Shown in pieces: positions 1 to 64,000 of a stretch of 64,000 bases of DNA. The notes under the pieces are model-generated. The model saw nothing but the letters and a program-made list of their open reading frames with translations. It was not told the DNA's origin and did not search any database. Source of the DNA: Methylobacillus caricis. GTDB lineage: Bacteria; Pseudomonadota; Gammaproteobacteria; Burkholderiales; Methylophilaceae. The stretch is from the NCBI RefSeq assembly GCF_020532705.1, contig NZ_JAJAVD010000001.1, forward strand, positions 1,674,001 to 1,738,000. Reading direction: 5' to 3'. The translations under genes were made by a program, and so were the position numbers. Position 1 is the first letter of the stretch; each line of letters begins with the position of its first letter.

Positions 1-157
1 AGATGCCCTTCAGCCACCACATCATAGGAATTAACAACGCGGTTATGCCTGTCACTACACCTGCAATCGCAAAACCAAAGGCTAAAATGCGGGATGGCCG
101 CAAGATCAAGGTCAGCGGCTTCACGCTATAATATTGAACTCTTTTCTGCATATCCAT
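1..157 (-). CDS. YgfX-like inner membrane protein, partial (C-terminus outside window)
   Basis: An open minus-strand reading frame runs off the left edge. It starts at ATG 157 (or ATG 151) and gives about 52 residues: a short basic N-terminus, then LILRPSRILAF followed by a hydrophobic segment. The pattern of a short soluble lead, an LRPSR-like motif and a membrane hairpin is that of the YgfX (CptA) family, and ygfX commonly lies beside ygfZ, which diverges from it here. The start-to-start distance from ygfZ is only 22 bases, so promoters must overlap the coding ends. The motif match is from memory and only a third of the protein is visible, so the family call is moderate. Confidence 0.55.
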   Translation of the reverse strand, partial: MDMQKRVQYYSVKPLTLILRPSRILAFGFAIAGVVTGITALLIPMMWWLKGI

Positions 158-179
158 TTGTATTTACCAAGGATTATTC

Positions 180-1184
180 ATGAGTCTATGGCACGAATTC
201 CTGCTTACCCAGGACGCATCAGTCAATGATGGCAATGTCAGCTTCAGCCACAAGCCGGCCAGCGATGCCACTATCCTCACAGACCTGTCACATTATGGGC
301 TGTTGTCACTGGAGGGAGAGGATGCCGTCACCTTCCTGCAAGGTCAAGTCACCAACGACGTGAAAAAGCTGGATGGCACACAAGGCCATTACAGTGGTTA
401 TTGCACGCCTAAAGGCAGGCTATTGGCACTGTTCCTTGCGTTTGCCCGCCAGGACACGGTTTACCTGCAATTTGACCGCGCCCTGCTGGAGGCGGTCAGC
501 AAGCGTTTAAGAATGTACGTATTACGCTCAAAAGTCGTGATCAAGGATATCAGTGATGCCACGGTGCGCCTGGGCATTGCCGGTAACCAGGCCAGCAGCG
601 CCCTGCAGGCCCTGTTTGGCAACGTTCCACAGACTGAATATGCAACAAGCACATTCGAGGATGTCATGATCATTCGGCTGCCTGGCGCGCTCGCTCGATA
701 TGAAATCATCATTCCCGCTGAAAAAGCGGCTGGCATTTGGTCTGCCCTCAGTCAGCATGCCACTCCTGCCAACAAGACAGACTGGGACTTGCGGGAGATC
801 CACGCCGGCATCCCCGAGATTGTGCCTGCCACGCAAGAAGCATTTGTACCGCAAATGATCAACCTGGATGCGCTGAACGGCATCAATTTCAAGAAGGGTT
901 GCTACACCGGCCAGGAAATCGTGGCCAGGACGCATTACCTCGGCAAGGTCAAGCGCCGTACACAATTGGCCCATATCGCTACCGACTCACGCCCTAATGC
1001 TGGCGACGAGGTGCAGGATGCAACTGGTGCTGTGACAGGGCAAATCGTTCGTAGCGCACCAAACCCAGGAGGAGGATATGATGTCTTGGCAGAAATACGC
1101 CTGGAAAGCCTGGAAAATGGGCCTGTGTCCTGGCAGGGAAATGTGATGGGACTGCTGTCATTACCCTACTCACTTGAAAAATAG
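180..1184 (+). CDS. ygfZ: tRNA-modifying / Fe-S cluster repair protein YgfZ
   Basis: 334 residues, the usual size. YgfZ is a folate-binding protein related to the glycine-cleavage T protein; it supports assembly or repair of certain Fe-S enzymes such as MiaB. The family signature KGCYTGQE is present at residues 239-246, with the conserved Cys at 241. The N-terminal aminomethyltransferase-like fold is indicated by GEDAVTFLQGQVTND (47-61). The start at 180 is supported by an AAGGA ribosome site about 6 bases upstream. It diverges from the YgfX-like gene. A TonB receptor gene follows after 100 bases with its own Fur-type operator, so the two are probably separate transcripts. Confidence 0.93.
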   Translation: MSLWHEFLLTQDASVNDGNVSFSHKPASDATILTDLSHYGLLSLEGEDAVTFLQGQVTNDVKKLDGTQGHYSGYCTPKGRLLALFLAFARQDTVYLQFDRALLEAVSKRLRMYVLRSKVVIKDISDATVRLGIAGNQASSALQALFGNVPQTEYATSTFEDVMIIRLPGALARYEIIIPAEKAAGIWSALSQHATPANKTDWDLREIHAGIPEIVPATQEAFVPQMINLDALNGINFKKGCYTGQEIVARTHYLGKVKRRTQLAHIATDSRPNAGDEVQDATGAVTGQIVRSAPNPGGGYDVLAEIRLESLENGPVSWQGNVMGLLSLPYSLEK

Positions 1185-1241
1185 ATATTTTTCAAAAGCC
1201 GCTGTAAGAGAGCGAAGCATGGATGCATTGACCCATATAGT

Positions 1242-1260
1242 GATAATGATTATCATTTAT
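1242..1260 (+). promoter_or_regulatory. Fur box upstream of TonB receptor
   Basis: The sequence GATAATGATTATCATTTAT matches the classical 19-bp Fur consensus (GATAATGATAATCATTATC) at 15 of 19 positions, with an intact central inverted repeat. It lies 26 bases before the receptor ATG, where bound Fur would block transcription. This predicts repression in iron-replete cells. Seen directly; binding is inferred. Confidence 0.8.
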
Positions 1261-1285
1261 ATAAATAATTAAGGTTTTTCACTTC

Positions 1286-3421
1286 ATGAGTGCCAGCAAA
1301 ATATATCGCTCCCCATCTTCACTTACCATGGCGCTGCTATTGCTGAGTACGTCAGCAGACGCTGCGGAAACCAGCACGCTGGTCCTTGATCCGATCACGA
1401 TCAAAAGCAAAACCAATCAGGGCTCGACTCGACCAGGGGCATTGCGGGAAGATATCGTCAAGACTGAATCCATCAGTGAGCGTCGCATAGAACGATCAGG
1501 TGCCACCAACCTGACAGAGGCGCTGGAAAAACAACCCGGCATTGCGGTGCAGGTGGAATGCTCGATATGCAATGTCCGCAATGTGTTGTTGAATAACTTG
1601 CCCGGGCGCTACACCACTTTGATGATAGACGGCATTCCCATTTATTCCTCGGTATCGTCAGCTTATGGCCTCGATAGCGTCAGCGTCTGGGGCATAGAGC
1701 GCATCGATGTCGCGCGCGGGGCCGGTGCCAGTTTAATCGCCCCGGAAGCGCTGGCTGGTTCGGTCAATATTGTCAGCAAACGGCCCACGCAAGACATGGC
1801 AAGACTGCGCATGCAAGCCGGCAGTTATGGTGCCAGGCTATATGAGGGCTATCTCGCTACCGTGCTGGAAAACAGTGCCCTGACCGCCACCTTCAGCAAG
1901 AATCAGCACGACTCCGTCGATGAAAGTGGCGAAGGGGTCTCGGAATACACAGGTTATGACAGGAAAATGCTTGGGCTGGGCTGGTTTGCCGATGATCTTG
2001 GAGGTTTCAAGGTGCGCGGACGGCTGGATATTGTGGATGAGCAGCGCAGCGGCGGTGCATTGGGCACCCACTACAATGCCATCAAGGCTGACCAGAGCGG
2101 CAATCCCTTTGACTTCAGCCGCGGCAGGCACGGCTCACCATTCAGCAACGGCTGGCTGGCACCGGACACCGGCGCATTCCAGCCTTACGACCAGGGACGC
2201 GCCGGGCTTTCTGAAATCATATTCACAGACCGTTACCAACTGGTTACCTCTGCGGAAAAGCTCCTGGGGGAAGGCAAGCTTCGCCTGGCCTTTGGCGCAG
2301 CCGAGCACAAGCAGGACAGTTTTTACGAGATTACCACCTACAAGGCCAAGCAGCAGCAATACTATGTGGAGGCTTCCTATCAGTTCCCAGTGGCTGACTG
2401 GCTGATGACTGCCGGCCTGAACTACCGTTTTGAGGATTTACGCAGCCACGGCTTTTCCGCAGCCAACAACACCAACGTCAAAGGAGTGGATAACTACCGC
2501 TATCGCACCCCTGCCCTGTTCTTGCAGGCTTATCGTACCTATCTTGACGAAAAACTTGAAGTAAATGGTTCAGTCAGGCTGGATCATCACAATGTGTTTG
2601 GCAATATCGCTTCCCCACGGTTCAACGCGCTCTACCACCACACAGATGAAGTCAGCAGCCGTTTCAGCATAGGCCGTGGCTTTCGCGCGCCCACAAGCTT
2701 TTTTGAGCAGGACCATGGCATACTCGACGATATACGCATCATCCGCATGCTGGGCAAGCCGGAGAAGTCCGATAACCTGAGCTATGCCCTGAGCTATGCG
2801 GATGAGCGTCTGGCTGTCACCAGCTCATACAACTACAACCGTATCCACCATATGGCCATATTGACGCCTGGTGTTGCCGATCCGGCAGGCGGCAGTGGCA
2901 CAGTCACCCTGTTTGAAAACTCACCTCATCAAGTAGTCGTGCAAGGCGTGGACATCAATATGTCCTACCAGCTCACTCCCAGCACTGTGGTAAGCGTGGG
3001 CGGTGAACGCTTTCATTATGAGTTTGCACCGGGCACGCTGATTTTCTCCCGGCCTGAAGCCAGGGCCTTTTTCACCGTGGATTACGAACGTGGCCCCTGG
3101 ACGGCATATTTCCGCCTTAACTGGACAGGCCCGCACGACCTTGCCAAGTTTTATGATTATGAAAACAATCCGCGCTACAACTTTGACGGCAGCCGCAAAC
3201 GCGATAAAAGCCCGTCATACTCCACAACAGACATACGGGCTGAATACCAGGTCAACAAACGGCTGGCCTTGTATGCAGGTGCTGACAACCTGTTTGACTT
3301 CAAACAGACCGACCATGAAAACTTCCTCTGGATAGATGGCGCTGGAGGCATAGATTTCACACACTTGTGGGGGCCAGGACGCGGGCGCTACCTTTACACA
3401 GGTTTCAAGATATCCCTATGA
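1286..3421 (+). CDS. TonB-dependent outer-membrane receptor with CxxC in the plug
   Basis: 711 residues with an N-terminal signal peptide ending near ADA-AE (about 27), a plug domain (about 55-170) and a 22-strand-type barrel. The plug shows the family pattern IDGIPIYS and a GAGASLIAPEALAGSVNIVSK-like TonB-box-proximal region. Residues 91-96 read ECSICN, giving a CxxC pair (Cys92, Cys95) just before the first plug loop. A cysteine pair at this position recalls receptors whose plugs carry C-x-x-C or C-x-x-x-C motifs, but the substrate cannot be read from sequence. There is no STN domain, so it is not a transducer. It is probably Fur-regulated and overlaps the downstream thioredoxin-like gene by 4 bases (ATGA), so the two are translationally coupled. 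Substrate candidates are iron complexes, copper or another metal. Confidence 0.88.
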   Translation: MSASKIYRSPSSLTMALLLLSTSADAAETSTLVLDPITIKSKTNQGSTRPGALREDIVKTESISERRIERSGATNLTEALEKQPGIAVQVECSICNVRNVLLNNLPGRYTTLMIDGIPIYSSVSSAYGLDSVSVWGIERIDVARGAGASLIAPEALAGSVNIVSKRPTQDMARLRMQAGSYGARLYEGYLATVLENSALTATFSKNQHDSVDESGEGVSEYTGYDRKMLGLGWFADDLGGFKVRGRLDIVDEQRSGGALGTHYNAIKADQSGNPFDFSRGRHGSPFSNGWLAPDTGAFQPYDQGRAGLSEIIFTDRYQLVTSAEKLLGEGKLRLAFGAAEHKQDSFYEITTYKAKQQQYYVEASYQFPVADWLMTAGLNYRFEDLRSHGFSAANNTNVKGVDNYRYRTPALFLQAYRTYLDEKLEVNGSVRLDHHNVFGNIASPRFNALYHHTDEVSSRFSIGRGFRAPTSFFEQDHGILDDIRIIRMLGKPEKSDNLSYALSYADERLAVTSSYNYNRIHHMAILTPGVADPAGGSGTVTLFENSPHQVVVQGVDINMSYQLTPSTVVSVGGERFHYEFAPGTLIFSRPEARAFFTVDYERGPWTAYFRLNWTGPHDLAKFYDYENNPRYNFDGSRKRDKSPSYSTTDIRAEYQVNKRLALYAGADNLFDFKQTDHENFLWIDGAGGIDFTHLWGPGRGRYLYTGFKISL

Positions 3422-3876
3422 TACGCAGCCTGCTGCTGACTGGCCTGGTGTTCCTTCCCGCATATGCGGGTGAAAGCTGGGACTTCACCTTGCCTACGCT
3501 GGATGGCGATCGTTTCATTCAACTCAAGCATGTCACAAAGCCGGCACTGATCAACTTCTGGGGAGTAGACTGCCCCCCTTGTGTCCATGAGTTACCAGCG
3601 CTGGACAACTTTTCCAGGCTCAATCCTGGATGGACTGTCCTGCTGGTCAATACCGACACGCCCGCACTGGCACAGCGATTTCTTGAGCAACATCCTGTAC
3701 AAGCAACGGTGTTGAGGCCAGGCCTGAATATCAGCGGGTTGATGCGGGCTGCGGGCAATCGCACTGGTGCATTACCATTCACATTGGTGGTTGATCGCCA
3801 TGAAGCCATCTGTTTCAGGAAAACCGGAGCACTGGAAGCGCATGATTTTGCGCAGATGCAGCAAAACTGCCAATGA
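3418..3876 (+). CDS. TlpA/ResA-like periplasmic thioredoxin-fold protein
   Basis: 152 residues from ATG 3418, which overlaps the receptor stop codon; a longer frame starting at 3367 lies inside the receptor gene and is unlikely. A signal peptide (MIRSLLLTGLVFLPAYA) is followed by a thioredoxin fold with active site CPPC (Cys52, Cys55) in the order W-G-V-D-C-P-P-C, and a cis-Pro motif (LPFT) near residue 121. TlpA/ResA-type proteins reduce disulfides outside the cytoplasm, for example in cytochrome maturation or copper delivery. The tight coupling with a CxxC-bearing TonB receptor suggests that it keeps the receptor or its metal ligand reduced; that is inference. No cytochrome-maturation genes lie nearby. 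Confidence 0.85.
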   Translation: MIRSLLLTGLVFLPAYAGESWDFTLPTLDGDRFIQLKHVTKPALINFWGVDCPPCVHELPALDNFSRLNPGWTVLLVNTDTPALAQRFLEQHPVQATVLRPGLNISGLMRAAGNRTGALPFTLVVDRHEAICFRKTGALEAHDFAQMQQNCQ

Positions 3877-3921
3877 AAGGCACGCATCAACTAGGGCAAC
3901 CGTGAAGTAGACACGCCACCG

Positions 3922-5367
3922 TTATCCGTCAAAGCGACTGAGATTGACCTGGTTGCGCCCAGCCATCTTGGCGGCATACATGGCGACGTCTGCCCTATCC
4001 AGCACATGTTCAATCTTTTCGCCAGTACGCGCCACGGCGACCCCCAGGCTGGCAGTAATATTGATCTGCTCACCTTTGTAGGCAATCAATTCGTTTTCTA
4101 TTGCGCTGCGGATCTTCTCCGCCAGCAACATGGCACTGTGCTCATCGCAATCCTTGATGACAATCAGAAATTCCTCTCCACCCCAGCGACAGATGAAATC
4201 AGCCGCCCGCGTCCCAGCCCTGATGGTTTTCGCGGTGACAACCAACACATGGTCGCCGCCAAAATGCCCCAGTCGATCATTGATCGACTTGAAATGGTCG
4301 ATATCCAGCACAATCACCGCCAGAGCCCCCCTGGTGCGGGCACTTTCATTCAGGAAGATATCAATCACGATATCGAATGCCTTGCGGTTAGGCAGGCCGG
4401 TCAGCGTATCGGTAGTTGCCATCGTCTCCAGTTCGGCCTGGTAGCGTCGCAGTGCAATGTGGGTCAGCAATACCACTATCGCGGTCACCACCAGGCAAAG
4501 CAGTACATTGATATATAGTGCATGCCGGATATCGCTGGTGGCTTCACTTTCGCTTTGCTCCACGAACAGGAACCACTTGAGTTCAGGAATATAACGAATA
4601 TTGATGAGCTGCTGCGTGCCATCGTACTCGTATTCAAACGTTTCAGTGCCATTGGCCTTGGCTCGTTGAAACAGCTTCTGCAAGACCGAGCCTTCCATGA
4701 TATTGCTGCCCAATGGCTGAATCGGATTGCCGGAAAGCTGGACCTCGCCCTGGTCATTCACAAAATACACATTACGCTTGAATTTTTTCTGGTAATGAAT
4801 AATCAGCTTTTGCACTGAATTTACTGCCAGGCCAACACCAACAGCGCCCAAATATTCCCCGGCATAATCCAATACGCGATAATTGATAAAAATGGTCAGC
4901 ACATCAGCATGTGCCATATCGCGATCTACATTGATTTCGTAAGGGTATTTCAACTCGCGTACACGGTAGTACCATGCATCGCGCTCTTCCTCGGGGCTGA
5001 CCTGCTTCAACAGCCCTTCACCATAGTAATAATTGGCGGTTTTCTCAGAGACAAGAAAGGAAACAAAAGCCCCATAAGAGGTCTGGACTTCCTGCAGGTA
5101 CTTGCTGATTTTGCCGATGTCGGCTTCACCATCAATGATCCAGTCACGCAGGAAAGTATCCGATGCCATCATGGATGACACAAAGATCGGGCGTACCAGA
5201 TCCTTCTGGATTTCAGAGTAGATATTGTCTGAAGTCAGCGGCAGCGTGCTATTGACTATGGAGTCGTGAATGGATAACCGGGAAACCTGATAGCTGACAA
5301 TGGATGTCGCCAGAAAACCTGTCGCCAGGATAACGCTAATCAGCAGGATCAGTTTATATCGGTTCAT
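3922..5367 (-). CDS. Diguanylate cyclase with extracytoplasmic Cache sensor
   Basis: 481 residues. It has an N-terminal membrane segment (about 6-26), an extracytoplasmic domain of about 250 residues with the feel of a double Cache ligand-binding domain, a second membrane segment (285-306) and a C-terminal GGDEF domain. The active site reads GGEEF (396-400), a catalytically competent variant. The inhibitory I-site RxxD (RAAD, 387-390) sits at the expected spacing, so product inhibition is likely. The enzyme makes cyclic di-GMP from GTP in response to an external signal. The gene stands alone, converging on the thioredoxin gene and separated from ftsB by 78 bases. The EpsA/PEP-CTERM and flagellar genes further right are plausible output processes. 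Confidence 0.92.
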   Translation of the reverse strand: MNRYKLILLISVILATGFLATSIVSYQVSRLSIHDSIVNSTLPLTSDNIYSEIQKDLVRPIFVSSMMASDTFLRDWIIDGEADIGKISKYLQEVQTSYGAFVSFLVSEKTANYYYGEGLLKQVSPEEERDAWYYRVRELKYPYEINVDRDMAHADVLTIFINYRVLDYAGEYLGAVGVGLAVNSVQKLIIHYQKKFKRNVYFVNDQGEVQLSGNPIQPLGSNIMEGSVLQKLFQRAKANGTETFEYEYDGTQQLINIRYIPELKWFLFVEQSESEATSDIRHALYINVLLCLVVTAIVVLLTHIALRRYQAELETMATTDTLTGLPNRKAFDIVIDIFLNESARTRGALAVIVLDIDHFKSINDRLGHFGGDHVLVVTAKTIRAGTRAADFICRWGGEEFLIVIKDCDEHSAMLLAEKIRSAIENELIAYKGEQINITASLGVAVARTGEKIEHVLDRADVAMYAAKMAGRNQVNLSRFDG

Positions 5368-5445
5368 GGATATGAGTCATAGACAGACAAGATAAGGGTT
5401 CCCTATCTATCATACCTCATACCCGCAAAACCCTGCTGGCAGACG

Positions 5446-7067
<1,622 letters not shown>

Positions 7068-7099
7068 TCAATTAAAAACTTGGATTTTTATGCCAGTGT

Positions 7100-7939
7100 T
7101 TACAAGGTATGTTCTATAAACCCGGCTTTTTTCACCACGCGGTCGAGGTCGACCAATACTTCAAGCAACGCCTTCATCTTGGATAAGGGCCATGCATTAG
7201 GGCCATCGGACATGGCCAGAGCTGGATCAGGATGCGTCTCCATGAACAAGCCGGCAACGCCACTAGCCACGGCAGCACGTGCCAGCACAGGGACAAATTC
7301 GCGCTGGCCTCCGCTCTTGTCACCCTGGCCGCCAGGCTGCTGCACTGAATGGGTAGCATCAAACACCACCGGGCAGTTGGTCTCGCGCATGATGGCGAGC
7401 CCTCGCATATCGGATACCAGGGTATTGTAGCCAAAGGAGGCGCCGCGCTCGCACACCATGATGGTATCTGCGCCGCCATTGGCTTCCTTGGCCTTCTGCA
7501 CCACCTGCTTCATATCGCCAGGTGCCAGGAACTGGCCTTTCTTGATATTCACCGGCTTGCCGGATTTTGCGCAGGCAGTAATGAAATCGGTCTGGCGACA
7601 GAGAAATGCCGGGGTTTGCAGTACATCCACCACCGCAGCCACATGCGGCACCTGCTCTTCAGTATGCACATCTGTCAGGACAGGCACACCAATCTGGCTG
7701 CGTACATCAGCCAGAATCTTCAGGCCTTCTTCCATGCCAAAACCACGGAAAGTCTTGTTGGAACTGCGGTTGGCCTTGTCATACGATGACTTGTAGATAA
7801 AAGGAATTCCCAGTGCATCAGCCAGCTCCTTGAGCTGGCCTGCGGTATCAATGGCCATCTGCCTGGACTCAATCACACAGGGGCCGGCAATCAGGAACAG
7901 CGGATGCTCAATACCAACGTCAAAACCACAAAGCTTCAT
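7100..7939 (-). CDS. kdsA: 3-deoxy-8-phosphooctulonate synthase (KDO 8-P synthase)
   Basis: 279 residues, the standard length. Condenses PEP with arabinose 5-phosphate on the way to KDO of lipopolysaccharide. Motifs typical of KdsA are [10 protein letters not shown] near the N-terminus, [12 protein letters not shown], the substrate segment [10 protein letters not shown] and the [17 protein letters not shown] region. The gene is 4 bases downstream of pyrG and immediately before eno, whose product makes its substrate PEP. It indicates a KDO-containing outer membrane. Confidence 0.97.
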
Positions 7940-7943
7940 TGCA

Positions 7944-9620
<1,677 letters not shown>

Positions 9621-9764
9621 TTACTGTAAACACCCATTGGCGACAAATGAGAATTGCAGCCTACGGGCCATCGCTCCCCCTGCATTTGGCCGTGCCCTTC
9701 CAGCTAGTGATTAATATTCAACCACTAAGAAAAGACTCTTGACCAACGGCTTCAGCCAGCATGA

Positions 9765-11243
9765 TCATCTATGCTGATTCACCGCATCCTTCACCCAGCG
9801 ATTCAACAACGCGCGCGCATGCAACGCCACCTCCGTGGCTGTGAGGCCGACCGGGCCTATGCCCTGCGCAACAAGCTCATCTGCCGCCACGCCGTGCAGG
9901 TAGACACCGAGCAAGGCCGCTTGCTCCAGGCTCAGGCCTTGTGCAGCCAGCGCAGCGATCATGCCTGACAGGGTATCCCCCATACCCGCGCTTCCCAGGC
10001 CGGGGTTGCCGCTGTGATTGATGAACCAGCGGCCATCAGGGAATGCAATCACGCTGCCGCAGCCCTTGAGCACAGTCACGGCACCCAACTCCTCAGCCAT
10101 CCTCAGGGCGCTGCCGATACGGTCTTGTTGTGTCCCGGTCGTGTTGCATGACAGCAGGCTTGCTGCCTCCCCAGGGTGTGGCGTGATCACGACGGTTCCA
10201 GGCTGGCGCTGCTGCAGCAAACGACGCAATGCCACACTGCCGGCAACCAGATTAAGTGCATCCGCATCCAGCAACAAAGGCCGGGAGCTGCGCAACACCT
10301 GCTCAAGCAATGCAGCGGCAACCACTGACTGCCCCATTCCCGGACCAACAGCCAGTATAGTCAAGGCATCCAGTTCAATGAGCGATTGCGCCTGCCGCAG
10401 CATCAGCTCAGGCTGTACATAATCAACACCCACAGCCTGTCCGGCCAGCAACCCGCAATAAACGCGCCCAGCCCCCAGCTGCAAGGCTGCACGCCCGGTC
10501 AACAATGCCGCGCCTACCATGTGTTCGGCACCGCCTACCACCCCCACACTGCCATTGCTTCCCTTATGGCTATTCAACTTGCGGGGCGGCAAGCTGGCAG
10601 GAACGTCATCAAGCAAATATCCCTGCGCTTTTCCCGATTCAATACCAAGGTCTGCCAACTGCACGCGGCCTGCGTGGTCTGGGCCATCCAGCGTAAACAA
10701 GCCGGGCTTGAGGCCAATAAAACTCAGCGTATGGCTCGCCTGGACTGCGGCGCCTAACACACGCCCGCTCTGCATGCACAAGCCACTGGGGATATCCAGT
10801 GACAAAACGGGGACCTTCAACTGGTTAATCGTTTCGACCAGGCGGCAATAAGGTTCGTGCAGATCGCGCTGCAAGCCTATGCCGAACAGCCCGTCAATCA
10901 CCAGGTGCCAGCTTTGCCCTGCCGGTATTTCCGCCAGCACCTCGCCACCACAGGCAAGCCAGGCATCATAAGCATGCGCAGCATCGTCTGGCAGCTTGTT
11001 ACGCTGGCCGGTGAATACCACGGTCACCTGGTGCCACCAGGCCTTGAGATGTCTTGCCGCGACCAGTGCGTCCCCGCCATTGTTGCCAGGACCCGCCATC
11101 ACCAGCACGGCATAGCCATCCTTACCCAACAGCTCCTTGCTTAAACCTGCGGCAGCAAGGCCTGCCTTTTCCATCAAACCTTCTGCCTGGTGCTGCTGCT
11201 CCAACTCGCGTAGCCGGGCAAGACTATATAAAGGTTTCATCAT
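9765..11243 (-). CDS. nnr: Bifunctional NAD(P)H-hydrate repair enzyme (epimerase / dehydratase)
   Basis: 492 residues. The N-terminal YjeF_N domain (epimerase, about 1-205) has GPGNNGGDAL at 51-60. The C-terminal ribokinase-like domain (ADP/ATP-dependent hydrate dehydratase) carries NPGLGSAGMGDTLSG near residue 420. Together they convert damaged R- and S-NAD(P)HX back to NAD(P)H. Two adjacent ATG codons (11243 and 11240) are possible starts. It lies 6 bases after mtnA on the same strand, so the pair is probably co-transcribed. Confidence 0.93.
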   Translation of the reverse strand: MMKPLYSLARLRELEQQHQAEGLMEKAGLAAAGLSKELLGKDGYAVLVMAGPGNNGGDALVAARHLKAWWHQVTVVFTGQRNKLPDDAAHAYDAWLACGGEVLAEIPAGQSWHLVIDGLFGIGLQRDLHEPYCRLVETINQLKVPVLSLDIPSGLCMQSGRVLGAAVQASHTLSFIGLKPGLFTLDGPDHAGRVQLADLGIESGKAQGYLLDDVPASLPPRKLNSHKGSNGSVGVVGGAEHMVGAALLTGRAALQLGAGRVYCGLLAGQAVGVDYVQPELMLRQAQSLIELDALTILAVGPGMGQSVVAAALLEQVLRSSRPLLLDADALNLVAGSVALRRLLQQRQPGTVVITPHPGEAASLLSCNTTGTQQDRIGSALRMAEELGAVTVLKGCGSVIAFPDGRWFINHSGNPGLGSAGMGDTLSGMIAALAAQGLSLEQAALLGVYLHGVAADELVAQGIGPVGLTATEVALHARALLNRWVKDAVNQHR

Positions 11244-11249
11244 GCACTT

Positions 11250-12359
11250 TCAGTCTGTCATTTCAGTGGAGGGCATCCATTGCTGCAACTGCGCTGGTTC
11301 ACAACAGCCATGCTCGGTGATGATGCCGGTGACCAATTTTGCCGGGGTCACATCAAAAGCCGGATTGGCTGCCTGGCTACCCTGCGGAATCACGCGCACC
11401 GACTTTGCCTCACCCCGCTCATCCAGGCCGTATACCATGGCCACTTCATCGGCATGCCGCTCTTCGATGGGAATATCGCGCAATCCGTCAGTGATGCGCC
11501 AATCAATTGTTGGTAAAGGCACGGCAGCATAAAAAGGCACGCCATTATCAAAGGCGGCCAGCGCCTTGAGATAAGTGCCGATCTTGTTACAAACGTCCCC
11601 GTTGCGCGTCACCCGGTCAGCCCCCACAATCACGCAATCCACCTGCCCATGCTGCATCAGGTGACCACCCGCATTATCCGTGATCACGGTATGCGCAATG
11701 CCATGCTGGGCCAGCTCCCAGGCTGTCAGGCTGGCGCCCTGGTTGCGCGGCCGGGTTTCACCCACCCACACATGCACATCCAGCCCGGCTTCAACTGCGG
11801 TGTACACCGGGGCAAGCGCCGTCCCCCAATCCACAGTAGCCAGCCAACCCGCATTGCAATGCGTGAGAATATTCAGCCTGCCGGACCTGGATTCAGCCAG
11901 CACTTTGAGAATATCAAATCCATGCCGGCCAATTGCCTGGTTCAGCACCACATCCTCATCGCAAATCTTTGCTGCTTCGCTCCATGCAACGGCACAACGC
12001 AACGCCTCCGGCAACAGCAGCAGCTTCTCCAGCATACGCTCCACCGCCCAGCGCAAATTCACTGCTGTGGGTCGGCTGAGCAATAACAAGGTAGCCGCCA
12101 AACGCAGGCTTTCATCACGCGCATCCTTCAATGCTGCCAACGCCATGCCATAAGCTGCCGCAGCCCCGATCAATGGCGCACCACGCACCTGCATCTCTCG
12201 GATTGCGTTTGCCATGGCCTCAACAGAAGCAATTTCCACCACCCTGAACTCATGCGGCAATTGTGTCTGGTCAATAATATTGACCCGGTTTGCCACTCCC
12301 TGGAATTCCTCGCTGCCAGCGGGCCAGATTGTGCGAAATTGTTGTTGACCGATTTTCAT
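11250..12359 (-). CDS. mtnA: S-methyl-5-thioribose-1-phosphate isomerase
   Basis: 369 residues. Isomerises methylthioribose-1-phosphate to methylthioribulose-1-phosphate in methionine salvage. Family motifs are RGAPLIGAAAAYG, the catalytic-cysteine segment LTHCNAG, and the Asp/Asn-rich region VGADRVTRNGDVCNKIGT. No other salvage gene is nearby. The related eIF2B-alpha family is excluded by the catalytic Cys and Asp motifs. There is no clear ribosome site before ATG 12359. The 5' flank holds one of two DnaA-box-containing elements found in this window. Confidence 0.94.
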   Translation of the reverse strand: MKIGQQQFRTIWPAGSEEFQGVANRVNIIDQTQLPHEFRVVEIASVEAMANAIREMQVRGAPLIGAAAAYGMALAALKDARDESLRLAATLLLLSRPTAVNLRWAVERMLEKLLLLPEALRCAVAWSEAAKICDEDVVLNQAIGRHGFDILKVLAESRSGRLNILTHCNAGWLATVDWGTALAPVYTAVEAGLDVHVWVGETRPRNQGASLTAWELAQHGIAHTVITDNAGGHLMQHGQVDCVIVGADRVTRNGDVCNKIGTYLKALAAFDNGVPFYAAVPLPTIDWRITDGLRDIPIEERHADEVAMVYGLDERGEAKSVRVIPQGSQAANPAFDVTPAKLVTGIITEHGCCEPAQLQQWMPSTEMTD

Positions 12360-12386
12360 TTTTTGTGTTGGAAATAATAAGAATTC

Positions 12387-12586
12387 CTATCCACAAAATC
12401 TGTGGATAATTTTGTGGATAGCTGTGACTTAAAAATGTAACTATTGTAATTGAAAGGATATTTTTAAAATGCCCATTTTTTGAACTAAAAATTAAGTCAT
12501 TGATTTAAATAATAAAAATTATATCTCTTTGGATTGTTTATGTTTCTTGGCAAAAGCTGATGTATCACATGAAGTTGTGTGAATAA
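12387..12586 (+). repeat. DnaA-box element, copy 1 (~200 bp)
   Basis: The left end is an inverted repeat of CTATCCACA (12387-12395) and TGTGGATAG (12413-12421) around a perfect DnaA box in reverse (TGTGGATAA, 12401-12409). The right end carries TGTGAATAA (12578-12586), the reverse complement of TTATTCACA, preceded by CACATGAAGT. The interior is very AT-rich and contains TTGGATTGTT at 12529-12538. A second element at 39536-39733 has the same ends, the same internal decamer and nearly the same spacing. The function is unknown. Candidates are DnaA titration, a regulatory DnaA site, or the remnant of a mobile replicon. Confidence 0.75.
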
Positions 12587-12702
12587 CCTCGGTATTTTCA
12601 TCAATGTCAAGCATGACAAGATTTTTACAACAACCAATTGGCTGTTTACAGCCACCACATAACAACCAACTTGCTCAATCCGTAAATCACGGAAATACAA
12701 AA

Positions 12703-12721
12703 GTCATTAATAATCATTACA
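12703..12721 (+). promoter_or_regulatory. Weak Fur-like site before the sigma factor gene
   Basis: GTCATTAATAATCATTACA matches 13 of 19 positions of the Fur consensus, including an unbroken ATAATCATTA half. It lies about 77 bases before the fecI-like ATG. Genes for FecI-type sigma factors are commonly Fur-controlled. In such an AT-rich background the match could be chance. Confidence 0.4.
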
Positions 12722-12797
12722 TTAATTTACACCTACAAAACAGGTCCGTTTATTGCTACTTGCAAATCGTCTCCCCTAGATTCGGTGGTGAATTAGC

Positions 12798-13319
12798 ATG
12801 ATGTTAAATCCCACATGGCACGGTATAGATTTGCGCTGGGCATATATGGACCTGTTACCGACTATCTATCGGCAAACCTCCTATAGGCGCTCCGCTTACG
12901 ATATCCTGCATGATGCCTTGATACGTTTTGCAATCTCGACCAACCCGGATCGATTGCAGCAACCCCATGCATACTTGCACACCATAGTGCGCAACTTGCT
13001 GATCGATAATCACAAAGAGCAAGCGCGCTTTATCCCGCTGGTAACGGAAGACATTGAATCCGAGCTGGCCTATGAGCTTGACCAGCCGCGCGTGCCTTCT
13101 GCTGAACATTTAGTAGACATTCAGCAACGTCTGGATATACTGCAAAAAATCATCGATCATCTGCCGCCACGCTGCAAGGAAACTTTCTGGCTGTACCGCA
13201 TAGAAGGAATGGCACAACAGGATATCGCTGACAAGCTCGGCATTTCACTCAACATGGTCCAAAGACATATCATGCGTGCAATGCTGGATCTACTTGAAGC
13301 CAAGGACCTCATCAGCTAA
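12798..13319 (+). CDS. FecI-type ECF sigma factor
   Basis: 173 residues with region 2 (about 15-80, HDALIRF...HTIVRNLLID) and region 4 helix-turn-helix (about 115-165, GMAQQDIADKLGISLNMVQRH). This is the two-domain layout of ECF sigma factors in the iron-starvation (FecI/PvdS/HasI) group. It would direct RNA polymerase to the receptor operon when the receptor signals that its ligand is bound. A FecR-like gene follows 8 bases later. The receptor with a signalling domain lies 2.8 kb downstream, past an inverted gene. A GGTGG ribosome site precedes ATG-ATG; either ATG could be used. Confidence 0.9.
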   Translation: MMLNPTWHGIDLRWAYMDLLPTIYRQTSYRRSAYDILHDALIRFAISTNPDRLQQPHAYLHTIVRNLLIDNHKEQARFIPLVTEDIESELAYELDQPRVPSAEHLVDIQQRLDILQKIIDHLPPRCKETFWLYRIEGMAQQDIADKLGISLNMVQRHIMRAMLDLLEAKDLIS

Positions 13320-13327
13320 ATCTTGAA

Positions 13328-14365
13328 ATGAGCAGTAACCCGACCCTCAGAGCCGCACGCGAAGCCGCCATCAAATGGTTTGTGCAAATGCAGGATGCCG
13401 ACATCGAGCATCCCAAGCGTAGCCGCTTTGAGGAATGGCTGCTCTCCCACCCCTCCCACCAGCAGGCTTATCGTGAAGTGTGTTCCTTGTGGGAAGACCT
13501 GGACTCCCCTGAACAATTGTTCTCGCTGGCAAGCGCCATGCAGCAGAAAGAATTCATTGAAAAGGCCGACCGGCGCAAAAAAATACACAATGTAGTCACC
13601 CGCACATTGAGTGTCATGTTCTTTGCCGCGACAGGCATCATCGCTTATTACAGCTACGATGCCTGGCAAACCCAACCCACCATGCACATGGTAGCCAAGG
13701 CTGAAATTGGCCAGATTCGCTCCCAGGTACTTGAGGATGGCAGCAAGATTGTCGTCAATGCCAACAGCGATATCGAGATCACCTATTACCGCAAGCAGCG
13801 CCTGGTGAAACTGAACAGCGGGGAAGTCAGCTTTGATGTAGCCAAAAACCCCGACCGTCCCTTTGTAGTGGAAAGCGGCCCAGCCAGAATCACCGTTCTG
13901 GGCACCCGCTTCGCAGTCAACCGCTTTCAGAAAAAAGTACGCGTCAGCGTAGACCACGGCACTGTGCGCGTTGAACCGCAAAGCATAGACCGGCAAGACC
14001 CAACCTCGCCCAACCGCAATGCAGAGAACGTATTGACCCTGCGTGATAATGAAGTCGCAGAAATTAGCTTAGACGGCAAGGCAAAACGCATACAACGCCC
14101 TGCAGCTGATGCCTTCAGCTTTGAGAGTGGCATCATCACTTTTGACCAGGCAGGCCTTGAAGAAATTGCCGAAACCCTATCGCGTTACCGCAAACCATCC
14201 ATCAGCGCCCAAACCGCTCAAGGCCAGGATGCCAGCATTACCGCAGTGATCCAGGCCAGGAATATCGAAAGCTTCATCATGGAACTACCCAGCATCACTC
14301 CGGTAAAGGTTGAACATCACGCCACTGAAACCACACTGAGCGTCAGGCAAAACAAAAAGAAATAA
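13328..14365 (+). CDS. FecR-type anti-sigma / sigma regulator
   Basis: 345 residues. The N-terminal cytoplasmic domain (about 1-80) carries the FecR/DUF4880 pattern WFVQMQDADIEHPKRSRFEE. One transmembrane segment (about 92-112) follows, then a periplasmic FecR domain (about 120-215, with VLGTRFAVNRF) and a C-terminal STN-like/DUF4974 domain that contacts the receptor signalling domain. It binds the preceding sigma factor in the cytoplasm and relays the receptor signal across the inner membrane. It converges on yjjJ with an 8-base gap and no clear terminator between them. Confidence 0.9.
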   Translation: MSSNPTLRAAREAAIKWFVQMQDADIEHPKRSRFEEWLLSHPSHQQAYREVCSLWEDLDSPEQLFSLASAMQQKEFIEKADRRKKIHNVVTRTLSVMFFAATGIIAYYSYDAWQTQPTMHMVAKAEIGQIRSQVLEDGSKIVVNANSDIEITYYRKQRLVKLNSGEVSFDVAKNPDRPFVVESGPARITVLGTRFAVNRFQKKVRVSVDHGTVRVEPQSIDRQDPTSPNRNAENVLTLRDNEVAEISLDGKAKRIQRPAADAFSFESGIITFDQAGLEEIAETLSRYRKPSISAQTAQGQDASITAVIQARNIESFIMELPSITPVKVEHHATETTLSVRQNKKK

Positions 14366-14373
14366 ATTTAAAC

Positions 14374-15783
14374 CTATAAAACAGCCGGCCTGACCCTTTG
14401 TAATTGCGCCAGGTTTTCAAGACATATCTGCCGGAAAGATGCACTTATCCTGGAATCAACACCGGCCGACTCCCAAAATGCAATTGCGGCGACATAAGCC
14501 ACTTTCCAGGCCTCGGCCTCCCTGGGCAGGGGCAGCGAAGGAATAAACTGCCGCACCGGCACCTCGCCACCAGACAGCGGCGCATACATCATCGGCAACA
14601 TGTCATAGGCAGGGGACAAGCGCAGCGCACTCGCTTTGGTATCACTGCCAGCCGGGGGATCAAACTGAAAGGATAAATTACCCAGGTGCATGTCCGTATT
14701 TCCGATCAGTTGTCCAATCCACCATAATATCTGTGTGGCAAACTCCAGCGTTTCAGGCAACATTCCGAGCTTGGCAAGCTGGGCAACCAGATCAGGCCAG
14801 CGTCCACTGCCCTTGCCCAACAAGGCGGCGTCCAGAGAAGATAATGAAATCAGCGGCAATCGCCCAAATTCACCTTGCCGATCAAACCGCTCAACTTCCA
14901 GGCAAGTTCTACTGCCAACCTGCAGAACACGGCTACATGCTGCCTGAAGCGGAACATGCTTACGGATTGCCTCCAGCGCTAGGTGCTCGCACACCAAAAG
15001 ATCAGCCCATCGCTGCACGGCCCCGGAACCATCCTCACCTGAAAACTTGACGATGACATGCGGTGTTGTACTACCCTTCAGTTCACGCTTGGCCGTGAAC
15101 TTGGGGAACTCACCTCCCGCACTGGAACCACCGCCGATCAATGCAACCGATTCAGATGCCAATCGCCTATATTCGGCATCCAACTGTCCTGCTGTAATGG
15201 CAGGTTCTGGCACGGACACAGAACGCAACCACAAGGCATAAGCCTCATCTCCAATAATCAAATGCCCGGAAGTATCCGCCCCACGGCGGCTCAATACATA
15301 AGCCACCTGGTCATCAGACCAGCTATCCGGATCACTCGGCACCTCCAGCTCAACCGCCGCCTTGCGCGCAAAACTGCGCCCCAGATACCCTTGGGGCCGC
15401 ATATCATGCAAAACGTACGGCAATCCCGCCCACACACCTTCCGCATGTTCAACATCTACCGGAAAACCCAGGGAACCAAGTGCAAAAAAACTGCCCTCAG
15501 GCGCCAGCAAATGCAGCGCACCTCCTGAAACTCCCTGCCCTCGCTCATTCACCCAGTAAACCGGGATTGGCGTTGAATGGCCTCTCAAAGGTCGGCGAAA
15601 TGCATACCGTGCACCCTTAGTGATCCCCAAGCGAACCACATCATCGCCATAGGCCTGCACAATACGTAACACAGTAGGCACGCTGACCCCGGCAACAGCC
15701 GCCAAATCTGCTGCAGAAGCAAACCCTTGATAGCGCAAACGATGATCAACTTGGATGCGAGCAATTGAGTTACGAGGTCTCAT
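14374..15783 (-). CDS. yjjJ: HipA-family serine/threonine kinase, YjjJ/HipH type
   Basis: 469 residues. An N-terminal winged-helix domain (about 15-65, AAVAGVSVPTVLRIVQAYG) precedes a HipA-like region (about 70-200) and kinase domain. Kinase landmarks are the Gly-rich loop GGGSSAGGEFPKF (217-229), catalytic loop NTDMHLGN (362-369; HipA has NxDxHxxN) and Mg-binding YDM (393-395). HipA toxins phosphorylate glutamyl-tRNA synthetase; YjjJ/HipH proteins are solitary forms with their own DNA-binding domain. No hipB antitoxin gene is adjacent, consistent with that subtype. It lies antisense between the fecR-like gene and its receptor, so it may be an insertion in an ancestral fecI-fecR-fecA order. 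Confidence 0.82.
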   Translation of the reverse strand: MRPRNSIARIQVDHRLRYQGFASAADLAAVAGVSVPTVLRIVQAYGDDVVRLGITKGARYAFRRPLRGHSTPIPVYWVNERGQGVSGGALHLLAPEGSFFALGSLGFPVDVEHAEGVWAGLPYVLHDMRPQGYLGRSFARKAAVELEVPSDPDSWSDDQVAYVLSRRGADTSGHLIIGDEAYALWLRSVSVPEPAITAGQLDAEYRRLASESVALIGGGSSAGGEFPKFTAKRELKGSTTPHVIVKFSGEDGSGAVQRWADLLVCEHLALEAIRKHVPLQAACSRVLQVGSRTCLEVERFDRQGEFGRLPLISLSSLDAALLGKGSGRWPDLVAQLAKLGMLPETLEFATQILWWIGQLIGNTDMHLGNLSFQFDPPAGSDTKASALRLSPAYDMLPMMYAPLSGGEVPVRQFIPSLPLPREAEAWKVAYVAAIAFWESAGVDSRISASFRQICLENLAQLQRVRPAVL

Positions 15784-16102
15784 TTATCATTAATTAATAA
15801 GTTATGATAAGAATATACTACAAATTATCCATATAAAACAATTAAATAAAAAAATTAAACAAGTTATTTTGATAAAAATATTGATCCAATCAAAACTGGT
15901 TAAATATTGACCCCAACTGCCCCGCTCCACCCAATTGACGCCTCCCAACCCTAACCCCCTCAACTCGAGCAATACTCTTCTACACAGCAGAACGATCGCC
16001 CATGTAAAAATATTTAAAAAATTTTCAAAATCGACATCAGGGTTTTTCTTCCTCAAAAGTTATATCGGTATAAGAAAGATATTTCTCAGAGGGGGAAAAC
16101 CG
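15784..16102. other. Intergenic region upstream of the STN-TonB receptor
   Basis: 319 AT-rich bases between the divergent yjjJ and receptor genes. The promoter recognised by the FecI-like sigma factor should lie here, but I cannot point to a definite -35/-10 pair. The receptor frame stays open through part of it (from 15935), but those residues do not look like protein ahead of a signal peptide. Confidence 0.5.
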
Positions 16103-19100
16103 TTGGACCTATTTAACCTGCTATATCGACTAGTGGTTCTTTCAGCAGCAATGCTGCTGGTCACCATGCTAACCGTCGCTTCTTTTGCTCTTCAAGCAGC
16201 TGAACTCAACACAAAACTGCCAGCAACAGAGCAACAAAACGGTTCACTGGCCCCGGTCAATGTCGATATGCCAAGCCAACCGCTGGACGTCTCCTTAAAG
16301 CAATTAGCCCGCACCACAGGCATGAGCGTCGCTTTTGACAGCAACCTCGCCAGCGGAAAAACCGCCCCGGCCATCAAGGGCCGCATGAAAGCGGATGAAG
16401 CGCTCAAGATGCTGCTGGCAGGCACCGGTCTGGAATCCACAATTGATAAAGACAACGCTGTCATCAAGCCTGTTGCTCAAAAACCCGATGTGGATATGAA
16501 ACTAGAGTCTATTGAGGTACGCAGCAAACGCTTCTACGAAATCGGCCCCTTGCCTGGATTAGGCCTTACCAAGGAACAAATCCCGGGCAATGTGCAAACT
16601 ATCACTGCCAAAGAAATCAAGGAAGCAAACTCATTAAGTTTGACTGATTTACTTAATCGCAAATTGCAGTCAGTCAATATTAACGACTACCAAGGTAATC
16701 CTTTCCAGATGGATGTGACTTATAGAGGATTTACTGCCGGCCCTCAGATTGGAACACCGCAAGGCCTATCGGTTTTCTTTGATGGCATTCGTGTTAATGA
16801 ACCGTTTGGTGATGTCGTGAATTGGGACATGATTCCCATGAATGCGCTAGCTGGAGTTGATGTGTTTCCAGGATCCAATCCTATCTTCGGTCTTAATACT
16901 TTAGGTGGAGCATTTACTGTCAAAACCAAAGACGGTTTTAATCATACAGGAATAGATGCCAATGTATTGACAGGGTCATTTAATAGAAAACAATTACAAG
17001 CAACTGCTGGTTGGAATAACGGAACAATTGCTTTATTTGGGGCTGGCAATTTCTTCCTTGAAGATGGCTGGAGAGAAAACTCGCCAAGCAGAGTAAATCA
17101 GGCTTTTGGTAAAGCCAGCTACAGAGGGGAAAAACTAGACCTAAATCTGAGCACATTACTTGTCCACAACAATCTTGTTGGCAATGGCCTCTATCCTACT
17201 GATATGTATAAGCAGGATAGTAATGGTGTATTTACATCCCCTGATACTACCAAGAATGATTTAGTACAATTCCAGCTATCAAGCAGTTATTTCGTCAGTG
17301 AAAACTTTACAGTGACAGCGCAGGTGTATCGCCGAGATAGTAAACGTCATCAAATTGGTGCTGATGTATTTACAGGATTAGCAAATCAGGAAGAAGGCGT
17401 TTTTGCACGCGATAAAACATTAGAGGCAATGCCTTACACATGTCTACTTGACAGCACTAACACAGTTGGACTTCCAGATTTCTATGTTTTGACAATAGAA
17501 AATCCAACAGATCCATTTAATGATTTATTTATGGATTCATTTTTCAATAGCGGAATTACTGATCCAGACAGTACTCAACTTCCAAGTTTTTTGAATCTTG
17601 AAAAAAACAAAGAAGATATACCAGCTGATGTTTTATTAGTTATGCAACAGCAATTTAAGCTGATGTCTAATCTAAATTCTGACTATTATAAACAAATAAG
17701 CGGGGCCACAGCCCCTACTATAGGAGAAGAAACTAGTTACTCTTTAGGTGAATCAAGCTACAAAATAGATCCGAGTCTTTTTTCTTCACTGGGAGTTCCT
17801 AATAGTCAAATCAATACCTTCGCTGGTCTAGACAGTTTTTACTACACTAACGAAAACGGCGTAGTAAAAAAACACTTCATCATGCCCATCTCCCCAAGAA
17901 ATAATGATGAATGCAAAACAACCCAGGCATTAGATGCAGTTCAGGATAGCACTCAACGCCCATATACTTATATTGATCCACAGACTGGCGCAATTGCAAC
18001 TGTCGATGGTGCTTACACTGGCGGTAGAGGAATTGTTGAAGGTACACCTACAGCCATCATCACTGACAATAAAATAAATCAGTTGGTAGAAGGAGCTTCT
18101 ATACAATTCAACTGGAATTATGAACATCACAAATTCATGATAGGGGCATCTATTGACGATGCAAGCGCAAAATACACCAACTCACAGCGTCTGGGCTTGC
18201 TGGATACAGATCGTAATGCTTACCTAGCACCAGACGAGATTCACCCGCAATTCTCAGGTGCTGATATTTCATTAGGTAACAATAATTTCAAAGGTACCAA
18301 TACAACCAAGAGTATTTACTTCAGCGAAACTTGGTCACCAGTTAAAAGTTGGAATTTCAGCTTGGCTGCACGCTACAATGAAACTCAAACAAAAAATAAA
18401 ATTGCCACGCGTTATGGCGCAAACAACTTTGAAATCGGTGAATTACTTTCACTACCAGATACATTGGCATTATGTCCAAATAAAGATTGTAGCAATGTAC
18501 CAACTGGCTATAAATTACCTGATTTATCAAATGTGCTTGATGAAGCTGAAACTGAGAAATTTAGCTACTACTCATTTAATCCATCCTTAGGTGCAACATG
18601 GCAAGCTACAGATAATCTAAATATTTTTGCCAATTTTGCCCAGGGAACCCGAACTCCTAGTGTCATTGAACTTGGATGTGCTCTAGATAGAACTCCAGGA
18701 GGAACTGGCACAGGCATTGATGAAAACGGCAATCAATACACCTACATTATTCCTAAAAGTGTTGCTGAGAAACGTGAATGCTATCTTCCAACAACATTAT
18801 CTGGAGATCCCTACTTACCTCAGATAAAAGCTACAACTTTTGACATAGGAGCAAGAGGTCGATTGGGAGAGAATTTTGAATGGAATATTGGTGCATATCA
18901 AACCAACTTAAAAGATGACATATATTTTGTTTCTGTCCAGGATGGAAGAGGATTTTTTGACAGCATTGGAAATACTCGTCGCCGCGGTATAGAAACGGGT
19001 ATATCAGGCAAACTAGGGAAAACAAATTTCAGTTTAAATTACAGTCTTACAGACGCTACATTTCAAGATGAATTTGATATGTTTAGCGCCGACAATAGCA

Positions 19101-19660
19101 GCGCAAGATTTATTAATGGAATGGGGAGTGGAATAATTAGAGTTAAGCCTGGCAGTCGTATGCCTGGGGTTCCCTTGCACAACCTTAATGCAAGCGTCCG
19201 TTACGAAATCACAGACAAATGGCAAATTGGCTTGAGTGCAGTATTGCATTCAGAAAGCTACTTGCGTGGCAATGAAAATAACGAGCATGAAGCAGGCGTG
19301 GCACGTACATTCCAGTCTATTCGCTATGTAAATGGCGTTGCAGAGCCATATACGCGTACCTTACCACCAACTACTAATCCAGGCAAAGTCCCGGGCTATG
19401 CCGTATTCAACCTTCAAAGCAGTTATAAGTTTTCAAGCGAGTGGACAGCAACGCTACTTATTACCAATCTTTTCGACACTGAGTATTTTAGTGCTGGCCG
19501 TCTAGGTCGCAATCCGTTCTCACCATCTATCTTGGGAGCAATAGGGCCTAGTGGCTACAACCATAATTCGGATGATTGGCGTAGTACCAACTTCATCGCT
19601 CCAGGGGCACCAAGAGGCATATGGTTCAGCCTAAATTACCAATTCGATCCACGAAAATAA
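16103..19660 (+). CDS. TonB-dependent transducer receptor (FecA/HasR-like) with STN signalling domain
   Basis: 1185 residues from TTG 16103, chosen because GAGGGGG lies 8 bases upstream and the codon begins a signal peptide (cleavage near LQA-AE, about residue 33). The frame is open from 15935. Domains are STN (about 54-124), which talks to FecR; plug (about 145-300); and a long beta-barrel to a C-terminal aromatic-containing strand (NYQFDPRK). It would import a ligand across the outer membrane and switch on its own operon through the FecR/FecI pair. The barrel is large and loop-rich, as in receptors for protein-bound ligands such as HasR. From about 16,620 the DNA is clearly more AT-rich (roughly 33-42% GC by eye) than the signal/STN part, suggesting recombination within the gene. 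Confidence 0.9.
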   Translation: MDLFNLLYRLVVLSAAMLLVTMLTVASFALQAAELNTKLPATEQQNGSLAPVNVDMPSQPLDVSLKQLARTTGMSVAFDSNLASGKTAPAIKGRMKADEALKMLLAGTGLESTIDKDNAVIKPVAQKPDVDMKLESIEVRSKRFYEIGPLPGLGLTKEQIPGNVQTITAKEIKEANSLSLTDLLNRKLQSVNINDYQGNPFQMDVTYRGFTAGPQIGTPQGLSVFFDGIRVNEPFGDVVNWDMIPMNALAGVDVFPGSNPIFGLNTLGGAFTVKTKDGFNHTGIDANVLTGSFNRKQLQATAGWNNGTIALFGAGNFFLEDGWRENSPSRVNQAFGKASYRGEKLDLNLSTLLVHNNLVGNGLYPTDMYKQDSNGVFTSPDTTKNDLVQFQLSSSYFVSENFTVTAQVYRRDSKRHQIGADVFTGLANQEEGVFARDKTLEAMPYTCLLDSTNTVGLPDFYVLTIENPTDPFNDLFMDSFFNSGITDPDSTQLPSFLNLEKNKEDIPADVLLVMQQQFKLMSNLNSDYYKQISGATAPTIGEETSYSLGESSYKIDPSLFSSLGVPNSQINTFAGLDSFYYTNENGVVKKHFIMPISPRNNDECKTTQALDAVQDSTQRPYTYIDPQTGAIATVDGAYTGGRGIVEGTPTAIITDNKINQLVEGASIQFNWNYEHHKFMIGASIDDASAKYTNSQRLGLLDTDRNAYLAPDEIHPQFSGADISLGNNNFKGTNTTKSIYFSETWSPVKSWNFSLAARYNETQTKNKIATRYGANNFEIGELLSLPDTLALCPNKDCSNVPTGYKLPDLSNVLDEAETEKFSYYSFNPSLGATWQATDNLNIFANFAQGTRTPSVIELGCALDRTPGGTGTGIDENGNQYTYIIPKSVAEKRECYLPTTLSGDPYLPQIKATTFDIGARGRLGENFEWNIGAYQTNLKDDIYFVSVQDGRGFFDSIGNTRRRGIETGISGKLGKTNFSLNYSLTDATFQDEFDMFSADNSSARFINGMGSGIIRVKPGSRMPGVPLHNLNASVRYEITDKWQIGLSAVLHSESYLRGNENNEHEAGVARTFQSIRYVNGVAEPYTRTLPPTTNPGKVPGYAVFNLQSSYKFSSEWTATLLITNLFDTEYFSAGRLGRNPFSPSILGAIGPSGYNHNSDDWRSTNFIAPGAPRGIWFSLNYQFDPRK

Positions 19661-19775
19661 ACGCAAGTAAAAGGAATATCAATTGAAAAAAAGCATTTGT
19701 GAACCACCTACCAGCATTCAACCGCAACCTACTTAGAGCTTACAAGGGACTAATTGATTGTGGTGAATTGGTGTT

Positions 19776-19797
19776 GCAGGCAGCCACAAATGCCTGC
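19776..19797 (+). terminator. Hairpin upstream of exported protein gene
   Basis: GCAGGCA (19776-19782) and TGCCTGC (19791-19797) form a perfect 7-bp stem with an 8-base loop, 25 bases before the next ATG and 116 after the receptor stop. It has only a short T-rich tail, so it may be a leaky terminator, an attenuator or an mRNA-stabilising stem. Confidence 0.45.
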
Positions 19798-19822
19798 TTA
19801 TTCTAAACGATTGGAGAAAAGC

Positions 19823-20797
19823 ATGAAACAGATCACATTAAGACTAGCTGTATTAAGTGCCTTAGGTTTGATTTCAGCACAGGCGACGGCTACAGGTTTA
19901 GAGCCGATTCCAGCAACAGGCTTTAGCGGTACTGCCTATAGATTATGTAACACCACAGGCAATTTCGGCTCTAGCATTACCACAGCCCCCACAACATTAT
20001 CTAATAATGATTGTGCAGTATTCCCGGCTAATGACTCAGCCTCTCCTGTTACTGGTTTTACATTAGCTGCAAATGCATCTAGGCCAGTAGTCATGAATAA
20101 TACTTACACTAACTTCACAAATGTGACTGTAGGAACAGTGACAGATAGAGTATGGCGTAATGCGGCAGCGACAGAGTGCATTTTTGGCACAAAATTCGTT
20201 CCTGCAAATATCGACTATCGCCCTACTGTAGCAGGCGATCCTGATACTGTTGGCAATCAGTACTTTGAAGTTAATGATATTGCACGTGGCGGTTTTAGTA
20301 GCTCAGGTACTGTGCAGGCAGGCTATTTTGTCTCAGGAGGATCCTCATCAATTTATCGCATTGGTAGAACTTACACAGCTGTTCAGCATAGAGCTCTCCA
20401 ATATGACACAGCTACAAATAAAGCAATTCCTGGCACTAATTATGTAGCACTACCGCCGGCACCAGGATCAGCAGCTGCAATCAATGGTGAAGATTTTGCG
20501 ATTACAGCAACAACTCCCGCAACGACTGTAGCTGCTAATCAAAATGCAGACGTTAATAGCGAATGGGTAGACTTTACGTTTGATGCGGTATGGGCTGATG
20601 ACGATGGATCCACCAATCCTGCATCACCAATGACCTATATTCAAGCACCTTGCAGTGCTGGCACCATACCTGTTGCAACCAATGCAATCCGCTTACGCCA
20701 AACTGCACAAGAATATGCTCGATTTATTCAAGTTAGCGTGGATGGCTTTGCCCCTACCAATGCTACACCAAGTCCAGCACCGGTTGTTCCATTCTAA
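19823..20797 (+). CDS. Exported cysteine-containing protein, unknown family (copy 1)
   Basis: 324 residues from ATG 19823, chosen over the upstream in-frame codon at 19754 because GGAG lies 8 bases upstream and the ATG opens a clean signal peptide (cleavage near ATA-TG, residue 24). I do not recognise the family. The mature protein is about 300 residues with cysteines at 42, 64 and 119 and another in PCSAG near the C-terminus. The motifs LCN..G, CAVFP, VWRN, ECIFG, YRIGRT and AIRLRQT are all conserved in a paralogue at 29374-30372; both end in Pro-Phe. It lies between the transducer receptor and the RTX gene. It may be a periplasmic or secreted partner of the RTX protein or receptor, or a type II secretion substrate. 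The DNA is AT-rich like the receptor barrel. Confidence 0.75.
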   Translation: MKQITLRLAVLSALGLISAQATATGLEPIPATGFSGTAYRLCNTTGNFGSSITTAPTTLSNNDCAVFPANDSASPVTGFTLAANASRPVVMNNTYTNFTNVTVGTVTDRVWRNAAATECIFGTKFVPANIDYRPTVAGDPDTVGNQYFEVNDIARGGFSSSGTVQAGYFVSGGSSSIYRIGRTYTAVQHRALQYDTATNKAIPGTNYVALPPAPGSAAAINGEDFAITATTPATTVAANQNADVNSEWVDFTFDAVWADDDGSTNPASPMTYIQAPCSAGTIPVATNAIRLRQTAQEYARFIQVSVDGFAPTNATPSPAPVVPF

Positions 20798-20823
20798 GAA
20801 ATAACTAGAGTTTGAATCGTTTT

Positions 20824-20847
20824 TGCGGTGAGAGATGTTTCACCGCA
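20824..20847 (+). terminator. Hairpin between exported protein and RTX genes
   Basis: TGCGGTGA (20824-20831) and TCACCGCA (20840-20847) form an 8-bp stem with an 8-base loop, 27 bases before the RTX start. The following CTCTTAAATCTTT is only moderately T-rich. It could reduce read-through or protect the 5' end of the RTX message. A strong GAAGGAG ribosome site follows at 20861-20867. Confidence 0.5.
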
Positions 20848-20874
20848 CTCTTAAATCTTTGAAGGAGTTTCAAA

Positions 20875-23082
20875 ATGGCGATCAAGATTTTTAATTCTAC
20901 AGAAACAAGCTATACAGGAACATCATCTTCCGACCTAGTCATTGGTAATGATTTAGACAATCAGATTTTTGGTAATGGAGGCAATGATGTAATTTTTGGT
21001 AATGGAGGCAATGATTATATTGATGGTGGCAATGGCAATGACTTCATCAGTGGTGGAGACGGTGATGACTTCCTCTTCGGCGGTGAAGGCAACGATACGA
21101 TCTTAGGAGGCGCGGGTGATGATGTAATAGACCTTGGCAATGGCAATAATTTTGCCTACGGTGGAGCCGGTACCGACAATATTTATGGTGGTAATGGTAA
21201 CGATACAATCTTTGGTGGCAGTGGTGATGATTATATATATGGCGGTGATGGAGATGATATCTTAAGCGGTGGGGATGGAGCCGATATCATCTTTGGCGAT
21301 GGTAGTAGTGCAGGTGGTGCAAATGTTGTTGGTAACTTATTTTTAGTTACCTCAGATGACTTCCTTGGTGGCGGTGAAGGCAATGATACTTTCGTCATAA
21401 GTTCAGAAATTACCAATACTTATATTAGTGGTGGCACTTCTGATCTTGATAATGCTGGCAACGAAGCTAGATATATCGAACTAGAGGAAGCCGATGAAGA
21501 AGATGAAGATGCGGGGTTAGTGGCATTTGACACTGTAACTGGCACCATTGTTCCAATTACCAGTATCACTCAATCCCAACAAGCTGAAACCGATGTGCGC
21601 CTAAATATTGTCACTCGCCCCGGCTCTAGTGCGATCAGTACTTTTGCTACAACTATTGCAGGTTATAATGCCGTTGATACCATTGAATTCAAAGTTTCTG
21701 GTGATTTTTCAGAATCGCTTGGTTTCAGCGGTATAGAGCGTATTGAACTAGCTAGCGGTGTCAACATCGTTCTTTCGGCTGAACAGTTAGAAGAAAATGG
21801 CGAGTCTCTAAGTACCGGCTTCCTCAACCCCGGCACCCATATCTATGGTGTTGCCGGCGGCCCAACCGAATCCGTCACCATCAAACTGGAATTTGAGGAA
21901 GAAGAGTTCGAGCCTGATGTCGATGGGGCCGAAGAGGTGGAGTATGAATCTGCTGTATTTGAAGTAGACGACTACTCCGTTGCCGAGCTCTTCCATAACG
22001 TAGACATCATCTACGATGCCACAGAAGGTGAAGCAGGCAGCTATGTCCGTATCGATGGTGCCAATGAAACTGATGGTGCCCGCGAGATCGTACTGGGTAG
22101 CGATGGCGTGGATTATGTCACTGCCCGCCTGGGCGATGACGTAGTTTACGGTAATGGCGGCAATGACCTGCTGGTTGGTCATGGTGGTGCTGATTACCTG
22201 GATGGCGGCGAAGGTGACGACATCTTCTTGATCGGCGGTTTTGGCAGCGGTGTGCAAGGCACCACTTCCAAGGCTGATGACGGCAACCCTGAGTGGATTG
22301 CCACAGGTGCCAAGCATGATGTGATCATTGGTGGTGAAGGCACTGATACGCTGCGTATTACCACTGGCATCGGCGCCAACACCCAGGCTGCTGGCACCAT
22401 CATTCTCAACGATGCCAATTTCCAGGAAATGGAAGTGGTACAAGTGGGTGGCACTGTGGGCCGGTTGAATGTGGAAAACGCAGCACTGCAATTGCTGAAT
22501 GACCACTATTACTTCAATGCCAGAGGCACTGTTTCCGACCTTTCCAATACCCTGGGCAACAATGGCGGCACCATCAACAATGTAGTAGTCGATGCTTCCG
22601 GCGTGACAGCCAACGGCCTGATTTTTGAAGGCAATGGCAATACCCAGACCTTTATCGGCACAACGCAGGATGACCGCTTCATTGGCAATGGCGGCAATGA
22701 CACGCTGACTGGTGGCGCTGGTTCAGACACGTTTGTGTTCGGCAAGGTGTGGACGCAGGTGGTGACTGGCGCTTCGAATGAGGTGCAGACTTATGTCGAT
22801 ACCGCTTTCGACCTCACTGGCGTGGATACCATCACCGACTTCGATAGCGGAGTGGACAAGATTGAGCTCAACACTGATCAGTTCGCTTCCCTTGTCGGCT
22901 TCAATGCGGGCAACCTGGTGGTTGGTTCAGGCCCACTCGATGCGGATGACTATCTTGTCTTCAACACTTCTACCAACACTCTGCAGTATTACGCAGACGG
23001 CAATGGCGGAAGCGCAGCGGTGGATATCGCGATCCTTACCGGGGTCACTTCGATCACAGCAGCGGATATCGCGGTTGTTTAA
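20875..23082 (+). CDS. RTX calcium-binding protein, predicted type I secretion substrate
   Basis: 735 residues with no N-terminal signal peptide. Glycine/aspartate nonapeptide repeats (GGxGxDxUx) form a main block at about 23-175 and shorter blocks at about 405-455 and 593-625; such repeats fold as calcium-loaded beta-rolls outside the cell. Between them are two unusually acidic stretches (201-212 and 338-367). The C-terminus ends in TSITAADIAVV, typical of the uncleaved type I secretion signal. Two ABC genes, HlyD and TolC homologues follow, and no HlyC-type acyltransferase, so a pore-forming toxin is unlikely. The receptor context suggests a secreted ligand-capturing protein; surface or adhesive roles are alternatives. 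Base composition changes near 21,780: AT-rich before, GC-rich after. Confidence 0.88.
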   Translation: MAIKIFNSTETSYTGTSSSDLVIGNDLDNQIFGNGGNDVIFGNGGNDYIDGGNGNDFISGGDGDDFLFGGEGNDTILGGAGDDVIDLGNGNNFAYGGAGTDNIYGGNGNDTIFGGSGDDYIYGGDGDDILSGGDGADIIFGDGSSAGGANVVGNLFLVTSDDFLGGGEGNDTFVISSEITNTYISGGTSDLDNAGNEARYIELEEADEEDEDAGLVAFDTVTGTIVPITSITQSQQAETDVRLNIVTRPGSSAISTFATTIAGYNAVDTIEFKVSGDFSESLGFSGIERIELASGVNIVLSAEQLEENGESLSTGFLNPGTHIYGVAGGPTESVTIKLEFEEEEFEPDVDGAEEVEYESAVFEVDDYSVAELFHNVDIIYDATEGEAGSYVRIDGANETDGAREIVLGSDGVDYVTARLGDDVVYGNGGNDLLVGHGGADYLDGGEGDDIFLIGGFGSGVQGTTSKADDGNPEWIATGAKHDVIIGGEGTDTLRITTGIGANTQAAGTIILNDANFQEMEVVQVGGTVGRLNVENAALQLLNDHYYFNARGTVSDLSNTLGNNGGTINNVVVDASGVTANGLIFEGNGNTQTFIGTTQDDRFIGNGGNDTLTGGAGSDTFVFGKVWTQVVTGASNEVQTYVDTAFDLTGVDTITDFDSGVDKIELNTDQFASLVGFNAGNLVVGSGPLDADDYLVFNTSTNTLQYYADGNGGSAAVDIAILTGVTSITAADIAVV
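20941..21309 (+). repeat. RTX nonapeptide-coding repeats (main block)
   Basis: About 13 tandem degenerate 27-bp units encode GGxGNDxIx-type nonapeptides (residues 23-145 of the RTX protein). The repeated DNA theme is GGTGGxAATGGxAATGA and variants. Such arrays are prone to unit gain and loss and may vary between strains. Confidence 0.85.
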
Positions 23083-23094
23083 TTAGGCAGGCTG

Positions 23095-23113
23095 GGCCGG
23101 TCTTGCACCGGCC
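23095..23113 (+). terminator. Attenuator-type hairpin between RTX cargo and ABC transporter genes
   Basis: GGCCGGT (23095-23101) and ACCGGCC (23107-23113) form a perfect 7-bp GC-rich stem with a 5-base loop, 13 bases after the RTX stop; the tail TGTTCAATTT is weakly T-rich. A leaky terminator here would give many cargo messages per transporter message, as in several type I secretion operons. Confidence 0.65.
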
Positions 23114-23153
23114 TGTTCAATTTCCTAATTCTACTTCCAGGAATACTGCTTAC

Positions 23154-24869
23154 GTGACACACAATAACAACACAGCTGTACTGAAAAAAGCCTTGATGAG
23201 GCTTACCCCTCATTACCGCAAGGTGGTTTTTTTCGGCCTTTTTACCAATCTGATGGTATTAGCCCCGTCATGGTACATGCTCGAAGTCTATGATCGCGTG
23301 ATTTACAGTCGCAATCTTGGCACTTTGCTCATGCTGACCATGATGGTGGTCTTTATTTACATGATCATGGAAAGTCTGGAATGGATACGCCGCAACATGA
23401 TGTTCCAGGCATCGGTTCAACTGGACCAAACGCTGAATGACCAGGTTTTCAACGCTGTCGCGGCAGCCAGGCTAAAAGCCTCTAGTTTTCCCGCGCAACG
23501 TGCATTTTCGGACTACCGCAGCCTCAAGGAAAGCCTCTATTCCCCCGCCCTTGCCGGGCTGATCGATGTCCCTTTTATTCTGATTTTTATTGTCGCCATT
23601 TTCTGCATCCATAGCAGCCTGGGTTACCTCACCCTGGTTGGGCTGGCATTGCAGACGATCATTGCGTGCATCAACCAATACCGCGTGCAACCGCAGATGA
23701 TCGAGGCCAACCGTTATGCCCTGGCGGCCCAAAGCTATTTTTCCAGCATCAGTAAAAAATCCGAGGTGATCCAGGCCATGGGCATGCTGGATGCGCTGCA
23801 AAGCCGCTGGCAGGAGAAGCAGCAAGGCTTCTTGCTGCACCAGGCTTTTGCCTCTGAAATTGCAGGCAGGAATGCTGCCTTCTCCAAACTGCTGCAAGTG
23901 TTGCAAACCTCGCTGGTGCTGGGCCTGGGCTGTTACCTGGTGATCAATCATGCACTGGAGAATGGCGCTGCCATGATGATCGTGGCTTCCATTCTCGCTG
24001 CCCGTGTACTTGCCCCATTCAGCCAGTTGATTGCGCAATGGCGTACGCTGGCCGGGGCACTGGAATCCTACGACAGATTGCAGGAGCTGCTAGATAGCCA
24101 CCCTGCCCGTGAGCAAGGGATGACACTGCCTGTCCCCAGTGGGGAGATCACGGTGGAAAACCTGAGTTATGCCCTGAATGAAAACATCCGTGAGCCGTTG
24201 CTGCGCAATATCCAGTTCAAGCTCCATGCAGGCGAGGTATTGCTGATTACCGGCCCTTCTGCTTCGGGCAAGACTACGCTGTCAAAACTGCTCGTGGGTC
24301 TGATGCCGCCAAGCAATGGCAAGGTCAGATTTGACGGCGTGGACGCGTATCAATGGGATAAGGAAGAACTGGGCCGGCATATAGGTTACCTGCCCCAGAA
24401 TGTCGAACTGCTGGACGGCACCATTGCAGAAAACATTACCCGCTTTGGCGAGGCTGACGCTGACAAACTCAACCAGGTGATCGAGCTGCTCCAGCTGCAA
24501 ACAATGCTGGATGAGTTGCCGGAAGGCGTTAACACACGCATAGGTGCCGAGGGCAGCTTTCTGTCCGGTGGGAGACGCCAGTTGGTCGGCCTGGCAAGAG
24601 CCATTTACGGCAATCCTGCCATTGTGGTGTTGGATGAACCCAACGCCAACCTGGACGACGCTGGTGAACAGGCCCTGCAGCAGATGGTGCAAGTGCTCAA
24701 GAGCCGCAAAACCACGTTTGTCATCATCAGCCACCTGCAAGGGATCAAGGCGGTGGCAGATACCATGATGGTGATGGTCAAGGGGCAGATACTGCGTTAC
24801 GGCAAGCCTGATGAAGTGATCGCCTCACTGCAATACCAACCCGGCAACAGCGCCAGGAGCGGCTCATGA
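23154..24869 (+). CDS. Type I secretion ABC transporter, PrtD/HasD family (subunit 1)
   Basis: 571 residues from GTG 23154; the longer frame would start at a TTG inside the terminator hairpin. Six membrane helices (about 20-310) precede the nucleotide-binding domain. Walker A is GPSASGKT (367-374), the ABC signature LSGGRRQ (470-476), Walker B VVLDE (491-495) and the H-loop IISH; all catalytic residues are present. It lacks the N-terminal peptidase-like domain of HlyB, placing it with PrtD/AprD/HasD exporters. It energises export of the RTX protein. The last 4 bases overlap a second, divergent ABC gene, so the working transporter may be a heterodimer. Confidence 0.9.
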   Translation: MTHNNNTAVLKKALMRLTPHYRKVVFFGLFTNLMVLAPSWYMLEVYDRVIYSRNLGTLLMLTMMVVFIYMIMESLEWIRRNMMFQASVQLDQTLNDQVFNAVAAARLKASSFPAQRAFSDYRSLKESLYSPALAGLIDVPFILIFIVAIFCIHSSLGYLTLVGLALQTIIACINQYRVQPQMIEANRYALAAQSYFSSISKKSEVIQAMGMLDALQSRWQEKQQGFLLHQAFASEIAGRNAAFSKLLQVLQTSLVLGLGCYLVINHALENGAAMMIVASILAARVLAPFSQLIAQWRTLAGALESYDRLQELLDSHPAREQGMTLPVPSGEITVENLSYALNENIREPLLRNIQFKLHAGEVLLITGPSASGKTTLSKLLVGLMPPSNGKVRFDGVDAYQWDKEELGRHIGYLPQNVELLDGTIAENITRFGEADADKLNQVIELLQLQTMLDELPEGVNTRIGAEGSFLSGGRRQLVGLARAIYGNPAIVVLDEPNANLDDAGEQALQQMVQVLKSRKTTFVIISHLQGIKAVADTMMVMVKGQILRYGKPDEVIASLQYQPGNSARSGS

Positions 24870-26569
24870 GCGCCAGGCAATCCATGCGCGGCTATCTGCC
24901 ATTATTCAGGAGCGAGCTGTTGTCTGTGGCCATTTTCAGCATGGTGACCAACCTCATGATGCTGGCTCCCACGCTTTACCTGCTGCAGTTATACGACAGG
25001 GTGATGCTAAGCAAAAACGAGCTGACGCTATATGCCATCACCCTGATCACCTGTTTTTTCTTTGTCGTCATGGCATTTTCTGAATGGGTGCGCTCCATGA
25101 CTGCCATCAAGGCCGGAGTGAAGTTTGACCACCTGTTGACCGACCGGCTGTTCAAGCTCGGATTTGCACGTAACTCCCAGCCTACCGGGCCCGAAGCCAG
25201 CCAGGCAATGCAAGACCTGACTTTTATCCGTCAATTCCTCACCAGCAATGGCTTGTTTGCATTCTTCGATATGCCATGGACGCTGCTTTACGTGGCTGTG
25301 CTGTTCATACTGAACCCGGTATTGGGCATGCTTGCCATTGCCTTGTGCGCCATCCAGTTTGGGCTGGCGTTGTGGAACCAACGCAGTAGTGAAAAACCCT
25401 TGCAGGACGCAGGCCAGGCTCGCAGTACTGCCATGCAGTTCCTGGACAGCAAGATACGGAATATTGAAACCCTGCACGTGCTGGGCATGCTGCCGCATTT
25501 GCGCGCGCGCTGGCAGGCGCTGCAAAACCGCTGGAACCAGATGGATGCCAGCGCCATGCAGGTACAGAACCGCAACCAGCAAATCAACAAGTTTGCCCGT
25601 TACACCATGCAATCCGCCATGCTGGGCATCGCCGCCCTGTTGGCGGTAAAGGGTGAAATCAGCATAGGCGCAATGATTGCATCCAATGTGCTGATTGCCA
25701 GGGCGCTGCAACCTTTCGACATTATTGTCAGCACCTGGAAGCAGTTCATCCAGGCAAGGCAGTCTGCAAGCAAGATCGATAGCCTGCTTGCCACCGAGCA
25801 ACAGCCTGAGCCAGTGTTTGGTACATCGCCCATTGAGATCAAGGGCAGGCTGGCGCTTGACAACCTCAGCGTCACACTTGAGAAAACCGGCAAAGCCCTG
25901 CTCAAGAACATCAACCTGGAAATACAACCGGGACAGATATTGGGCGTAATGGGCCCTTCCGGTTCCGGCAAGACCACGCTGGCACGCTGCCTGGTGGGCG
26001 TCTGCCCGTGGCAGGCTGGGGATTTTCTGGTGGATGGCCGCCCCATCAACCAGGTTCCGGCCCAGACCTATGCCAAGTCCATAGGCTACCTGCCACAGGA
26101 TATCGCGCTGATAGAGGGCACCATTGCAGAAAACATTGCGCGCTTTGAGCAGCCGGATACTGCAAAAGTCATACAAGCGGCCCAGGCGGCAGGCATCCAT
26201 GAAGGCATTTTGCGCCTGCCCCAAGGTTACGACACCCGCCTGGATGATGCCAATGCCGTGCTTTCCGGCGGGCAACGCCAGTTGCTCGGTTTTGCCCGGG
26301 CCATTTATCAGCAGCCCGCCGTTATCGTGCTGGATGAGCCCAACTCGCATCTTGATGAACACGGTGAAGCCAGCCTGCTGGCAGCCCTGGTGCTGCTTAA
26401 AAACCAGGGCAAGACCATCGTCGTCATCTCACACCGCAGCAACATCCTGAAAATCACCGACACGCTGCTGATCATGGGCAATGGCGAGATTGTCCATCAC
26501 GGCCCGCGTGACGAAGTGATTGCAGAACTGAACCAGGCCAGGCAGAAGCTGGCATCAAAAGCGGCCTAA
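24866..26569 (+). CDS. Type I secretion ABC transporter, PrtD/HasD family (subunit 2)
   Basis: 567 residues, same fold as the preceding gene but clearly divergent in sequence. Membrane domain about 15-300; Walker A GPSGSGKT (363-370), signature LSGGQRQ (466-472), Walker B VIVLDE (486-491), H-loop VISH. ATG 24866 overlaps the previous stop (ATGA), indicating translational coupling and a fixed ratio. Both subunits keep intact motifs, so neither is obviously a degenerate site. Alternatives to a heterodimer are two homodimers with different cargo, for example the RTX protein and another product. Confidence 0.9.
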   Translation: MSARQSMRGYLPLFRSELLSVAIFSMVTNLMMLAPTLYLLQLYDRVMLSKNELTLYAITLITCFFFVVMAFSEWVRSMTAIKAGVKFDHLLTDRLFKLGFARNSQPTGPEASQAMQDLTFIRQFLTSNGLFAFFDMPWTLLYVAVLFILNPVLGMLAIALCAIQFGLALWNQRSSEKPLQDAGQARSTAMQFLDSKIRNIETLHVLGMLPHLRARWQALQNRWNQMDASAMQVQNRNQQINKFARYTMQSAMLGIAALLAVKGEISIGAMIASNVLIARALQPFDIIVSTWKQFIQARQSASKIDSLLATEQQPEPVFGTSPIEIKGRLALDNLSVTLEKTGKALLKNINLEIQPGQILGVMGPSGSGKTTLARCLVGVCPWQAGDFLVDGRPINQVPAQTYAKSIGYLPQDIALIEGTIAENIARFEQPDTAKVIQAAQAAGIHEGILRLPQGYDTRLDDANAVLSGGQRQLLGFARAIYQQPAVIVLDEPNSHLDEHGEASLLAALVLLKNQGKTIVVISHRSNILKITDTLLIMGNGEIVHHGPRDEVIAELNQARQKLASKAA

Positions 26570-26580
26570 GGAGTATTGCA

Positions 26581-27993
26581 ATGAGTTTGCCCGTGACAAC
26601 ACCAGAGATCATCAATGGTCCTGCCATCAAAAACCCTTCAATCCATGACGGAGATATCTCCCAGGCAGGACAGTCAAAAGTGGTTGCGCTCCACGATTAT
26701 GGCAATAACAGGCATGCCACCAGGCTGGGGCTGGCAATACTGCTGCTCGGGCTGGGTGGATTCTTGCTGTGGGCAGCACTGGCCCCGCTGGATGAAGGCG
26801 TACCAACCGATGGCGTGGTCAATGTGGAAAGCAGCCACAAAACCGTGCAGCACCTCAGCGGCGGCATCATCAGCAAGATCATGGTGCATGAAGGCCAGTC
26901 AGTCCAGGCGGGCGATGTGCTGTTCACCCTGGATGACACGGCCAGCAAGGCCAGGTTCGATGAAGTCAGGCAGCGCTATATGGGATTGCGCGCGCAGGAG
27001 AGCCGCCTGACAGCGGAGAAATCCGGTGCAGGCAGCATCAGCTTTCATGAAGACCTGGTCAAGAGCCAGGATGACCCTTACATCCAGCAGCTCATGCTCA
27101 ATCAGTCCCAGTTGCTGCGGGCGCGCCAGCAAGCCTTGTTTGCCGATGTTGAAGCCATGCGTGAATCCATACAGGGGCAGACGGTGCTGATAGAGGGTTA
27201 CAAAGGCGTACTCAGCAGTTATGAATCCCAGCGCCAGTTGCTCAACGAACAGTTGGCAGGCATCAAGCAACTGGTGAGCGAAGGCTATGCCCCGCGCAAC
27301 CAGCAGAATGAGCTGGAGCAGAAGCTGGCGCAGACCTATGGCCAGATTGCCAGCACCGAATCCAACATCCTGCGCAGCCAGAAAAGCATACTGGAGCTCA
27401 ACCAGCGCATCAGTGCGCGCCAGCAGACCGAGAAAAAAGAGATAGACACCGAAATGGCCCAGGTCAAGCTGGCAGTGCAGGCAGATGCGGAAAAGTACAA
27501 GCCGCTGAAAGATGAGCTGCAACGCGTGACCGTCACCGCGCCAGTCAGTGGCCAGGTAGTTGGCCTGCAAGTGCACACAATAGGCGCCGTGATCCAGCCC
27601 GGCCAGAAGATCATGGATATCGTGCCATTTGACGAACCCTTGATCCTTGACGCCAAGATCCCGCCGCACCTGATAGACAAGATTCATGTCGGCCAGGATG
27701 CAGATGTGCGTTTCTCCAGTTTTTCCAACACGCCGCAATTGCTGCTGGAAGGCAAGGTCAAGACTGTTTCCACCGACCTGCTGCTGGAACCCGGCAGCGG
27801 CAGCCAGGCGCCGTTCAGTTACTACCTGGCACGCGTCAATATCACGGAGGATGGCATGAAAACCCTGGGCAGCCGCCGCCTGCAGCCTGGCATGCCGGTA
27901 CAGATTGTCATCCGCACCGGCGAGCGCACCCTGCTCACCTATCTCATGCATCCACTGGTCAAGCGGATTGCCGCTTCCATGAAAGAAGAATGA
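26581..27993 (+). CDS. HlyD-family membrane fusion protein of type I secretion
   Basis: 470 residues. A short cytoplasmic N-terminus and one transmembrane segment (about 52-72) precede a periplasmic part with a split biotinyl-lipoyl-like domain (VESSHKTVQHLSGGIISKIMV, then VTAPVSGQVVGLQVHT) flanking a long coiled coil (about 120-310). The C-terminus is the usual beta-barrel region. It links the ABC exporter to the outer-membrane channel. AGGAG lies 7 bases upstream of the ATG; the stop overlaps the TolC-like start by 4 bases. Confidence 0.93.
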   Translation: MSLPVTTPEIINGPAIKNPSIHDGDISQAGQSKVVALHDYGNNRHATRLGLAILLLGLGGFLLWAALAPLDEGVPTDGVVNVESSHKTVQHLSGGIISKIMVHEGQSVQAGDVLFTLDDTASKARFDEVRQRYMGLRAQESRLTAEKSGAGSISFHEDLVKSQDDPYIQQLMLNQSQLLRARQQALFADVEAMRESIQGQTVLIEGYKGVLSSYESQRQLLNEQLAGIKQLVSEGYAPRNQQNELEQKLAQTYGQIASTESNILRSQKSILELNQRISARQQTEKKEIDTEMAQVKLAVQADAEKYKPLKDELQRVTVTAPVSGQVVGLQVHTIGAVIQPGQKIMDIVPFDEPLILDAKIPPHLIDKIHVGQDADVRFSSFSNTPQLLLEGKVKTVSTDLLLEPGSGSQAPFSYYLARVNITEDGMKTLGSRRLQPGMPVQIVIRTGERTLLTYLMHPLVKRIAASMKEE

Positions 27994-29363
27994 GCATTTT
28001 CACCATGCGTTATCCCATGTGCACATCACGCCCAACGAAAACCGCCCTGTTATTGGCTGTGATGCTGACAAGCAGCCAGGTTGCCAGTGCCGCGGAGAAC
28101 CTATTGAGCCTTTACCAAAAAGCGCTGCAATACGATGCCCAATACAAGGCCGCAGAAGCGATCACAGAGGCAGAACGTGAAGAAATCAACAAAAGCCGCG
28201 CCCTCTTTCTGCCGCGGGTGCAGTTTGGCGCCAACGTAGGGCACGGCAACACCGACCGCACCACGCAGACCTCGCTTGGCGCCGTCGAGACACGCCTTAA
28301 CTACGACATCCATAACTACACCCTGAGCTTGCGGCAATCCCTGTTCAACAAGGAAAGCATTGCCACCTACCGGGGTGCGGAAGCCAATATCAAAAGCAAG
28401 GAAGCCTTGTTGCTGAAGGAGAATGCCACCCTGATCACGCGGCTGGCCTCAGCTTACTTTGAGACCCTCTATGCACAGGAAAAAGTGGATGTGCTGCGCA
28501 ACAGGATAGATGCCACTACCCAGCAACGCGACCAGGCCAGGCAACGTTACGAGCATGGCGAAGGCACCGTCACCGAGATCAATGAGGCGCAGGCTGCGCT
28601 GGAGCTGGCACAGGCCGAGCTCATCAGCACCCAGAACTCGCTGGATGTATTCAAGCAGAACCTGAGCACCATCAGCGGCGAGAAGGTCGAGAGGATAGCC
28701 CCGCTCAATACAGAAAAACTGCCGCTTGCCATTCCTGACTCCGAAAGCCTGGATTATTGGCTGGAACAGGCCCTGGGCAATAACCCCGAGATTACAGCCG
28801 CCCGTCTTTCGGTAGAGGCGGCGCGCCAGGAAGTGGAAAAAAAACGGGCGGGCCATTACCCGACGCTCGACCTGGTCGGCATACGTTCCTATAGCGAAAA
28901 CGACAGCAATAACACCCTGGGTTCACGCTTCGACACCACAACGGTAGCCCTGCAACTCAATATGCCGCTGTTTGCAGGCGGATACACCAGCGCCAGCGTC
29001 AGGCAGGCCAACAGCCGCATGGATGCTGCCGAGGAGTTGCTCAACCTGCATACCCGGGATACTGAAGCCAACACCAGGAAATACGTCAACAGCATACGCA
29101 GCGGCCTGCTGGCATTGTCGGCCTACCGGCAGGCGGTCAAATCCAGCGAGATTGCCCTGGAAGGCACACAGAAGGGCTTTGCCGCAGGCACACGCACCAA
29201 TATTGAAGTGCTGAACGCCCAGCAAAAGCTTTATGGCAGCCGCCTGGAGCTGAGCCGTGTGCAATATGTGCTGGTGAACGACATCATCAACCTGAAGCAG
29301 GCGGCGGGCATGCTGAATGAAGCACAGCTGCATGCCCTTAATCAGTATTTTGCTGTGAACTAA
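27990..29363 (+). CDS. TolC-family outer membrane channel protein
   Basis: 457 residues with a signal peptide (cleavage near ASA-AE, about 35) and two tandem TolC/OEP repeats rich in coiled coil (about 40-240 and 245-450). It forms the trimeric outer-membrane exit duct for the type I secretion complex encoded just upstream. The four-base overlap with the HlyD-like gene shows tight coupling. A dedicated TolC inside the operon suggests that the system does not depend on a shared housekeeping TolC. Confidence 0.92.
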   Translation: MSIFTMRYPMCTSRPTKTALLLAVMLTSSQVASAAENLLSLYQKALQYDAQYKAAEAITEAEREEINKSRALFLPRVQFGANVGHGNTDRTTQTSLGAVETRLNYDIHNYTLSLRQSLFNKESIATYRGAEANIKSKEALLLKENATLITRLASAYFETLYAQEKVDVLRNRIDATTQQRDQARQRYEHGEGTVTEINEAQAALELAQAELISTQNSLDVFKQNLSTISGEKVERIAPLNTEKLPLAIPDSESLDYWLEQALGNNPEITAARLSVEAARQEVEKKRAGHYPTLDLVGIRSYSENDSNNTLGSRFDTTTVALQLNMPLFAGGYTSASVRQANSRMDAAEELLNLHTRDTEANTRKYVNSIRSGLLALSAYRQAVKSSEIALEGTQKGFAAGTRTNIEVLNAQQKLYGSRLELSRVQYVLVNDIINLKQAAGMLNEAQLHALNQYFAVN

Positions 29364-29373
29364 GGCCAGGCAT

Positions 29374-30372
29374 ATGCAGATATCCAGGACAGCACCGTTG
29401 ATTTCAAATCCCTTGCCCACCCTCCTGGGCCTGGCGAATTTATGCCCGGCATTAGCATTGGCCACCGGCTTTGTCGAACTCCCTGCCGAAGGCTTTGCAG
29501 TAGAAGATGGAACCAGTGCTTACACCCTCTGCAACAGCAGCGGAAAATTCAGCCCGCATGGACAGGCTGATATTCCACGTTCCAATATTCCGCTCAAGCC
29601 TACACCGGCGGTGAGCAATACCTGCGCCGTATTTCCTTCAAACGAAATCACGGCTCCCCTGGAAGGATACACGCTGGTCACGCATGCCGTACGCCAGGCC
29701 GTGATGAACAATGCTTACACCGCTTACAAGGACAAAAAGATCGCAAGCGTCACTGAATTTGTCTGGCGCAACCAAGCGCAGACCGAATGCATCTACGGCA
29801 CCAGGGTCATTACGCTTTCCAGCGCTGATGCCGATTTCAACGAACAGAAAAAAGGCCGCCAATATTTCCGTATCAGCGATGTAGCCAGGGGCGGATTGAG
29901 CGGCTTGCCGGTTGAAGCGGCCTATTCGCTTTATTCTTCAACGGCAGAACCGGTTTATCGGATTGGGCGCACCTTTACGGCAGTGCAATATAAAAACGGC
30001 CAGCACTATGCCAGGCAGCCCAGAACCAGCCCCGCATATCAGCAGGCGATCAATGGGCTGGCAGACCCGGGCCGAAATAGCGCTGTTCCCACTGCAGCCC
30101 AGCAATCCGCCTCACTGAATGACAACTGGGTGAACTTCACCACGGTAATCGGCCTGCCCAAACGCCCGGCTTCAGCCATGCTCTATGTCAAAACCGCCTG
30201 CTCTGCAGAAGCGCCGGTGACATTGCCGGACGCCATCCGGCTGCGCCAGACCACAGCCCCTTTCATTGAGCTGAGCGTCCCTGGCTTTGTGCCGCCAGGC
30301 GGCAAGATAGAAGCCGGTCCGGTACCGACAGCGACCACGGATTCTCGAGATCAGACTCTTCAACCATTTTAA
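29374..30372 (+). CDS. Exported cysteine-containing protein, unknown family (copy 2)
   Basis: 332 residues with a signal peptide (cleavage near ALA-TG, about 31). Paralogue of the protein at 19823-20797: shared LCN..G, CAVFP, MNN.YT, VWRN.A.TECI.G, VARGG, YRIGRT.TAVQ, ACSA and AIRLRQT, with cysteines at 53, 84 and 139 plus one near 273 at matching places. Unlike copy 1 its DNA is GC-rich and matches the operon around it. It sits 10 bases after the TolC-like gene and 9 bases before the major pseudopilin, bridging the type I and type II-like halves. A secreted substrate or periplasmic partner of either machine is possible; the function is unknown. Confidence 0.78.
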   Translation: MQISRTAPLISNPLPTLLGLANLCPALALATGFVELPAEGFAVEDGTSAYTLCNSSGKFSPHGQADIPRSNIPLKPTPAVSNTCAVFPSNEITAPLEGYTLVTHAVRQAVMNNAYTAYKDKKIASVTEFVWRNQAQTECIYGTRVITLSSADADFNEQKKGRQYFRISDVARGGLSGLPVEAAYSLYSSTAEPVYRIGRTFTAVQYKNGQHYARQPRTSPAYQQAINGLADPGRNSAVPTAAQQSASLNDNWVNFTTVIGLPKRPASAMLYVKTACSAEAPVTLPDAIRLRQTTAPFIELSVPGFVPPGGKIEAGPVPTATTDSRDQTLQPF

Positions 30373-30381
30373 GGAGGCCAT

Positions 30382-30840
30382 ATGTTCCCCTACTACCCAT
30401 CATGTCACCAGAGCCAGCGCATGGGAACAGCCATCGAAAGCCGTGGCTTTACGCTTCTTGAGCTGTTGGTGGTCATGGTCATCATCGGCCTGCTGGCGGG
30501 CTATGTTGGCCCCAAGTATTTCGCCCAGATCGGCAAGTCAGAAACCAAGACGGCCAAGGCACAGATTGATGCATTGAGCAAAGCACTGGACCAATACCGA
30601 TTGGATACCGGCCATTACCCCAGCTCGGAACAGGGTCTTGAAGCGCTCAACAATGCGCCATCGGACGAAACCAGGTGGCATGGACCCTATCTGCAGAAAA
30701 CCCTGCCGATAGACCCATGGGGCAAGCCCTATCTATACCGCTCTCCGGGAGAGCATGGCGAATATGACTTGTGGTCGTTCGGCAAGGACGGCCAGCTTGG
30801 CGGCACTGAAGAATCCGCCGACGTGGTGAGCTGGCAGTAA
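30382..30840 (+). CDS. gspG: Major pseudopilin, GspG family
   Basis: 152 residues. The prepilin peptidase site is G-FTLLELLVV (Gly20/Phe21) with Glu at +5, preceded by a rather long 20-residue leader. The C-terminal GspG domain has the conserved pattern YPSSEQGLEAL ... DPWGKPYLY ... GEYDLWSFGKDG with calcium-site acidic residues. GspG polymerises into the type II secretion pseudopilus. A perfect AAGGAGG lies 5 bases upstream of the ATG. It opens the T2SS-like half of the operon. Confidence 0.92.
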   Translation: MFPYYPSCHQSQRMGTAIESRGFTLLELLVVMVIIGLLAGYVGPKYFAQIGKSETKTAKAQIDALSKALDQYRLDTGHYPSSEQGLEALNNAPSDETRWHGPYLQKTLPIDPWGKPYLYRSPGEHGEYDLWSFGKDGQLGGTEESADVVSWQ

Positions 30841-30869
30841 GGCGACCCCTGGGTATACGGGAAACATGC

Positions 30870-32057
30870 ATGAAATTTGATCTGAAAGTAGCGCGCGGGG
30901 CAGAAGTGGAATCGCTGACGATAGAGGCTGGCGATACCCTGCAGGCACAGATATTGGCCGAAGCGCAGGGTTACAGTGTCCTGGCATTGCGCGCCCAGGG
31001 CAAGATGGCTGCTGGCAGGCGCTTGCGCAAGTCAAGGTTCAACCTCATGCTGTTCAGCCAGGAATTGCTGTCGTTGCTGGACTCAGGCCTGAGCCTGGTT
31101 GAGGCAATAGAGGCACTGGCAGAAAAAGAGGCCAATGCAGAATCCCGCAGCCTGCTGAACCAGATCATGGCATTGCTGTATGAAGGGTTGCCGCTTTCCA
31201 GTGCGCTGGAAAAATTTCCCGCGATATTCTCCCCGCTCTATGTCGCCCTGATCCGCAGCAGCGAACGCACCGGCGACATGGTGCAGGCCCTGGCACGCCA
31301 CGTCACTTACCAGGGCCAGCTGGATGCGGTTCGCAAGAAGATAGTCACTGCTTCCATCTACCCAGTGCTGCTGATCCTGGTAGGTGGTTTGGTCATGCTG
31401 TTCTTGCTGGGTTACGTGGTTCCCCGCTTCAGCACCATTTATGAAAGTGCAGGCAATGACCTGCCATGGATGTCGCAAATGCTGTTGGCATGGGGCCGGC
31501 TGCTGCATGACCATGGCTCGGCTGCGCTCACTGTTTCAGTGGCCGTAGCAGTGCTGCTGGGCTACTTGTTGAGCCGGCAGGCTGTACGTGCCGCCATCAT
31601 GCGGCAAATTTGGAAAATCCCGGCACTGGGTGAAACCATGCGCATTTATCAACTGGCAAGGTTCTACCGCACGCTGGGCATGCTGTTGCGTGGAGGCATT
31701 CCCCTGGTCACCGGGATGCAGATGGTGGCCTCCCTGCTGCAACCCGGCCTGCGCCACAGCCTGCAGCTGGCCGAGCATGATATCCGCGAAGGCAAGCCGC
31801 TCTCCAGCGCAATGGAGGAACATGGCATGACCACCTCGATTGCCATCCGTATGTTGCGTGTGGGCGAGCGTACAGGCCGCATGGGCGAGATGATGGAACG
31901 CATAGGAACATTCTATGATGAGGAAATCGCCCGCGCCGTGGACTGGTTCACACGTTTGCTGGAGCCGCTGCTGATGGTGGTCATCGGCCTGATCATCGGC
32001 ATTGTGGTTGTGCTGATGTATATGCCGATATTCGACCTGGCCGGGAGCATACAATGA
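30870..32057 (+). CDS. gspF: Type II secretion / type IV pilus inner membrane platform protein, GspF family
   Basis: 395 residues with two GspF repeats, each a cytoplasmic helical bundle plus membrane segments (around 165-190, 215-235 and 365-385). Landmarks are FSQELLSLLDSGLSLVEAIEAL in repeat 1 and FYRTLGMLLRGGIPLVTGMQ in repeat 2. It anchors the assembly ATPase and drives pseudopilin incorporation. Its stop overlaps the gspE start by 4 bases. Confidence 0.93.
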   Translation: MKFDLKVARGAEVESLTIEAGDTLQAQILAEAQGYSVLALRAQGKMAAGRRLRKSRFNLMLFSQELLSLLDSGLSLVEAIEALAEKEANAESRSLLNQIMALLYEGLPLSSALEKFPAIFSPLYVALIRSSERTGDMVQALARHVTYQGQLDAVRKKIVTASIYPVLLILVGGLVMLFLLGYVVPRFSTIYESAGNDLPWMSQMLLAWGRLLHDHGSAALTVSVAVAVLLGYLLSRQAVRAAIMRQIWKIPALGETMRIYQLARFYRTLGMLLRGGIPLVTGMQMVASLLQPGLRHSLQLAEHDIREGKPLSSAMEEHGMTTSIAIRMLRVGERTGRMGEMMERIGTFYDEEIARAVDWFTRLLEPLLMVVIGLIIGIVVVLMYMPIFDLAGSIQ

Positions 32058-33760
32058 ACCAGCCGCTGGACCATCTGCCCATCTTGCAGGCTTCTTCCGG
32101 GCTTAGCCTGCAGCAGGTCCAGCATGCTCGCCAGCTGGCAGCGCAAAGCCAGCAGCACCTGCTGGATGTGCTGGAAGAAATCTCCGCGATGGATTCGGAA
32201 AGCTTCATGCTGGCCTTGGGCAACCTGATGCGCTACCCGGTTTACGGCATATTGGAACTTTACGAGATGCAGCCTGATTTCAGCCTGTTGAGCTTTCCCG
32301 AGGCTGGCAAACAGGAGTGCATCGCCTTGCGGGCAACGGATGGCAAGCTGCACATGGTCTATGCCAACCCGTTTGACCCGTACCTGCATAGCCGCATGAG
32401 CCAGATTGCCAGGGAACCTGTTGGCTGGGGACTGGCACATCGCAAGGATATTGCCGCATTCCTGTCGCGTTATGAAGAAAGCATGCGCGCCATGGACGGC
32501 CTGCTGCCGGAACATGGGGATATCGAGAACGGCAGCAGCAGTATCGAGGACATTTCCCTGCGTTCCATTTCTGAAGACACCAGCCCGGTAGTCAAGCTGG
32601 TGCGCTCCACGCTGTATGACGCCCTCAAGGCAGGCGCCAGCGACATCCACATGGAGACCGACCCGCATGGCCTCACCATCAAGTACCGCATAGACGGCGT
32701 GCTCAGCATGGTGGGCAGCATCAACGGCATCATGCAGGCGGAACAGGCCATTTCACGCATCAAGGTCATGTCGGAACTGGACATCGCCGAACGCCGTGTT
32801 CCGCAGGATGGCCGTTTCAAGGTAATGGCGCTTGGCCGCGAAGTGGATATGCGCGTTTCCATTATGCCCAGCGTATTTGGCGAGGATGCCGTACTGCGTA
32901 TCCTGGACCGCAAGGCCCTTTCTGACCAGGCACAGGGGCTGAGCCTGGATGTGCTGGGTTTTGAACCCGCCATCATGGCCCGCTTCCGCCTGCTGGCGGA
33001 AGAGCCTTACGGCATGCTCCTGGTCACCGGCCCCACTGGCTCGGGCAAAACCACCACGCTGTACGGCATTATTTCCGAGATCAATAACGGCCAGGACAAG
33101 ATTGTCACGATTGAGGACCCGGTGGAATACCAGCTGCCCGGGGTACTGCAAATTCCGGTCAATGAGAAAAAAGGGCTGACGTTTGCGCGTGGCCTGCGCT
33201 CCATCTTGCGTCACGACCCGGACAAAATCATGGTCGGTGAAATCCGCGACCCGGAAACAGCGCAAATTGCTGTGCAATCCGCGCTCACCGGTCACCTGGT
33301 GTTGACCACGGTCCATGCCAACAATGTATTTGACGTCATCGGCCGCTTCACCAACATGAATGTGGACCCCTACAGTTTCGTTTCTGCCATCAACGGCATC
33401 ATGGCCCAGCGCCTGGTCCGCATATTGTGTCCGCATTGCTCAACCGATGACCAGCCTGATGCCGAGCTGTTGCAGAAATCAGGCATCAGCCCCGAAGCTG
33501 CACGGGAATACAGGTTCCGCCACGGACAGGGCTGTGGCCAATGCCATGGCACCGGTTACAAGGGCCGCAAAGCCATTGCCGAATTGCTTGTTTTCAATGA
33601 CCTCATCCGCGAACTCATCGTCACCCGTGAGCCGGTACGCAAAGTGAAGGAAGCCGCTCGTGCCAACGGCACCCGCACCATGCGTGAAGCGGCTCTCGAC
33701 ATGGTGAAACGCGGTGAAACCACTTTGCAGGAGATCAATCGTGTTACCTCCCTCGTTTAA
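32054..33760 (+). CDS. gspE: Type II secretion ATPase, GspE/PulE family
   Basis: 568 residues. It has an N-terminal T2SSE_N-type domain (about 1-150), a catalytic domain with Walker A GPTGSGKT (326-333), an Asp box (VTIEDPVEYQ), Walker B with GEIRD, and a His box (TTVHAN). The zinc tetracysteine loop (Cys459, 462, 494, 497) is typical of GspE rather than retraction ATPases. It powers pseudopilus assembly at the inner membrane. Confidence 0.94.
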   Translation: MNQPLDHLPILQASSGLSLQQVQHARQLAAQSQQHLLDVLEEISAMDSESFMLALGNLMRYPVYGILELYEMQPDFSLLSFPEAGKQECIALRATDGKLHMVYANPFDPYLHSRMSQIAREPVGWGLAHRKDIAAFLSRYEESMRAMDGLLPEHGDIENGSSSIEDISLRSISEDTSPVVKLVRSTLYDALKAGASDIHMETDPHGLTIKYRIDGVLSMVGSINGIMQAEQAISRIKVMSELDIAERRVPQDGRFKVMALGREVDMRVSIMPSVFGEDAVLRILDRKALSDQAQGLSLDVLGFEPAIMARFRLLAEEPYGMLLVTGPTGSGKTTTLYGIISEINNGQDKIVTIEDPVEYQLPGVLQIPVNEKKGLTFARGLRSILRHDPDKIMVGEIRDPETAQIAVQSALTGHLVLTTVHANNVFDVIGRFTNMNVDPYSFVSAINGIMAQRLVRILCPHCSTDDQPDAELLQKSGISPEAAREYRFRHGQGCGQCHGTGYKGRKAIAELLVFNDLIRELIVTREPVRKVKEAARANGTRTMREAALDMVKRGETTLQEINRVTSLV

Positions 33761-34610
33761 CTGGTCCCCGCCCTGGCGGGATGAATTACGTGTGCTGATA
33801 CAACCACACAAACTCACCCTGCTTAGAGTCAAGGGAGGAATGAAGCGCTTGCCTGTGGCAATCGAGGAATTACCCCTGGCGGCAACAGAAAACAGCCTGG
33901 CAAAAGCTGCCAGTCACGAATTCTGGCAACCTGCGGTCACCACATTGCATAAAGCGCTGAAGGATCCCAAGTGGCGCGGCTGCAAGCCCAAGGTCGTGAT
34001 ATCCAATCATTTTGCCAATTATTCCATCATTCCCTGGAATGCTGGCCTGACAAGCCATAAAGAGCAACAAGCGTTCGTTCGCCATTGCTTCATGCAGGCT
34101 TACGGTGATTTTTCACGCAGCTGGGATGTGCGCGCCAGCCCGGCTCCTTACGGCAATCCCACCCTAGCCAGCGCCATAGAGGACAATCTGTTGCAGGCTT
34201 TACGCCACGAGTTCAGGCAAGCAGGCATGCCACTCAGAAATATTCACCCCCACTTGATGATGGCGATCAATGTCATCCGCCAGCAATTCGGCCGCAAACC
34301 GCTGCCGCCTTCAATGTGCATGGTCATGCTTGAACACGGGCGATTGCTGATCGCACTGGTAGAAAGCGGAAAATGGCTGAGCCTGCAAAACTACGCGGCG
34401 GAATCAGACATCGAGATCCAGCTGGAAGCCCTGATAGAGCGGGAGGCCATCATTGCAGGGATTGATGCCGGCACCTGGCCTGTGTTTATTTACTGGCCGG
34501 AACCGAATATCAATATCGCCCTGCAAGGTCGCAAGGTACGCAATATTTTCTCGCTCGCCCAAGCTACGCCGCTGAATAGTTCAAAAATCAATATGGAGGC
34601 CTGGAGTTAA
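33741..34610 (+). CDS. Probable GspL/PilM-like (MshI-type) cytoplasmic assembly protein
   Basis: 289 residues from GTG 33741, supported by AGGAG 8 bases upstream; an earlier ATG at 33714 lies deeper in gspE and lacks a ribosome site. It overlaps gspE by 20 bases. There is no membrane segment. The order (segment near VVISNHFANYSIIPWN, then KEQQAFVRHCF) resembles the actin-like cytoplasmic part of GspL/PilM proteins, and the place before PilN/PilO/PilP-like genes fits. Sequence similarity is weak by eye, so the call rests mostly on position. Confidence 0.6.
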   Translation: MLPPSFNWSPPWRDELRVLIQPHKLTLLRVKGGMKRLPVAIEELPLAATENSLAKAASHEFWQPAVTTLHKALKDPKWRGCKPKVVISNHFANYSIIPWNAGLTSHKEQQAFVRHCFMQAYGDFSRSWDVRASPAPYGNPTLASAIEDNLLQALRHEFRQAGMPLRNIHPHLMMAINVIRQQFGRKPLPPSMCMVMLEHGRLLIALVESGKWLSLQNYAAESDIEIQLEALIEREAIIAGIDAGTWPVFIYWPEPNINIALQGRKVRNIFSLAQATPLNSSKINMEAWS

Positions 34611-34611
34611 G

Positions 34612-35130
34612 ATGCTGCCACCCATATCCCTCAATCATGCATTACCAGGCGAACACAAAAATGCCTGGGGGTTGGCCTTGCTCGTCATCGGTGGCATTAG
34701 CGCACTGGCATTGCTGGCCAGCCTACAGAAAATCAATCAGAGAAACAGCATCTTGGAACTGGATATCACCCAGATGCAGCAACCCAGCCATGGCCTGAAA
34801 CTCAGCGGCAAGGAAAGCAAGGCCAAGCTGGAAGAAATTGCAGCCGTGAAGAGTGCGATAGAGGAACTTTCACTGCCGTGGCAGCCCTTGTTCCAGGCTC
34901 TGGAAAACCTTGCATCTCCAGAAATAAAGCTGGTGGCAGTTGAACCCAACCCCAGGCAGCGCAAGCTGCGCATCACGGCAGAGACCAGCGATGTCGCCAA
35001 CATGTTCGGCTATGTACGCAGCCTGGGCAACCAATCCATATTCAACGACATTTTGCTGCTGACGCACGAATTTCATAACGATAGTGCGATACCTGTACGT
35101 TTTGTAGTGGAGGCAATATGGATTCAGTAA
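34612..35130 (+). CDS. PilN-like (MshI C-terminal-type) assembly protein
   Basis: 172 residues: a cytoplasmic N-terminus of about 18, one membrane helix (about 19-38), then a short coiled coil and a ferredoxin-like periplasmic domain. It starts one base after the preceding stop and overlaps the next gene by 13. Size, topology and position between PilM-like and PilO-like genes fit PilN. Sequence alone is not decisive. Confidence 0.6.
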   Translation: MLPPISLNHALPGEHKNAWGLALLVIGGISALALLASLQKINQRNSILELDITQMQQPSHGLKLSGKESKAKLEEIAAVKSAIEELSLPWQPLFQALENLASPEIKLVAVEPNPRQRKLRITAETSDVANMFGYVRSLGNQSIFNDILLLTHEFHNDSAIPVRFVVEAIWIQ

Positions 35131-35681
35131 CCCGGCAACGGCTCATGCTATGGGTCAAATATCAGGCGGGAAAACTTGGCTGGCAAGGAGTCACGGGATT
35201 GGGATTGCTTGGCTTGAGCCTGATTGCTTCCATTGCGCTGCTGTGGCCCAGGGCGCGTGCACTGGAGCAGTTGGAAACAGATGTGGCCATGATGCATCAG
35301 GCCATGCCTCGCCATCAGGGCCAGTGGATAGACCGATCCCCCCAGGCCTCCATCAATACCTTTTACCAGTTTCTACCCCGTGAAAACGAGGCTACCACCC
35401 TGCTTGCCCAGGTCATTGAGGCAGCTGAGCAGCATGGCTTGATCGCAGAGAAAGTGGATTACACCCTCAGCCGCAACAATGCGGCCAATTTCTCAAAATA
35501 CCAGATGACTTTGCCGGTACGCGGCCATTATGTAGATATCCGCAGCTTTATCAGCCACGTACTGAATACCATCCCGTCTTCGGCATTGAATGACATCAGC
35601 CTGAAACGGGAAGATATCCAAAGCGAGGAAGTCGAAGCCAAGCTGCGCTTTACGCTATACCTGCAAAAAGGTGATGCATGA
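35118..35681 (+). CDS. PilO/GspM-like assembly protein
   Basis: 187 residues with one membrane helix (about 23-45), a coiled coil and a ferredoxin-like periplasmic domain. It starts inside the end of the previous gene, with GTGGAGG upstream, and overlaps the next gene by 4 bases. Position and topology match PilO/MshJ/GspM, which with PilN forms the alignment subcomplex of the inner membrane. Confidence 0.62.
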   Translation: MDSVTRQRLMLWVKYQAGKLGWQGVTGLGLLGLSLIASIALLWPRARALEQLETDVAMMHQAMPRHQGQWIDRSPQASINTFYQFLPRENEATTLLAQVIEAAEQHGLIAEKVDYTLSRNNAANFSKYQMTLPVRGHYVDIRSFISHVLNTIPSSALNDISLKREDIQSEEVEAKLRFTLYLQKGDA

Positions 35682-36205
35682 GCGTGCCCCTAGCTCCCAG
35701 GCAACTCATCATATGGGCGGCGCTAGCGCTCAGTGTGCTGGCTACTGTCTGGACTTCGATGGCAGAAGACGACTCTGAAGTGGCAACACAAAAATCTAAC
35801 AGGCCTGCGCCAGCCCTGCCCGGTTCTCAACGGACCAATCCAGTCCAGCCGGACATGGATACGCTGCTGCTGGACGTGCAGAAATTAAAACGCGAACGCA
35901 TGACGGACCTGTCCCAGAACCTCTTCAGCGTTGATTCCCGCAGAGCACAACAAGCTGCGGAAAGTCAGCAAGCAGTGGCACAGCAGGTCATGGAAATTCC
36001 ACCGTTGCCTTTTACCTATGCCGGTAAGCTCGAAGATAACGGCCAATTCACCGTATTCCTGTCCATGGGAGAAAAAAATTACAGCGTCAAGATTGGGGAT
36101 GTGGTGGGTGAATGGAAAGTACAGAGCATCAACCCGCCAAACATGGTCCTGAGTTATCTGCCATTGCGCGCAGGAGTGCCCTTAATGATTGGAGACAGCA
36201 AGTGA
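35678..36205 (+). CDS. PilP/GspC/MshK-like protein
   Basis: 175 residues with an N-terminal membrane anchor (about 8-27), a linker rich in Pro and Gln, and a small C-terminal beta domain (about 108-172; PPLPFTYAGKLEDNG, then KNYSVKIGDVVGEWKV). This is the homology-region fold of GspC/PilP, which contacts the secretin N-domains. The stop overlaps the GTG start of the secretin gene. Confidence 0.7.
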   Translation: MSVPLAPRQLIIWAALALSVLATVWTSMAEDDSEVATQKSNRPAPALPGSQRTNPVQPDMDTLLLDVQKLKRERMTDLSQNLFSVDSRRAQQAAESQQAVAQQVMEIPPLPFTYAGKLEDNGQFTVFLSMGEKNYSVKIGDVVGEWKVQSINPPNMVLSYLPLRAGVPLMIGDSK

Positions 36206-38166
36206 AAGCAGCCCCTTACAAGCACATCAGCCTGACATTGCTGGTGATCGCACTCTCTGCCTGCTCCTCCCAGGAAATGAAGCAGCAGCAAAGTGACCTG
36301 GAATACCAGCAAGTCAAAACACTGATCAACTCAGGACAGGTTGAAGAAGGCATGCAACGCCTGCAAACCCTGATGCGCAGCTTCCCCCAGAACCCGGAAT
36401 ACCGTGCCTACTTCAAACAGCAACAGGATATGCAGCTGGCCATCCTGCTCAAAGAGGCTGACCAGCTCAAATACCAGAAACGCTGGGGAGAGGCAGATAT
36501 TGCCTACCGCCGAGTCCTGGACATGGATGAGCAGAACCAACGGGCGCAAAACGGCATCCAGCAGATGCGCGTTGCCAGCACGCATGACGCCATGATGCAG
36601 CAAGCGCAAACCTTGTTCAGCAACAATGATAGTGAAGCAGCACAGCAATTGGCACGGGCCGTACTGGCGGAAGATGCCAGCCACACGGGCGCACGGGCAT
36701 TGTTTGAACAGATAGAGCAAAAACGCATGGACAAACTCACCAACCCGCCACACATCCGCTCGGCCTTCAAGCGTCCGATCTCCCTGGAGTTCAAGGATGT
36801 GACGATCAAGTCCATTTTCGAGTTCATCTCCCAGGCAGCCGGCATCAACTTTACCTATGACCAGGAGCTGCGCGGCGACCAGCGGACCAGCGTTTTTCTG
36901 CGCAATACACCAATAGAAGAAGCGATTGAAGTGATATTGACCAGCAACCAGCTGGCAAAGAAAGTGCTGAACGACAATACGCTGCTGATTTATCCCTTGA
37001 GCCGGAGCCAGGAATACCAGGAAACCTTTGTCCGCAGCTTCTACCTGAGCAATACCGACGCCAAAAAGCTCATGAGCATGATCAAGACCGTGGTCAAGAC
37101 CAAGGACATCTACATTGATGAAAAGCTCAATACCCTGGTGATGCGCGATACTGCAGAAGCGATACGCACTGCGGAAAAACTCATCATCTCGCAAGACATG
37201 GCGGAACCGGAAGTGGTGCTGCAGGTGGAAGTGCTGGAAATCAACCGGCGCAGTCTGGAGAACATAGGCATACGCTATCCCACTTCAGTCTCGCTGGGAG
37301 TACAGGGACGTGACACAGTAAACGGCACCACGACATTGTCACCGGGCAAGCTGACCGTGAATGAACTGAAGAATTTCAATTCCAACCTGGGCGTATTCAG
37401 CATCAGCGACCCGGTGCTGGCCTTAAACCTGCTGCAGCAGGACACTGACACCAACCTGCTTGCCAACCCGCATATCCGGGTCAAGAACCGGGAGAAGGCC
37501 AAAATCCACGTGGGCGACCGCATTCCGGTCCTCACCAGCGTGGCCAACTCCACGGGGTTTGTCTCGCAAACCGTCAATTACATTGAAGTTGGCATCAAGC
37601 TGGATGTGGAACCCACCATACTGCTGAAGGACGAAGTGTCGATCAAGGTTGGCCTGGAAGTCAGCAACCAGACCGACAGGCTCACTTCCAGTACCGGTAC
37701 CGTTACCTATACCATCGGCACCCGCAATGCCAATACCATACTCCGCCTCAAGAATGGCGAAACACAAATATTGGCAGGCTTACTGAGGGATGATGAACAG
37801 AGAATATCCAACGGTGTTCCCGGCCTGTCCAAATTGCCATTGATAGGCAGGCTGTTCAACGACAGGAACAACGACCATAGCAAGAAGGAAATCGCGCTTC
37901 TCATCACTCCGCATATCATCAACAACCTGACCCCGGCGGATGCCATCTATACCGCTTTCCCGGCAGGGGTTGATCGCAGCAGCGGTGCCAATCGCAATGG
38001 ACGTCCGAATGTCGAAATCAACAACAATGTGGCAGTTCAGTCTCCCCCGGTAAAAACGCCACAGGAGATACAGGCGGAACGCGCAGAATCCGACCGTTCA
38101 TTTGCAGGCTCAGTCATGCGGCCCATGGATGAGATATCCAGCCCGGATAACGGAACTCCACGATAA
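36202..38166 (+). CDS. Lipoprotein secretin (GspD/MshL-type) with N-terminal TPR-like repeats
   Basis: 654 residues from GTG 36202, which has GGAG upstream and opens a lipoprotein signal (LSAC, acylated Cys21); the longer frame from 36112 overlaps the preceding gene. About 170 helical residues that look like TPR repeats follow, then an N0/STN-like domain (PISLEFKDVTIKSIFEFIS), an N1-type domain and the secretin core (NTDTNLLANPHIRV ... GDRIPVLT ... EVGIKLDVEPTI). It forms the outer-membrane pore. Attachment of lipid and TPR repeats to the secretin itself may make it self-piloting and replace a separate pilotin. Confidence 0.92.
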   Translation: MKAAPYKHISLTLLVIALSACSSQEMKQQQSDLEYQQVKTLINSGQVEEGMQRLQTLMRSFPQNPEYRAYFKQQQDMQLAILLKEADQLKYQKRWGEADIAYRRVLDMDEQNQRAQNGIQQMRVASTHDAMMQQAQTLFSNNDSEAAQQLARAVLAEDASHTGARALFEQIEQKRMDKLTNPPHIRSAFKRPISLEFKDVTIKSIFEFISQAAGINFTYDQELRGDQRTSVFLRNTPIEEAIEVILTSNQLAKKVLNDNTLLIYPLSRSQEYQETFVRSFYLSNTDAKKLMSMIKTVVKTKDIYIDEKLNTLVMRDTAEAIRTAEKLIISQDMAEPEVVLQVEVLEINRRSLENIGIRYPTSVSLGVQGRDTVNGTTTLSPGKLTVNELKNFNSNLGVFSISDPVLALNLLQQDTDTNLLANPHIRVKNREKAKIHVGDRIPVLTSVANSTGFVSQTVNYIEVGIKLDVEPTILLKDEVSIKVGLEVSNQTDRLTSSTGTVTYTIGTRNANTILRLKNGETQILAGLLRDDEQRISNGVPGLSKLPLIGRLFNDRNNDHSKKEIALLITPHIINNLTPADAIYTAFPAGVDRSSGANRNGRPNVEINNNVAVQSPPVKTPQEIQAERAESDRSFAGSVMRPMDEISSPDNGTPR

Positions 38167-38648
38167 TGTACGCTATCAGGCATATGCGCGGGTTTACGCT
38201 GATAGAACTGCTGGTGACGCTGGTGCTGCTTGCGCTCATACTCAGCTCAGCCGCACCGGTCATGCAGATCAATGCCAAACGTGCCAAGGAGCAGGAACTC
38301 AAGCGGGACTTATGGCAGCTACGTGACGCGATTGATGCCTACAAAAAAGCGGTGGATGACGGCCTGATCAAAAAATCGCCTGGACAGTCAGGCTACCCTC
38401 CCAACCTGAGAATATTGGTGCAAGGGGTAGAAAATCCACGTGATCCCAAAAAAGGAAAAATCTATTTCCTGCGCAGCATCCCACGCGACCCGTTTGCCAA
38501 TGACCCGGAACTATCCGCAGAAGCCAGTTGGGGAAAGCGCAGCTATGCCAGCTCTTTTGATGAACCTGCTGAAGGTGATGACGTTTATGACATCTACTCA
38601 CTTTCCAATGACAAAGGCCTTGACCAGCGGCCTTACCGGGAATGGTAG
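38166..38648 (+). CDS. Pseudopilin (type II secretion)
   Basis: 160 residues. The processing site is RG-FTLIELLVT (Gly9/Phe10) with Glu+5 present, followed by a long hydrophobic helix. The C-terminal part has PPNLRILV and RSIPRDPF, resembling GspG-type minor pseudopilins. The start shares one base with the secretin stop. It overlaps the next pseudopilin by 7 bases. Confidence 0.88.
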   Translation: MYAIRHMRGFTLIELLVTLVLLALILSSAAPVMQINAKRAKEQELKRDLWQLRDAIDAYKKAVDDGLIKKSPGQSGYPPNLRILVQGVENPRDPKKGKIYFLRSIPRDPFANDPELSAEASWGKRSYASSFDEPAEGDDVYDIYSLSNDKGLDQRPYREW

Positions 38649-39031
38649 GCATGAACCGGCAACCGCATGGATTTACCCTGATCGAGGTCTTGGTGGTCAT
38701 GGCCATTATCGCTACCCTGCTCAGCCTCGTCACACCCCGCTATTTCCAGAGTATAGACCGCGCCCGGGAAACCTCGCTACGGCATGACCTGATCGTCATG
38801 CGCGACGCGATTGATAAATTCTACAGTGACACCGGCGCTTATCCTGACACCTTGTATGACCTGGTGGAACGCAAATATCTGCGCGCCGTCCCGGAAGATC
38901 CCATCACTGAAAGTACGGATAGCTGGATTCTGGTTCCGCCAGAGGACCCGCAGGCCAAGGGGCTGGTATATGACATACGCAGCGGGTCAGAAAGCGTGGC
39001 CTCGGATGGCAGTTATTATGCGGAATGGTAA
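38642..39031 (+). CDS. Pseudopilin (GspG/GspH-like, short)
   Basis: 129 residues from ATG 38642; ATG 38651 is an equally plausible start. The processing site is HG-FTLIEVLVV (Glu+5 present). The C-terminal half has FYSDTGAYPDTLYDLVERKYL and VPEDPITES, a compact GspG-like domain, and ends in SYYAEW. It overlaps the following gene by 14 bases. Confidence 0.87.
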   Translation: MVGMNRQPHGFTLIEVLVVMAIIATLLSLVTPRYFQSIDRARETSLRHDLIVMRDAIDKFYSDTGAYPDTLYDLVERKYLRAVPEDPITESTDSWILVPPEDPQAKGLVYDIRSGSESVASDGSYYAEW

Positions 39032-39515
39032 CCGCCCACAAAAAGGGTTCAGCCTGATAGGAGCCTTACTCATCATCATGCTGGTTGGCTTTAGCCTTGC
39101 CGAGGCAGGCAACACATGGAGCAATATCCGCAAACGCGAACGGGAGCAGGAGTTGCTGAAAGTAGGCGACACCATACGCAATGCCATAGGCAATTACTAC
39201 AACCAGTCGCCCGGCATGGTCAAACAATTCCCCCCCACATTGAAAGCCCTGCTGAAGGATGACAGGTTTCCCGTGCCCCAACGTTATTTGCGCCAGCTTT
39301 ATATGGATCCCACTACCGGCAGGCCTGGATGGGGACTGCTGTATGCTCCCAGCGGAGGGATCATGGGCGTTTACAGCCTGTCTTCCGACCAGCCATTCAA
39401 GACAAAGAACTTCCCCGAGCGCTATAAGGATTTTGAAAAGAAAAAAGCCTACATAGAATGGATATTTGCTTACCTGCCAGAGACGGATAATAGCTTGACG
39501 GAGTCACTGAACTAG
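39018..39515 (+). CDS. Minor pseudopilin lacking Glu+5 (possible tip subunit)
   Basis: 165 residues from ATG 39018; the frame stays open upstream from 38811 inside the previous gene, but only this start places the leader correctly. The prepilin site is KG-FSLIGALLI (Gly10/Phe11). Position +5 is Gly, not the Glu that pseudopilins normally need for docking; GspK tip subunits share that exception but are about twice as long. The body contains QFPPTLKALLKDDRFPVP and MDPTTGRPGWGLLY. It is the last gene of the T2SS-like series. Confidence 0.82.
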   Translation: MRNGNRPQKGFSLIGALLIIMLVGFSLAEAGNTWSNIRKREREQELLKVGDTIRNAIGNYYNQSPGMVKQFPPTLKALLKDDRFPVPQRYLRQLYMDPTTGRPGWGLLYAPSGGIMGVYSLSSDQPFKTKNFPERYKDFEKKKAYIEWIFAYLPETDNSLTESLN

Positions 39516-39535
39516 GTATTTTTAACGAGCTAGAG

Positions 39536-39733
39536 CTATCCACAAAATCTGTGGATAATTTTGTGGATAGCTGTGGGTTGAAAACGTAAGCTACCATTCC
39601 ATAACGTTTTTTTAAAAACGCTTAAAAATTAATCCAATGTTTTTCCTATACTAATCATATAGTTACCGTATGTCATTGGATTGTTAACATTTTTTAACAC
39701 AACTTAAAGTGGCACATGAGGTGATGTGCATAA
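39536..39733 (+). repeat. DnaA-box element, copy 2 (~198 bp)
   Basis: Same plan and orientation as the element at 12387-12586. The left end has CTATCCACA (39536-39544), TGTGGATAA (39550-39558) and TGTGGATAG (39562-39570), identical over about 40 bases to copy 1. TTGGATTGTT recurs at 39676-39685 and CACATGAGGT at 39713. The right end is TGTGCATAA (39725-39733), reverse of a TTATNCACA DnaA box. Offsets of internal landmarks agree within 2 bases between copies although the DNA between them has diverged. The right end overlaps the last 30 bases of tatD. Confidence 0.75.
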
Positions 39734-40510
39734 GTCAGCCAGTTTTGGCAGGATGTCAATAGCATTTTTCGTTGTTATTGCGGCAATCTGAGCAATATTT
39801 TCCTTGCGTAATTCTGCAAGTACCGCAGCGATTTCCTGTAGCTGATCAGGGCTATTACGCCCATGGTGCCCAAGCCACTCAGGGGGAATATCGGGAGCAT
39901 CCGTTTCGAGGACAATGGCATCCAGAGGCAGGGTCTGCGCCAGCTTTCTTATCCTGAGCGCCCGCTCATAGGTCATCGCTCCACCAAATCCAAGTTTGAA
40001 CCCAAGCTTGATAAATGCTTCTGCCTGTTGCTGACTGCCATTGAACGCATGGGCAATACCCTTTACCCCGAAGCGCCTTACATACTTGAGCACCTGGTCA
40101 ACCGAACGTCTGACATGCAGCAATACGGGCAAATCATATTGGCGTGCAAGCTTGAGTTGCTCAACAAAATAAAACTCCTGCCGCTCACGGTCATAATTGT
40201 CGATAAAAAAATCCAGGCCAATCTCGCCTACGGCGACAATGCCGCCAGTATCAAGCTCCTTGATAATCTGTTGTTCCAGACCAGCCAAATCCTGAGGCTG
40301 GGCACGATCCACAAACAAGGGATGGATACCCAGCGCCATGGCGCAATGCGCATACTGATCCCGCAACTGCTTCACCACGGCAAAATTACTACGCTCCACG
40401 GCAGGAATGACTATGCATTTCACACCCGCAGCCAAGGCGGCTTGAGCTACCTCAGCCCTATCATGGTCAAACTCTGGCGCATCAAGGTGGCAGTGGGTAT
40501 CGATCAGCAC
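39704..40510 (-). CDS. tatD: TatD-family metal-dependent hydrolase/DNase
   Basis: 268 residues, TIM-barrel amidohydrolase. Metal ligands show as DTHCHLD (4-10), the conserved Glu in VAVGEIGLDF, His in LHVRRS and GIAHAFNGS, and Asp in ETDAPDIPP. TatD proteins are 3'-5' exonucleases or DNases of quality control. It lies 3 bases downstream of ribD, probably co-transcribed. Its C-terminal residues (LCTSPHVPL) are encoded inside the DnaA-box element, so the tail may have been rewritten by it. Confidence 0.9.
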   Translation of the reverse strand: MLIDTHCHLDAPEFDHDRAEVAQAALAAGVKCIVIPAVERSNFAVVKQLRDQYAHCAMALGIHPLFVDRAQPQDLAGLEQQIIKELDTGGIVAVGEIGLDFFIDNYDRERQEFYFVEQLKLARQYDLPVLLHVRRSVDQVLKYVRRFGVKGIAHAFNGSQQQAEAFIKLGFKLGFGGAMTYERALRIRKLAQTLPLDAIVLETDAPDIPPEWLGHHGRNSPDQLQEIAAVLAELRKENIAQIAAITTKNAIDILPKLADLCTSPHVPL

Positions 40511-40513
40511 GGC

Positions 40514-41635
40514 CTATCCCGTGAATATTGGCTTGGCACGAATAAAAAGGTCATTACCCACCTGCCTGGTGTCCAATGTTTTCAACTGCAACTTCTGCTG
40601 CATATCAGTCAGCATGTCCATGGCAAACATCCCACGTGCCCGATCTCCCAGAATCACAGGAGCGTAATAGAGCAACAGTTCATCTACCAACCCCTGCTGC
40701 AGCAAACTGCCGTTGAGCGCCTGCCCTGCTTCCACCATCAGCTCATTGACCTGCCGCTCACCAAGCAGTCCAAGCAGGCTGGACAAGCAGACACGGCCTT
40801 GATGTTCAGGGAGCTGCACCAGTTCAGCTCCCGCCTGCTGCAAAGCGTGAATATGCTCCTGCTTGCCATCCACATGGGCAATCAGCACGCGCCCGCTTGC
40901 CAGTATCCTGGCATCAACTGGCATCCGCAAATGGCTATCCACAATCACTCGCCAGGGCTGAACCTGTTTCAGCTCAAGCAATGCTTCATCGCGTACCGTC
41001 ATCAGCGGGTCATCTGCCAGCACCGTTGCAACGCCAGTCAATATGGCACAAGACTGGGCACGCCAGCGCTGTACATCCTGACGCGCTTCAGGTCCCGTAA
41101 TCCATTGGCTTTGCCCATTGAGGAGGCCTGTCTTGCCATCCAGGCTGGCGGCGATCTTGGCGCGGACAAAAGGGAGTTTTCTGGTCATCCGCGAGATAAA
41201 ACCTGCATTCAATGCCTTCGCTTCAGCCTCCAGCAATCCAGATGCCACCAGTATCCCGTGTTCAGCCAAGCGCTTGAGTCCATTGCCTGCCACCAGCGGA
41301 TTAGGATCTTGCATCGCCGCCACAACGCGGCGCACCCCAGCGTTGATCAAGGCATCGGCACAAGGAGGGGTGCGGCCAAAATGGCTGCACGGCTCTAGTG
41401 TTACATAAGCATCCGCACCTGCTGCCATCGCACCAGCTTCACGCAATGCGTGTACTTCTGCATGCGACTCACCAGCACGCAAATGGGCGCCTTGTCCGAC
41501 AATCTGGCCATTCTTGACGATAATGCAACCGACACGTGGGTTGGGACTGGTGCTGTACAGGCCACGTGCAGCCTGTCGCAGGGCAAGGGCCATGTATTGA
41601 TGGTCTAAAGCGCTAAAACCGGTAGAAGTCATCAT
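40514..41635 (-). CDS. ribD: Bifunctional riboflavin biosynthesis deaminase/reductase RibD
   Basis: 373 residues from the ATG pair at 41635/41632; a longer frame to 41731 adds residues unlike RibD. The N-terminal deaminase has zinc ligands HAE (58-60) and PCSHFGRTPPC (82-92). The C-terminal reductase domain starts near 150 (RAKIAASLDGKTGL). It catalyses two steps from the GTP cyclohydrolase II product towards lumazine. No FMN riboswitch was seen upstream. It belongs to a nrdR-ribD-tatD series on the minus strand. Confidence 0.93.
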   Translation of the reverse strand: MMTSTGFSALDHQYMALALRQAARGLYSTSPNPRVGCIIVKNGQIVGQGAHLRAGESHAEVHALREAGAMAAGADAYVTLEPCSHFGRTPPCADALINAGVRRVVAAMQDPNPLVAGNGLKRLAEHGILVASGLLEAEAKALNAGFISRMTRKLPFVRAKIAASLDGKTGLLNGQSQWITGPEARQDVQRWRAQSCAILTGVATVLADDPLMTVRDEALLELKQVQPWRVIVDSHLRMPVDARILASGRVLIAHVDGKQEHIHALQQAGAELVQLPEHQGRVCLSSLLGLLGERQVNELMVEAGQALNGSLLQQGLVDELLLYYAPVILGDRARGMFAMDMLTDMQQKLQLKTLDTRQVGNDLFIRAKPIFTG

Positions 41636-41766
41636 GATGCAGCCATGATAAAGGCTGGGCTGGGTATGGCACAACAAGGAATGCGCCCAACATACAGAAG
41701 AATTAATGGCCCTGGGCTTGCCAACTGACACAAGCAGGCAGGCATTGAGGACGCTAGCTATTGATC

Positions 41767-42213
41767 CTAGTCAAGGTCGCGGATGACGTCACTGAAATCA
41801 TCCACATCCTGGAAACTCCGGTAAACCGAGGCAAAACGGATATACGCCACCTTGTCTATCGCCTTCAACTCCTGCATGACAATCTCGCCGAGGTCGCGCG
41901 CGATGATTTCACGCTCACCCTTGGCAAGGATTTTCTGCACGATATGATCCAGTGCACGATCAACATACTCGGTAGGCACCGGGCGCTTATGCAGCGCCCG
42001 GGTAAAAGAGAGGCGCAGTTTATCGCGGTTGAATTCTTCACGGTTGCCGTTCTGCTTCACTACCTGCGGCAGATGCAACTCGGCAGTTTCATATGTGGTA
42101 AAACGCTTGTCGCAGGCAGAACAACGGCGGCGACGCCTGATGGAGTCGCCTTCGTCGTTGACACGCGAGTCAATCACCTGCGTATCGTCATCACCACAAA
42201 ATGGGCATTTCAC
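41767..42213 (-). CDS. nrdR: Transcriptional repressor NrdR
   Basis: 148 residues. A zinc ribbon with CPFC (3-6) and CSAC (31-34) precedes an ATP-cone domain (about 48-138). NrdR represses ribonucleotide reductase genes by sensing ATP/dATP. The glyA-nrdR-ribD order is common in proteobacteria. It starts 21 bases after glyA. Confidence 0.96.
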
Positions 42214-42234
42214 GTTGCTGATTCCGGACCAGGC

Positions 42235-43482
42235 TTACTTGCCATACACGGGGAAACGCGAGGTCAAGGCATGTACCTTTTCCTTGGTAGCCGCAATCAC
42301 GGATTCATCGGTAGGATTATCCAGGATATCGGCAATCAGGTTGGCTACCAGCGCAGCTTCTTCTTCCTTGAAACCACGGGTTGTGATTGCGGGCGAGCCG
42401 ATACGGATGCCAGAAGTGACAAATGGGCTTTCCGGGTCATTAGGAATTGCATTCTTGTTGACAGTGATATGCGCCTGACCGAGGTATGCATCGGCTGCCT
42501 TGCCAGTAAGCCCCTTTGGACGCAGGTCAACCAGGAAAACGTGGGATTGCGTACCGCCGGAAATGATACGCAGGCCGCGTGCTGCCAGAGTCTTGGCCAT
42601 GGTATCAGCATTCTTCAGCACCTGTTCCTGGTAGACCTTGAATTCAGGTTGCGCAGCCTCCAGGAAGGCCACCGCCTTACCAGCGATCACGTGCATCAGC
42701 GGGCCACCCTGCAGGCTGGGGAATACACTGGAATTGAGGGACTTCTCGAACTCGGCCTTGGCCATGATCAAACCGCCACGCGGGCCGCGCAAGGTCTTGT
42801 GGGTGGTTGAGGTCACGAAATCGGCATGCGGCACCGGGTTAGGGTAAACGCCCGCCGCAATCAGGCCTGCGTAGTGGGCCATGTCCACCATGAAATAAGC
42901 GCCCACCTTCTTGGCGATCTCTGCCATGCGCGCCCAGTCGAAACGCAAAGCATAGGCAGACGCACCGCCAATCAGCAGCTTTGGCTTGGTTTCGATGGCA
43001 ATACGCTCCATCTCGTCGTAATCAATCTCTTCCTTGTCATTGAGACCGTAGGCCACAATATTGAAGAGCTTGCCGGAAAGGTTGGCTGGAGAACCATGGG
43101 TCAAATGGCCACCGTGACCCAGGTTCATGCCCATGACAGTATCACCGGGCTTGAGAATGGAGAAATAGACGGCCTGGTTAGCCTGGGAGCCGGAATGCGG
43201 TTGCACATTGGCATACTCGGCACCAAACAGCTTCTTCAGACGGTCAATTGCCAGTTGCTCAACCTGGTCAACAAACTCACAGCCGCCATAGAAACGCTTG
43301 CCGGGATAACCCTCAGCATACTTGTTGGTCAACTGGGAGCCCTGAGCCTGCATCACGGCAGGACTGGTGTAGTTTTCAGAGGCGATCAGCTCAATATGCT
43401 CATCCTGGCGATTACGCTCAGCCTCTACATACTTCCATAGATCAGGGTCGACAACGCTCAGGGTTTTTGCCGTGCTAAACAT
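42235..43482 (-). CDS. glyA: Serine hydroxymethyltransferase
   Basis: 415 residues, full length. PLP enzyme interconverting serine and glycine with tetrahydrofolate. The PLP-lysine motif is [13 protein letters not shown], and HGGHLTHG and [13 protein letters not shown] are present. It feeds one-carbon units, relevant in a methylotroph, although no serine-cycle genes are nearby. Two TGAA-N5-TTCA sites lie 60-95 bases upstream, suggesting control by a MetR-like LysR regulator. Confidence 0.97.
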
Positions 43483-43543
43483 ATTCTCTTCCGGAAAATG
43501 AAATTAATAGGCGAGATTTTACCATGTTCACCGTGAACCAGAT

Positions 43544-43576
43544 TGAAACAGATTCAAGCGGGATGAAATTGATTCA
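43544..43576 (-). promoter_or_regulatory. Two MetR-like operator sites upstream of glyA
   Basis: TGAA-ACAGA-TTCA (43544-43556) and TGAA-ATTGA-TTCA (43564-43576) both fit the MetR consensus TGAA-NN(T/A)NN-TTCA exactly, with flanking bases extending the palindromes. Centres are 20 bp apart, about two helical turns. In Escherichia coli, MetR activates glyA through two such sites. A third palindrome GTTCACCGTGAAC lies at 43526-43538. The regulator gene itself is not in the window. Confidence 0.65.
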
Positions 43577-43710
43577 TGCAGGCAATTCACATGTCTTGTT
43601 CGATTTTAAAGATACTAAAAATGATGGGAATCCATCATTCGAGCATTGCTAGGCATATACAAACAGTCTGGCTGAAACAAACCTGGATAGTTGCCAGCAA
43701 CTATCCAGAT

Positions 43711-44217
43711 CTAAATCAATTCCCCCATTGTTTTTGGCAAGAACCTATCAGAACTTTCCCTGAAGCGAGACGTGAGCAACTGCAAGAGCTTGAGGAGAAC
43801 CTTATTTCCCAGCTTGGGCATATTGGCCAACAGCTCATATAAAGATTCTCGAGTCAAAACTGCAAAATCAGATGGGAGGCCGGTAATACAGCTTGCTGAG
43901 CGGGGCAAACCATCAATCATCGACATTTCACCAATCACAGTGCCGGCACCCACTTTGGCAATCACCTGTTTCCCCTTGCCAGGAATGTCTTTTACAACCT
44001 CAACCTCACCCGTCAGTATCAGAAGTAGATAATCGCCAGTATCCCCCTCAGTCAACAGCTCACACTCTCTGGGGGCAGCATAGCATTGCATGTAAGAGCA
44101 GAGGTAACGCACCTCTTCGTCGCTGAAATCGCCAAACAATTTGATTGTGTTGACAATCTCCAGGATTTCTTCGAAGTATTTATCAGCGCCGCCCAAATGG
44201 ACCAAGTCGGAATACAT
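43711..44217 (-). CDS. Stand-alone cyclic nucleotide-binding (CRP/FNR-like sensor) domain protein
   Basis: 168 residues. A short N-terminus (1-28) precedes a cNMP-binding beta-roll (about 30-140) with the phosphate-binding cassette pattern GEMSMIDGLPRSASC. The C-terminal helix (KLLQLLTSRFRESSDRF) is not followed by the helix-turn-helix of CRP/FNR regulators, so it probably does not bind DNA. It diverges from epsA across 182 AT-rich bases. Its partner is unknown. Confidence 0.82.
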   Translation of the reverse strand: MYSDLVHLGGADKYFEEILEIVNTIKLFGDFSDEEVRYLCSYMQCYAAPRECELLTEGDTGDYLLLILTGEVEVVKDIPGKGKQVIAKVGAGTVIGEMSMIDGLPRSASCITGLPSDFAVLTRESLYELLANMPKLGNKVLLKLLQLLTSRFRESSDRFLPKTMGELI

Positions 44218-44325
44218 ATAATCTTTCTATTTCTTATGTATATGCGAATAATTAAGAAAACAACTACAGTCACCAAGAAAAAAATGTTAACCCGCTTAAA
44301 AAACCTGATTATTATTAATATTTAC

Positions 44326-44356
44326 GCCATAATATCGCAAGCTGATCCATTATGGC
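44326..44356 (+). promoter_or_regulatory. Inverted repeat upstream of epsA-like gene
   Basis: GCCATAAT (44326-44333) and ATTATGGC (44349-44356) form a perfect 8-bp inverted repeat with a 15-base spacer, ending 43 bases before the epsA-like ATG in the divergent promoter region. It is a plausible dyad operator for a LuxR-type or other dimeric regulator. Confidence 0.45.
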
Positions 44357-44399
44357 ACTACAATTACATACTTATTGCTAGTAAGTTATAGCCGAGCTC

Positions 44400-45173
44400 A
44401 TGTCCTTAAATAAAAACTTAAATGATATTGAGAAAAGCCAGCTAATTGAGTTAATGCATGAGTCTTTGAGAATCCGCTCCCATTTTGAGCTTTTTCTCTG
44501 GATGCAAGGAAAATTACAAATTTTCCTACCGCATGAAATCATGATTACGGCTTGGGGAGACTTTTCATTAGGGGTTATATACTTCAATATAGTCTCGCCT
44601 CTACCTGGCATTCGCTCTGACAAGATCTCAAATCACGAGATACATCCATTCCTACAGAATCTCTTTAACTATTGGCTGAACCATGCAAAAGCACCCTTTA
44701 CGCTTGCAGCTTCAGACAACATCATGCATGACTGCAAGTTTGCAAATGTTGAATCCAGTTATTATTTAAAGAACATGAAATCAGCCTTGGTGCACGCCAT
44801 CAAGGATCATCGTGGAAGACACGACTGCCTTTATGTGCTCCTTAGCTCAAACACCAGCTTCCCCCATGCTTCCCGCCCCATGCTAGAGGCCTTGTTGCCA
44901 TACATTGACAGCGCATTGCGGCAAATAGAGCACCTGCCAGAACAACATCCAGTCGCGATCAAACATGAGCCTGATGTCCAGGATGAAAACCTCAACATGC
45001 TTTCAGCGCGTGAGCTGGAAATCATGGACTGGGTCACAAAAGGTAAAACCAATCAGGAAATCGGCATGATTCTTGACATCAGTGCTTTCACCGTTAAAAA
45101 TCATTTACAGCGTATATTCAAGAAACTCAACGTGCTCAACCGTGCACAGGCTGTTTCCAAATTCAGGAAATAA
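44400..45173 (+). CDS. LuxR-type regulator, EpsA-like (PEP-CTERM/exopolysaccharide associated)
   Basis: 257 residues. The N-terminal domain (about 15-190) is shared with EpsA-type regulators associated with PEP-CTERM/exosortase-linked polysaccharide loci. The C-terminal LuxR helix-turn-helix (about 200-255, LSARELEIMDWVTKGKTNQEIG, then VKNHLQRIFKKLNV) binds DNA. EpsA is known from methanolan polysaccharide synthesis in Methylobacillus, and the convergent neighbour here is a PEP-CTERM protein, which supports the assignment. No phospho-acceptor receiver domain is present. Confidence 0.75.
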   Translation: MSLNKNLNDIEKSQLIELMHESLRIRSHFELFLWMQGKLQIFLPHEIMITAWGDFSLGVIYFNIVSPLPGIRSDKISNHEIHPFLQNLFNYWLNHAKAPFTLAASDNIMHDCKFANVESSYYLKNMKSALVHAIKDHRGRHDCLYVLLSSNTSFPHASRPMLEALLPYIDSALRQIEHLPEQHPVAIKHEPDVQDENLNMLSARELEIMDWVTKGKTNQEIGMILDISAFTVKNHLQRIFKKLNVLNRAQAVSKFRK

Positions 45174-45225
45174 AGCATCCTGAAAAAGAATTATATAAAT
45201 AGATGGATAAACAAATACTGGACAT

Positions 45226-45256
45226 AAAAACGGCTGTGAAATTCACAGCCGTTTTT
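45226..45256. terminator. Bidirectional rho-independent terminator
   Basis: AAAAACGGCTGTG (45226-45238) and CACAGCCGTTTTT (45244-45256) form a perfect 13-bp stem with a 5-base loop, with A-runs and T-runs on both sides. It serves the convergent epsA-like gene (plus) and PEP-CTERM gene (minus). Confidence 0.92.
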
Positions 45257-45282
45257 AATTGCTAAAACTTTATACCCACGCT

Positions 45283-45846
45283 TTAGAAGAACTTAACGTT
45301 GTTCTGACGACGACGCGCTGCAAAACCGATCAGGCCAAGACCCAATGCCAGCATGCCATAGGTTTCTGGTTCTGGAACGCTAGCAACAAAAGATAAGCTA
45401 CCGCCATAAGAAGCTTTAAATACAGAGTTTGTATTAGTACCAGCAACACCTGTGATAGTAAGATAGTAATCACCAGGGGCTAAAGTGGGCGCGGAAAAAG
45501 TCCAAGTATCAAGTGTATTTTTAACAATAATGAAATCGTCAATCTGGGTGTATTCTTGACCAGGTACAGAAGCCAGAGTCACACTGGTAATATCAAAGCC
45601 TTTGGTAATAATATCGCCGATTGTAGTGTAGTAAGAACTCGCCGTACCACTTACATCAGTTAAACCAGTCAGGCTAAACTTGAATGTATCGGTATAGATA
45701 CCACCAGCTCCAAAGTCATTGCCAAAATATGCTTCACCATTACTAATAACAAGTGTTTTGTCAGCTGCGAAAGCACTGACCGCAGAAAACATTGATAAAC
45801 CGAATGCCAAAGCGATTGCCTTGGCTTTAAAAGATGTAGCGATCAT
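45283..45846 (-). CDS. PEP-CTERM sorting domain protein
   Basis: 187 residues from ATG 45846, chosen for AAGGGG about 8 bases upstream and a clean signal peptide (cleavage near AFA-AD, about 28); the longer frame to 45954 lacks such features. The mature part has a beta-rich, low-complexity sequence with GDYYLTITG (PPC/FxxD-like). The C-terminus is the PEP-CTERM signal: VPEPETYGM, a hydrophobic stretch and RRRQ. Exosortase cleaves such tails and links the protein to exopolysaccharide export. No exosortase gene is in the window. Confidence 0.9.
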   Translation of the reverse strand: MIATSFKAKAIALAFGLSMFSAVSAFAADKTLVISNGEAYFGNDFGAGGIYTDTFKFSLTGLTDVSGTASSYYTTIGDIITKGFDITSVTLASVPGQEYTQIDDFIIVKNTLDTWTFSAPTLAPGDYYLTITGVAGTNTNSVFKASYGGSLSFVASVPEPETYGMLALGLGLIGFAARRRQNNVKFF

Positions 45847-46305
45847 GGAATTGCCCCTTAAATAGAAATGAAATTCAAAAAAGTGCATTTTCTCCTCACA
45901 CACTCTTTTTTTAATCTTTATGGGAGCATAGTCGTTGATCACGAGCCAAACCACAATAGCCCGATTGGACTAGCCTAGGCAAGAATGGTAAGTAGCTATC
46001 TTGGTGATTTAAGAAACCGCCGTCGAAGCCAGCTTGGCTAACTGGTTTTCCATACATCAGCTTTGCTCAGAGAGTATAGGGTTCTGCTGTTTATGCCGGG
46101 TTGATGATATTTATCATTGATGAGCTGGCAGCAGTCACCTAATCAGGTCCGCTATTTATCCTGCTTTAAGATGTTATGTCTTTGGCAGCATAACAGTGCA
46201 TTACAACCAAGGTATCCACATATCGCGCACGAGGACGACAGGCAATAAAAAGCCCCGGAGATAAAATGGGGCTTATGCACACTCACAATGAGATTTTAAT
46301 AATAA
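45847..46305. other. Long intergenic leader upstream of the PEP-CTERM gene
   Basis: 459 bases with no credible gene. Its right end holds the cheZ terminator (46250-46274). The part nearest the PEP-CTERM gene (about 45960-46110, read on the minus strand) contains several short stems, such as AGCCA-AGC-TGGCT and CAAGA...TCTTG. It also has the words GAGCAAAGC and GATAGCTACTTACCAT, which resemble parts of the c-di-GMP-I (GEMM) riboswitch consensus. The match is incomplete, so it is noted only as a candidate structured leader. Confidence 0.35.
46250..46274 (-). terminator. Terminator after cheZ
   Basis: On the minus strand AAGCCCC (46274-46268), an 11-base loop and GGGGCTT (46256-46250) are followed by TTTATT. 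It marks the 3' end of the chemotaxis transcription unit. Confidence 0.8.
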
Positions 46306-46971
46306 TCAAAAACCAAGACTATCCAGCAGATCATCGACCTGCTCCTGACTGGCGACTACATCTACTGCTGTTTCAGGATTAATTTGCGGCCCATTTAACA
46401 AACCGCCGTCATCTTCTTTTTTTGCATGTCCAGGAGAAAAATCAATGAGAACCTGTAATAGTTGTTTCTCTATTTCCTGTGCAAGCTCCGTAATTTTTTT
46501 AATCACTTGCCCCGTGAGATCCTGGAAATCCTGAGCCATCATGATATCCAGTAACTGCTCTTTGGTAACGTCTGTATGCACAACAGTTTTGGATAGAAAG
46601 GCCAGGGTTTCATCAGCTACCTGGTCATACTCCTTCTTGAGGGAAGGAACAGACAGGAGGGCTTTCCAGCGTGACTCCAGATCAGTAGCCTGTTGATTCA
46701 ATTCAGCCTGCAAAGGTGTCGCAATATCAGTGGCATTCAACACACGTTCAGCAGCCTGCTCCGTCATACGCGCGACATAGTTAAGCCTGTCCCTGGCATC
46801 GGGGATGCCATGCGCAGCCTGCTCGAGCAATTTATCAAACCCCAGTCCACGCAAGCTTTCATGGAGACTACGCGTCATTAAGCCAATGCGCTTCAGCATT
46901 TCATCTTGCGGGTTAAGCACATTCTCGGCTTCGTTATTCGTGTTACCAGTAGTGTGAAGCGAGTTATTCAT
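46306..46971 (-). CDS. cheZ: CheY-P phosphatase CheZ
   Basis: 221 residues from ATG 46971, with AGGGGG upstream; a frame to 47001 would overlap cheY. The long helical hairpin carries the catalytic motif DFQDLTGQ (148-155, active Gln150), and the C-terminal CheY-binding helix reads QVDDLLDSLGF. CheZ removes phosphate from CheY to end the motor signal. It begins one base after the cheY stop. Confidence 0.95.
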   Translation of the reverse strand: MNNSLHTTGNTNNEAENVLNPQDEMLKRIGLMTRSLHESLRGLGFDKLLEQAAHGIPDARDRLNYVARMTEQAAERVLNATDIATPLQAELNQQATDLESRWKALLSVPSLKKEYDQVADETLAFLSKTVVHTDVTKEQLLDIMMAQDFQDLTGQVIKKITELAQEIEKQLLQVLIDFSPGHAKKEDDGGLLNGPQINPETAVDVVASQEQVDDLLDSLGF

Positions 46972-46972
46972 G

Positions 46973-47371
46973 CTAGCCCCCTGCTTTTTCAAGCTTTTCA
47001 AAAATCTTGCCTAGTTTTTCATCCAGTGTTGCCGCAGTGAACGGCTTGACAACATAGCCATTCGCACCTGCCTGCGCCGCGGCAATAATATTTTCCTTCT
47101 TGGCCTCTGCGGTTACCATCAAGACTGGCAATGACGACAGGGCAGGATCTGCGCGAATCTGCTGCAGCATGGTCAAACCATCCATATTGGGCATATTCCA
47201 GTCGGAAACGACAAAATCAAAATTGCCACTTCTTAATTTTGCCAACGCCATCACACCATCCTCGGCCTCGTCTACATTGTTATACCCCAGCTCTTTGAGT
47301 AGATTGCGAACAATCCTGCGCATGGTAGAAAAATCATCTACCACGAGAAATTTGGTATTGGGATTTGCCAT
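46973..47371 (-). CDS. cheY: Chemotaxis response regulator CheY (paired with cheZ)
   Basis: 132 residues, single receiver domain. Phospho-acceptor Asp57 in [10 protein letters not shown], acidic pair at 12-13, Thr87 and Lys109 are in place. When phosphorylated by CheA it binds FliM and changes motor direction. It is adjacent to cheZ, the arrangement seen for the motor-binding CheY. A second CheY lies at 56703-57068. Confidence 0.96.
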
Positions 47372-47441
47372 TTCTTACTCCATTTCAACTTATTTATCTA
47401 TCCGGCCAACACATCAACTACAGTCAAATCATCTGGACATC

Positions 47442-48515
47442 TTATACCCGCAACGCACGTGAACCACTTGCTGCAAGATGCTGCAAGACCTTGCCAGGAA
47501 TATCCTGCAATGGCGCCACTTCATGGACCCCTCCAGCAGCAATCGCCTCCTTAGGCATCCCGAAAACGACGCAGGTCGCTTCATCTTGCGCAAAATTATA
47601 GGCTCCTGCCTCTTTCATTTTAAGCATGCCACTTGCTCCATCCCGGCCCATACCTGTCAGAATAACACCAATTGCATTCTTGCCTGCATAGGTTGCTGCA
47701 GACTCAAACAGCACATCAACCGAAGGGCGGTGCCGGCTGACAGGCGGCCCTTCATCAAGCTGAGTCACATAATTCGCCCCACTACGTGCCAGTAGCAAAT
47801 GGGCGTGTCCAGGAGCAATATATGCATGTCCGGGCAAAATACGCTCCCCGCCCTGAGCTTCGCTGACTGATATCTTGCATAAGTTATCAAGCCGGTTGGC
47901 AAACGACTTGGTAAAGCCAGCAGGCATATGCTGTGTAATCAGTATGCCGGGACAGTCCGAAGGCATGCGCATCAGGAAGGTCTTGATGGCTTCCGTACCA
48001 CCAGTAGAAGCGCCAACGATAATCAACTTTTCACTGCTGGTTAATGGATTGCCAAGGGTCGGCAAGGTAGGAGCAGCATTATTATCCGCCGCACTAGGCG
48101 GTTTTCTCGCAAACATCCGGGCTTTTGATGCCGCCCTGATTTTATCGGCGATTAATTCGCTATATTCGTGCATGCCATCTGCAATCGACATTTTGGGTTT
48201 GGTAATGAAATCAACAGCCCCCAACTCCAATGCGCGCATTGTGATCTCAGAACCTCGCTCGGTCAGGGATGAAATCATCACGACTGGGGTTGGGCGCAAC
48301 CGCATCAGGCGCTCAAGGAAATCCAGCCCATCCATTTTCGGCATTTCAACATCCAGTGTCAGTACATCAGGATTCTTCTGCTTGATCATCTCACGCGCAA
48401 TCAGCGGGTCTGGTGCAGCACCAACTACCTCAAGGCCTGGCTGTTGATTGATAATCTCGGTCAACAGGCTGCGAATCAGTGCTGAATCGTCAATAATGAG
48501 CACTTTGATGGTCAT
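47442..48515 (-). CDS. cheB: Chemotaxis protein-glutamate methylesterase/deamidase CheB
   Basis: 357 residues. An N-terminal receiver domain (Asp55 in [10 protein letters not shown]) is joined by a linker to the methylesterase domain with Ser in VGASTGG, His in ITQHMPAG and Asp in [11 protein letters not shown]. It removes methyl groups from receptors for adaptation when phosphorylated by CheA. It sits next to cheD and cheR, the other receptor-modifying enzymes. Confidence 0.97.
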
Positions 48516-48550
48516 GGCATACTCTTCCTCTATTTTTCTACTATGTTTTT

Positions 48551-49162
48551 TTAGAACAACTCAACATCACCAGCGACAGTATTCGTTTTCAACTTCTTGG
48601 CATAACTTTCCTCACGAGTGATCAAGGTGTTGTTATGCATTTGCTTGAGTTTTTTGACCAGTACACGCCCGGTACGTGGGAAAAAATAGACTTTTCTGGG
48701 ATAAATGTCATTCAGGTCCTCTCCCACTACGCGGATATTTTCGTTGCGTAAATACTTGCGGACAAAGGCTGCATTTTTTTCACCAATATTAATCGAGGTA
48801 AAGCCACTCAAGACGTTCCCTCCACCAAATATCTTGGCTTCAAGATTTTCCCTGCGTGCACCGCTCTTCAATAACTGGTTAATCAACACTTCCATAGCAT
48901 AAGTACCATAGCGTGCAGATTCCGATACAGGACTGTTGGCATCAGCCCCGCTCCCCTCAGGCAACATGAAATGATTCATCCCGCCAATCCCTGAGATTTT
49001 GTCACGGATACAAGCAGACACGCATGAGCCCAGCACTGTCACGATCAAGATGTCTTTATTCGTCGTATAGTATTCGCCCGGCAATATCTTGGCAGCTTCG
49101 CAATTGAAGGTTTTATCAAAATACAAATTGGTAGCCAGCTGCTCTTCAATGGGGTTTGCCAT
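48551..49162 (-). CDS. cheD: Chemoreceptor glutamine deamidase CheD
   Basis: 203 residues from ATG 49162 (GGAG upstream). The catalytic Cys47 lies in VLGSCVSAC and His64 in GGMNHFMLP. CheD deamidates receptor glutamines. The C-terminus ends in GDVELF, an acidic-aromatic tail resembling those of two other proteins in the locus. It begins 2 bases after the cheR stop. Confidence 0.95.
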
Positions 49163-49164
49163 AA

Positions 49165-50025
49165 TCAAGCTCCAGCCTTCACATTACGACTTAGCTCGTA
49201 AACCGTTTTCCCCCTCAGCCGGAAAGCATCCGTCGCATAAAGAAAGTTTTCAGAATGGCCTGCAAACAACAATCCATCAGGCTTCATCAATGGTGCAAAT
49301 TTCTTGAGAATATTGGCTTGAGTGGGCTTGTCAAAATAGATCATGACATTCCGGCAAAAAATCGCATCGAAAGGGCCAGTAACAGGCCAGCTATTTGCCA
49401 ACAAGTTTAATGGCTTGAAGGTGACAAGTTTACGCAAATCATCTCGGACCCGAACAAGCCCTTGTTGTGCCCCCGTCCCTTTCAGGAAAAACTTCTTTTT
49501 CTGTTCTATTGGCAGCTTCTCTATACGATCATACGGATAGACCCCGTTAGCAGCGGTGGCCAATACATTGGTATCAATATCTGTTGCTATAATCTCGACT
49601 GGCGGCCTGAGTGTACCAAATGCCTCACATGCAGTAATGGCAAGGCTATAAGGCTCTTCCCCAGTGGAGCTGGCACAGCACCAGATTGAAATAGGCTGCT
49701 TGGTTGCCTTGATATGTTCTGCCAGAATCGGGAAATGATGATGTTCCCGGAAAAATGAAGTCAGATTAGTCGTCAGCGCGTTAGTGAAAGCCTCCCACTC
49801 ACTTGTATCGCCAGCTGTTTCCAATTGATCAAGATATTGCTGAAAATTCGAGATGCCGGTTGCGCGCAAGCGTCTTGCCAGCCGGCTATAAACCATTTCA
49901 TGCTTGGACTCCGCCAGGGAAATACCAGCCACCTGGTAAATCATTTTACGCACACGGGAAAAATCCTCGGCCGTAAAATCAAACTCTTTACCTGCCCCCG
50001 CCTTAACCGATGTAATTGGCTTCAA
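49165..50025 (-). CDS. cheR: Chemotaxis protein methyltransferase CheR
   Basis: 286 residues from TTG 50025, supported by AAGGAAG about 9 bases upstream and by the absence of any other start before the conserved N-terminal domain. An N-terminal helical domain (about 15-75) precedes the SAM-binding domain with WCCASSTGEEPYS and DAIFCRNVMIYFD. It methylates receptor glutamates. A beta-subdomain able to bind xWxxF receptor tails is expected, and the adjacent PAS-containing MCP ends in EWEEF. Confidence 0.95.
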   Translation of the reverse strand: MKPITSVKAGAGKEFDFTAEDFSRVRKMIYQVAGISLAESKHEMVYSRLARRLRATGISNFQQYLDQLETAGDTSEWEAFTNALTTNLTSFFREHHHFPILAEHIKATKQPISIWCCASSTGEEPYSLAITACEAFGTLRPPVEIIATDIDTNVLATAANGVYPYDRIEKLPIEQKKKFFLKGTGAQQGLVRVRDDLRKLVTFKPLNLLANSWPVTGPFDAIFCRNVMIYFDKPTQANILKKFAPLMKPDGLLFAGHSENFLYATDAFRLRGKTVYELSRNVKAGA

Positions 50026-50070
50026 TTGACTAGACTTCCTTATCGTTGATCACAACAACCCACTACTTCA

Positions 50071-51870
50071 TTAAAACTCTTCCCACTCGTCGCTGGAAAG
50101 ATTAGTGCTGGCAATTGTCTTGGAAGAAGCTACATTGTCAGGTTTTACTGCGCTTGCCGCGGTTTTAGGCTTGATTGTCGGAACCGATGATTTTTTGCCT
50201 TTTGTTACGCCCAATCCTTCTGCCTTCGCTTTTAGAACCTCGGTGCTGGAAGTGCTCGCGTGGGATTGGGTAACTGGCTTGACAGCCGTTTGAGCCAACA
50301 ATTGGTTTTGTGCATTGCCCAGCTTGAATACACCAGCAGCCTGGTCCAGTTTGAGCACATCAGTTTTCAAGTCTTCGGCAGCAGCAGCGGCCTCCTCGAC
50401 CAATGCTGCATTTCTCTGAGTCACTTCATCCATTTCCGTGACAGCAAGGTTGACCTGATCAATACCGGAGCTTTGCTCAATGGACGCCGCAGAAATTTCA
50501 CCCATGATATCGGTGACATTCTTCACTGAAGACACAATTTCAGTCATGGTGATACCGGCTTGGTCCACCAACTGCACTCCCGATTCCACGCGCTCGACAG
50601 AATCTGAAATCAATGCCTTGATTTCCTTCGCAGCTGCGGCAGACCTATGAGCCAGGTTCCTTACCTCGGCAGCAACCACTGCAAATCCGCGGCCTTGCTC
50701 CCCAGCCCTTGCAGCTTCAACTGCAGCATTGAGGGCAAGAATATTGGTCTGGAAGGCAATGCCATCAATGACGCCAATAATGTCAGAAATCTTGTTAGCA
50801 GACTCACTGATCAGCCTCATTCGCTCTTTGGCCTCACCTATAACCTCGCCGCCACGCATGGCAACACTGGAAGTCGACAATACCAGCTGATTTGCCTGAC
50901 GTGCATTATCAGCATTCTGCTTGACGGTGGACGCCAACTCCTCCATGGAGCTGGCGGTTTCCTCCAAAGAGCTTGCTTGAGATTCTGTCCTGGCAGACAA
51001 GTCATTATTGCCTTTTGCAATCTCAACCACGCCCGCATTGATGCGATTAACATTGGCACGGACATCTGACACCATCGCCACGATATTGACATTCATCTGG
51101 CTCAGCGCCCTGAGCAGCATCCCTGTTTCATCAGATTTTGACTGATTGAACTGCTGCGACAGATCACCGCTTGCCAGGGCATTGGCAATATTGGTTGCCT
51201 CACGTAACGGATAAATGACGGAACTCGTCAATGACAATGCAAAAGCAATGACAGCAATCGCAGCTATCAGAGCGCCTGCAATAATGTAAGCACTTCCAAA
51301 ACCAAAAACTGATGCCGCAACCACCAGCAACATTGCCAACACAATGACTGCAGTGGTTGCAGCAAGCCTTGTTTTCAAGGTCATTTGTAACGCCCTTTTC
51401 ATCCTTGAGACTATATCTGTTTGGAGTATCTGGCCACGGTAGATTTTCAGTCCGTGATCTTTGGTATCGCGTAGACTGGCGTAGATTTTATTGGCTGTCT
51501 CGACTTGATGTCGTGCAGGTTTGGTGCGGACGGACATATAGCCAACCACATTGCCACTCTGTCTCATTGGCGTGGCATTTGCCATTACCCAGTAGAAATC
51601 ACCGTTTTTACGGCGATTCTTGACCATCCCGGTCCAAGGGGAACCCGACTTGAGCGTTTCCCACATGTCAGCAAACGCTTCCTTAGGCATATCGGGATGC
51701 CGCACAAGATTATGCGGTGACCCAAGAAGCTCGTCCTCATCAAATCCACTGACTCTTATAAAATCCTGATTGATATAAGTAATTTTCCCTTGCAAATCTG
51801 TGGTCGAAACGATGGACTCTCCATCCTGCAAGAAGAACTCGTTATTCGTCACTGGCATATTGACACGCAT
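50071..51870 (-). CDS. Methyl-accepting chemotaxis protein with N-terminal PAS domain (Aer-like)
   Basis: 599 residues. A PAS domain (about 12-120) at the N-terminus resembles the energy/redox sensor Aer. Two membrane helices (about 170-222), a HAMP-like region and a full signalling domain with the conserved hairpin ([29 protein letters not shown] region) follow. The C-terminus is a linker ending in SSDEWEEF, a CheR-tether-like pentapeptide. TAGGAGA precedes ATG 51870. It probably senses oxygen or redox state rather than an external ligand. Confidence 0.92.
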
Positions 51871-51996
51871 GTTTATCTCCTAGATACCAATCCTTTATCG
51901 GTCACGCCATCCATGAATGGATGACGTGACCGAATTGCGGTTTTTCTGCCTTTTTATTCGAGGAAAAACTAATATCTTTATAATTGTATTGTTTGC

Positions 51997-53676
51997 TTAA
52001 CTAACCTTGAATGCACTCACCGTTGCTGAAAGCTTTTGTGCTTGCTCCTCAAGGCTCTCTGCAGCGGCGGCAGCCTGCTCCACCAATGCAGCATTTTGTT
52101 GAGTCATCTCATCCATCTGCCCGATTGCAATATTGACCTGCTCGATGCCTGAGCTTTGTTCCTGGCTGGCAGAGGTAATCTCTGCCATGATATCGGTCAC
52201 GCGCTTCACTGAAGTCACAATTTCGTTCATGGTAATGCCAGCTTGGTCGACCAGTTTATTACCAATATCCACCTTCTCAACAGAATCGCCGATCAGCCCT
52301 TTGATTTCTTTGGCAGCAGCGGCAGAACGCTGCGCCAAATTGCGCACCTCAGATGCCACAACAGCAAATCCACGTCCCTGTTCACCAGCACGCGCAGCCT
52401 CAACAGCAGCATTCAATGCCAGGATATTTGTCTGGAAAGCAATACCATCAATCACCCCGATAATATCGACAATCTTGCGTGAACTTTCCTTGATGGAGCC
52501 CATGGTATCCACAACTTGGTCGACGACCTGTCCGCCTTTTACGGCAGATTCAGATGCAGAAATGACCAGTTGGTTAGCCTGGCGTGCATTATCAGCATTC
52601 TGCCGCACAGTAGAAGTCAACTCCTCCATGGAACTGGCGGTTTCCTCCAGGCTTGAAGCTTGTGATTCGGTACGCGAAGACAGGTCTGCATTACCCGAAG
52701 CAATTTCACTGGTTGCCACCAGCATGGTATCGGTGCTGCCACGCACCTCAGACACCAATTTGCGAAGTTCTTGTATCATGAAACGAACACCGACCAATAA
52801 CTTCCCTGGCTCATCCGATGCGTTCTCGTTGATCATATCCAGAAGGTCGTTCTGTCTGGGGGCCAAGTCGCCCTTGGAAACACGACCGATAACACGGATA
52901 CCGTAATTAATCGGCTCAATAATGGAAACAGTAATCACGCGCGCAAATATCACTCCGAGCACCAAAGCAACCAAACCAATCACGGCAATCAGGATACGGC
53001 CACGGTTACTGGATTTTTTGTTATCAGCGGCAAGTTCAACCACCTTGGCACGCTCAAATTCAAGCAGGCTCTTCAGTGCATCCTGGTAAGCATACCGAGC
53101 TGGCTGGAATGTCTGATTGACACTGTTATCCAATGCTTTTTCGTCTTCGATCAACCTATTGCTGACATTTTTCTTTTCCTCAAGGCTGACCTGTTCACTC
53201 GTTAGCCAGTTCTCGAACGCATTGACCCGAATATTGAGTGCCTGCCTGATTTTGAATGTATCCTCGCGGGTGGTACGATAATCGGCACGGGCTTTCTGAA
53301 TATTGTCAAGAAACACTTGATATTCAGCACCTGTCATAAGTTCTGTGACCTGAGCTTGGTATTTATCAATTTCCTTCGAGTTCTCAGCCATCTTGTCCAG
53401 GAAATACTGTTCTTTATCTTTGCTTCTGTTCTTCAGGTATGCCAGTGTATTGATCGTGTTCATGTTGGTATAAAGATTCCAATCATTAAGCACTTGCTGC
53501 TTGATGGCAGAATCTTGCACGATGGTGTCCGTTTTTGATGACATCGATGTCATCAAAGTAAAACTCAATACTACAATGACGGCCAACAGCAAAAGGAGGG
53601 TGCCAAAACCAATCACCAAACGCTTGGTGATTTTTTGACCGTACATGTAATTCATCAATGGATTTAGTAGTTTCAT
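51997..53676 (-). CDS. Methyl-accepting chemotaxis protein with periplasmic four-helix-type sensor
   Basis: 559 residues. One membrane helix near 20-40, a helical periplasmic sensor of about 180 residues (4HB_MCP type), a second membrane helix (about 228-250), HAMP, and the signalling domain with the canonical hairpin. The C-terminus ends in [10 protein letters not shown] without a CheR-binding pentapeptide, unlike the neighbouring MCP. Ligand unknown. It lies between the PAS-MCP and cheW genes on the same strand. Confidence 0.92.
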
Positions 53677-53715
53677 TATCTCTCTCCGCCCTTCTAAATT
53701 TACTTCAGTCGATGC

Positions 53716-54243
53716 TTAACCGTTCACTGTTATCGCATCAAGCAATCCCATTTCGGAGCTTGTCATTAATTTATCTATATCGATCAGGATCAGCATGCGG
53801 TCATCAAGTGTGCCTAGCCCGATCAGATAATCAGTACTCAATACCGACCCCATTTCAGGTGCTGCCTTGATTTGATCGGCGCTCAATGTCGTGACATCCG
53901 ACACACTATCCACGACGATACCAGTCACCCGGCTGTTAATATTGAGGATGATCACTACCGTGAATTGATCGTAGGTGGGTGTGCCGAGGTTAAAGCGGAT
54001 CCGCATATCCACGATAGGCACAATAATGCCGCGCAAATTGATCACGCCCTTGATGAACTCCGGCGCATTTACAATCCTCGTCACACTCTCATAGCCGCGG
54101 ATTTCCTGTACCTTGAGAATATCAATGCCGTACTCTTCATTCCCCAAGGTAAATGCCAGAAACTCACTGCCCTCCAACTGAGCTCCTCCTTGCGAAGACT
54201 GTTGTGATTGGCTTTCTGATCGATTACTAACTGGCTCTAACAT
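53716..54243 (-). CDS. cheW: Chemotaxis coupling protein CheW
   Basis: 175 residues: a polar tail (1-26) and a single CheW domain (about 28-165; [21 protein letters not shown], then [14 protein letters not shown]). It couples receptors to CheA. It starts 12 bases after cheA ends. Confidence 0.95.
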
Positions 54244-54254
54244 GACAACACCTC

Positions 54255-56618
54255 TTAATGAATTGATGGCTCAGTGATCAACTGCCTGCTGGAACGCAGT
54301 AAATTGGCCACATCCAGAATCAATGAAACCCCACCATCACCCAGAATGGTGGCGCCTGAGATACCTGCAACTTTGCGGTAATTTGATTCAAGGTTTTTAA
54401 CTACTACCTGCTGCTGTCCGACGAGTTCATCGACAAACAACGCTGCTTTTTTACCATCCACTTGCAATACGACCAGGATGCCTTTTTCGGGCTCGCGATA
54501 CAGCGGCTCAATATTGAACATCTGATAAAGCGGAATCAGGGGCAAATAATCTTCACGCACTTTCACAAGCCGGCCTTGCCCGGTCACATCCTTTACGTCG
54601 TCAGCCGCTGGCTGTAGGGATTCCATGACAAAGCTCAAAGGCAAGATATAGACTTCATCACCAACCCGTACGGACATACCATCCAGTATCGCAAGCGTCA
54701 GCGGCAAGGAAATCGAAATTGTCGTACCGTAGCCAAAAGCAGAGCGGATATCGACCACTCCTCCCATGGCGGTGATATTTCGTTTCACCACATCCATCCC
54801 GACACCTCTTCCGGAAACATCTGTCACTTTTTCAGCTGTGGAGAATCCAGGGGCAAAGATGAGTTGCCAGACGTCAGCATCTGGCATGTTGTCAGATACA
54901 TTCAGGCCTGAAGATTTGGCTTTATTCAGAATTCGTTCTCGATTCAATCCTGCGCCATCATCACTGACTTCAATAATGATATTGCCGCCCTGATGGCCTG
55001 CGGATAATGACAAACGACCAACCGGATTTTTACCTGCGGCACTACGGATCTCGGGGGATTCAATTCCATGATCAACACTGTTGCGCACCAGGTGGGTCAA
55101 TGGATCGACAATCCGCTCAATCAGTCCTTTATCTAACTCAGTAGCAGCACCATTGGTAACAAACTCAACCTTTTTACCCAATTTGCCAGCCAAGTCCCGC
55201 ACCATTCTGGGAAAGCGTGAAAATACATAATCCATCGGCATCATGCGGATAGACATGACAGCTTCCTGCAGATCACGTGTATTGCGTGTCAACTGGCCAA
55301 CGCTGTTCAATAACCGTTCATGCAACATCGGGTCCAGCGTGCTTGTACGTTGCTCGATCATGGCTTGGGTAATGACCAATTCGCCTACCAAATTGATCAA
55401 TTGGTCTACCTTTTCAATCCCGACACGAATAGAGGTTGTTTCCTGACTGGCAACCGCCTTGTCAGCCTCGCGGCGTGGCGCAACGCGTTTATTTTCTACA
55501 GGTACTGCCGCATTGTTGTCCTCCACTGCCTTGGTCTCATGCTGCGATATCTGCGGAGTGGCAACGGGGGCGGGTATGCTGTCAAACAGGCCAAAATCTC
55601 CTTCATCGAATGTCGAAACAGATACGGGCGATGCAGCTGCAACAGCATGGACTTGCTGGGTAACGGTCAATTTGTCTACATCGACCACAAATGAACTGAC
55701 TGCAAGAATGTTTTCCTTGCTGTCCTCGGTTGCCAGCAGCAATGATTGTTTGTTTCCAGATACAGGCTGCTGCTGGACTTTTCCCAGCAACTCCAGCTCA
55801 GAAACCAGGGTTTGCATATCCTTGTCCGAAAGATCGGAAATTTCCAGCAGAAAGCTTTTCCCAGAGTCCATTGCCGTTGAAGAAGCCTCTACAGCGCTAG
55901 CCCCAGCTGCTACTGGCCCCGCTGCCTGCTCAGTGATAATCAAATCGTCTGGATCCAGAACAAAGGAACAAATGGCAACAATATTATCCAGGCTTTCATC
56001 AGTTACCAGCGACAAAATATGTTTGCCATCTTTCAATGGCTTTTTTTCTACGATTCCTAGCAATTCCAGCTCTGCAGTCAATGCAACCACATCTTTCTCA
56101 GGCAACTCAGGCAACTGGATGAGATAGCCTTTACCCGCAGGATGTGCGGATGGCTGTTTTTCAACTGCCACCGGCTGAACAACCTCACTCACAGGTTGCG
56201 ACACTGGTGGGAGATGCGCCTGTCCACCTCCCTGCTGCGCAAGGTTTTGCAATGTCATTTTGATATCGCTGACAGCGTCAAGATCTACAGCTGCACCGTG
56301 TCGATGGCCATCCAGCTGCATTTTGAGAATATCCTTGGCAGCAAGAAACACATCGACATGCTCAGCTGTCAATGCCATTTCATTTTTACGGATACGGTCC
56401 AGCAGATTCTCCAGCACATGCGTAATTTCGGTCATGTCATTCATGCCGAATGTCGCAGCCCCACCCTTAATTGAATGGGCAGCACGGAAGATCGCGTTCA
56501 GGTCTTCAGATGCGGGATTTTCAATATCCAACTCCAGAAGCAACCGCTCTGCTTCTGCCAGCAATTCATCTGACTCATCAAAAAACACCTGATAAAACTG
56601 ACTCATATCAATTGTCAT
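54255..56618 (-). CDS. cheA: Chemotaxis histidine kinase CheA with duplicated central module
   Basis: 787 residues from ATG 56618, which has GGAG 7 bases upstream; ATG 56633 is an alternative adding five residues. P1/HPt holds phospho-His48 in [13 protein letters not shown]. Then come two repeats of about 67 residues (164-230 and 255-321) sharing the pattern I-x-x-L-x-x-K-D-x-x-x-L-x-x-E-L-E-L-L-G ... SFV-D-x-D-x-L. P3 dimerisation, the P4 kinase ([28 protein letters not shown]) and P5 CheW-like domain follow. The duplicated unit takes the place of the CheY/CheB-binding P2 domain. It phosphorylates the CheY and CheB proteins encoded nearby. Confidence 0.95.
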
Positions 56619-56702
56619 GGTCTTGCTCCACATTAACTCTCACTTGCCAAGTCCAACCTTGTAACATATGGCCTGGATTAATTATTCTTCGCCGGGGGAA
56701 AG

Positions 56703-57068
56703 CTAGCCGATCACCCGTTGCACAATATCCAGCAGGCGTTTGGGGTCAAATGGCTTGACCAACCATCCTGTCGCACCTGCTGCTTTTCCAAGAGCCTTTA
56801 CTTCATCGCTGGACTCAGTGGTTAACATTAATATCGGCACTTTCTGGTAATTGCTGAGACTACGCAGTGATTTAATCAGCGTCAGGCCATCCATATTCGG
56901 CATATTCTGATCTGTGAGCACCAAATCAACCAAAGTGGCCTTAGCCTTATTCAGTCCATCTTCGCCATCCACGGCCTCTATCACCTGATATCCGGCGGCG
57001 TTGAGACTAAATGCAACCATCTGTCTCAATGATCCAGAATCATCCACAGTCAGTATTGTCTTTGCCAT
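56703..57068 (-). CDS. CheY-type single-domain response regulator (adjacent to cheA)
   Basis: 121 residues. Phospho-acceptor Asp53 in TDQNMPNMDG, acidic residues 9-10, Thr83/84 and Lys105 are conserved. It differs clearly from the CheY at 46973. It lies 84 bases upstream of cheA and 66 downstream of a CheZ-like gene. A second CheY may act as a phosphate sink or control another output. Confidence 0.93.
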   Translation of the reverse strand: MAKTILTVDDSGSLRQMVAFSLNAAGYQVIEAVDGEDGLNKAKATLVDLVLTDQNMPNMDGLTLIKSLRSLSNYQKVPILMLTTESSDEVKALGKAAGATGWLVKPFDPKRLLDIVQRVIG

Positions 57069-57134
57069 ATATTCTTTCCCCGCTTTGCGTTTTCAGACTC
57101 TCTGGCCTGAAACTGATTACCATTGTTAAAGAAA

Positions 57135-57683
57135 CTAAAACAGCTCGATTTCACCCGCGCCCATATGTTGCTGATTCACTGAAGACTGCAAATCCTTATG
57201 CATGGAAGCCCTTCTCTCATCTATCGATTCACTCATCTTCTGCAATATGGCAGCAAGATCGTCAGCTCCATGCGCATGCGCCAAGGTTTCATGTTGATTA
57301 GCCAGTGCAAGCAACAGTACCTTCAGGCCACCTACCCGCCGCAAGGCACGAGTCAGTAGCTGGTTGGTCATATCTTCAAACTGCAAGCCAGTTACCACTT
57401 TGTTGACCTCACTCTCGATCTGCCTGCTATGCATAGCAACTTCTGCGATCTGCTTCTGAGATAACTGATCACGCGCACTCAAACTGATTAAGAGATTTTG
57501 CTGGGCCTGGGCAGCACGGTTAATTTCCATGAATCCCTGCACCAACATGCTAATTGCCTCACGCAATAACACATTTGTGCGCTCAATATCGGTCTCCACA
57601 TGCTCCAGATGCTCCTCACCCCAAGCACCAAGGCTAACCAGAAGTGTTTTTAGTTCTTCCATCGGTATAGTCTGAATTGTCAT
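57135..57683 (-). CDS. CheZ-like coiled-coil chemotaxis protein with Gln-to-Glu change
   Basis: 182 residues from ATG 57683 (ACAGGA upstream); the longer frame begins with TTG. It is almost entirely helical. Residues 101-108 read QFEDMTNQ, aligning with the CheZ motif DFQDLTGQ; the position of the catalytic Gln is Glu103. The C-terminus is GAGEIELF, similar to the CheD tail. It lies between cheY (56703) and motB. It may be a non-catalytic CheZ relative, or use Glu in another way. Recognition is by motif only. Confidence 0.7.
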   Translation of the reverse strand: MTIQTIPMEELKTLLVSLGAWGEEHLEHVETDIERTNVLLREAISMLVQGFMEINRAAQAQQNLLISLSARDQLSQKQIAEVAMHSRQIESEVNKVVTGLQFEDMTNQLLTRALRRVGGLKVLLLALANQHETLAHAHGADDLAAILQKMSESIDERRASMHKDLQSSVNQQHMGAGEIELF

Positions 57684-57750
57684 ATAAGCTATCCTGTCTC
57701 TGCTCAATTCAATCTGCTAAATACAAGAGAAAAACACCACTTAATCAAGT

Positions 57751-58680
57751 TCATGGCTTGTTTATGCCTTCAGTCGCGCCGGAAATATCTTCCGCCGAAT
57801 CAATATCAACTGATGAACTATTGTCGCTGATAGTTTCTTCTTCTGTTTTCTTGTTCATAATGATAATACTGATGCGGCGATTAATCGGATTCAGCCCATT
57901 AGTCTTGTCAAACAACACGGCTGATGACAGCCCCACCACACGCAGCAGCTTTTCTTCCTTGAGCCCCCCGGCCACCAGTTCGCGCCTGGATGCATTCGCA
58001 CGGTCAGAAGATAATTCCCAGTTACTGTAATAACGGTCGCCACTAGGATAGGGGGCTACATCGGTATGGCCGGAAAGGCTGATTTTGTTCGGTACATCAT
58101 TCAACAACTGCCCAATCTCATGCAGCAGCTGTCTGGCATATGGCTGCAACTCGGCTTTGGATGAGGCAAACATTGGACGGTTCTGCTCATCAACAATCTG
58201 GATACGCAAACCTTCCGTCGTAATATCCAGCAATAATTGCTTCTTGAATTGCTGCAAAGTCTTGCTGGCCTCTATCGCATCTTCTATCCGCTTCTTTAAC
58301 TCTTTCAGCTTTTGCTGCTCATCTTTTGCGACAGCTTCCTTTGCAGATTGGAGATCCGGTTTTTTCCTGCCTTCGATGTCTTGCGCTTTTCTGATCTGAC
58401 CTTGCTTTTTGGTCATATCGTTACCGCCGCCCTTGAGCACGCTATCGCTGGCGCCCGCACCAGAACCACCTTGCATTGCTACTTTCAAAGGAGTTTTAAA
58501 ATATTCGGAAATGCCTTGCAAGTCTGCCTTGGTAGTAGATCCGAGCAGCCACATCAACAGGAAAAACGCCATCATTGCAGTCACAAAGTCAGCATAGGCA
58601 ATTTTCCAAGCGCCGCCATGACGACCGCCATGATGCTTTTTAATACGCTTAACGATAATCCTGACGTTTTCCTGAGCCAT
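57751..58680 (-). CDS. motB: Flagellar motor stator protein MotB
   Basis: 309 residues from ATG 58680 with GGAG 7 bases upstream; a GTG at 58695 is less likely. A basic N-terminus precedes one membrane helix with the proton-binding Asp31 (YADFVTAMMAFF), a linker and a C-terminal OmpA-like peptidoglycan-binding domain (LSGHTDVAPYP, NRRISIIIM). With MotA it forms the proton-driven stator. Confidence 0.96.
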   Translation of the reverse strand: MAQENVRIIVKRIKKHHGGRHGGAWKIAYADFVTAMMAFFLLMWLLGSTTKADLQGISEYFKTPLKVAMQGGSGAGASDSVLKGGGNDMTKKQGQIRKAQDIEGRKKPDLQSAKEAVAKDEQQKLKELKKRIEDAIEASKTLQQFKKQLLLDITTEGLRIQIVDEQNRPMFASSKAELQPYARQLLHEIGQLLNDVPNKISLSGHTDVAPYPSGDRYYSNWELSSDRANASRRELVAGGLKEEKLLRVVGLSSAVLFDKTNGLNPINRRISIIIMNKKTEEETISDNSSSVDIDSAEDISGATEGINKP

Positions 58681-58704
58681 ATTCTTCTCCGACACCCTGA
58701 AAGC

Positions 58705-59565
58705 TTAGCGGGCCCTGGCCTGTTTGACATGGGCTTCCAGTTCAGCGAACTCAGGCCTCTCTGTGGAATAAAGTACTTTTCGGCCAAATTCAACAGCAAT
58801 CGCTGGAGCATAACTGTTCAAGCTCGCAAGAAATGTTACCTTGGCACACTGGAACAATTTGGCAGACTCATCTGCTTTCCGTTCCAGCAAACTGGCCAGA
58901 GGACCAACAAAACCATAAGCGAGCAAAATACCAAGGAAAGTACCCACCAGCGCATGTGCTATCAACATGCCCAACTCATTAGGTGGCAAGCTCACAGACT
59001 CCATGGTATGCACTACGCCCATCACCGCTGCGACAATGCCAAAGGCAGGCATACCATCACCAAGCCGGGCAATACAATGGGAAGGCACCATACTTTCATG
59101 GTGGTGGGTTTCAATCTCGTTATCCATGAGATTTTCGATCTGGAAAGCATCCATATTGCCGGATGACATTAAGCGCAGATAATCTGAAACAAAATCTACC
59201 AAATGATGATCAGACAGCAAATCGGGATATTTGGAGAAAATTGCACTACTCTCGGGATTTTCTATGTCGTTCTCAATTGACATCATGCCATCACGGCGGA
59301 TCTTGGTGAGAATTTCAAACAATAGTGCCAGTAGATCCATATACCTAGCTTTAGTATATTTGGACCCCTTGAATACTGTGGGTAATGCCTTGAGAGTAGC
59401 CTTGATCGCCTTGGCATCATTCCCTACAAGAAATGCCCCAGTTGCAGCCCCGCCGATCATCAGCAATTCAATCGGCTGAAATAACGCAGCAAGATGGCCT
59501 CCAGCCATTGCAAAGCCACCGAACACACTCCCCAAAACCACCAAATACCCAATAATTACCAGCAT
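58705..59565 (-). CDS. motA: Flagellar motor stator protein MotA
   Basis: 286 residues with four membrane segments (about 3-22, 33-50, 170-190, 203-222). A cytoplasmic loop carries charged residues that touch FliG (around 90 and 98). It includes the conserved GDGMPAFGIVAAVMGVVHTM and LVGTFLGILLAYG. It lies 24 bases before motB. MotA/MotB of the proton-driven type. Confidence 0.96.
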   Translation of the reverse strand: MLVIIGYLVVLGSVFGGFAMAGGHLAALFQPIELLMIGGAATGAFLVGNDAKAIKATLKALPTVFKGSKYTKARYMDLLALLFEILTKIRRDGMMSIENDIENPESSAIFSKYPDLLSDHHLVDFVSDYLRLMSSGNMDAFQIENLMDNEIETHHHESMVPSHCIARLGDGMPAFGIVAAVMGVVHTMESVSLPPNELGMLIAHALVGTFLGILLAYGFVGPLASLLERKADESAKLFQCAKVTFLASLNSYAPAIAVEFGRKVLYSTERPEFAELEAHVKQARAR

Positions 59566-59728
59566 GAGTGCGAGCTCCGTGCAGACTTAAGATCGTCCAC
59601 TTTAAAATTAGCCTCAGAATAGCAACCAAGTCCATATCCAAAGATGAAGAAACCAGACTCATGGATTTCCGTCACCTTCAACATCATAAACTTGAACACT
59701 ACAACCAATGACGTATATACCACGCCAG

Positions 59729-60526
59729 TTAAAACTCCCACACGAAAATGCATGGTGAGTCCGACCTATCCTGAATCTGCCATTTGGGAGCTACTCCCGG
59801 GATTTCAAACTCGTAACTGATAAGCAAACTACCCGACCGCATTTCCTTGACTGCCTTTTGCCACAAATCTGGCATGACAGCTGGAGAGAGATACGCAAAT
59901 ACTATGTCGTACTCAGAAAGATTAACGGCTTGATAATTGCCATACTTGAATCTTGCAGAAGATTTTTTTACAGCCGACAACAGGGCGCTAACCAGCCATG
60001 GCAAAGGAGCCACCTCAATTCCAGCGCATATGGCATTGGGTCTTTCACGTGCCAGATATATGACCAGTCCACCAAGCCCACTGCCTATGTCCAACACACT
60101 GACCGGTTTGTCCTCTGGAATCAACTGCTTGACCTGATACCAGGTCGCAGGCAACGAAGGGTAAAACGGAACCTGGGTCTTGAAAGCGCTCCAGAATAAA
60201 GTGAGGGTAAAGATAAAAGCTGAAAGATAAACCCAGGCGGGCACATCCCATTGCAGCATCAGGAAAATCGCTACTGGAAAAATGAAATGGATAAGGCGCC
60301 ACCACACTGGCATTCGAAATACGATAGCCAGCAGGGAAGCAAGCACGGCCTGCAACAAAAACAATACCCAGCCAAGCCATCGCCACTCAAACAACACCAA
60401 GCTCACCTGTACAATGAGCCACGTGAGGCCAAGCGCGCCCAGTTGAATAAAAAAAGCCAGGATAGCGGGGGGAATCCGCTTCCTGGCACCACTTAACTCG
60501 GAAATAGGGCCTTGCTCATGCTGCAT
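59729..60526 (-). CDS. Membrane-anchored class I SAM-dependent methyltransferase
   Basis: 265 residues. Four hydrophobic segments at about 20-46, 50-70, 78-93 and 97-114 are followed by a Rossmann methyltransferase with the SAM motif VLDIGSGLGG (144-153) and acidic GIEVAP (169-174). The C-terminal half lacks obvious substrate motifs. It lies between motA and flhC on the same strand, which hints at, but does not show, a link with motility. The substrate is unknown. Confidence 0.75.
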   Translation of the reverse strand: MQHEQGPISELSGARKRIPPAILAFFIQLGALGLTWLIVQVSLVLFEWRWLGWVLFLLQAVLASLLAIVFRMPVWWRLIHFIFPVAIFLMLQWDVPAWVYLSAFIFTLTLFWSAFKTQVPFYPSLPATWYQVKQLIPEDKPVSVLDIGSGLGGLVIYLARERPNAICAGIEVAPLPWLVSALLSAVKKSSARFKYGNYQAVNLSEYDIVFAYLSPAVMPDLWQKAVKEMRSGSLLISYEFEIPGVAPKWQIQDRSDSPCIFVWEF

Positions 60527-60577
60527 GGTAACTTGATGGAGAAATGATCATCCCATCACGGTACCATACTTAATATA

Positions 60578-61132
60578 TCAGGCAATAAGCGCTGCAGCCT
60601 GCAGAGCTTGCTCTCTAGACTTTTTAGTTTTTCCTGCACGCGATGGCACATGACATAAATTACATTGGTAGTGCTCGTGCAAGTCATATGCGTTGACAAT
60701 GAAATTACCACCACAGCAACTACACCTCTGAGTTTTCAGCATTTTGCTGTCCAGAAATCTCACCAGCGTCCAGGCTCGGGTCAGTGAAAGCACAGCATCG
60801 TCATTAGGCTCGCCACCCACTTGCTGCAGATAAAGTTTGTAAGCCTTCATGATAGCGACAATGCCTTCAATGCCAGCATGGTCAATCAGAAAATAATAGA
60901 TATTCACGAAAATCGAGGAATGAATATTAGGCTGCCATGTTAGAAACCAATCAGTGGAAAACGGCAGCATCCCTTTGGGCGGGGACATCCCCTTGATTTC
61001 CTTGTATAGCTTGATCAAGCGTTCGCGCGACAGAGTTGTCTGGGACTCCAGTAATTGCAACCTGGCCCCTAGATTAATCATTTGAATCGCTAACTGAATT
61101 TGTTCAGACTCATTGATAACGCTTTTGCTCAT
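60578..61132 (-). CDS. flhC: Flagellar master transcriptional activator FlhC
   Basis: 184 residues. The C-terminal zinc site has cysteines 137, 140, 157 and 160 (CSCC and CNLC), at the same numbering as Escherichia coli FlhC. With FlhD it forms the FlhD4C2 activator of class II flagellar genes. It starts 43 bases after flhD. Confidence 0.96.
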   Translation of the reverse strand: MSKSVINESEQIQLAIQMINLGARLQLLESQTTLSRERLIKLYKEIKGMSPPKGMLPFSTDWFLTWQPNIHSSIFVNIYYFLIDHAGIEGIVAIMKAYKLYLQQVGGEPNDDAVLSLTRAWTLVRFLDSKMLKTQRCSCCGGNFIVNAYDLHEHYQCNLCHVPSRAGKTKKSREQALQAAALIA

Positions 61133-61175
61133 TTTATCCCCCCGGATATATATTGGTGTGCCAGATTGAGTCTGG

Positions 61176-61493
61176 TTATGCTATTTCTTCCACACCTTGA
61201 CCAGCCATCAAAATAGCTGCATGAGCCTGGGCCTGCATACGGTCCTTGGTATAGCTTGTCAGCATGCCAAGGATGGCACTGTCATCAAATCGGAAACGGG
61301 TCAGCATCATGTTGAAGCTACTCAGCTTCAATAATTGAGCATTGCTGAGACTTTCGAGCAGGTCAGCGATGTCAGCACTCAAGCCTAAACGAAAAATTGC
61401 CATGGCCTTGTCAGCACGAATCATTTGTTGAGCAAGCATGAGGTAGCTCAGATTGGCATCTTTAATTTCAGCCATGATTTCTTGTTCGTTCAT
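61176..61493 (-). CDS. flhD: Flagellar master regulator subunit FlhD
   Basis: 105 residues, nearly all helical, with the FlhD features NLSYLMLAQQMIRADKAMAIFRLG and ADLLESLSNAQLLKLSS. Acts with FlhC. AAGGGGA lies 6 bases before the ATG. It is the first gene of the flhDC unit, transcribed away from flhB; the divergent region holds a long palindrome. Confidence 0.95.
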   Translation of the reverse strand: MNEQEIMAEIKDANLSYLMLAQQMIRADKAMAIFRLGLSADIADLLESLSNAQLLKLSSFNMMLTRFRFDDSAILGMLTSYTKDRMQAQAHAAILMAGQGVEEIA

Positions 61494-62062
61494 TTCAGTC
61501 CCCTTACCGAGAATTTAGCGCTGCAAAATGTGCAGTGCAGGTGAGGCGTACTTTGAGCGTTATGGGCTAATGAAAAAACTGGCGTTCGTCGGTTTTTATC
61601 GTAAGACGAACAGGCGCAGCCGATACAGTGTTTGTCTTACAAACACTGTATCGGCCTTGGTAGACAAGACTTTCAGGGGGTTAAACCAAACAAACCAGCT
61701 GTTAACTTATGTTAAAAATTCTGGAATTAATTTGTCCTTAGTTGTTCTTTCAGATTCATAAGCACTTAACGGCAGCGCTTAAATATTCTTTAGGGTAATT
61801 TGTAGAAAAATTTAAATTATTTTATAACCTATTGATTAATTTAATAAAATAAATATAAGTATTTTCTACTTAATACCACTAACGACCCTATTCAAGAAAA
61901 CTTTAGGCATTTTTTTAAAATTTTTTAACTATTTCAAAAAAGACTGCGTGGTTTTATCCCTTCTATTCTTCGATTTCATTGCCTACCCCGTATCCAATAA
62001 TGCAGCCATTGATCAAAGCAGCATGATTTAGACCGGCATGCTGCAGCACAGGAACCAATGAC
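61494..62062. other. Divergent regulatory region between flhD and flhB
   Basis: 569 bases without a convincing gene. The flhD-proximal part has two inverted repeats (GTTCGTC/GACGAAC at about 61584-61611, and the long palindrome at 61619-61655). The flhB-proximal part (about 61740-61950) is strongly AT-rich, as expected of a promoter. A 77-codon plus-strand frame at 61528-61761 runs through the palindrome but has no family likeness. Confidence 0.6.
61619..61655. promoter_or_regulatory. 17-bp perfect palindrome with 3-base loop upstream of flhDC
   Basis: GCCGATACAGTGTTTGT (61619-61635), loop CTT, and ACAAACACTGTATCGGC (61639-61655) are exact reverse complements. The element lies about 126-162 bases before the flhD ATG. 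The length exceeds a typical protein operator; as RNA it would form a very stable hairpin. There is no T-run on either side, so simple termination is unlikely. Candidates are an mRNA leader element, a small RNA or a multi-site operator. Confidence 0.8.
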
Positions 62063-63211
62063 ATGGCGCAGGATAGCGATCTCGAAAAAACTGAACAGCC
62101 GACGGCTCGACGCATAGAAAAAGCGCGCGAAGACGGCGACGTTCCTCGTTCTCGCGAACTGGCGACCTGCACTGTCCTGTTAACTGGCGGCATAGGCATA
62201 TACATGCTGGGAGGACGTCTTAACCAGGCAATGCTTGGCAATATGAACTCCAATTTGCGTATCAGCCGGGAAGCAGCCTTCGACTTCAACCTATTAATCA
62301 GCAAAATCAGCGCCAGCATTCTGGATCTGCTGATTGCTTTTTCGCCCCTCGCCCTGATCTTGTTAATCGTCATTATTGGTTCCCCTGCTTTGATTGGTGG
62401 CTGGAATGTGAGCAGCAAGGCATTCATGCCAAAATTCAGCAAGCTCAATCCCATCAACGGCATTTCCAATCTTTTTTCCAAAAACTCCTTGGTCGAACTG
62501 GTCAAGGCAGTCCTCAAGGCCACGCTGGTGGGATCTGTCTCCTATATGGTCATGGCACATGACATGGATATGATCCTGTCACTATCCACCCAGCCATTGG
62601 CGAGCGGCATTGCGCAGGTTGATGGCATCCTGATCAAAGGTTTTTTGTTTATTGTGTCGGCTCTGGTATTGATTGCGGCTATTGATGTCCCCTATCAGCT
62701 ATGGAATTACAACAATAAACTCAAAATGACCAAGGATGAGGTCAAGCAGGAATCCAAGGAAAGCGAAGGTAATCCAGAGATCAAGGCCCGCATTCGCCAA
62801 CAACAGCGGGAAATGGCGCGCCGCCGCATGATGGCGGAAATTCCAAAAGCAGATGTTGTGATTACCAACCCTACCCACTATGCAGTAGCAATCAAGTATG
62901 ACGATGGCTTCATGGGTGCCCCGCGAGTGATCGCGAAGGGGGCTGACGATATTGCCCTGAAAATCCGTGAAATTGCCGGCGAGCATAAAGTACCGACTCT
63001 GGAATCTCCCAAGCTGGCACGTGCACTCTATGCCCATACAGACCTTGGCGATGAGATCCCACAAGCACTGTATGCCGCAGTAGCTGAAATTCTCGCTTAC
63101 ATCTTTCAGCTCCGTACTTATAAAACCGAGGGGGGCTATTACCCAAGCATGCCAATGGCGCTGGATGTACCTGATGCCCTTGATCCACACCTGAAAGGAG
63201 CCAATGCATGA
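62063..63211 (+). CDS. flhB: Flagellar type III export protein FlhB
   Basis: 382 residues: four membrane helices in the first 210 residues and a cytoplasmic domain with the autocleavage motif NPTH (269-272, same numbering as in Salmonella). It controls the export switch from rod/hook to filament subunits. It overlaps flhA by 4 bases. Confidence 0.97.
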
Positions 63212-64000
63212 ATGCGATCAAACTACCAGCCTGGCTGATTGGCGGCAGCTCGCTAGCTGCACCGCTCATTATTGTCATGCTGCTGGCAATGATGATCCTG
63301 CCGTTGCCAGCCATTGCCCTGGATGCCTTGTTCAGCTTCAATATTGCGCTTTCCATCCTGGTATTGCTGGTTGGCCTGCAAACTGCAAAACCGCTGGATT
63401 TTATTGCCTTTCCCACTATCCTGCTGGTCACCACGATGTTGCGCCTGTCACTCAACGTAGCATCAACCCGCGTGGTGCTGACGGAAGGCCATACTGGGCC
63501 GGATGCCGCCGGCAAGGTTATTGAAGCCTTCGGTCATTTCCTGATTGGCGGTAACTACACAGTGGGTATCGTCGTTTTCGTCATCCTGACTATCATCAAT
63601 TTTGTGGTAGTCACCAAAGGTGCAGGTCGTATCGCAGAAGTAGGTGCCAGATTCACCCTGGATGCCATGCCTGGCAAGCAGATGGCAATTGATGCCGACC
63701 TCAATGCCGGCCTCATTGGAGAAGAGGAAGCCCGTAGCCGCCGCAAGGAAATCGGCCAGGAAGCGGAATTCTATGGTGCCATGGATGGTGCCAGTAAGTA
63801 TGTGCGTGGTGACGCGGTTGCCGGTATTCTGGTTATTATCATCAATATTATCGGTGGTCTGATTGTTGGTGTTGCCCAGCACGACCTGAGTTTTAGCGAG
63901 GCGGTCAAGAACTACACCCTGCTCGCCATTGGTGACGGCCTGGTGGCACAGATACCTGCGCTGATTATTTCCGTGGCTGCCGGTGTTGTCGTTTCGCGTG
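63208..64000 (+). CDS. flhA: Flagellar type III export protein FlhA, partial (3' end outside window)
   Basis: The first 264 codons are present from ATG 63208, which overlaps the flhB stop (ATGA). Membrane segments start near residue 18; the conserved cytoplasmic loop between them includes [20 protein letters not shown] and DADLNAG, typical of the FHIPEP family. FlhA forms the nonameric export gate. The reading frame is open at the window edge, so the C-terminal cytoplasmic ring domain lies beyond. Confidence 0.96.

Follow-up and report, generated by a model that had tools for sequence, protein, structure and literature searches.

A joined receptor and secretion island of Methylophilaceae, with a structured RNA outside Rfam before most receptor-side exp genes, suggests a possible new secrete-and-fetch route

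An island of methylotrophs joins a TonB-dependent receptor to secretion machinery and to exp, a gene for an exported protein of an unclassified family whose receptor-side copies mostly follow a structured RNA outside Rfam; as a whole it suggests a new secrete-and-fetch route. The locus was studied in a window of 64,000 nucleotides from Methylobacillus caricis (assembly GCF_020532705.1, contig NZ_JAJAVD010000001.1). It is best explained, with a probability of about 0.5, as one inherited surface-uptake module in which Exp would be cargo of a T2SS-like machine and work with the receptor, an RTX protein would be cargo of a T1SS, a FecI/FecR pair would signal and the RNA would tune exp. The observed ground of this reading is gene linkage, co-occurrence, co-divergence of receptor and expA, and a conserved RNA fold.

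All genes of the preliminary description (FecI/FecR, receptor, exported protein, RTX, T1SS, second exported protein and eleven T2SS/MSHA-like genes) were recovered, and all of them are co-directional (+). The locus begins with a FecI-like ECF sigma factor (12798..13319; Pfam Sigma70_r2/r4 and TIGR02937, all over cut-off) and a FecR-like anti-sigma factor (13328..14365; Pfam FecR and DUF4880 over cut-off). A HipA-like gene of opposite orientation (14374-15783), which that description had omitted, separates fecR from the receptor gene. The STN-domain TonB-dependent receptor (15935..19660; Pfam STN, Plug and barrel over cut-off) is encoded by an ORF of 1241 aa with an uncertain start codon; the true start probably lies downstream of the ORF start, because a signal peptide was seen by eye near codons 65-90. 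The RNA element (19708..19836, 122.7 bits with model R1) lies between the receptor stop and the expA start, its match taking in the start codon of expA (ATG 19823..20797), which is of the receptor-proximal type. Next come the RTX gene (20875..23082; Pfam HemolysinCabind), a PrtD-type ABC subunit of the T1SS (23103..24869; TIGR01842 over cut-off), a second ABC subunit (24866..26569; Pfam ABC_tran and ABC_membrane), an HlyD-family adaptor (26581..27993; TIGR01843 over cut-off), a TolC-family outer membrane protein (27990..29363; TIGR01844 over cut-off) and expB, the gspG-proximal type of exported protein (29374..30372). Intergene spacings from RTX onward are 20, -4, 11, -4, 10, 9, 29, -4, -47, 1, -13, -4, -94, -1 and -7 bp. 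The GC content of the receptor gene is 0.417, compared to 0.51-0.58 in T1SS, expB and T2SS-like genes, and receptor and expA together are lower in GC than the machine genes.

The T2SS-like cluster is composed of 11 genes, which start with a GspG-like major pseudopilin (30382..30840), a GspF-like inner membrane protein (30870..32057; Pfam T2SSF, under the GspF equivalog cut-off) and a GspE-like ATPase with an MshEN domain (32054..33760; Pfam T2SSE and MshEN). They are followed by PilM-like (33714..34610), PilN-like (34612..35130), PilO-like (35118..35681; Pfam PilO) and PilP/GspC-like (35678..36205) genes, among which the first two and the last gave no Pfam match and are named from position and size. 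The secretin (36112..38166, start uncertain) matches Pfam Secretin, Secretin_N and STN over cut-off and TPR_19 below it, and its N-terminus looks lipoprotein-like by eye and TPR-like. Three prepilin-like genes close the cluster: psp1 (38166..38648) and psp2 (38642..39031), both with Pfam N_methyl, and psp3 (39018..39515), whose start at 39018 is the most likely one from translation, reading GFSLIGALL with no Glu at position 5. A homologue of psp3 is present in 37/40 neighbourhoods, and the protein, scanned with NCBIfam only, gave no match. Homologues of GspD, E, F and G are present with Pfam over cut-off, while GspC, H, I, J, K, L and M gave no Pfam match in the ten proteins scanned, the GspH model being below cut-off only. 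Among ten proteins scanned, GspG alone reached an NCBIfam equivalog cut-off (TIGR01710, 182.8 bits, cut-off 88.85); for an MshL-type secretin, TIGR02519 gave 102.8 bits, under the cut-off of 250.2. Membership in canonical T2SS or MSHA was rejected, as the defining parts were not found. The machine shares GspG, GspF, GspE, secretin and prepilin-like genes with both systems, and it differs in having PilM/N/O/P-like genes at the place of GspC/L/M.

The survey covered 150 Methylophilaceae genomes and 40 neighbourhoods, window included. The exported-protein family and the T2SS-like machine, whose co-occurrence had been put forward as a check, coincide fully: exp and the exp-linked cluster occur in the same 39 genomes and in 0/111 of the others. 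The earlier claim of a link between the T1SS half and the T2SS-like half was also supported: the RTX-T1SS-T2SS order occurs in 22/40 neighbourhoods (window included), and in three loci of Methylophaga (Gammaproteobacteria) another kind of T1SS stands behind the T2SS-like genes, followed in 2/3 by ExbB-ExbD-TonB. The arrangement is more than chance, since it is found again in further genera and also in another class of Proteobacteria.

Neither Pfam nor NCBIfam matched expA, and the PDB search gave no relative. The family alignment contains four Cys that are invariant or nearly so; expB is 43% identical to expA and its type forms a separate clade in the tree. A Pfam comparison of 24 Exp proteins (E up to 10) listed six families, none of them convincing, and no enzyme or carbohydrate-binding family was matched. 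With at most five candidates scored per genome, full-length Exp was confined to Methylophilaceae and to the family that includes Methylophaga, and the hosts named in the peptide-pattern scan, which uses short patterns and misses divergent members, are what we take to be methylotroph genera. Confinement of Exp to methylotrophs was nevertheless rejected, as distant relatives exist in other Burkholderiales, where they lie 3' of receptors in two families. Elsewhere in the M. caricis genome, distant exp relatives stand behind a receptor, carry PEP-CTERM tails and have an exosortase gene at a distance of about 8 kb, as PEP-CTERM/exosortase proteins would; expA, expB and the 24 scanned Exp proteins are without a PEP-CTERM match. 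To our knowledge T2SS cargo carries no readable export signal, and for that reason the export of Exp by the T2SS-like machine is proposed from guilt by association.

The RTX protein and the PrtD-type T1SS form an add-on whose two parts go together. RTX repeats were found together with a dedicated ABC-HlyD-TolC set, and the two co-occur across genomes: PrtD-type ABC is present in 25/26 RTX-positive vs 2/13 RTX-negative genomes (Fisher p 5e-7), the ABC gene of the 26th RTX-positive genome being cut by a contig end. In 13/39 exp-positive genomes the RTX orthologue is absent while exp and T2SS-like genes remain, and in 11 of these 13 no PrtD-type ABC was found (E up to 1e-90). The T1SS has two placements. 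Where it precedes gspG it has two ABC subunits, which share 35% identity in the window; where it follows psp3 it has only one, which shares 41-42% identity with the window ABC. In an alignment of 29 RTX proteins, the central region between repeat blocks is highly conserved; PDB matches are confined to the N-terminal repeats and their surroundings, and Pfam shows repeats and a conserved core with no enzymatic domain.

In Has hemophore systems a single locus encodes an ECF sigma/FecR-type pair, an STN receptor, a T1SS and the cargo that is secreted. The preliminary description had regarded the window locus as Has-like, with the RTX protein in place of HasA. The layout does resemble secrete-and-retrieve systems: the sigma/FecR-type pair, STN receptor, T1SS (ABC, HlyD, TolC) and cargo are common to both, here over Pfam/TIGR cut-offs. 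The difference is that neither Exp nor RTX matches the HasA model (Pfam/NCBIfam), and that the window locus adds the 11-gene machine and the Exp family, RTX/T1SS being optional. The replacement of HasA by RTX does not fit, because Exp is the constant partner, and RTX as hemophore of the receptor is weakened by the RTX-free loci and by the closer covariation of receptor and expA. Given gspE distance, the partial r with the receptor is 0.62 for expA vs 0.46 for RTX, so receptor and expA co-diverge beyond gspE, with a permutation p of 0.0005, which is the least obtainable and ignores phylogeny. For secretin and expA the value is -0.16. The receptor also covaries with the last exp (0.69) and secretin (0.29) in addition to RTX, and joint exchange of the 5' half may hence account for some of the receptor-expA signal.

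The covarying RNA element precedes 48/53 receptor-proximal exp copies, being absent from the other five, and is present in exactly the same 39 genomes as exp. R1 gave no match before expB, whereas four matches lie before RTX genes and four others 3' of a receptor without exp (G080, G050, L126, L129). A scan with 4227 Rfam models (window 12300-40000, E up to 5) gave four matches, none at 19708-19836. A loop-to-strand pseudoknot was weighed by eye and dropped, and among other genomic contexts of the RNA there was no informative second one pointing to a ligand. The fold is conserved, and tuning of exp expression is the best reading of its role.

According to the preferred model, the core would consist of the STN receptor, one to three Exp proteins and the T2SS-like machine, to which the RTX protein and T1SS are added as an optional pair in two thirds of carriers. 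Exp would leave the cytoplasm by Sec, pass the outer membrane by way of the T2SS-like machine and act outside the cell, together with the receptor, as capture or co-receptor proteins for a ligand. RTX would leave via the T1SS and could have a helper role on the cell surface, such as that of a calcium-dependent scaffold; ligand loading of the receptor would be relayed by its STN domain to FecR and the sigma factor, and the RNA would set Exp output from the receptor-exp transcript at receptor-proximal exp genes. Assignment of cargo to machine, retrieval, ligand binding, signalling and RNA function are what we infer. A fuller version, with secretion, loading and retrieval, two export machines for two cargo classes, exchangeable, matched receptor-Exp pairs and a new ligand-sensing RNA class before exp closing the feedback (the ligand being something that methylotrophs require, e.g. 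a lanthanide, another metal or PQQ), is speculative and rather unlikely as a whole.

T11SS/Slam loci link a hemophilin-type TbpBBD cargo, exporter, TonB and TonB receptor, as described in PMC8406197, and to that extent a secreted protein, exporter, TonB and TonB receptor in one locus are common features. In contrast, the exporter here is T2SS-like, TbpBBD is not among the six Pfam families listed for 24 Exp proteins (E up to 10), and no Slam gene was found among the locus proteins scanned with Pfam. For the methylotroph lanthanide receptors LanA/LutH, secretion and reclaim were proposed for small peptides in PMC12482762; these are likewise methylotroph TonB receptors, likened here by that description. 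Receptor-linked uptake with both a T2SS-like machine and a T1SS was not encountered in keyword searches of open-licence PMC papers, outside which most subscription papers and all preprints lie, and nothing on this locus came up there either. If the model is true, such uptake can recruit both machines jointly, and the locus could bear on metal or cofactor supply of methanol dehydrogenases in methylotrophs. The Exp family and a defined RNA are targets directly testable in culturable methylotrophs.

Among other explanations, a surface-structure island is unlikely. In it a short pilus or pseudopilus would be assembled by the T2SS-like genes, Exp and RTX would serve as adhesins or coat proteins, the receptor would be a neighbour supplying regulation or a nutrient, and no retrieval would occur. 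It would suit the MshEN domain of the ATPase, the PilO-like gene, canonical parts C and H-M without a match over cut-off, the RTX protein without an enzymatic Pfam domain and the surface-sorting tails on exp relatives elsewhere. However, expA co-diverges with the receptor and not with secretin, ExbB/ExbD and TonB genes adjoin the cluster in several genomes, the GspG-type pseudopilin is over cut-off, and a second, retraction-type ATPase is absent among the locus genes. Sus-like polymer scavenging, with secreted Exp binding or processing carbohydrate or another polymer and the receptor importing the products, is clearly unlikely. Large receptors such as that of the window would agree with it, as would a TPR gene that six loci, four of which lack both T1SS and RTX, carry between exp and gspG. 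Its C-terminus reads as glycosyltransferase-like, and the 25 Pfam families listed for it are TPR or TPR-like. But Exp has no enzyme or carbohydrate-binding family, and the named hosts belong to methylotroph genera.

It is improbable that the conserved stretch ahead of exp serves DNA recombination, for exchange of receptor-exp cassettes, and is not an RNA regulator. In favour of this, such elements lie between receptor, exp and (four times) RTX genes, remnants persist behind receptors without exp, and the GC of receptor and expA is below that of the machine. Against it, the element runs into the ribosome-binding site and exp start with similar though not fixed spacing, and where exp is missing, the copies show changes in the 3' part or the hairpin. 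The integron attC core motif contains GTT, which was not seen by eye in the element, and its identity as attC was rejected. A receptor that itself exports or displays Exp, in the manner that PMC8406197 cites for Oar and PopC of Myxococcus, with the T2SS-like machine serving other cargo, is very improbable. Receptor and Exp-like pairs without an adjoining T2SS-like cluster do exist in three cases (G557, G591 and L145 of the M. caricis genome), yet presence of Exp equals presence of the cluster across the 150 genomes.

As regards the candidate ligand of the preferred uptake module, iron or heme under Fur control is unsupported and the earlier suggestion of either was not helped, since no Fur-like site was found before the sigma or receptor genes of the window locus (up to 3 mismatches, both strands), absence of a consensus match being weak evidence; lanthanide and calcium ions are further candidates. 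A Fur-like site with 1 mismatch precedes a different receptor of the same window, and the other 39 neighbourhoods, scanned on one strand, contain 6, of which 3 are inside receptor genes. Some observations count against the module: the two closest receptor paralogues in the M. caricis genome are 55-56% identical and have sigma/FecR genes without exp, the three receptor and Exp-like pairs named above adjoin no T2SS-like cluster, the RNA has the exceptions listed earlier, and ExbB was not found in 25/40 neighbourhoods, the window among them. In the module's favour, ExbB occurs 205-424 bp 3' of the psp3 match in 8/40 and elsewhere in 7/40 more.

The exp-bearing island of the window is real and heritable. 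When 40 Methylophilaceae neighbourhoods from 39 genomes (the window counted in, G016 contributing two) were compared with the window genes, the order receptor-exp-RTX-ABC-ABC-HlyD-TolC-(exp)-gspG...psp3 was found in 22 of them, so the T1SS and T2SS-like halves, regarded as one unit in the preliminary description, do stand together in relatives. Among these 22 the sigma/fecR pair adjoins the receptor gene in part, not all, and receptor and exp lie about 4.4 kb apart in G050 and G022. RTX is present without an adjoining T1SS in G002 and G035, and the neighbourhoods of G136 and G141 are interrupted by contig ends. Several loci encode long TPR proteins, either next to exp or downstream of psp3 (L052, 17295-19466; L046, about 2655-4967; L167, 1863-4607), with a C-terminus that by eye is glycosyltransferase-like in at least one. 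In one G016 neighbourhood (L072/L073, contig C1) only the Exp domain is found, at the start of a predicted protein of 1145 aa, and no T2SS-like gene was matched in the 40 kb examined.

In the window itself the claimed gene order is present, with start codons corrected and one missed gene added: a HipA-like gene (14374-15783, minus strand) inserted between fecR and the receptor gene. The fecR-receptor gap varies in length in relatives and in some (G055, G014) holds other genes. The spacings of 10 bp between TolC and expB and 9 bp between expB and gspG leave no space for a terminator, and from 29363 to 30382 a single terminator-like site is listed on the plus strand, a weak one within expB. A terminator-like hairpin (23093-23115) is located directly 3' of the RTX stop, ahead of the T1SS genes, hence RTX may be produced in excess over its exporter. 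GC content is 0.42 in the receptor gene, 0.45 in expA and 0.49 in RTX versus 0.51-0.58 in the T1SS, expB and T2SS-like genes.

The exp family was present in 39 of 150 Methylophilaceae genomes, and an orthologue of the exp-linked pseudopilin-like gene psp1 (at least 60% identity, genome-wide) occurred in exactly these 39, which bears out the proposed co-occurrence of the exported proteins with the T2SS-like machine, the cut having been chosen after the list was seen and the next match being 55% identical and just 3 bits lower. That match comes from a T2SS-like cluster of a paralogous type, which the M. caricis genome also has; some psp1 homologue is found in 26 of the 111 exp-negative genomes. 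Products encoded next to a paralogous cluster of M. caricis (L149/L150, contig C4, about 347-357 kb) look exported by eye. RTX orthologues (at least 67% over residues 235-600) were found in 26 genomes, every one exp-positive, and homologues of 49-54% in the exp-negative G133 and G003. A PrtD-type ABC (E up to 1e-90) accompanies RTX in 25 of these 26 and was detected in two of the 13 exp-positive RTX-negative genomes (G016, G017) and 8 of the 111 exp-negative ones. Further afield, exp was found in two of 398 genomes of a phylum draw, both of the same genus as M. caricis, and at full length in 7 of 399 of an order draw, all Methylophilaceae, with weak partial matches in seven more; in the family of Methylophaga aminisulfidivorans it was found in 8 of 57. 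Sixteen loci came from a named scan, with hosts in Methylobacillus, Methylophilus, Methylotenera, a further Methylophilaceae, Methylophaga and one gammaproteobacterial MAG (G904) of the same family as Methylophaga.

ExpA and ExpB are 43% identical and are the sole full-length members in their genome (2.97 Mb; G043 and G062 are of the same genus). At E up to 0.001 neither matched a family of Pfam or of NCBIfam, and neither had a match among solved structures. Across the alignment of 37 members four cysteines are invariant or nearly so, and the Sec-type leader is conserved. In a tree of 71 proteins, rooted for drawing only, the distal, mostly gspG-proximal copies form two clades of their own, of 7 rows (support 99/100) and 11 rows (100/100), apart from the receptor-proximal copies. 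Methylophaga proteins are nested among those of Methylophilaceae at more than one place, as expected if the module had moved between classes.

An unexpected part of the island is a structured RNA element between the receptor stop and the expA start (19708-19836), concealed where exp reading frames had been extended at the 5' end. With a loose hairpin pattern 51 matches were obtained. The 49 aligned copies have in common a long imperfect helix (11 modelled pairs, 10 changed on both sides), an inner helix and a hairpin whose loop is strongly conserved (GCCACAAA in the window copy); the ribosome-binding site and the exp start come next. RNAalifold predicted 18 pairs, 12 with double changes, and in that structure 92.8% of the cells are paired. 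Its score for covariation was 0.334 against 0.180 (sd 0.010) in shuffles (reached by 0 of 500) and the doubly changed pairs 12 against 8.5 (reached by 2 of 500), related rows inflating this control; slid versions scored at most 0.079, a comparison biased in favour of the structure because it was taken from the same alignment. Folded singly, the outer helix was mostly formed in 45 of the 49, the hairpin in 48 and some inner helix in 47. On its own, the window copy gives a fold only moderately better than those of its shuffles (z -2.0; 8 of 200 as good or better), and it has no Rfam match.

The element precedes 48 of the 53 receptor-proximal-type exp copies of the tree (the exceptions being G047_e2, G098_e1, G066_e1, G104_e1 and L119_e1) versus none of the 18 in the two distal clades. 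A search of the 150 genomes with the model built from it gave, under stricter filters, 53 matches confined to exactly the 39 exp-positive genomes, and 44 lie directly before an exp start (truncated in G109:314515, at a contig end in G136:C131). The simplest reading is that the element would exert post-transcriptional control of receptor-proximal exp; the rival is that it would be a recombination site. The remaining matches comprise four before RTX (G035, G048, G066, G086), two behind a receptor without exp (G080, G050), one between receptor pieces (G136) and two outside all these classes (G055). Two Methylophaga loci (L126, L129) carry a further copy behind an exp-less receptor. In copies behind such receptors, either the ribosome-binding site and start are gone or the hairpin is changed. 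In L126 (5691-6354) and L129 (5593-6256) the copy lies between two receptors with a pseudopilin-like remnant after it, resembling a collapsed second module.

The Methylophaga order is fecIR-receptor(s)-exp-RTX-gspG...psp3-ABC-HlyD-TolC, the ABC gene starting 30-48 bp after psp3. ExbB, ExbD and TonB come next in two of three loci, and in the third, near a contig end, fecR follows the T1SS with a sigma-like reading frame ahead of it; in G904, ABC-HlyD-TolC adjoins TonB-ExbD-ExbB on a separate contig. Since this T1SS has a single ABC subunit, 41-42% identical to the window ABC, the module seems to have become associated with a T1SS on more than one occasion. An ABC of 35-36% identity lies 12-16 kb downstream on the opposite strand of the same contig in G035 and G017, and one of 55% elsewhere in G905 (the record of L114).

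The preliminary description put RTX in the place of HasA, which is now judged less likely: the receptor's partner is likely Exp rather than RTX. RTX-free loci retain exp and the T2SS-like genes, and nearly always the receptor (the G016 locus shows none and the G017 receptor gene is in opposite orientation); in some a TPR gene lies between exp and gspG. The distances of receptors correlate with those of the first exp (r 0.63 over 34 loci; 0.62 with gspE distance removed). RTX, which is just as near to expA, shows a weak correlation with it (0.15, p 0.06), and the secretin one of -0.16 over 37 loci. The receptor also correlates positively with RTX (0.46), the last exp (0.69) and the secretin (0.29), so the receptor-expA signal may come from joint exchange of the 5' half. 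Of the receptor paralogues in M. caricis, the closest two have sigma/FecR adjoining and no exp.

In other Burkholderiales families, the weak matches of G557 and G591 are tandem Exp-like pairs directly 3' of a related receptor, with no T1SS or T2SS-like genes adjoining at the threshold used. In M. caricis two PEP-CTERM proteins related to Exp stand behind another receptor (L145, 9628-14719; C1, about 1.85 Mb), adjoining an exosortase/exopolysaccharide-like locus, with an exosortase gene at a distance of some 8 kb; profile comparisons for distant Exp relatives gave probabilities of 99.6% and 97.9%. Receptor and Exp-like pair therefore look like the older unit, around which the export or sorting device varies by locus, and this is the main reason why we think that Exp is finally located outside the cell. 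Secrete-and-retrieve is the role which would fit the island best. G797, the one examined of five other weak-match genomes, encodes a protein whose tail by eye is PEP-CTERM-like, and no receptor related to that of the window within the examined stretch. A near-perfect Fur-like palindrome (1239-1257, one mismatch), the only site of that kind found in the window, lies just 5' of a different TonB-dependent receptor gene (1286-3421).
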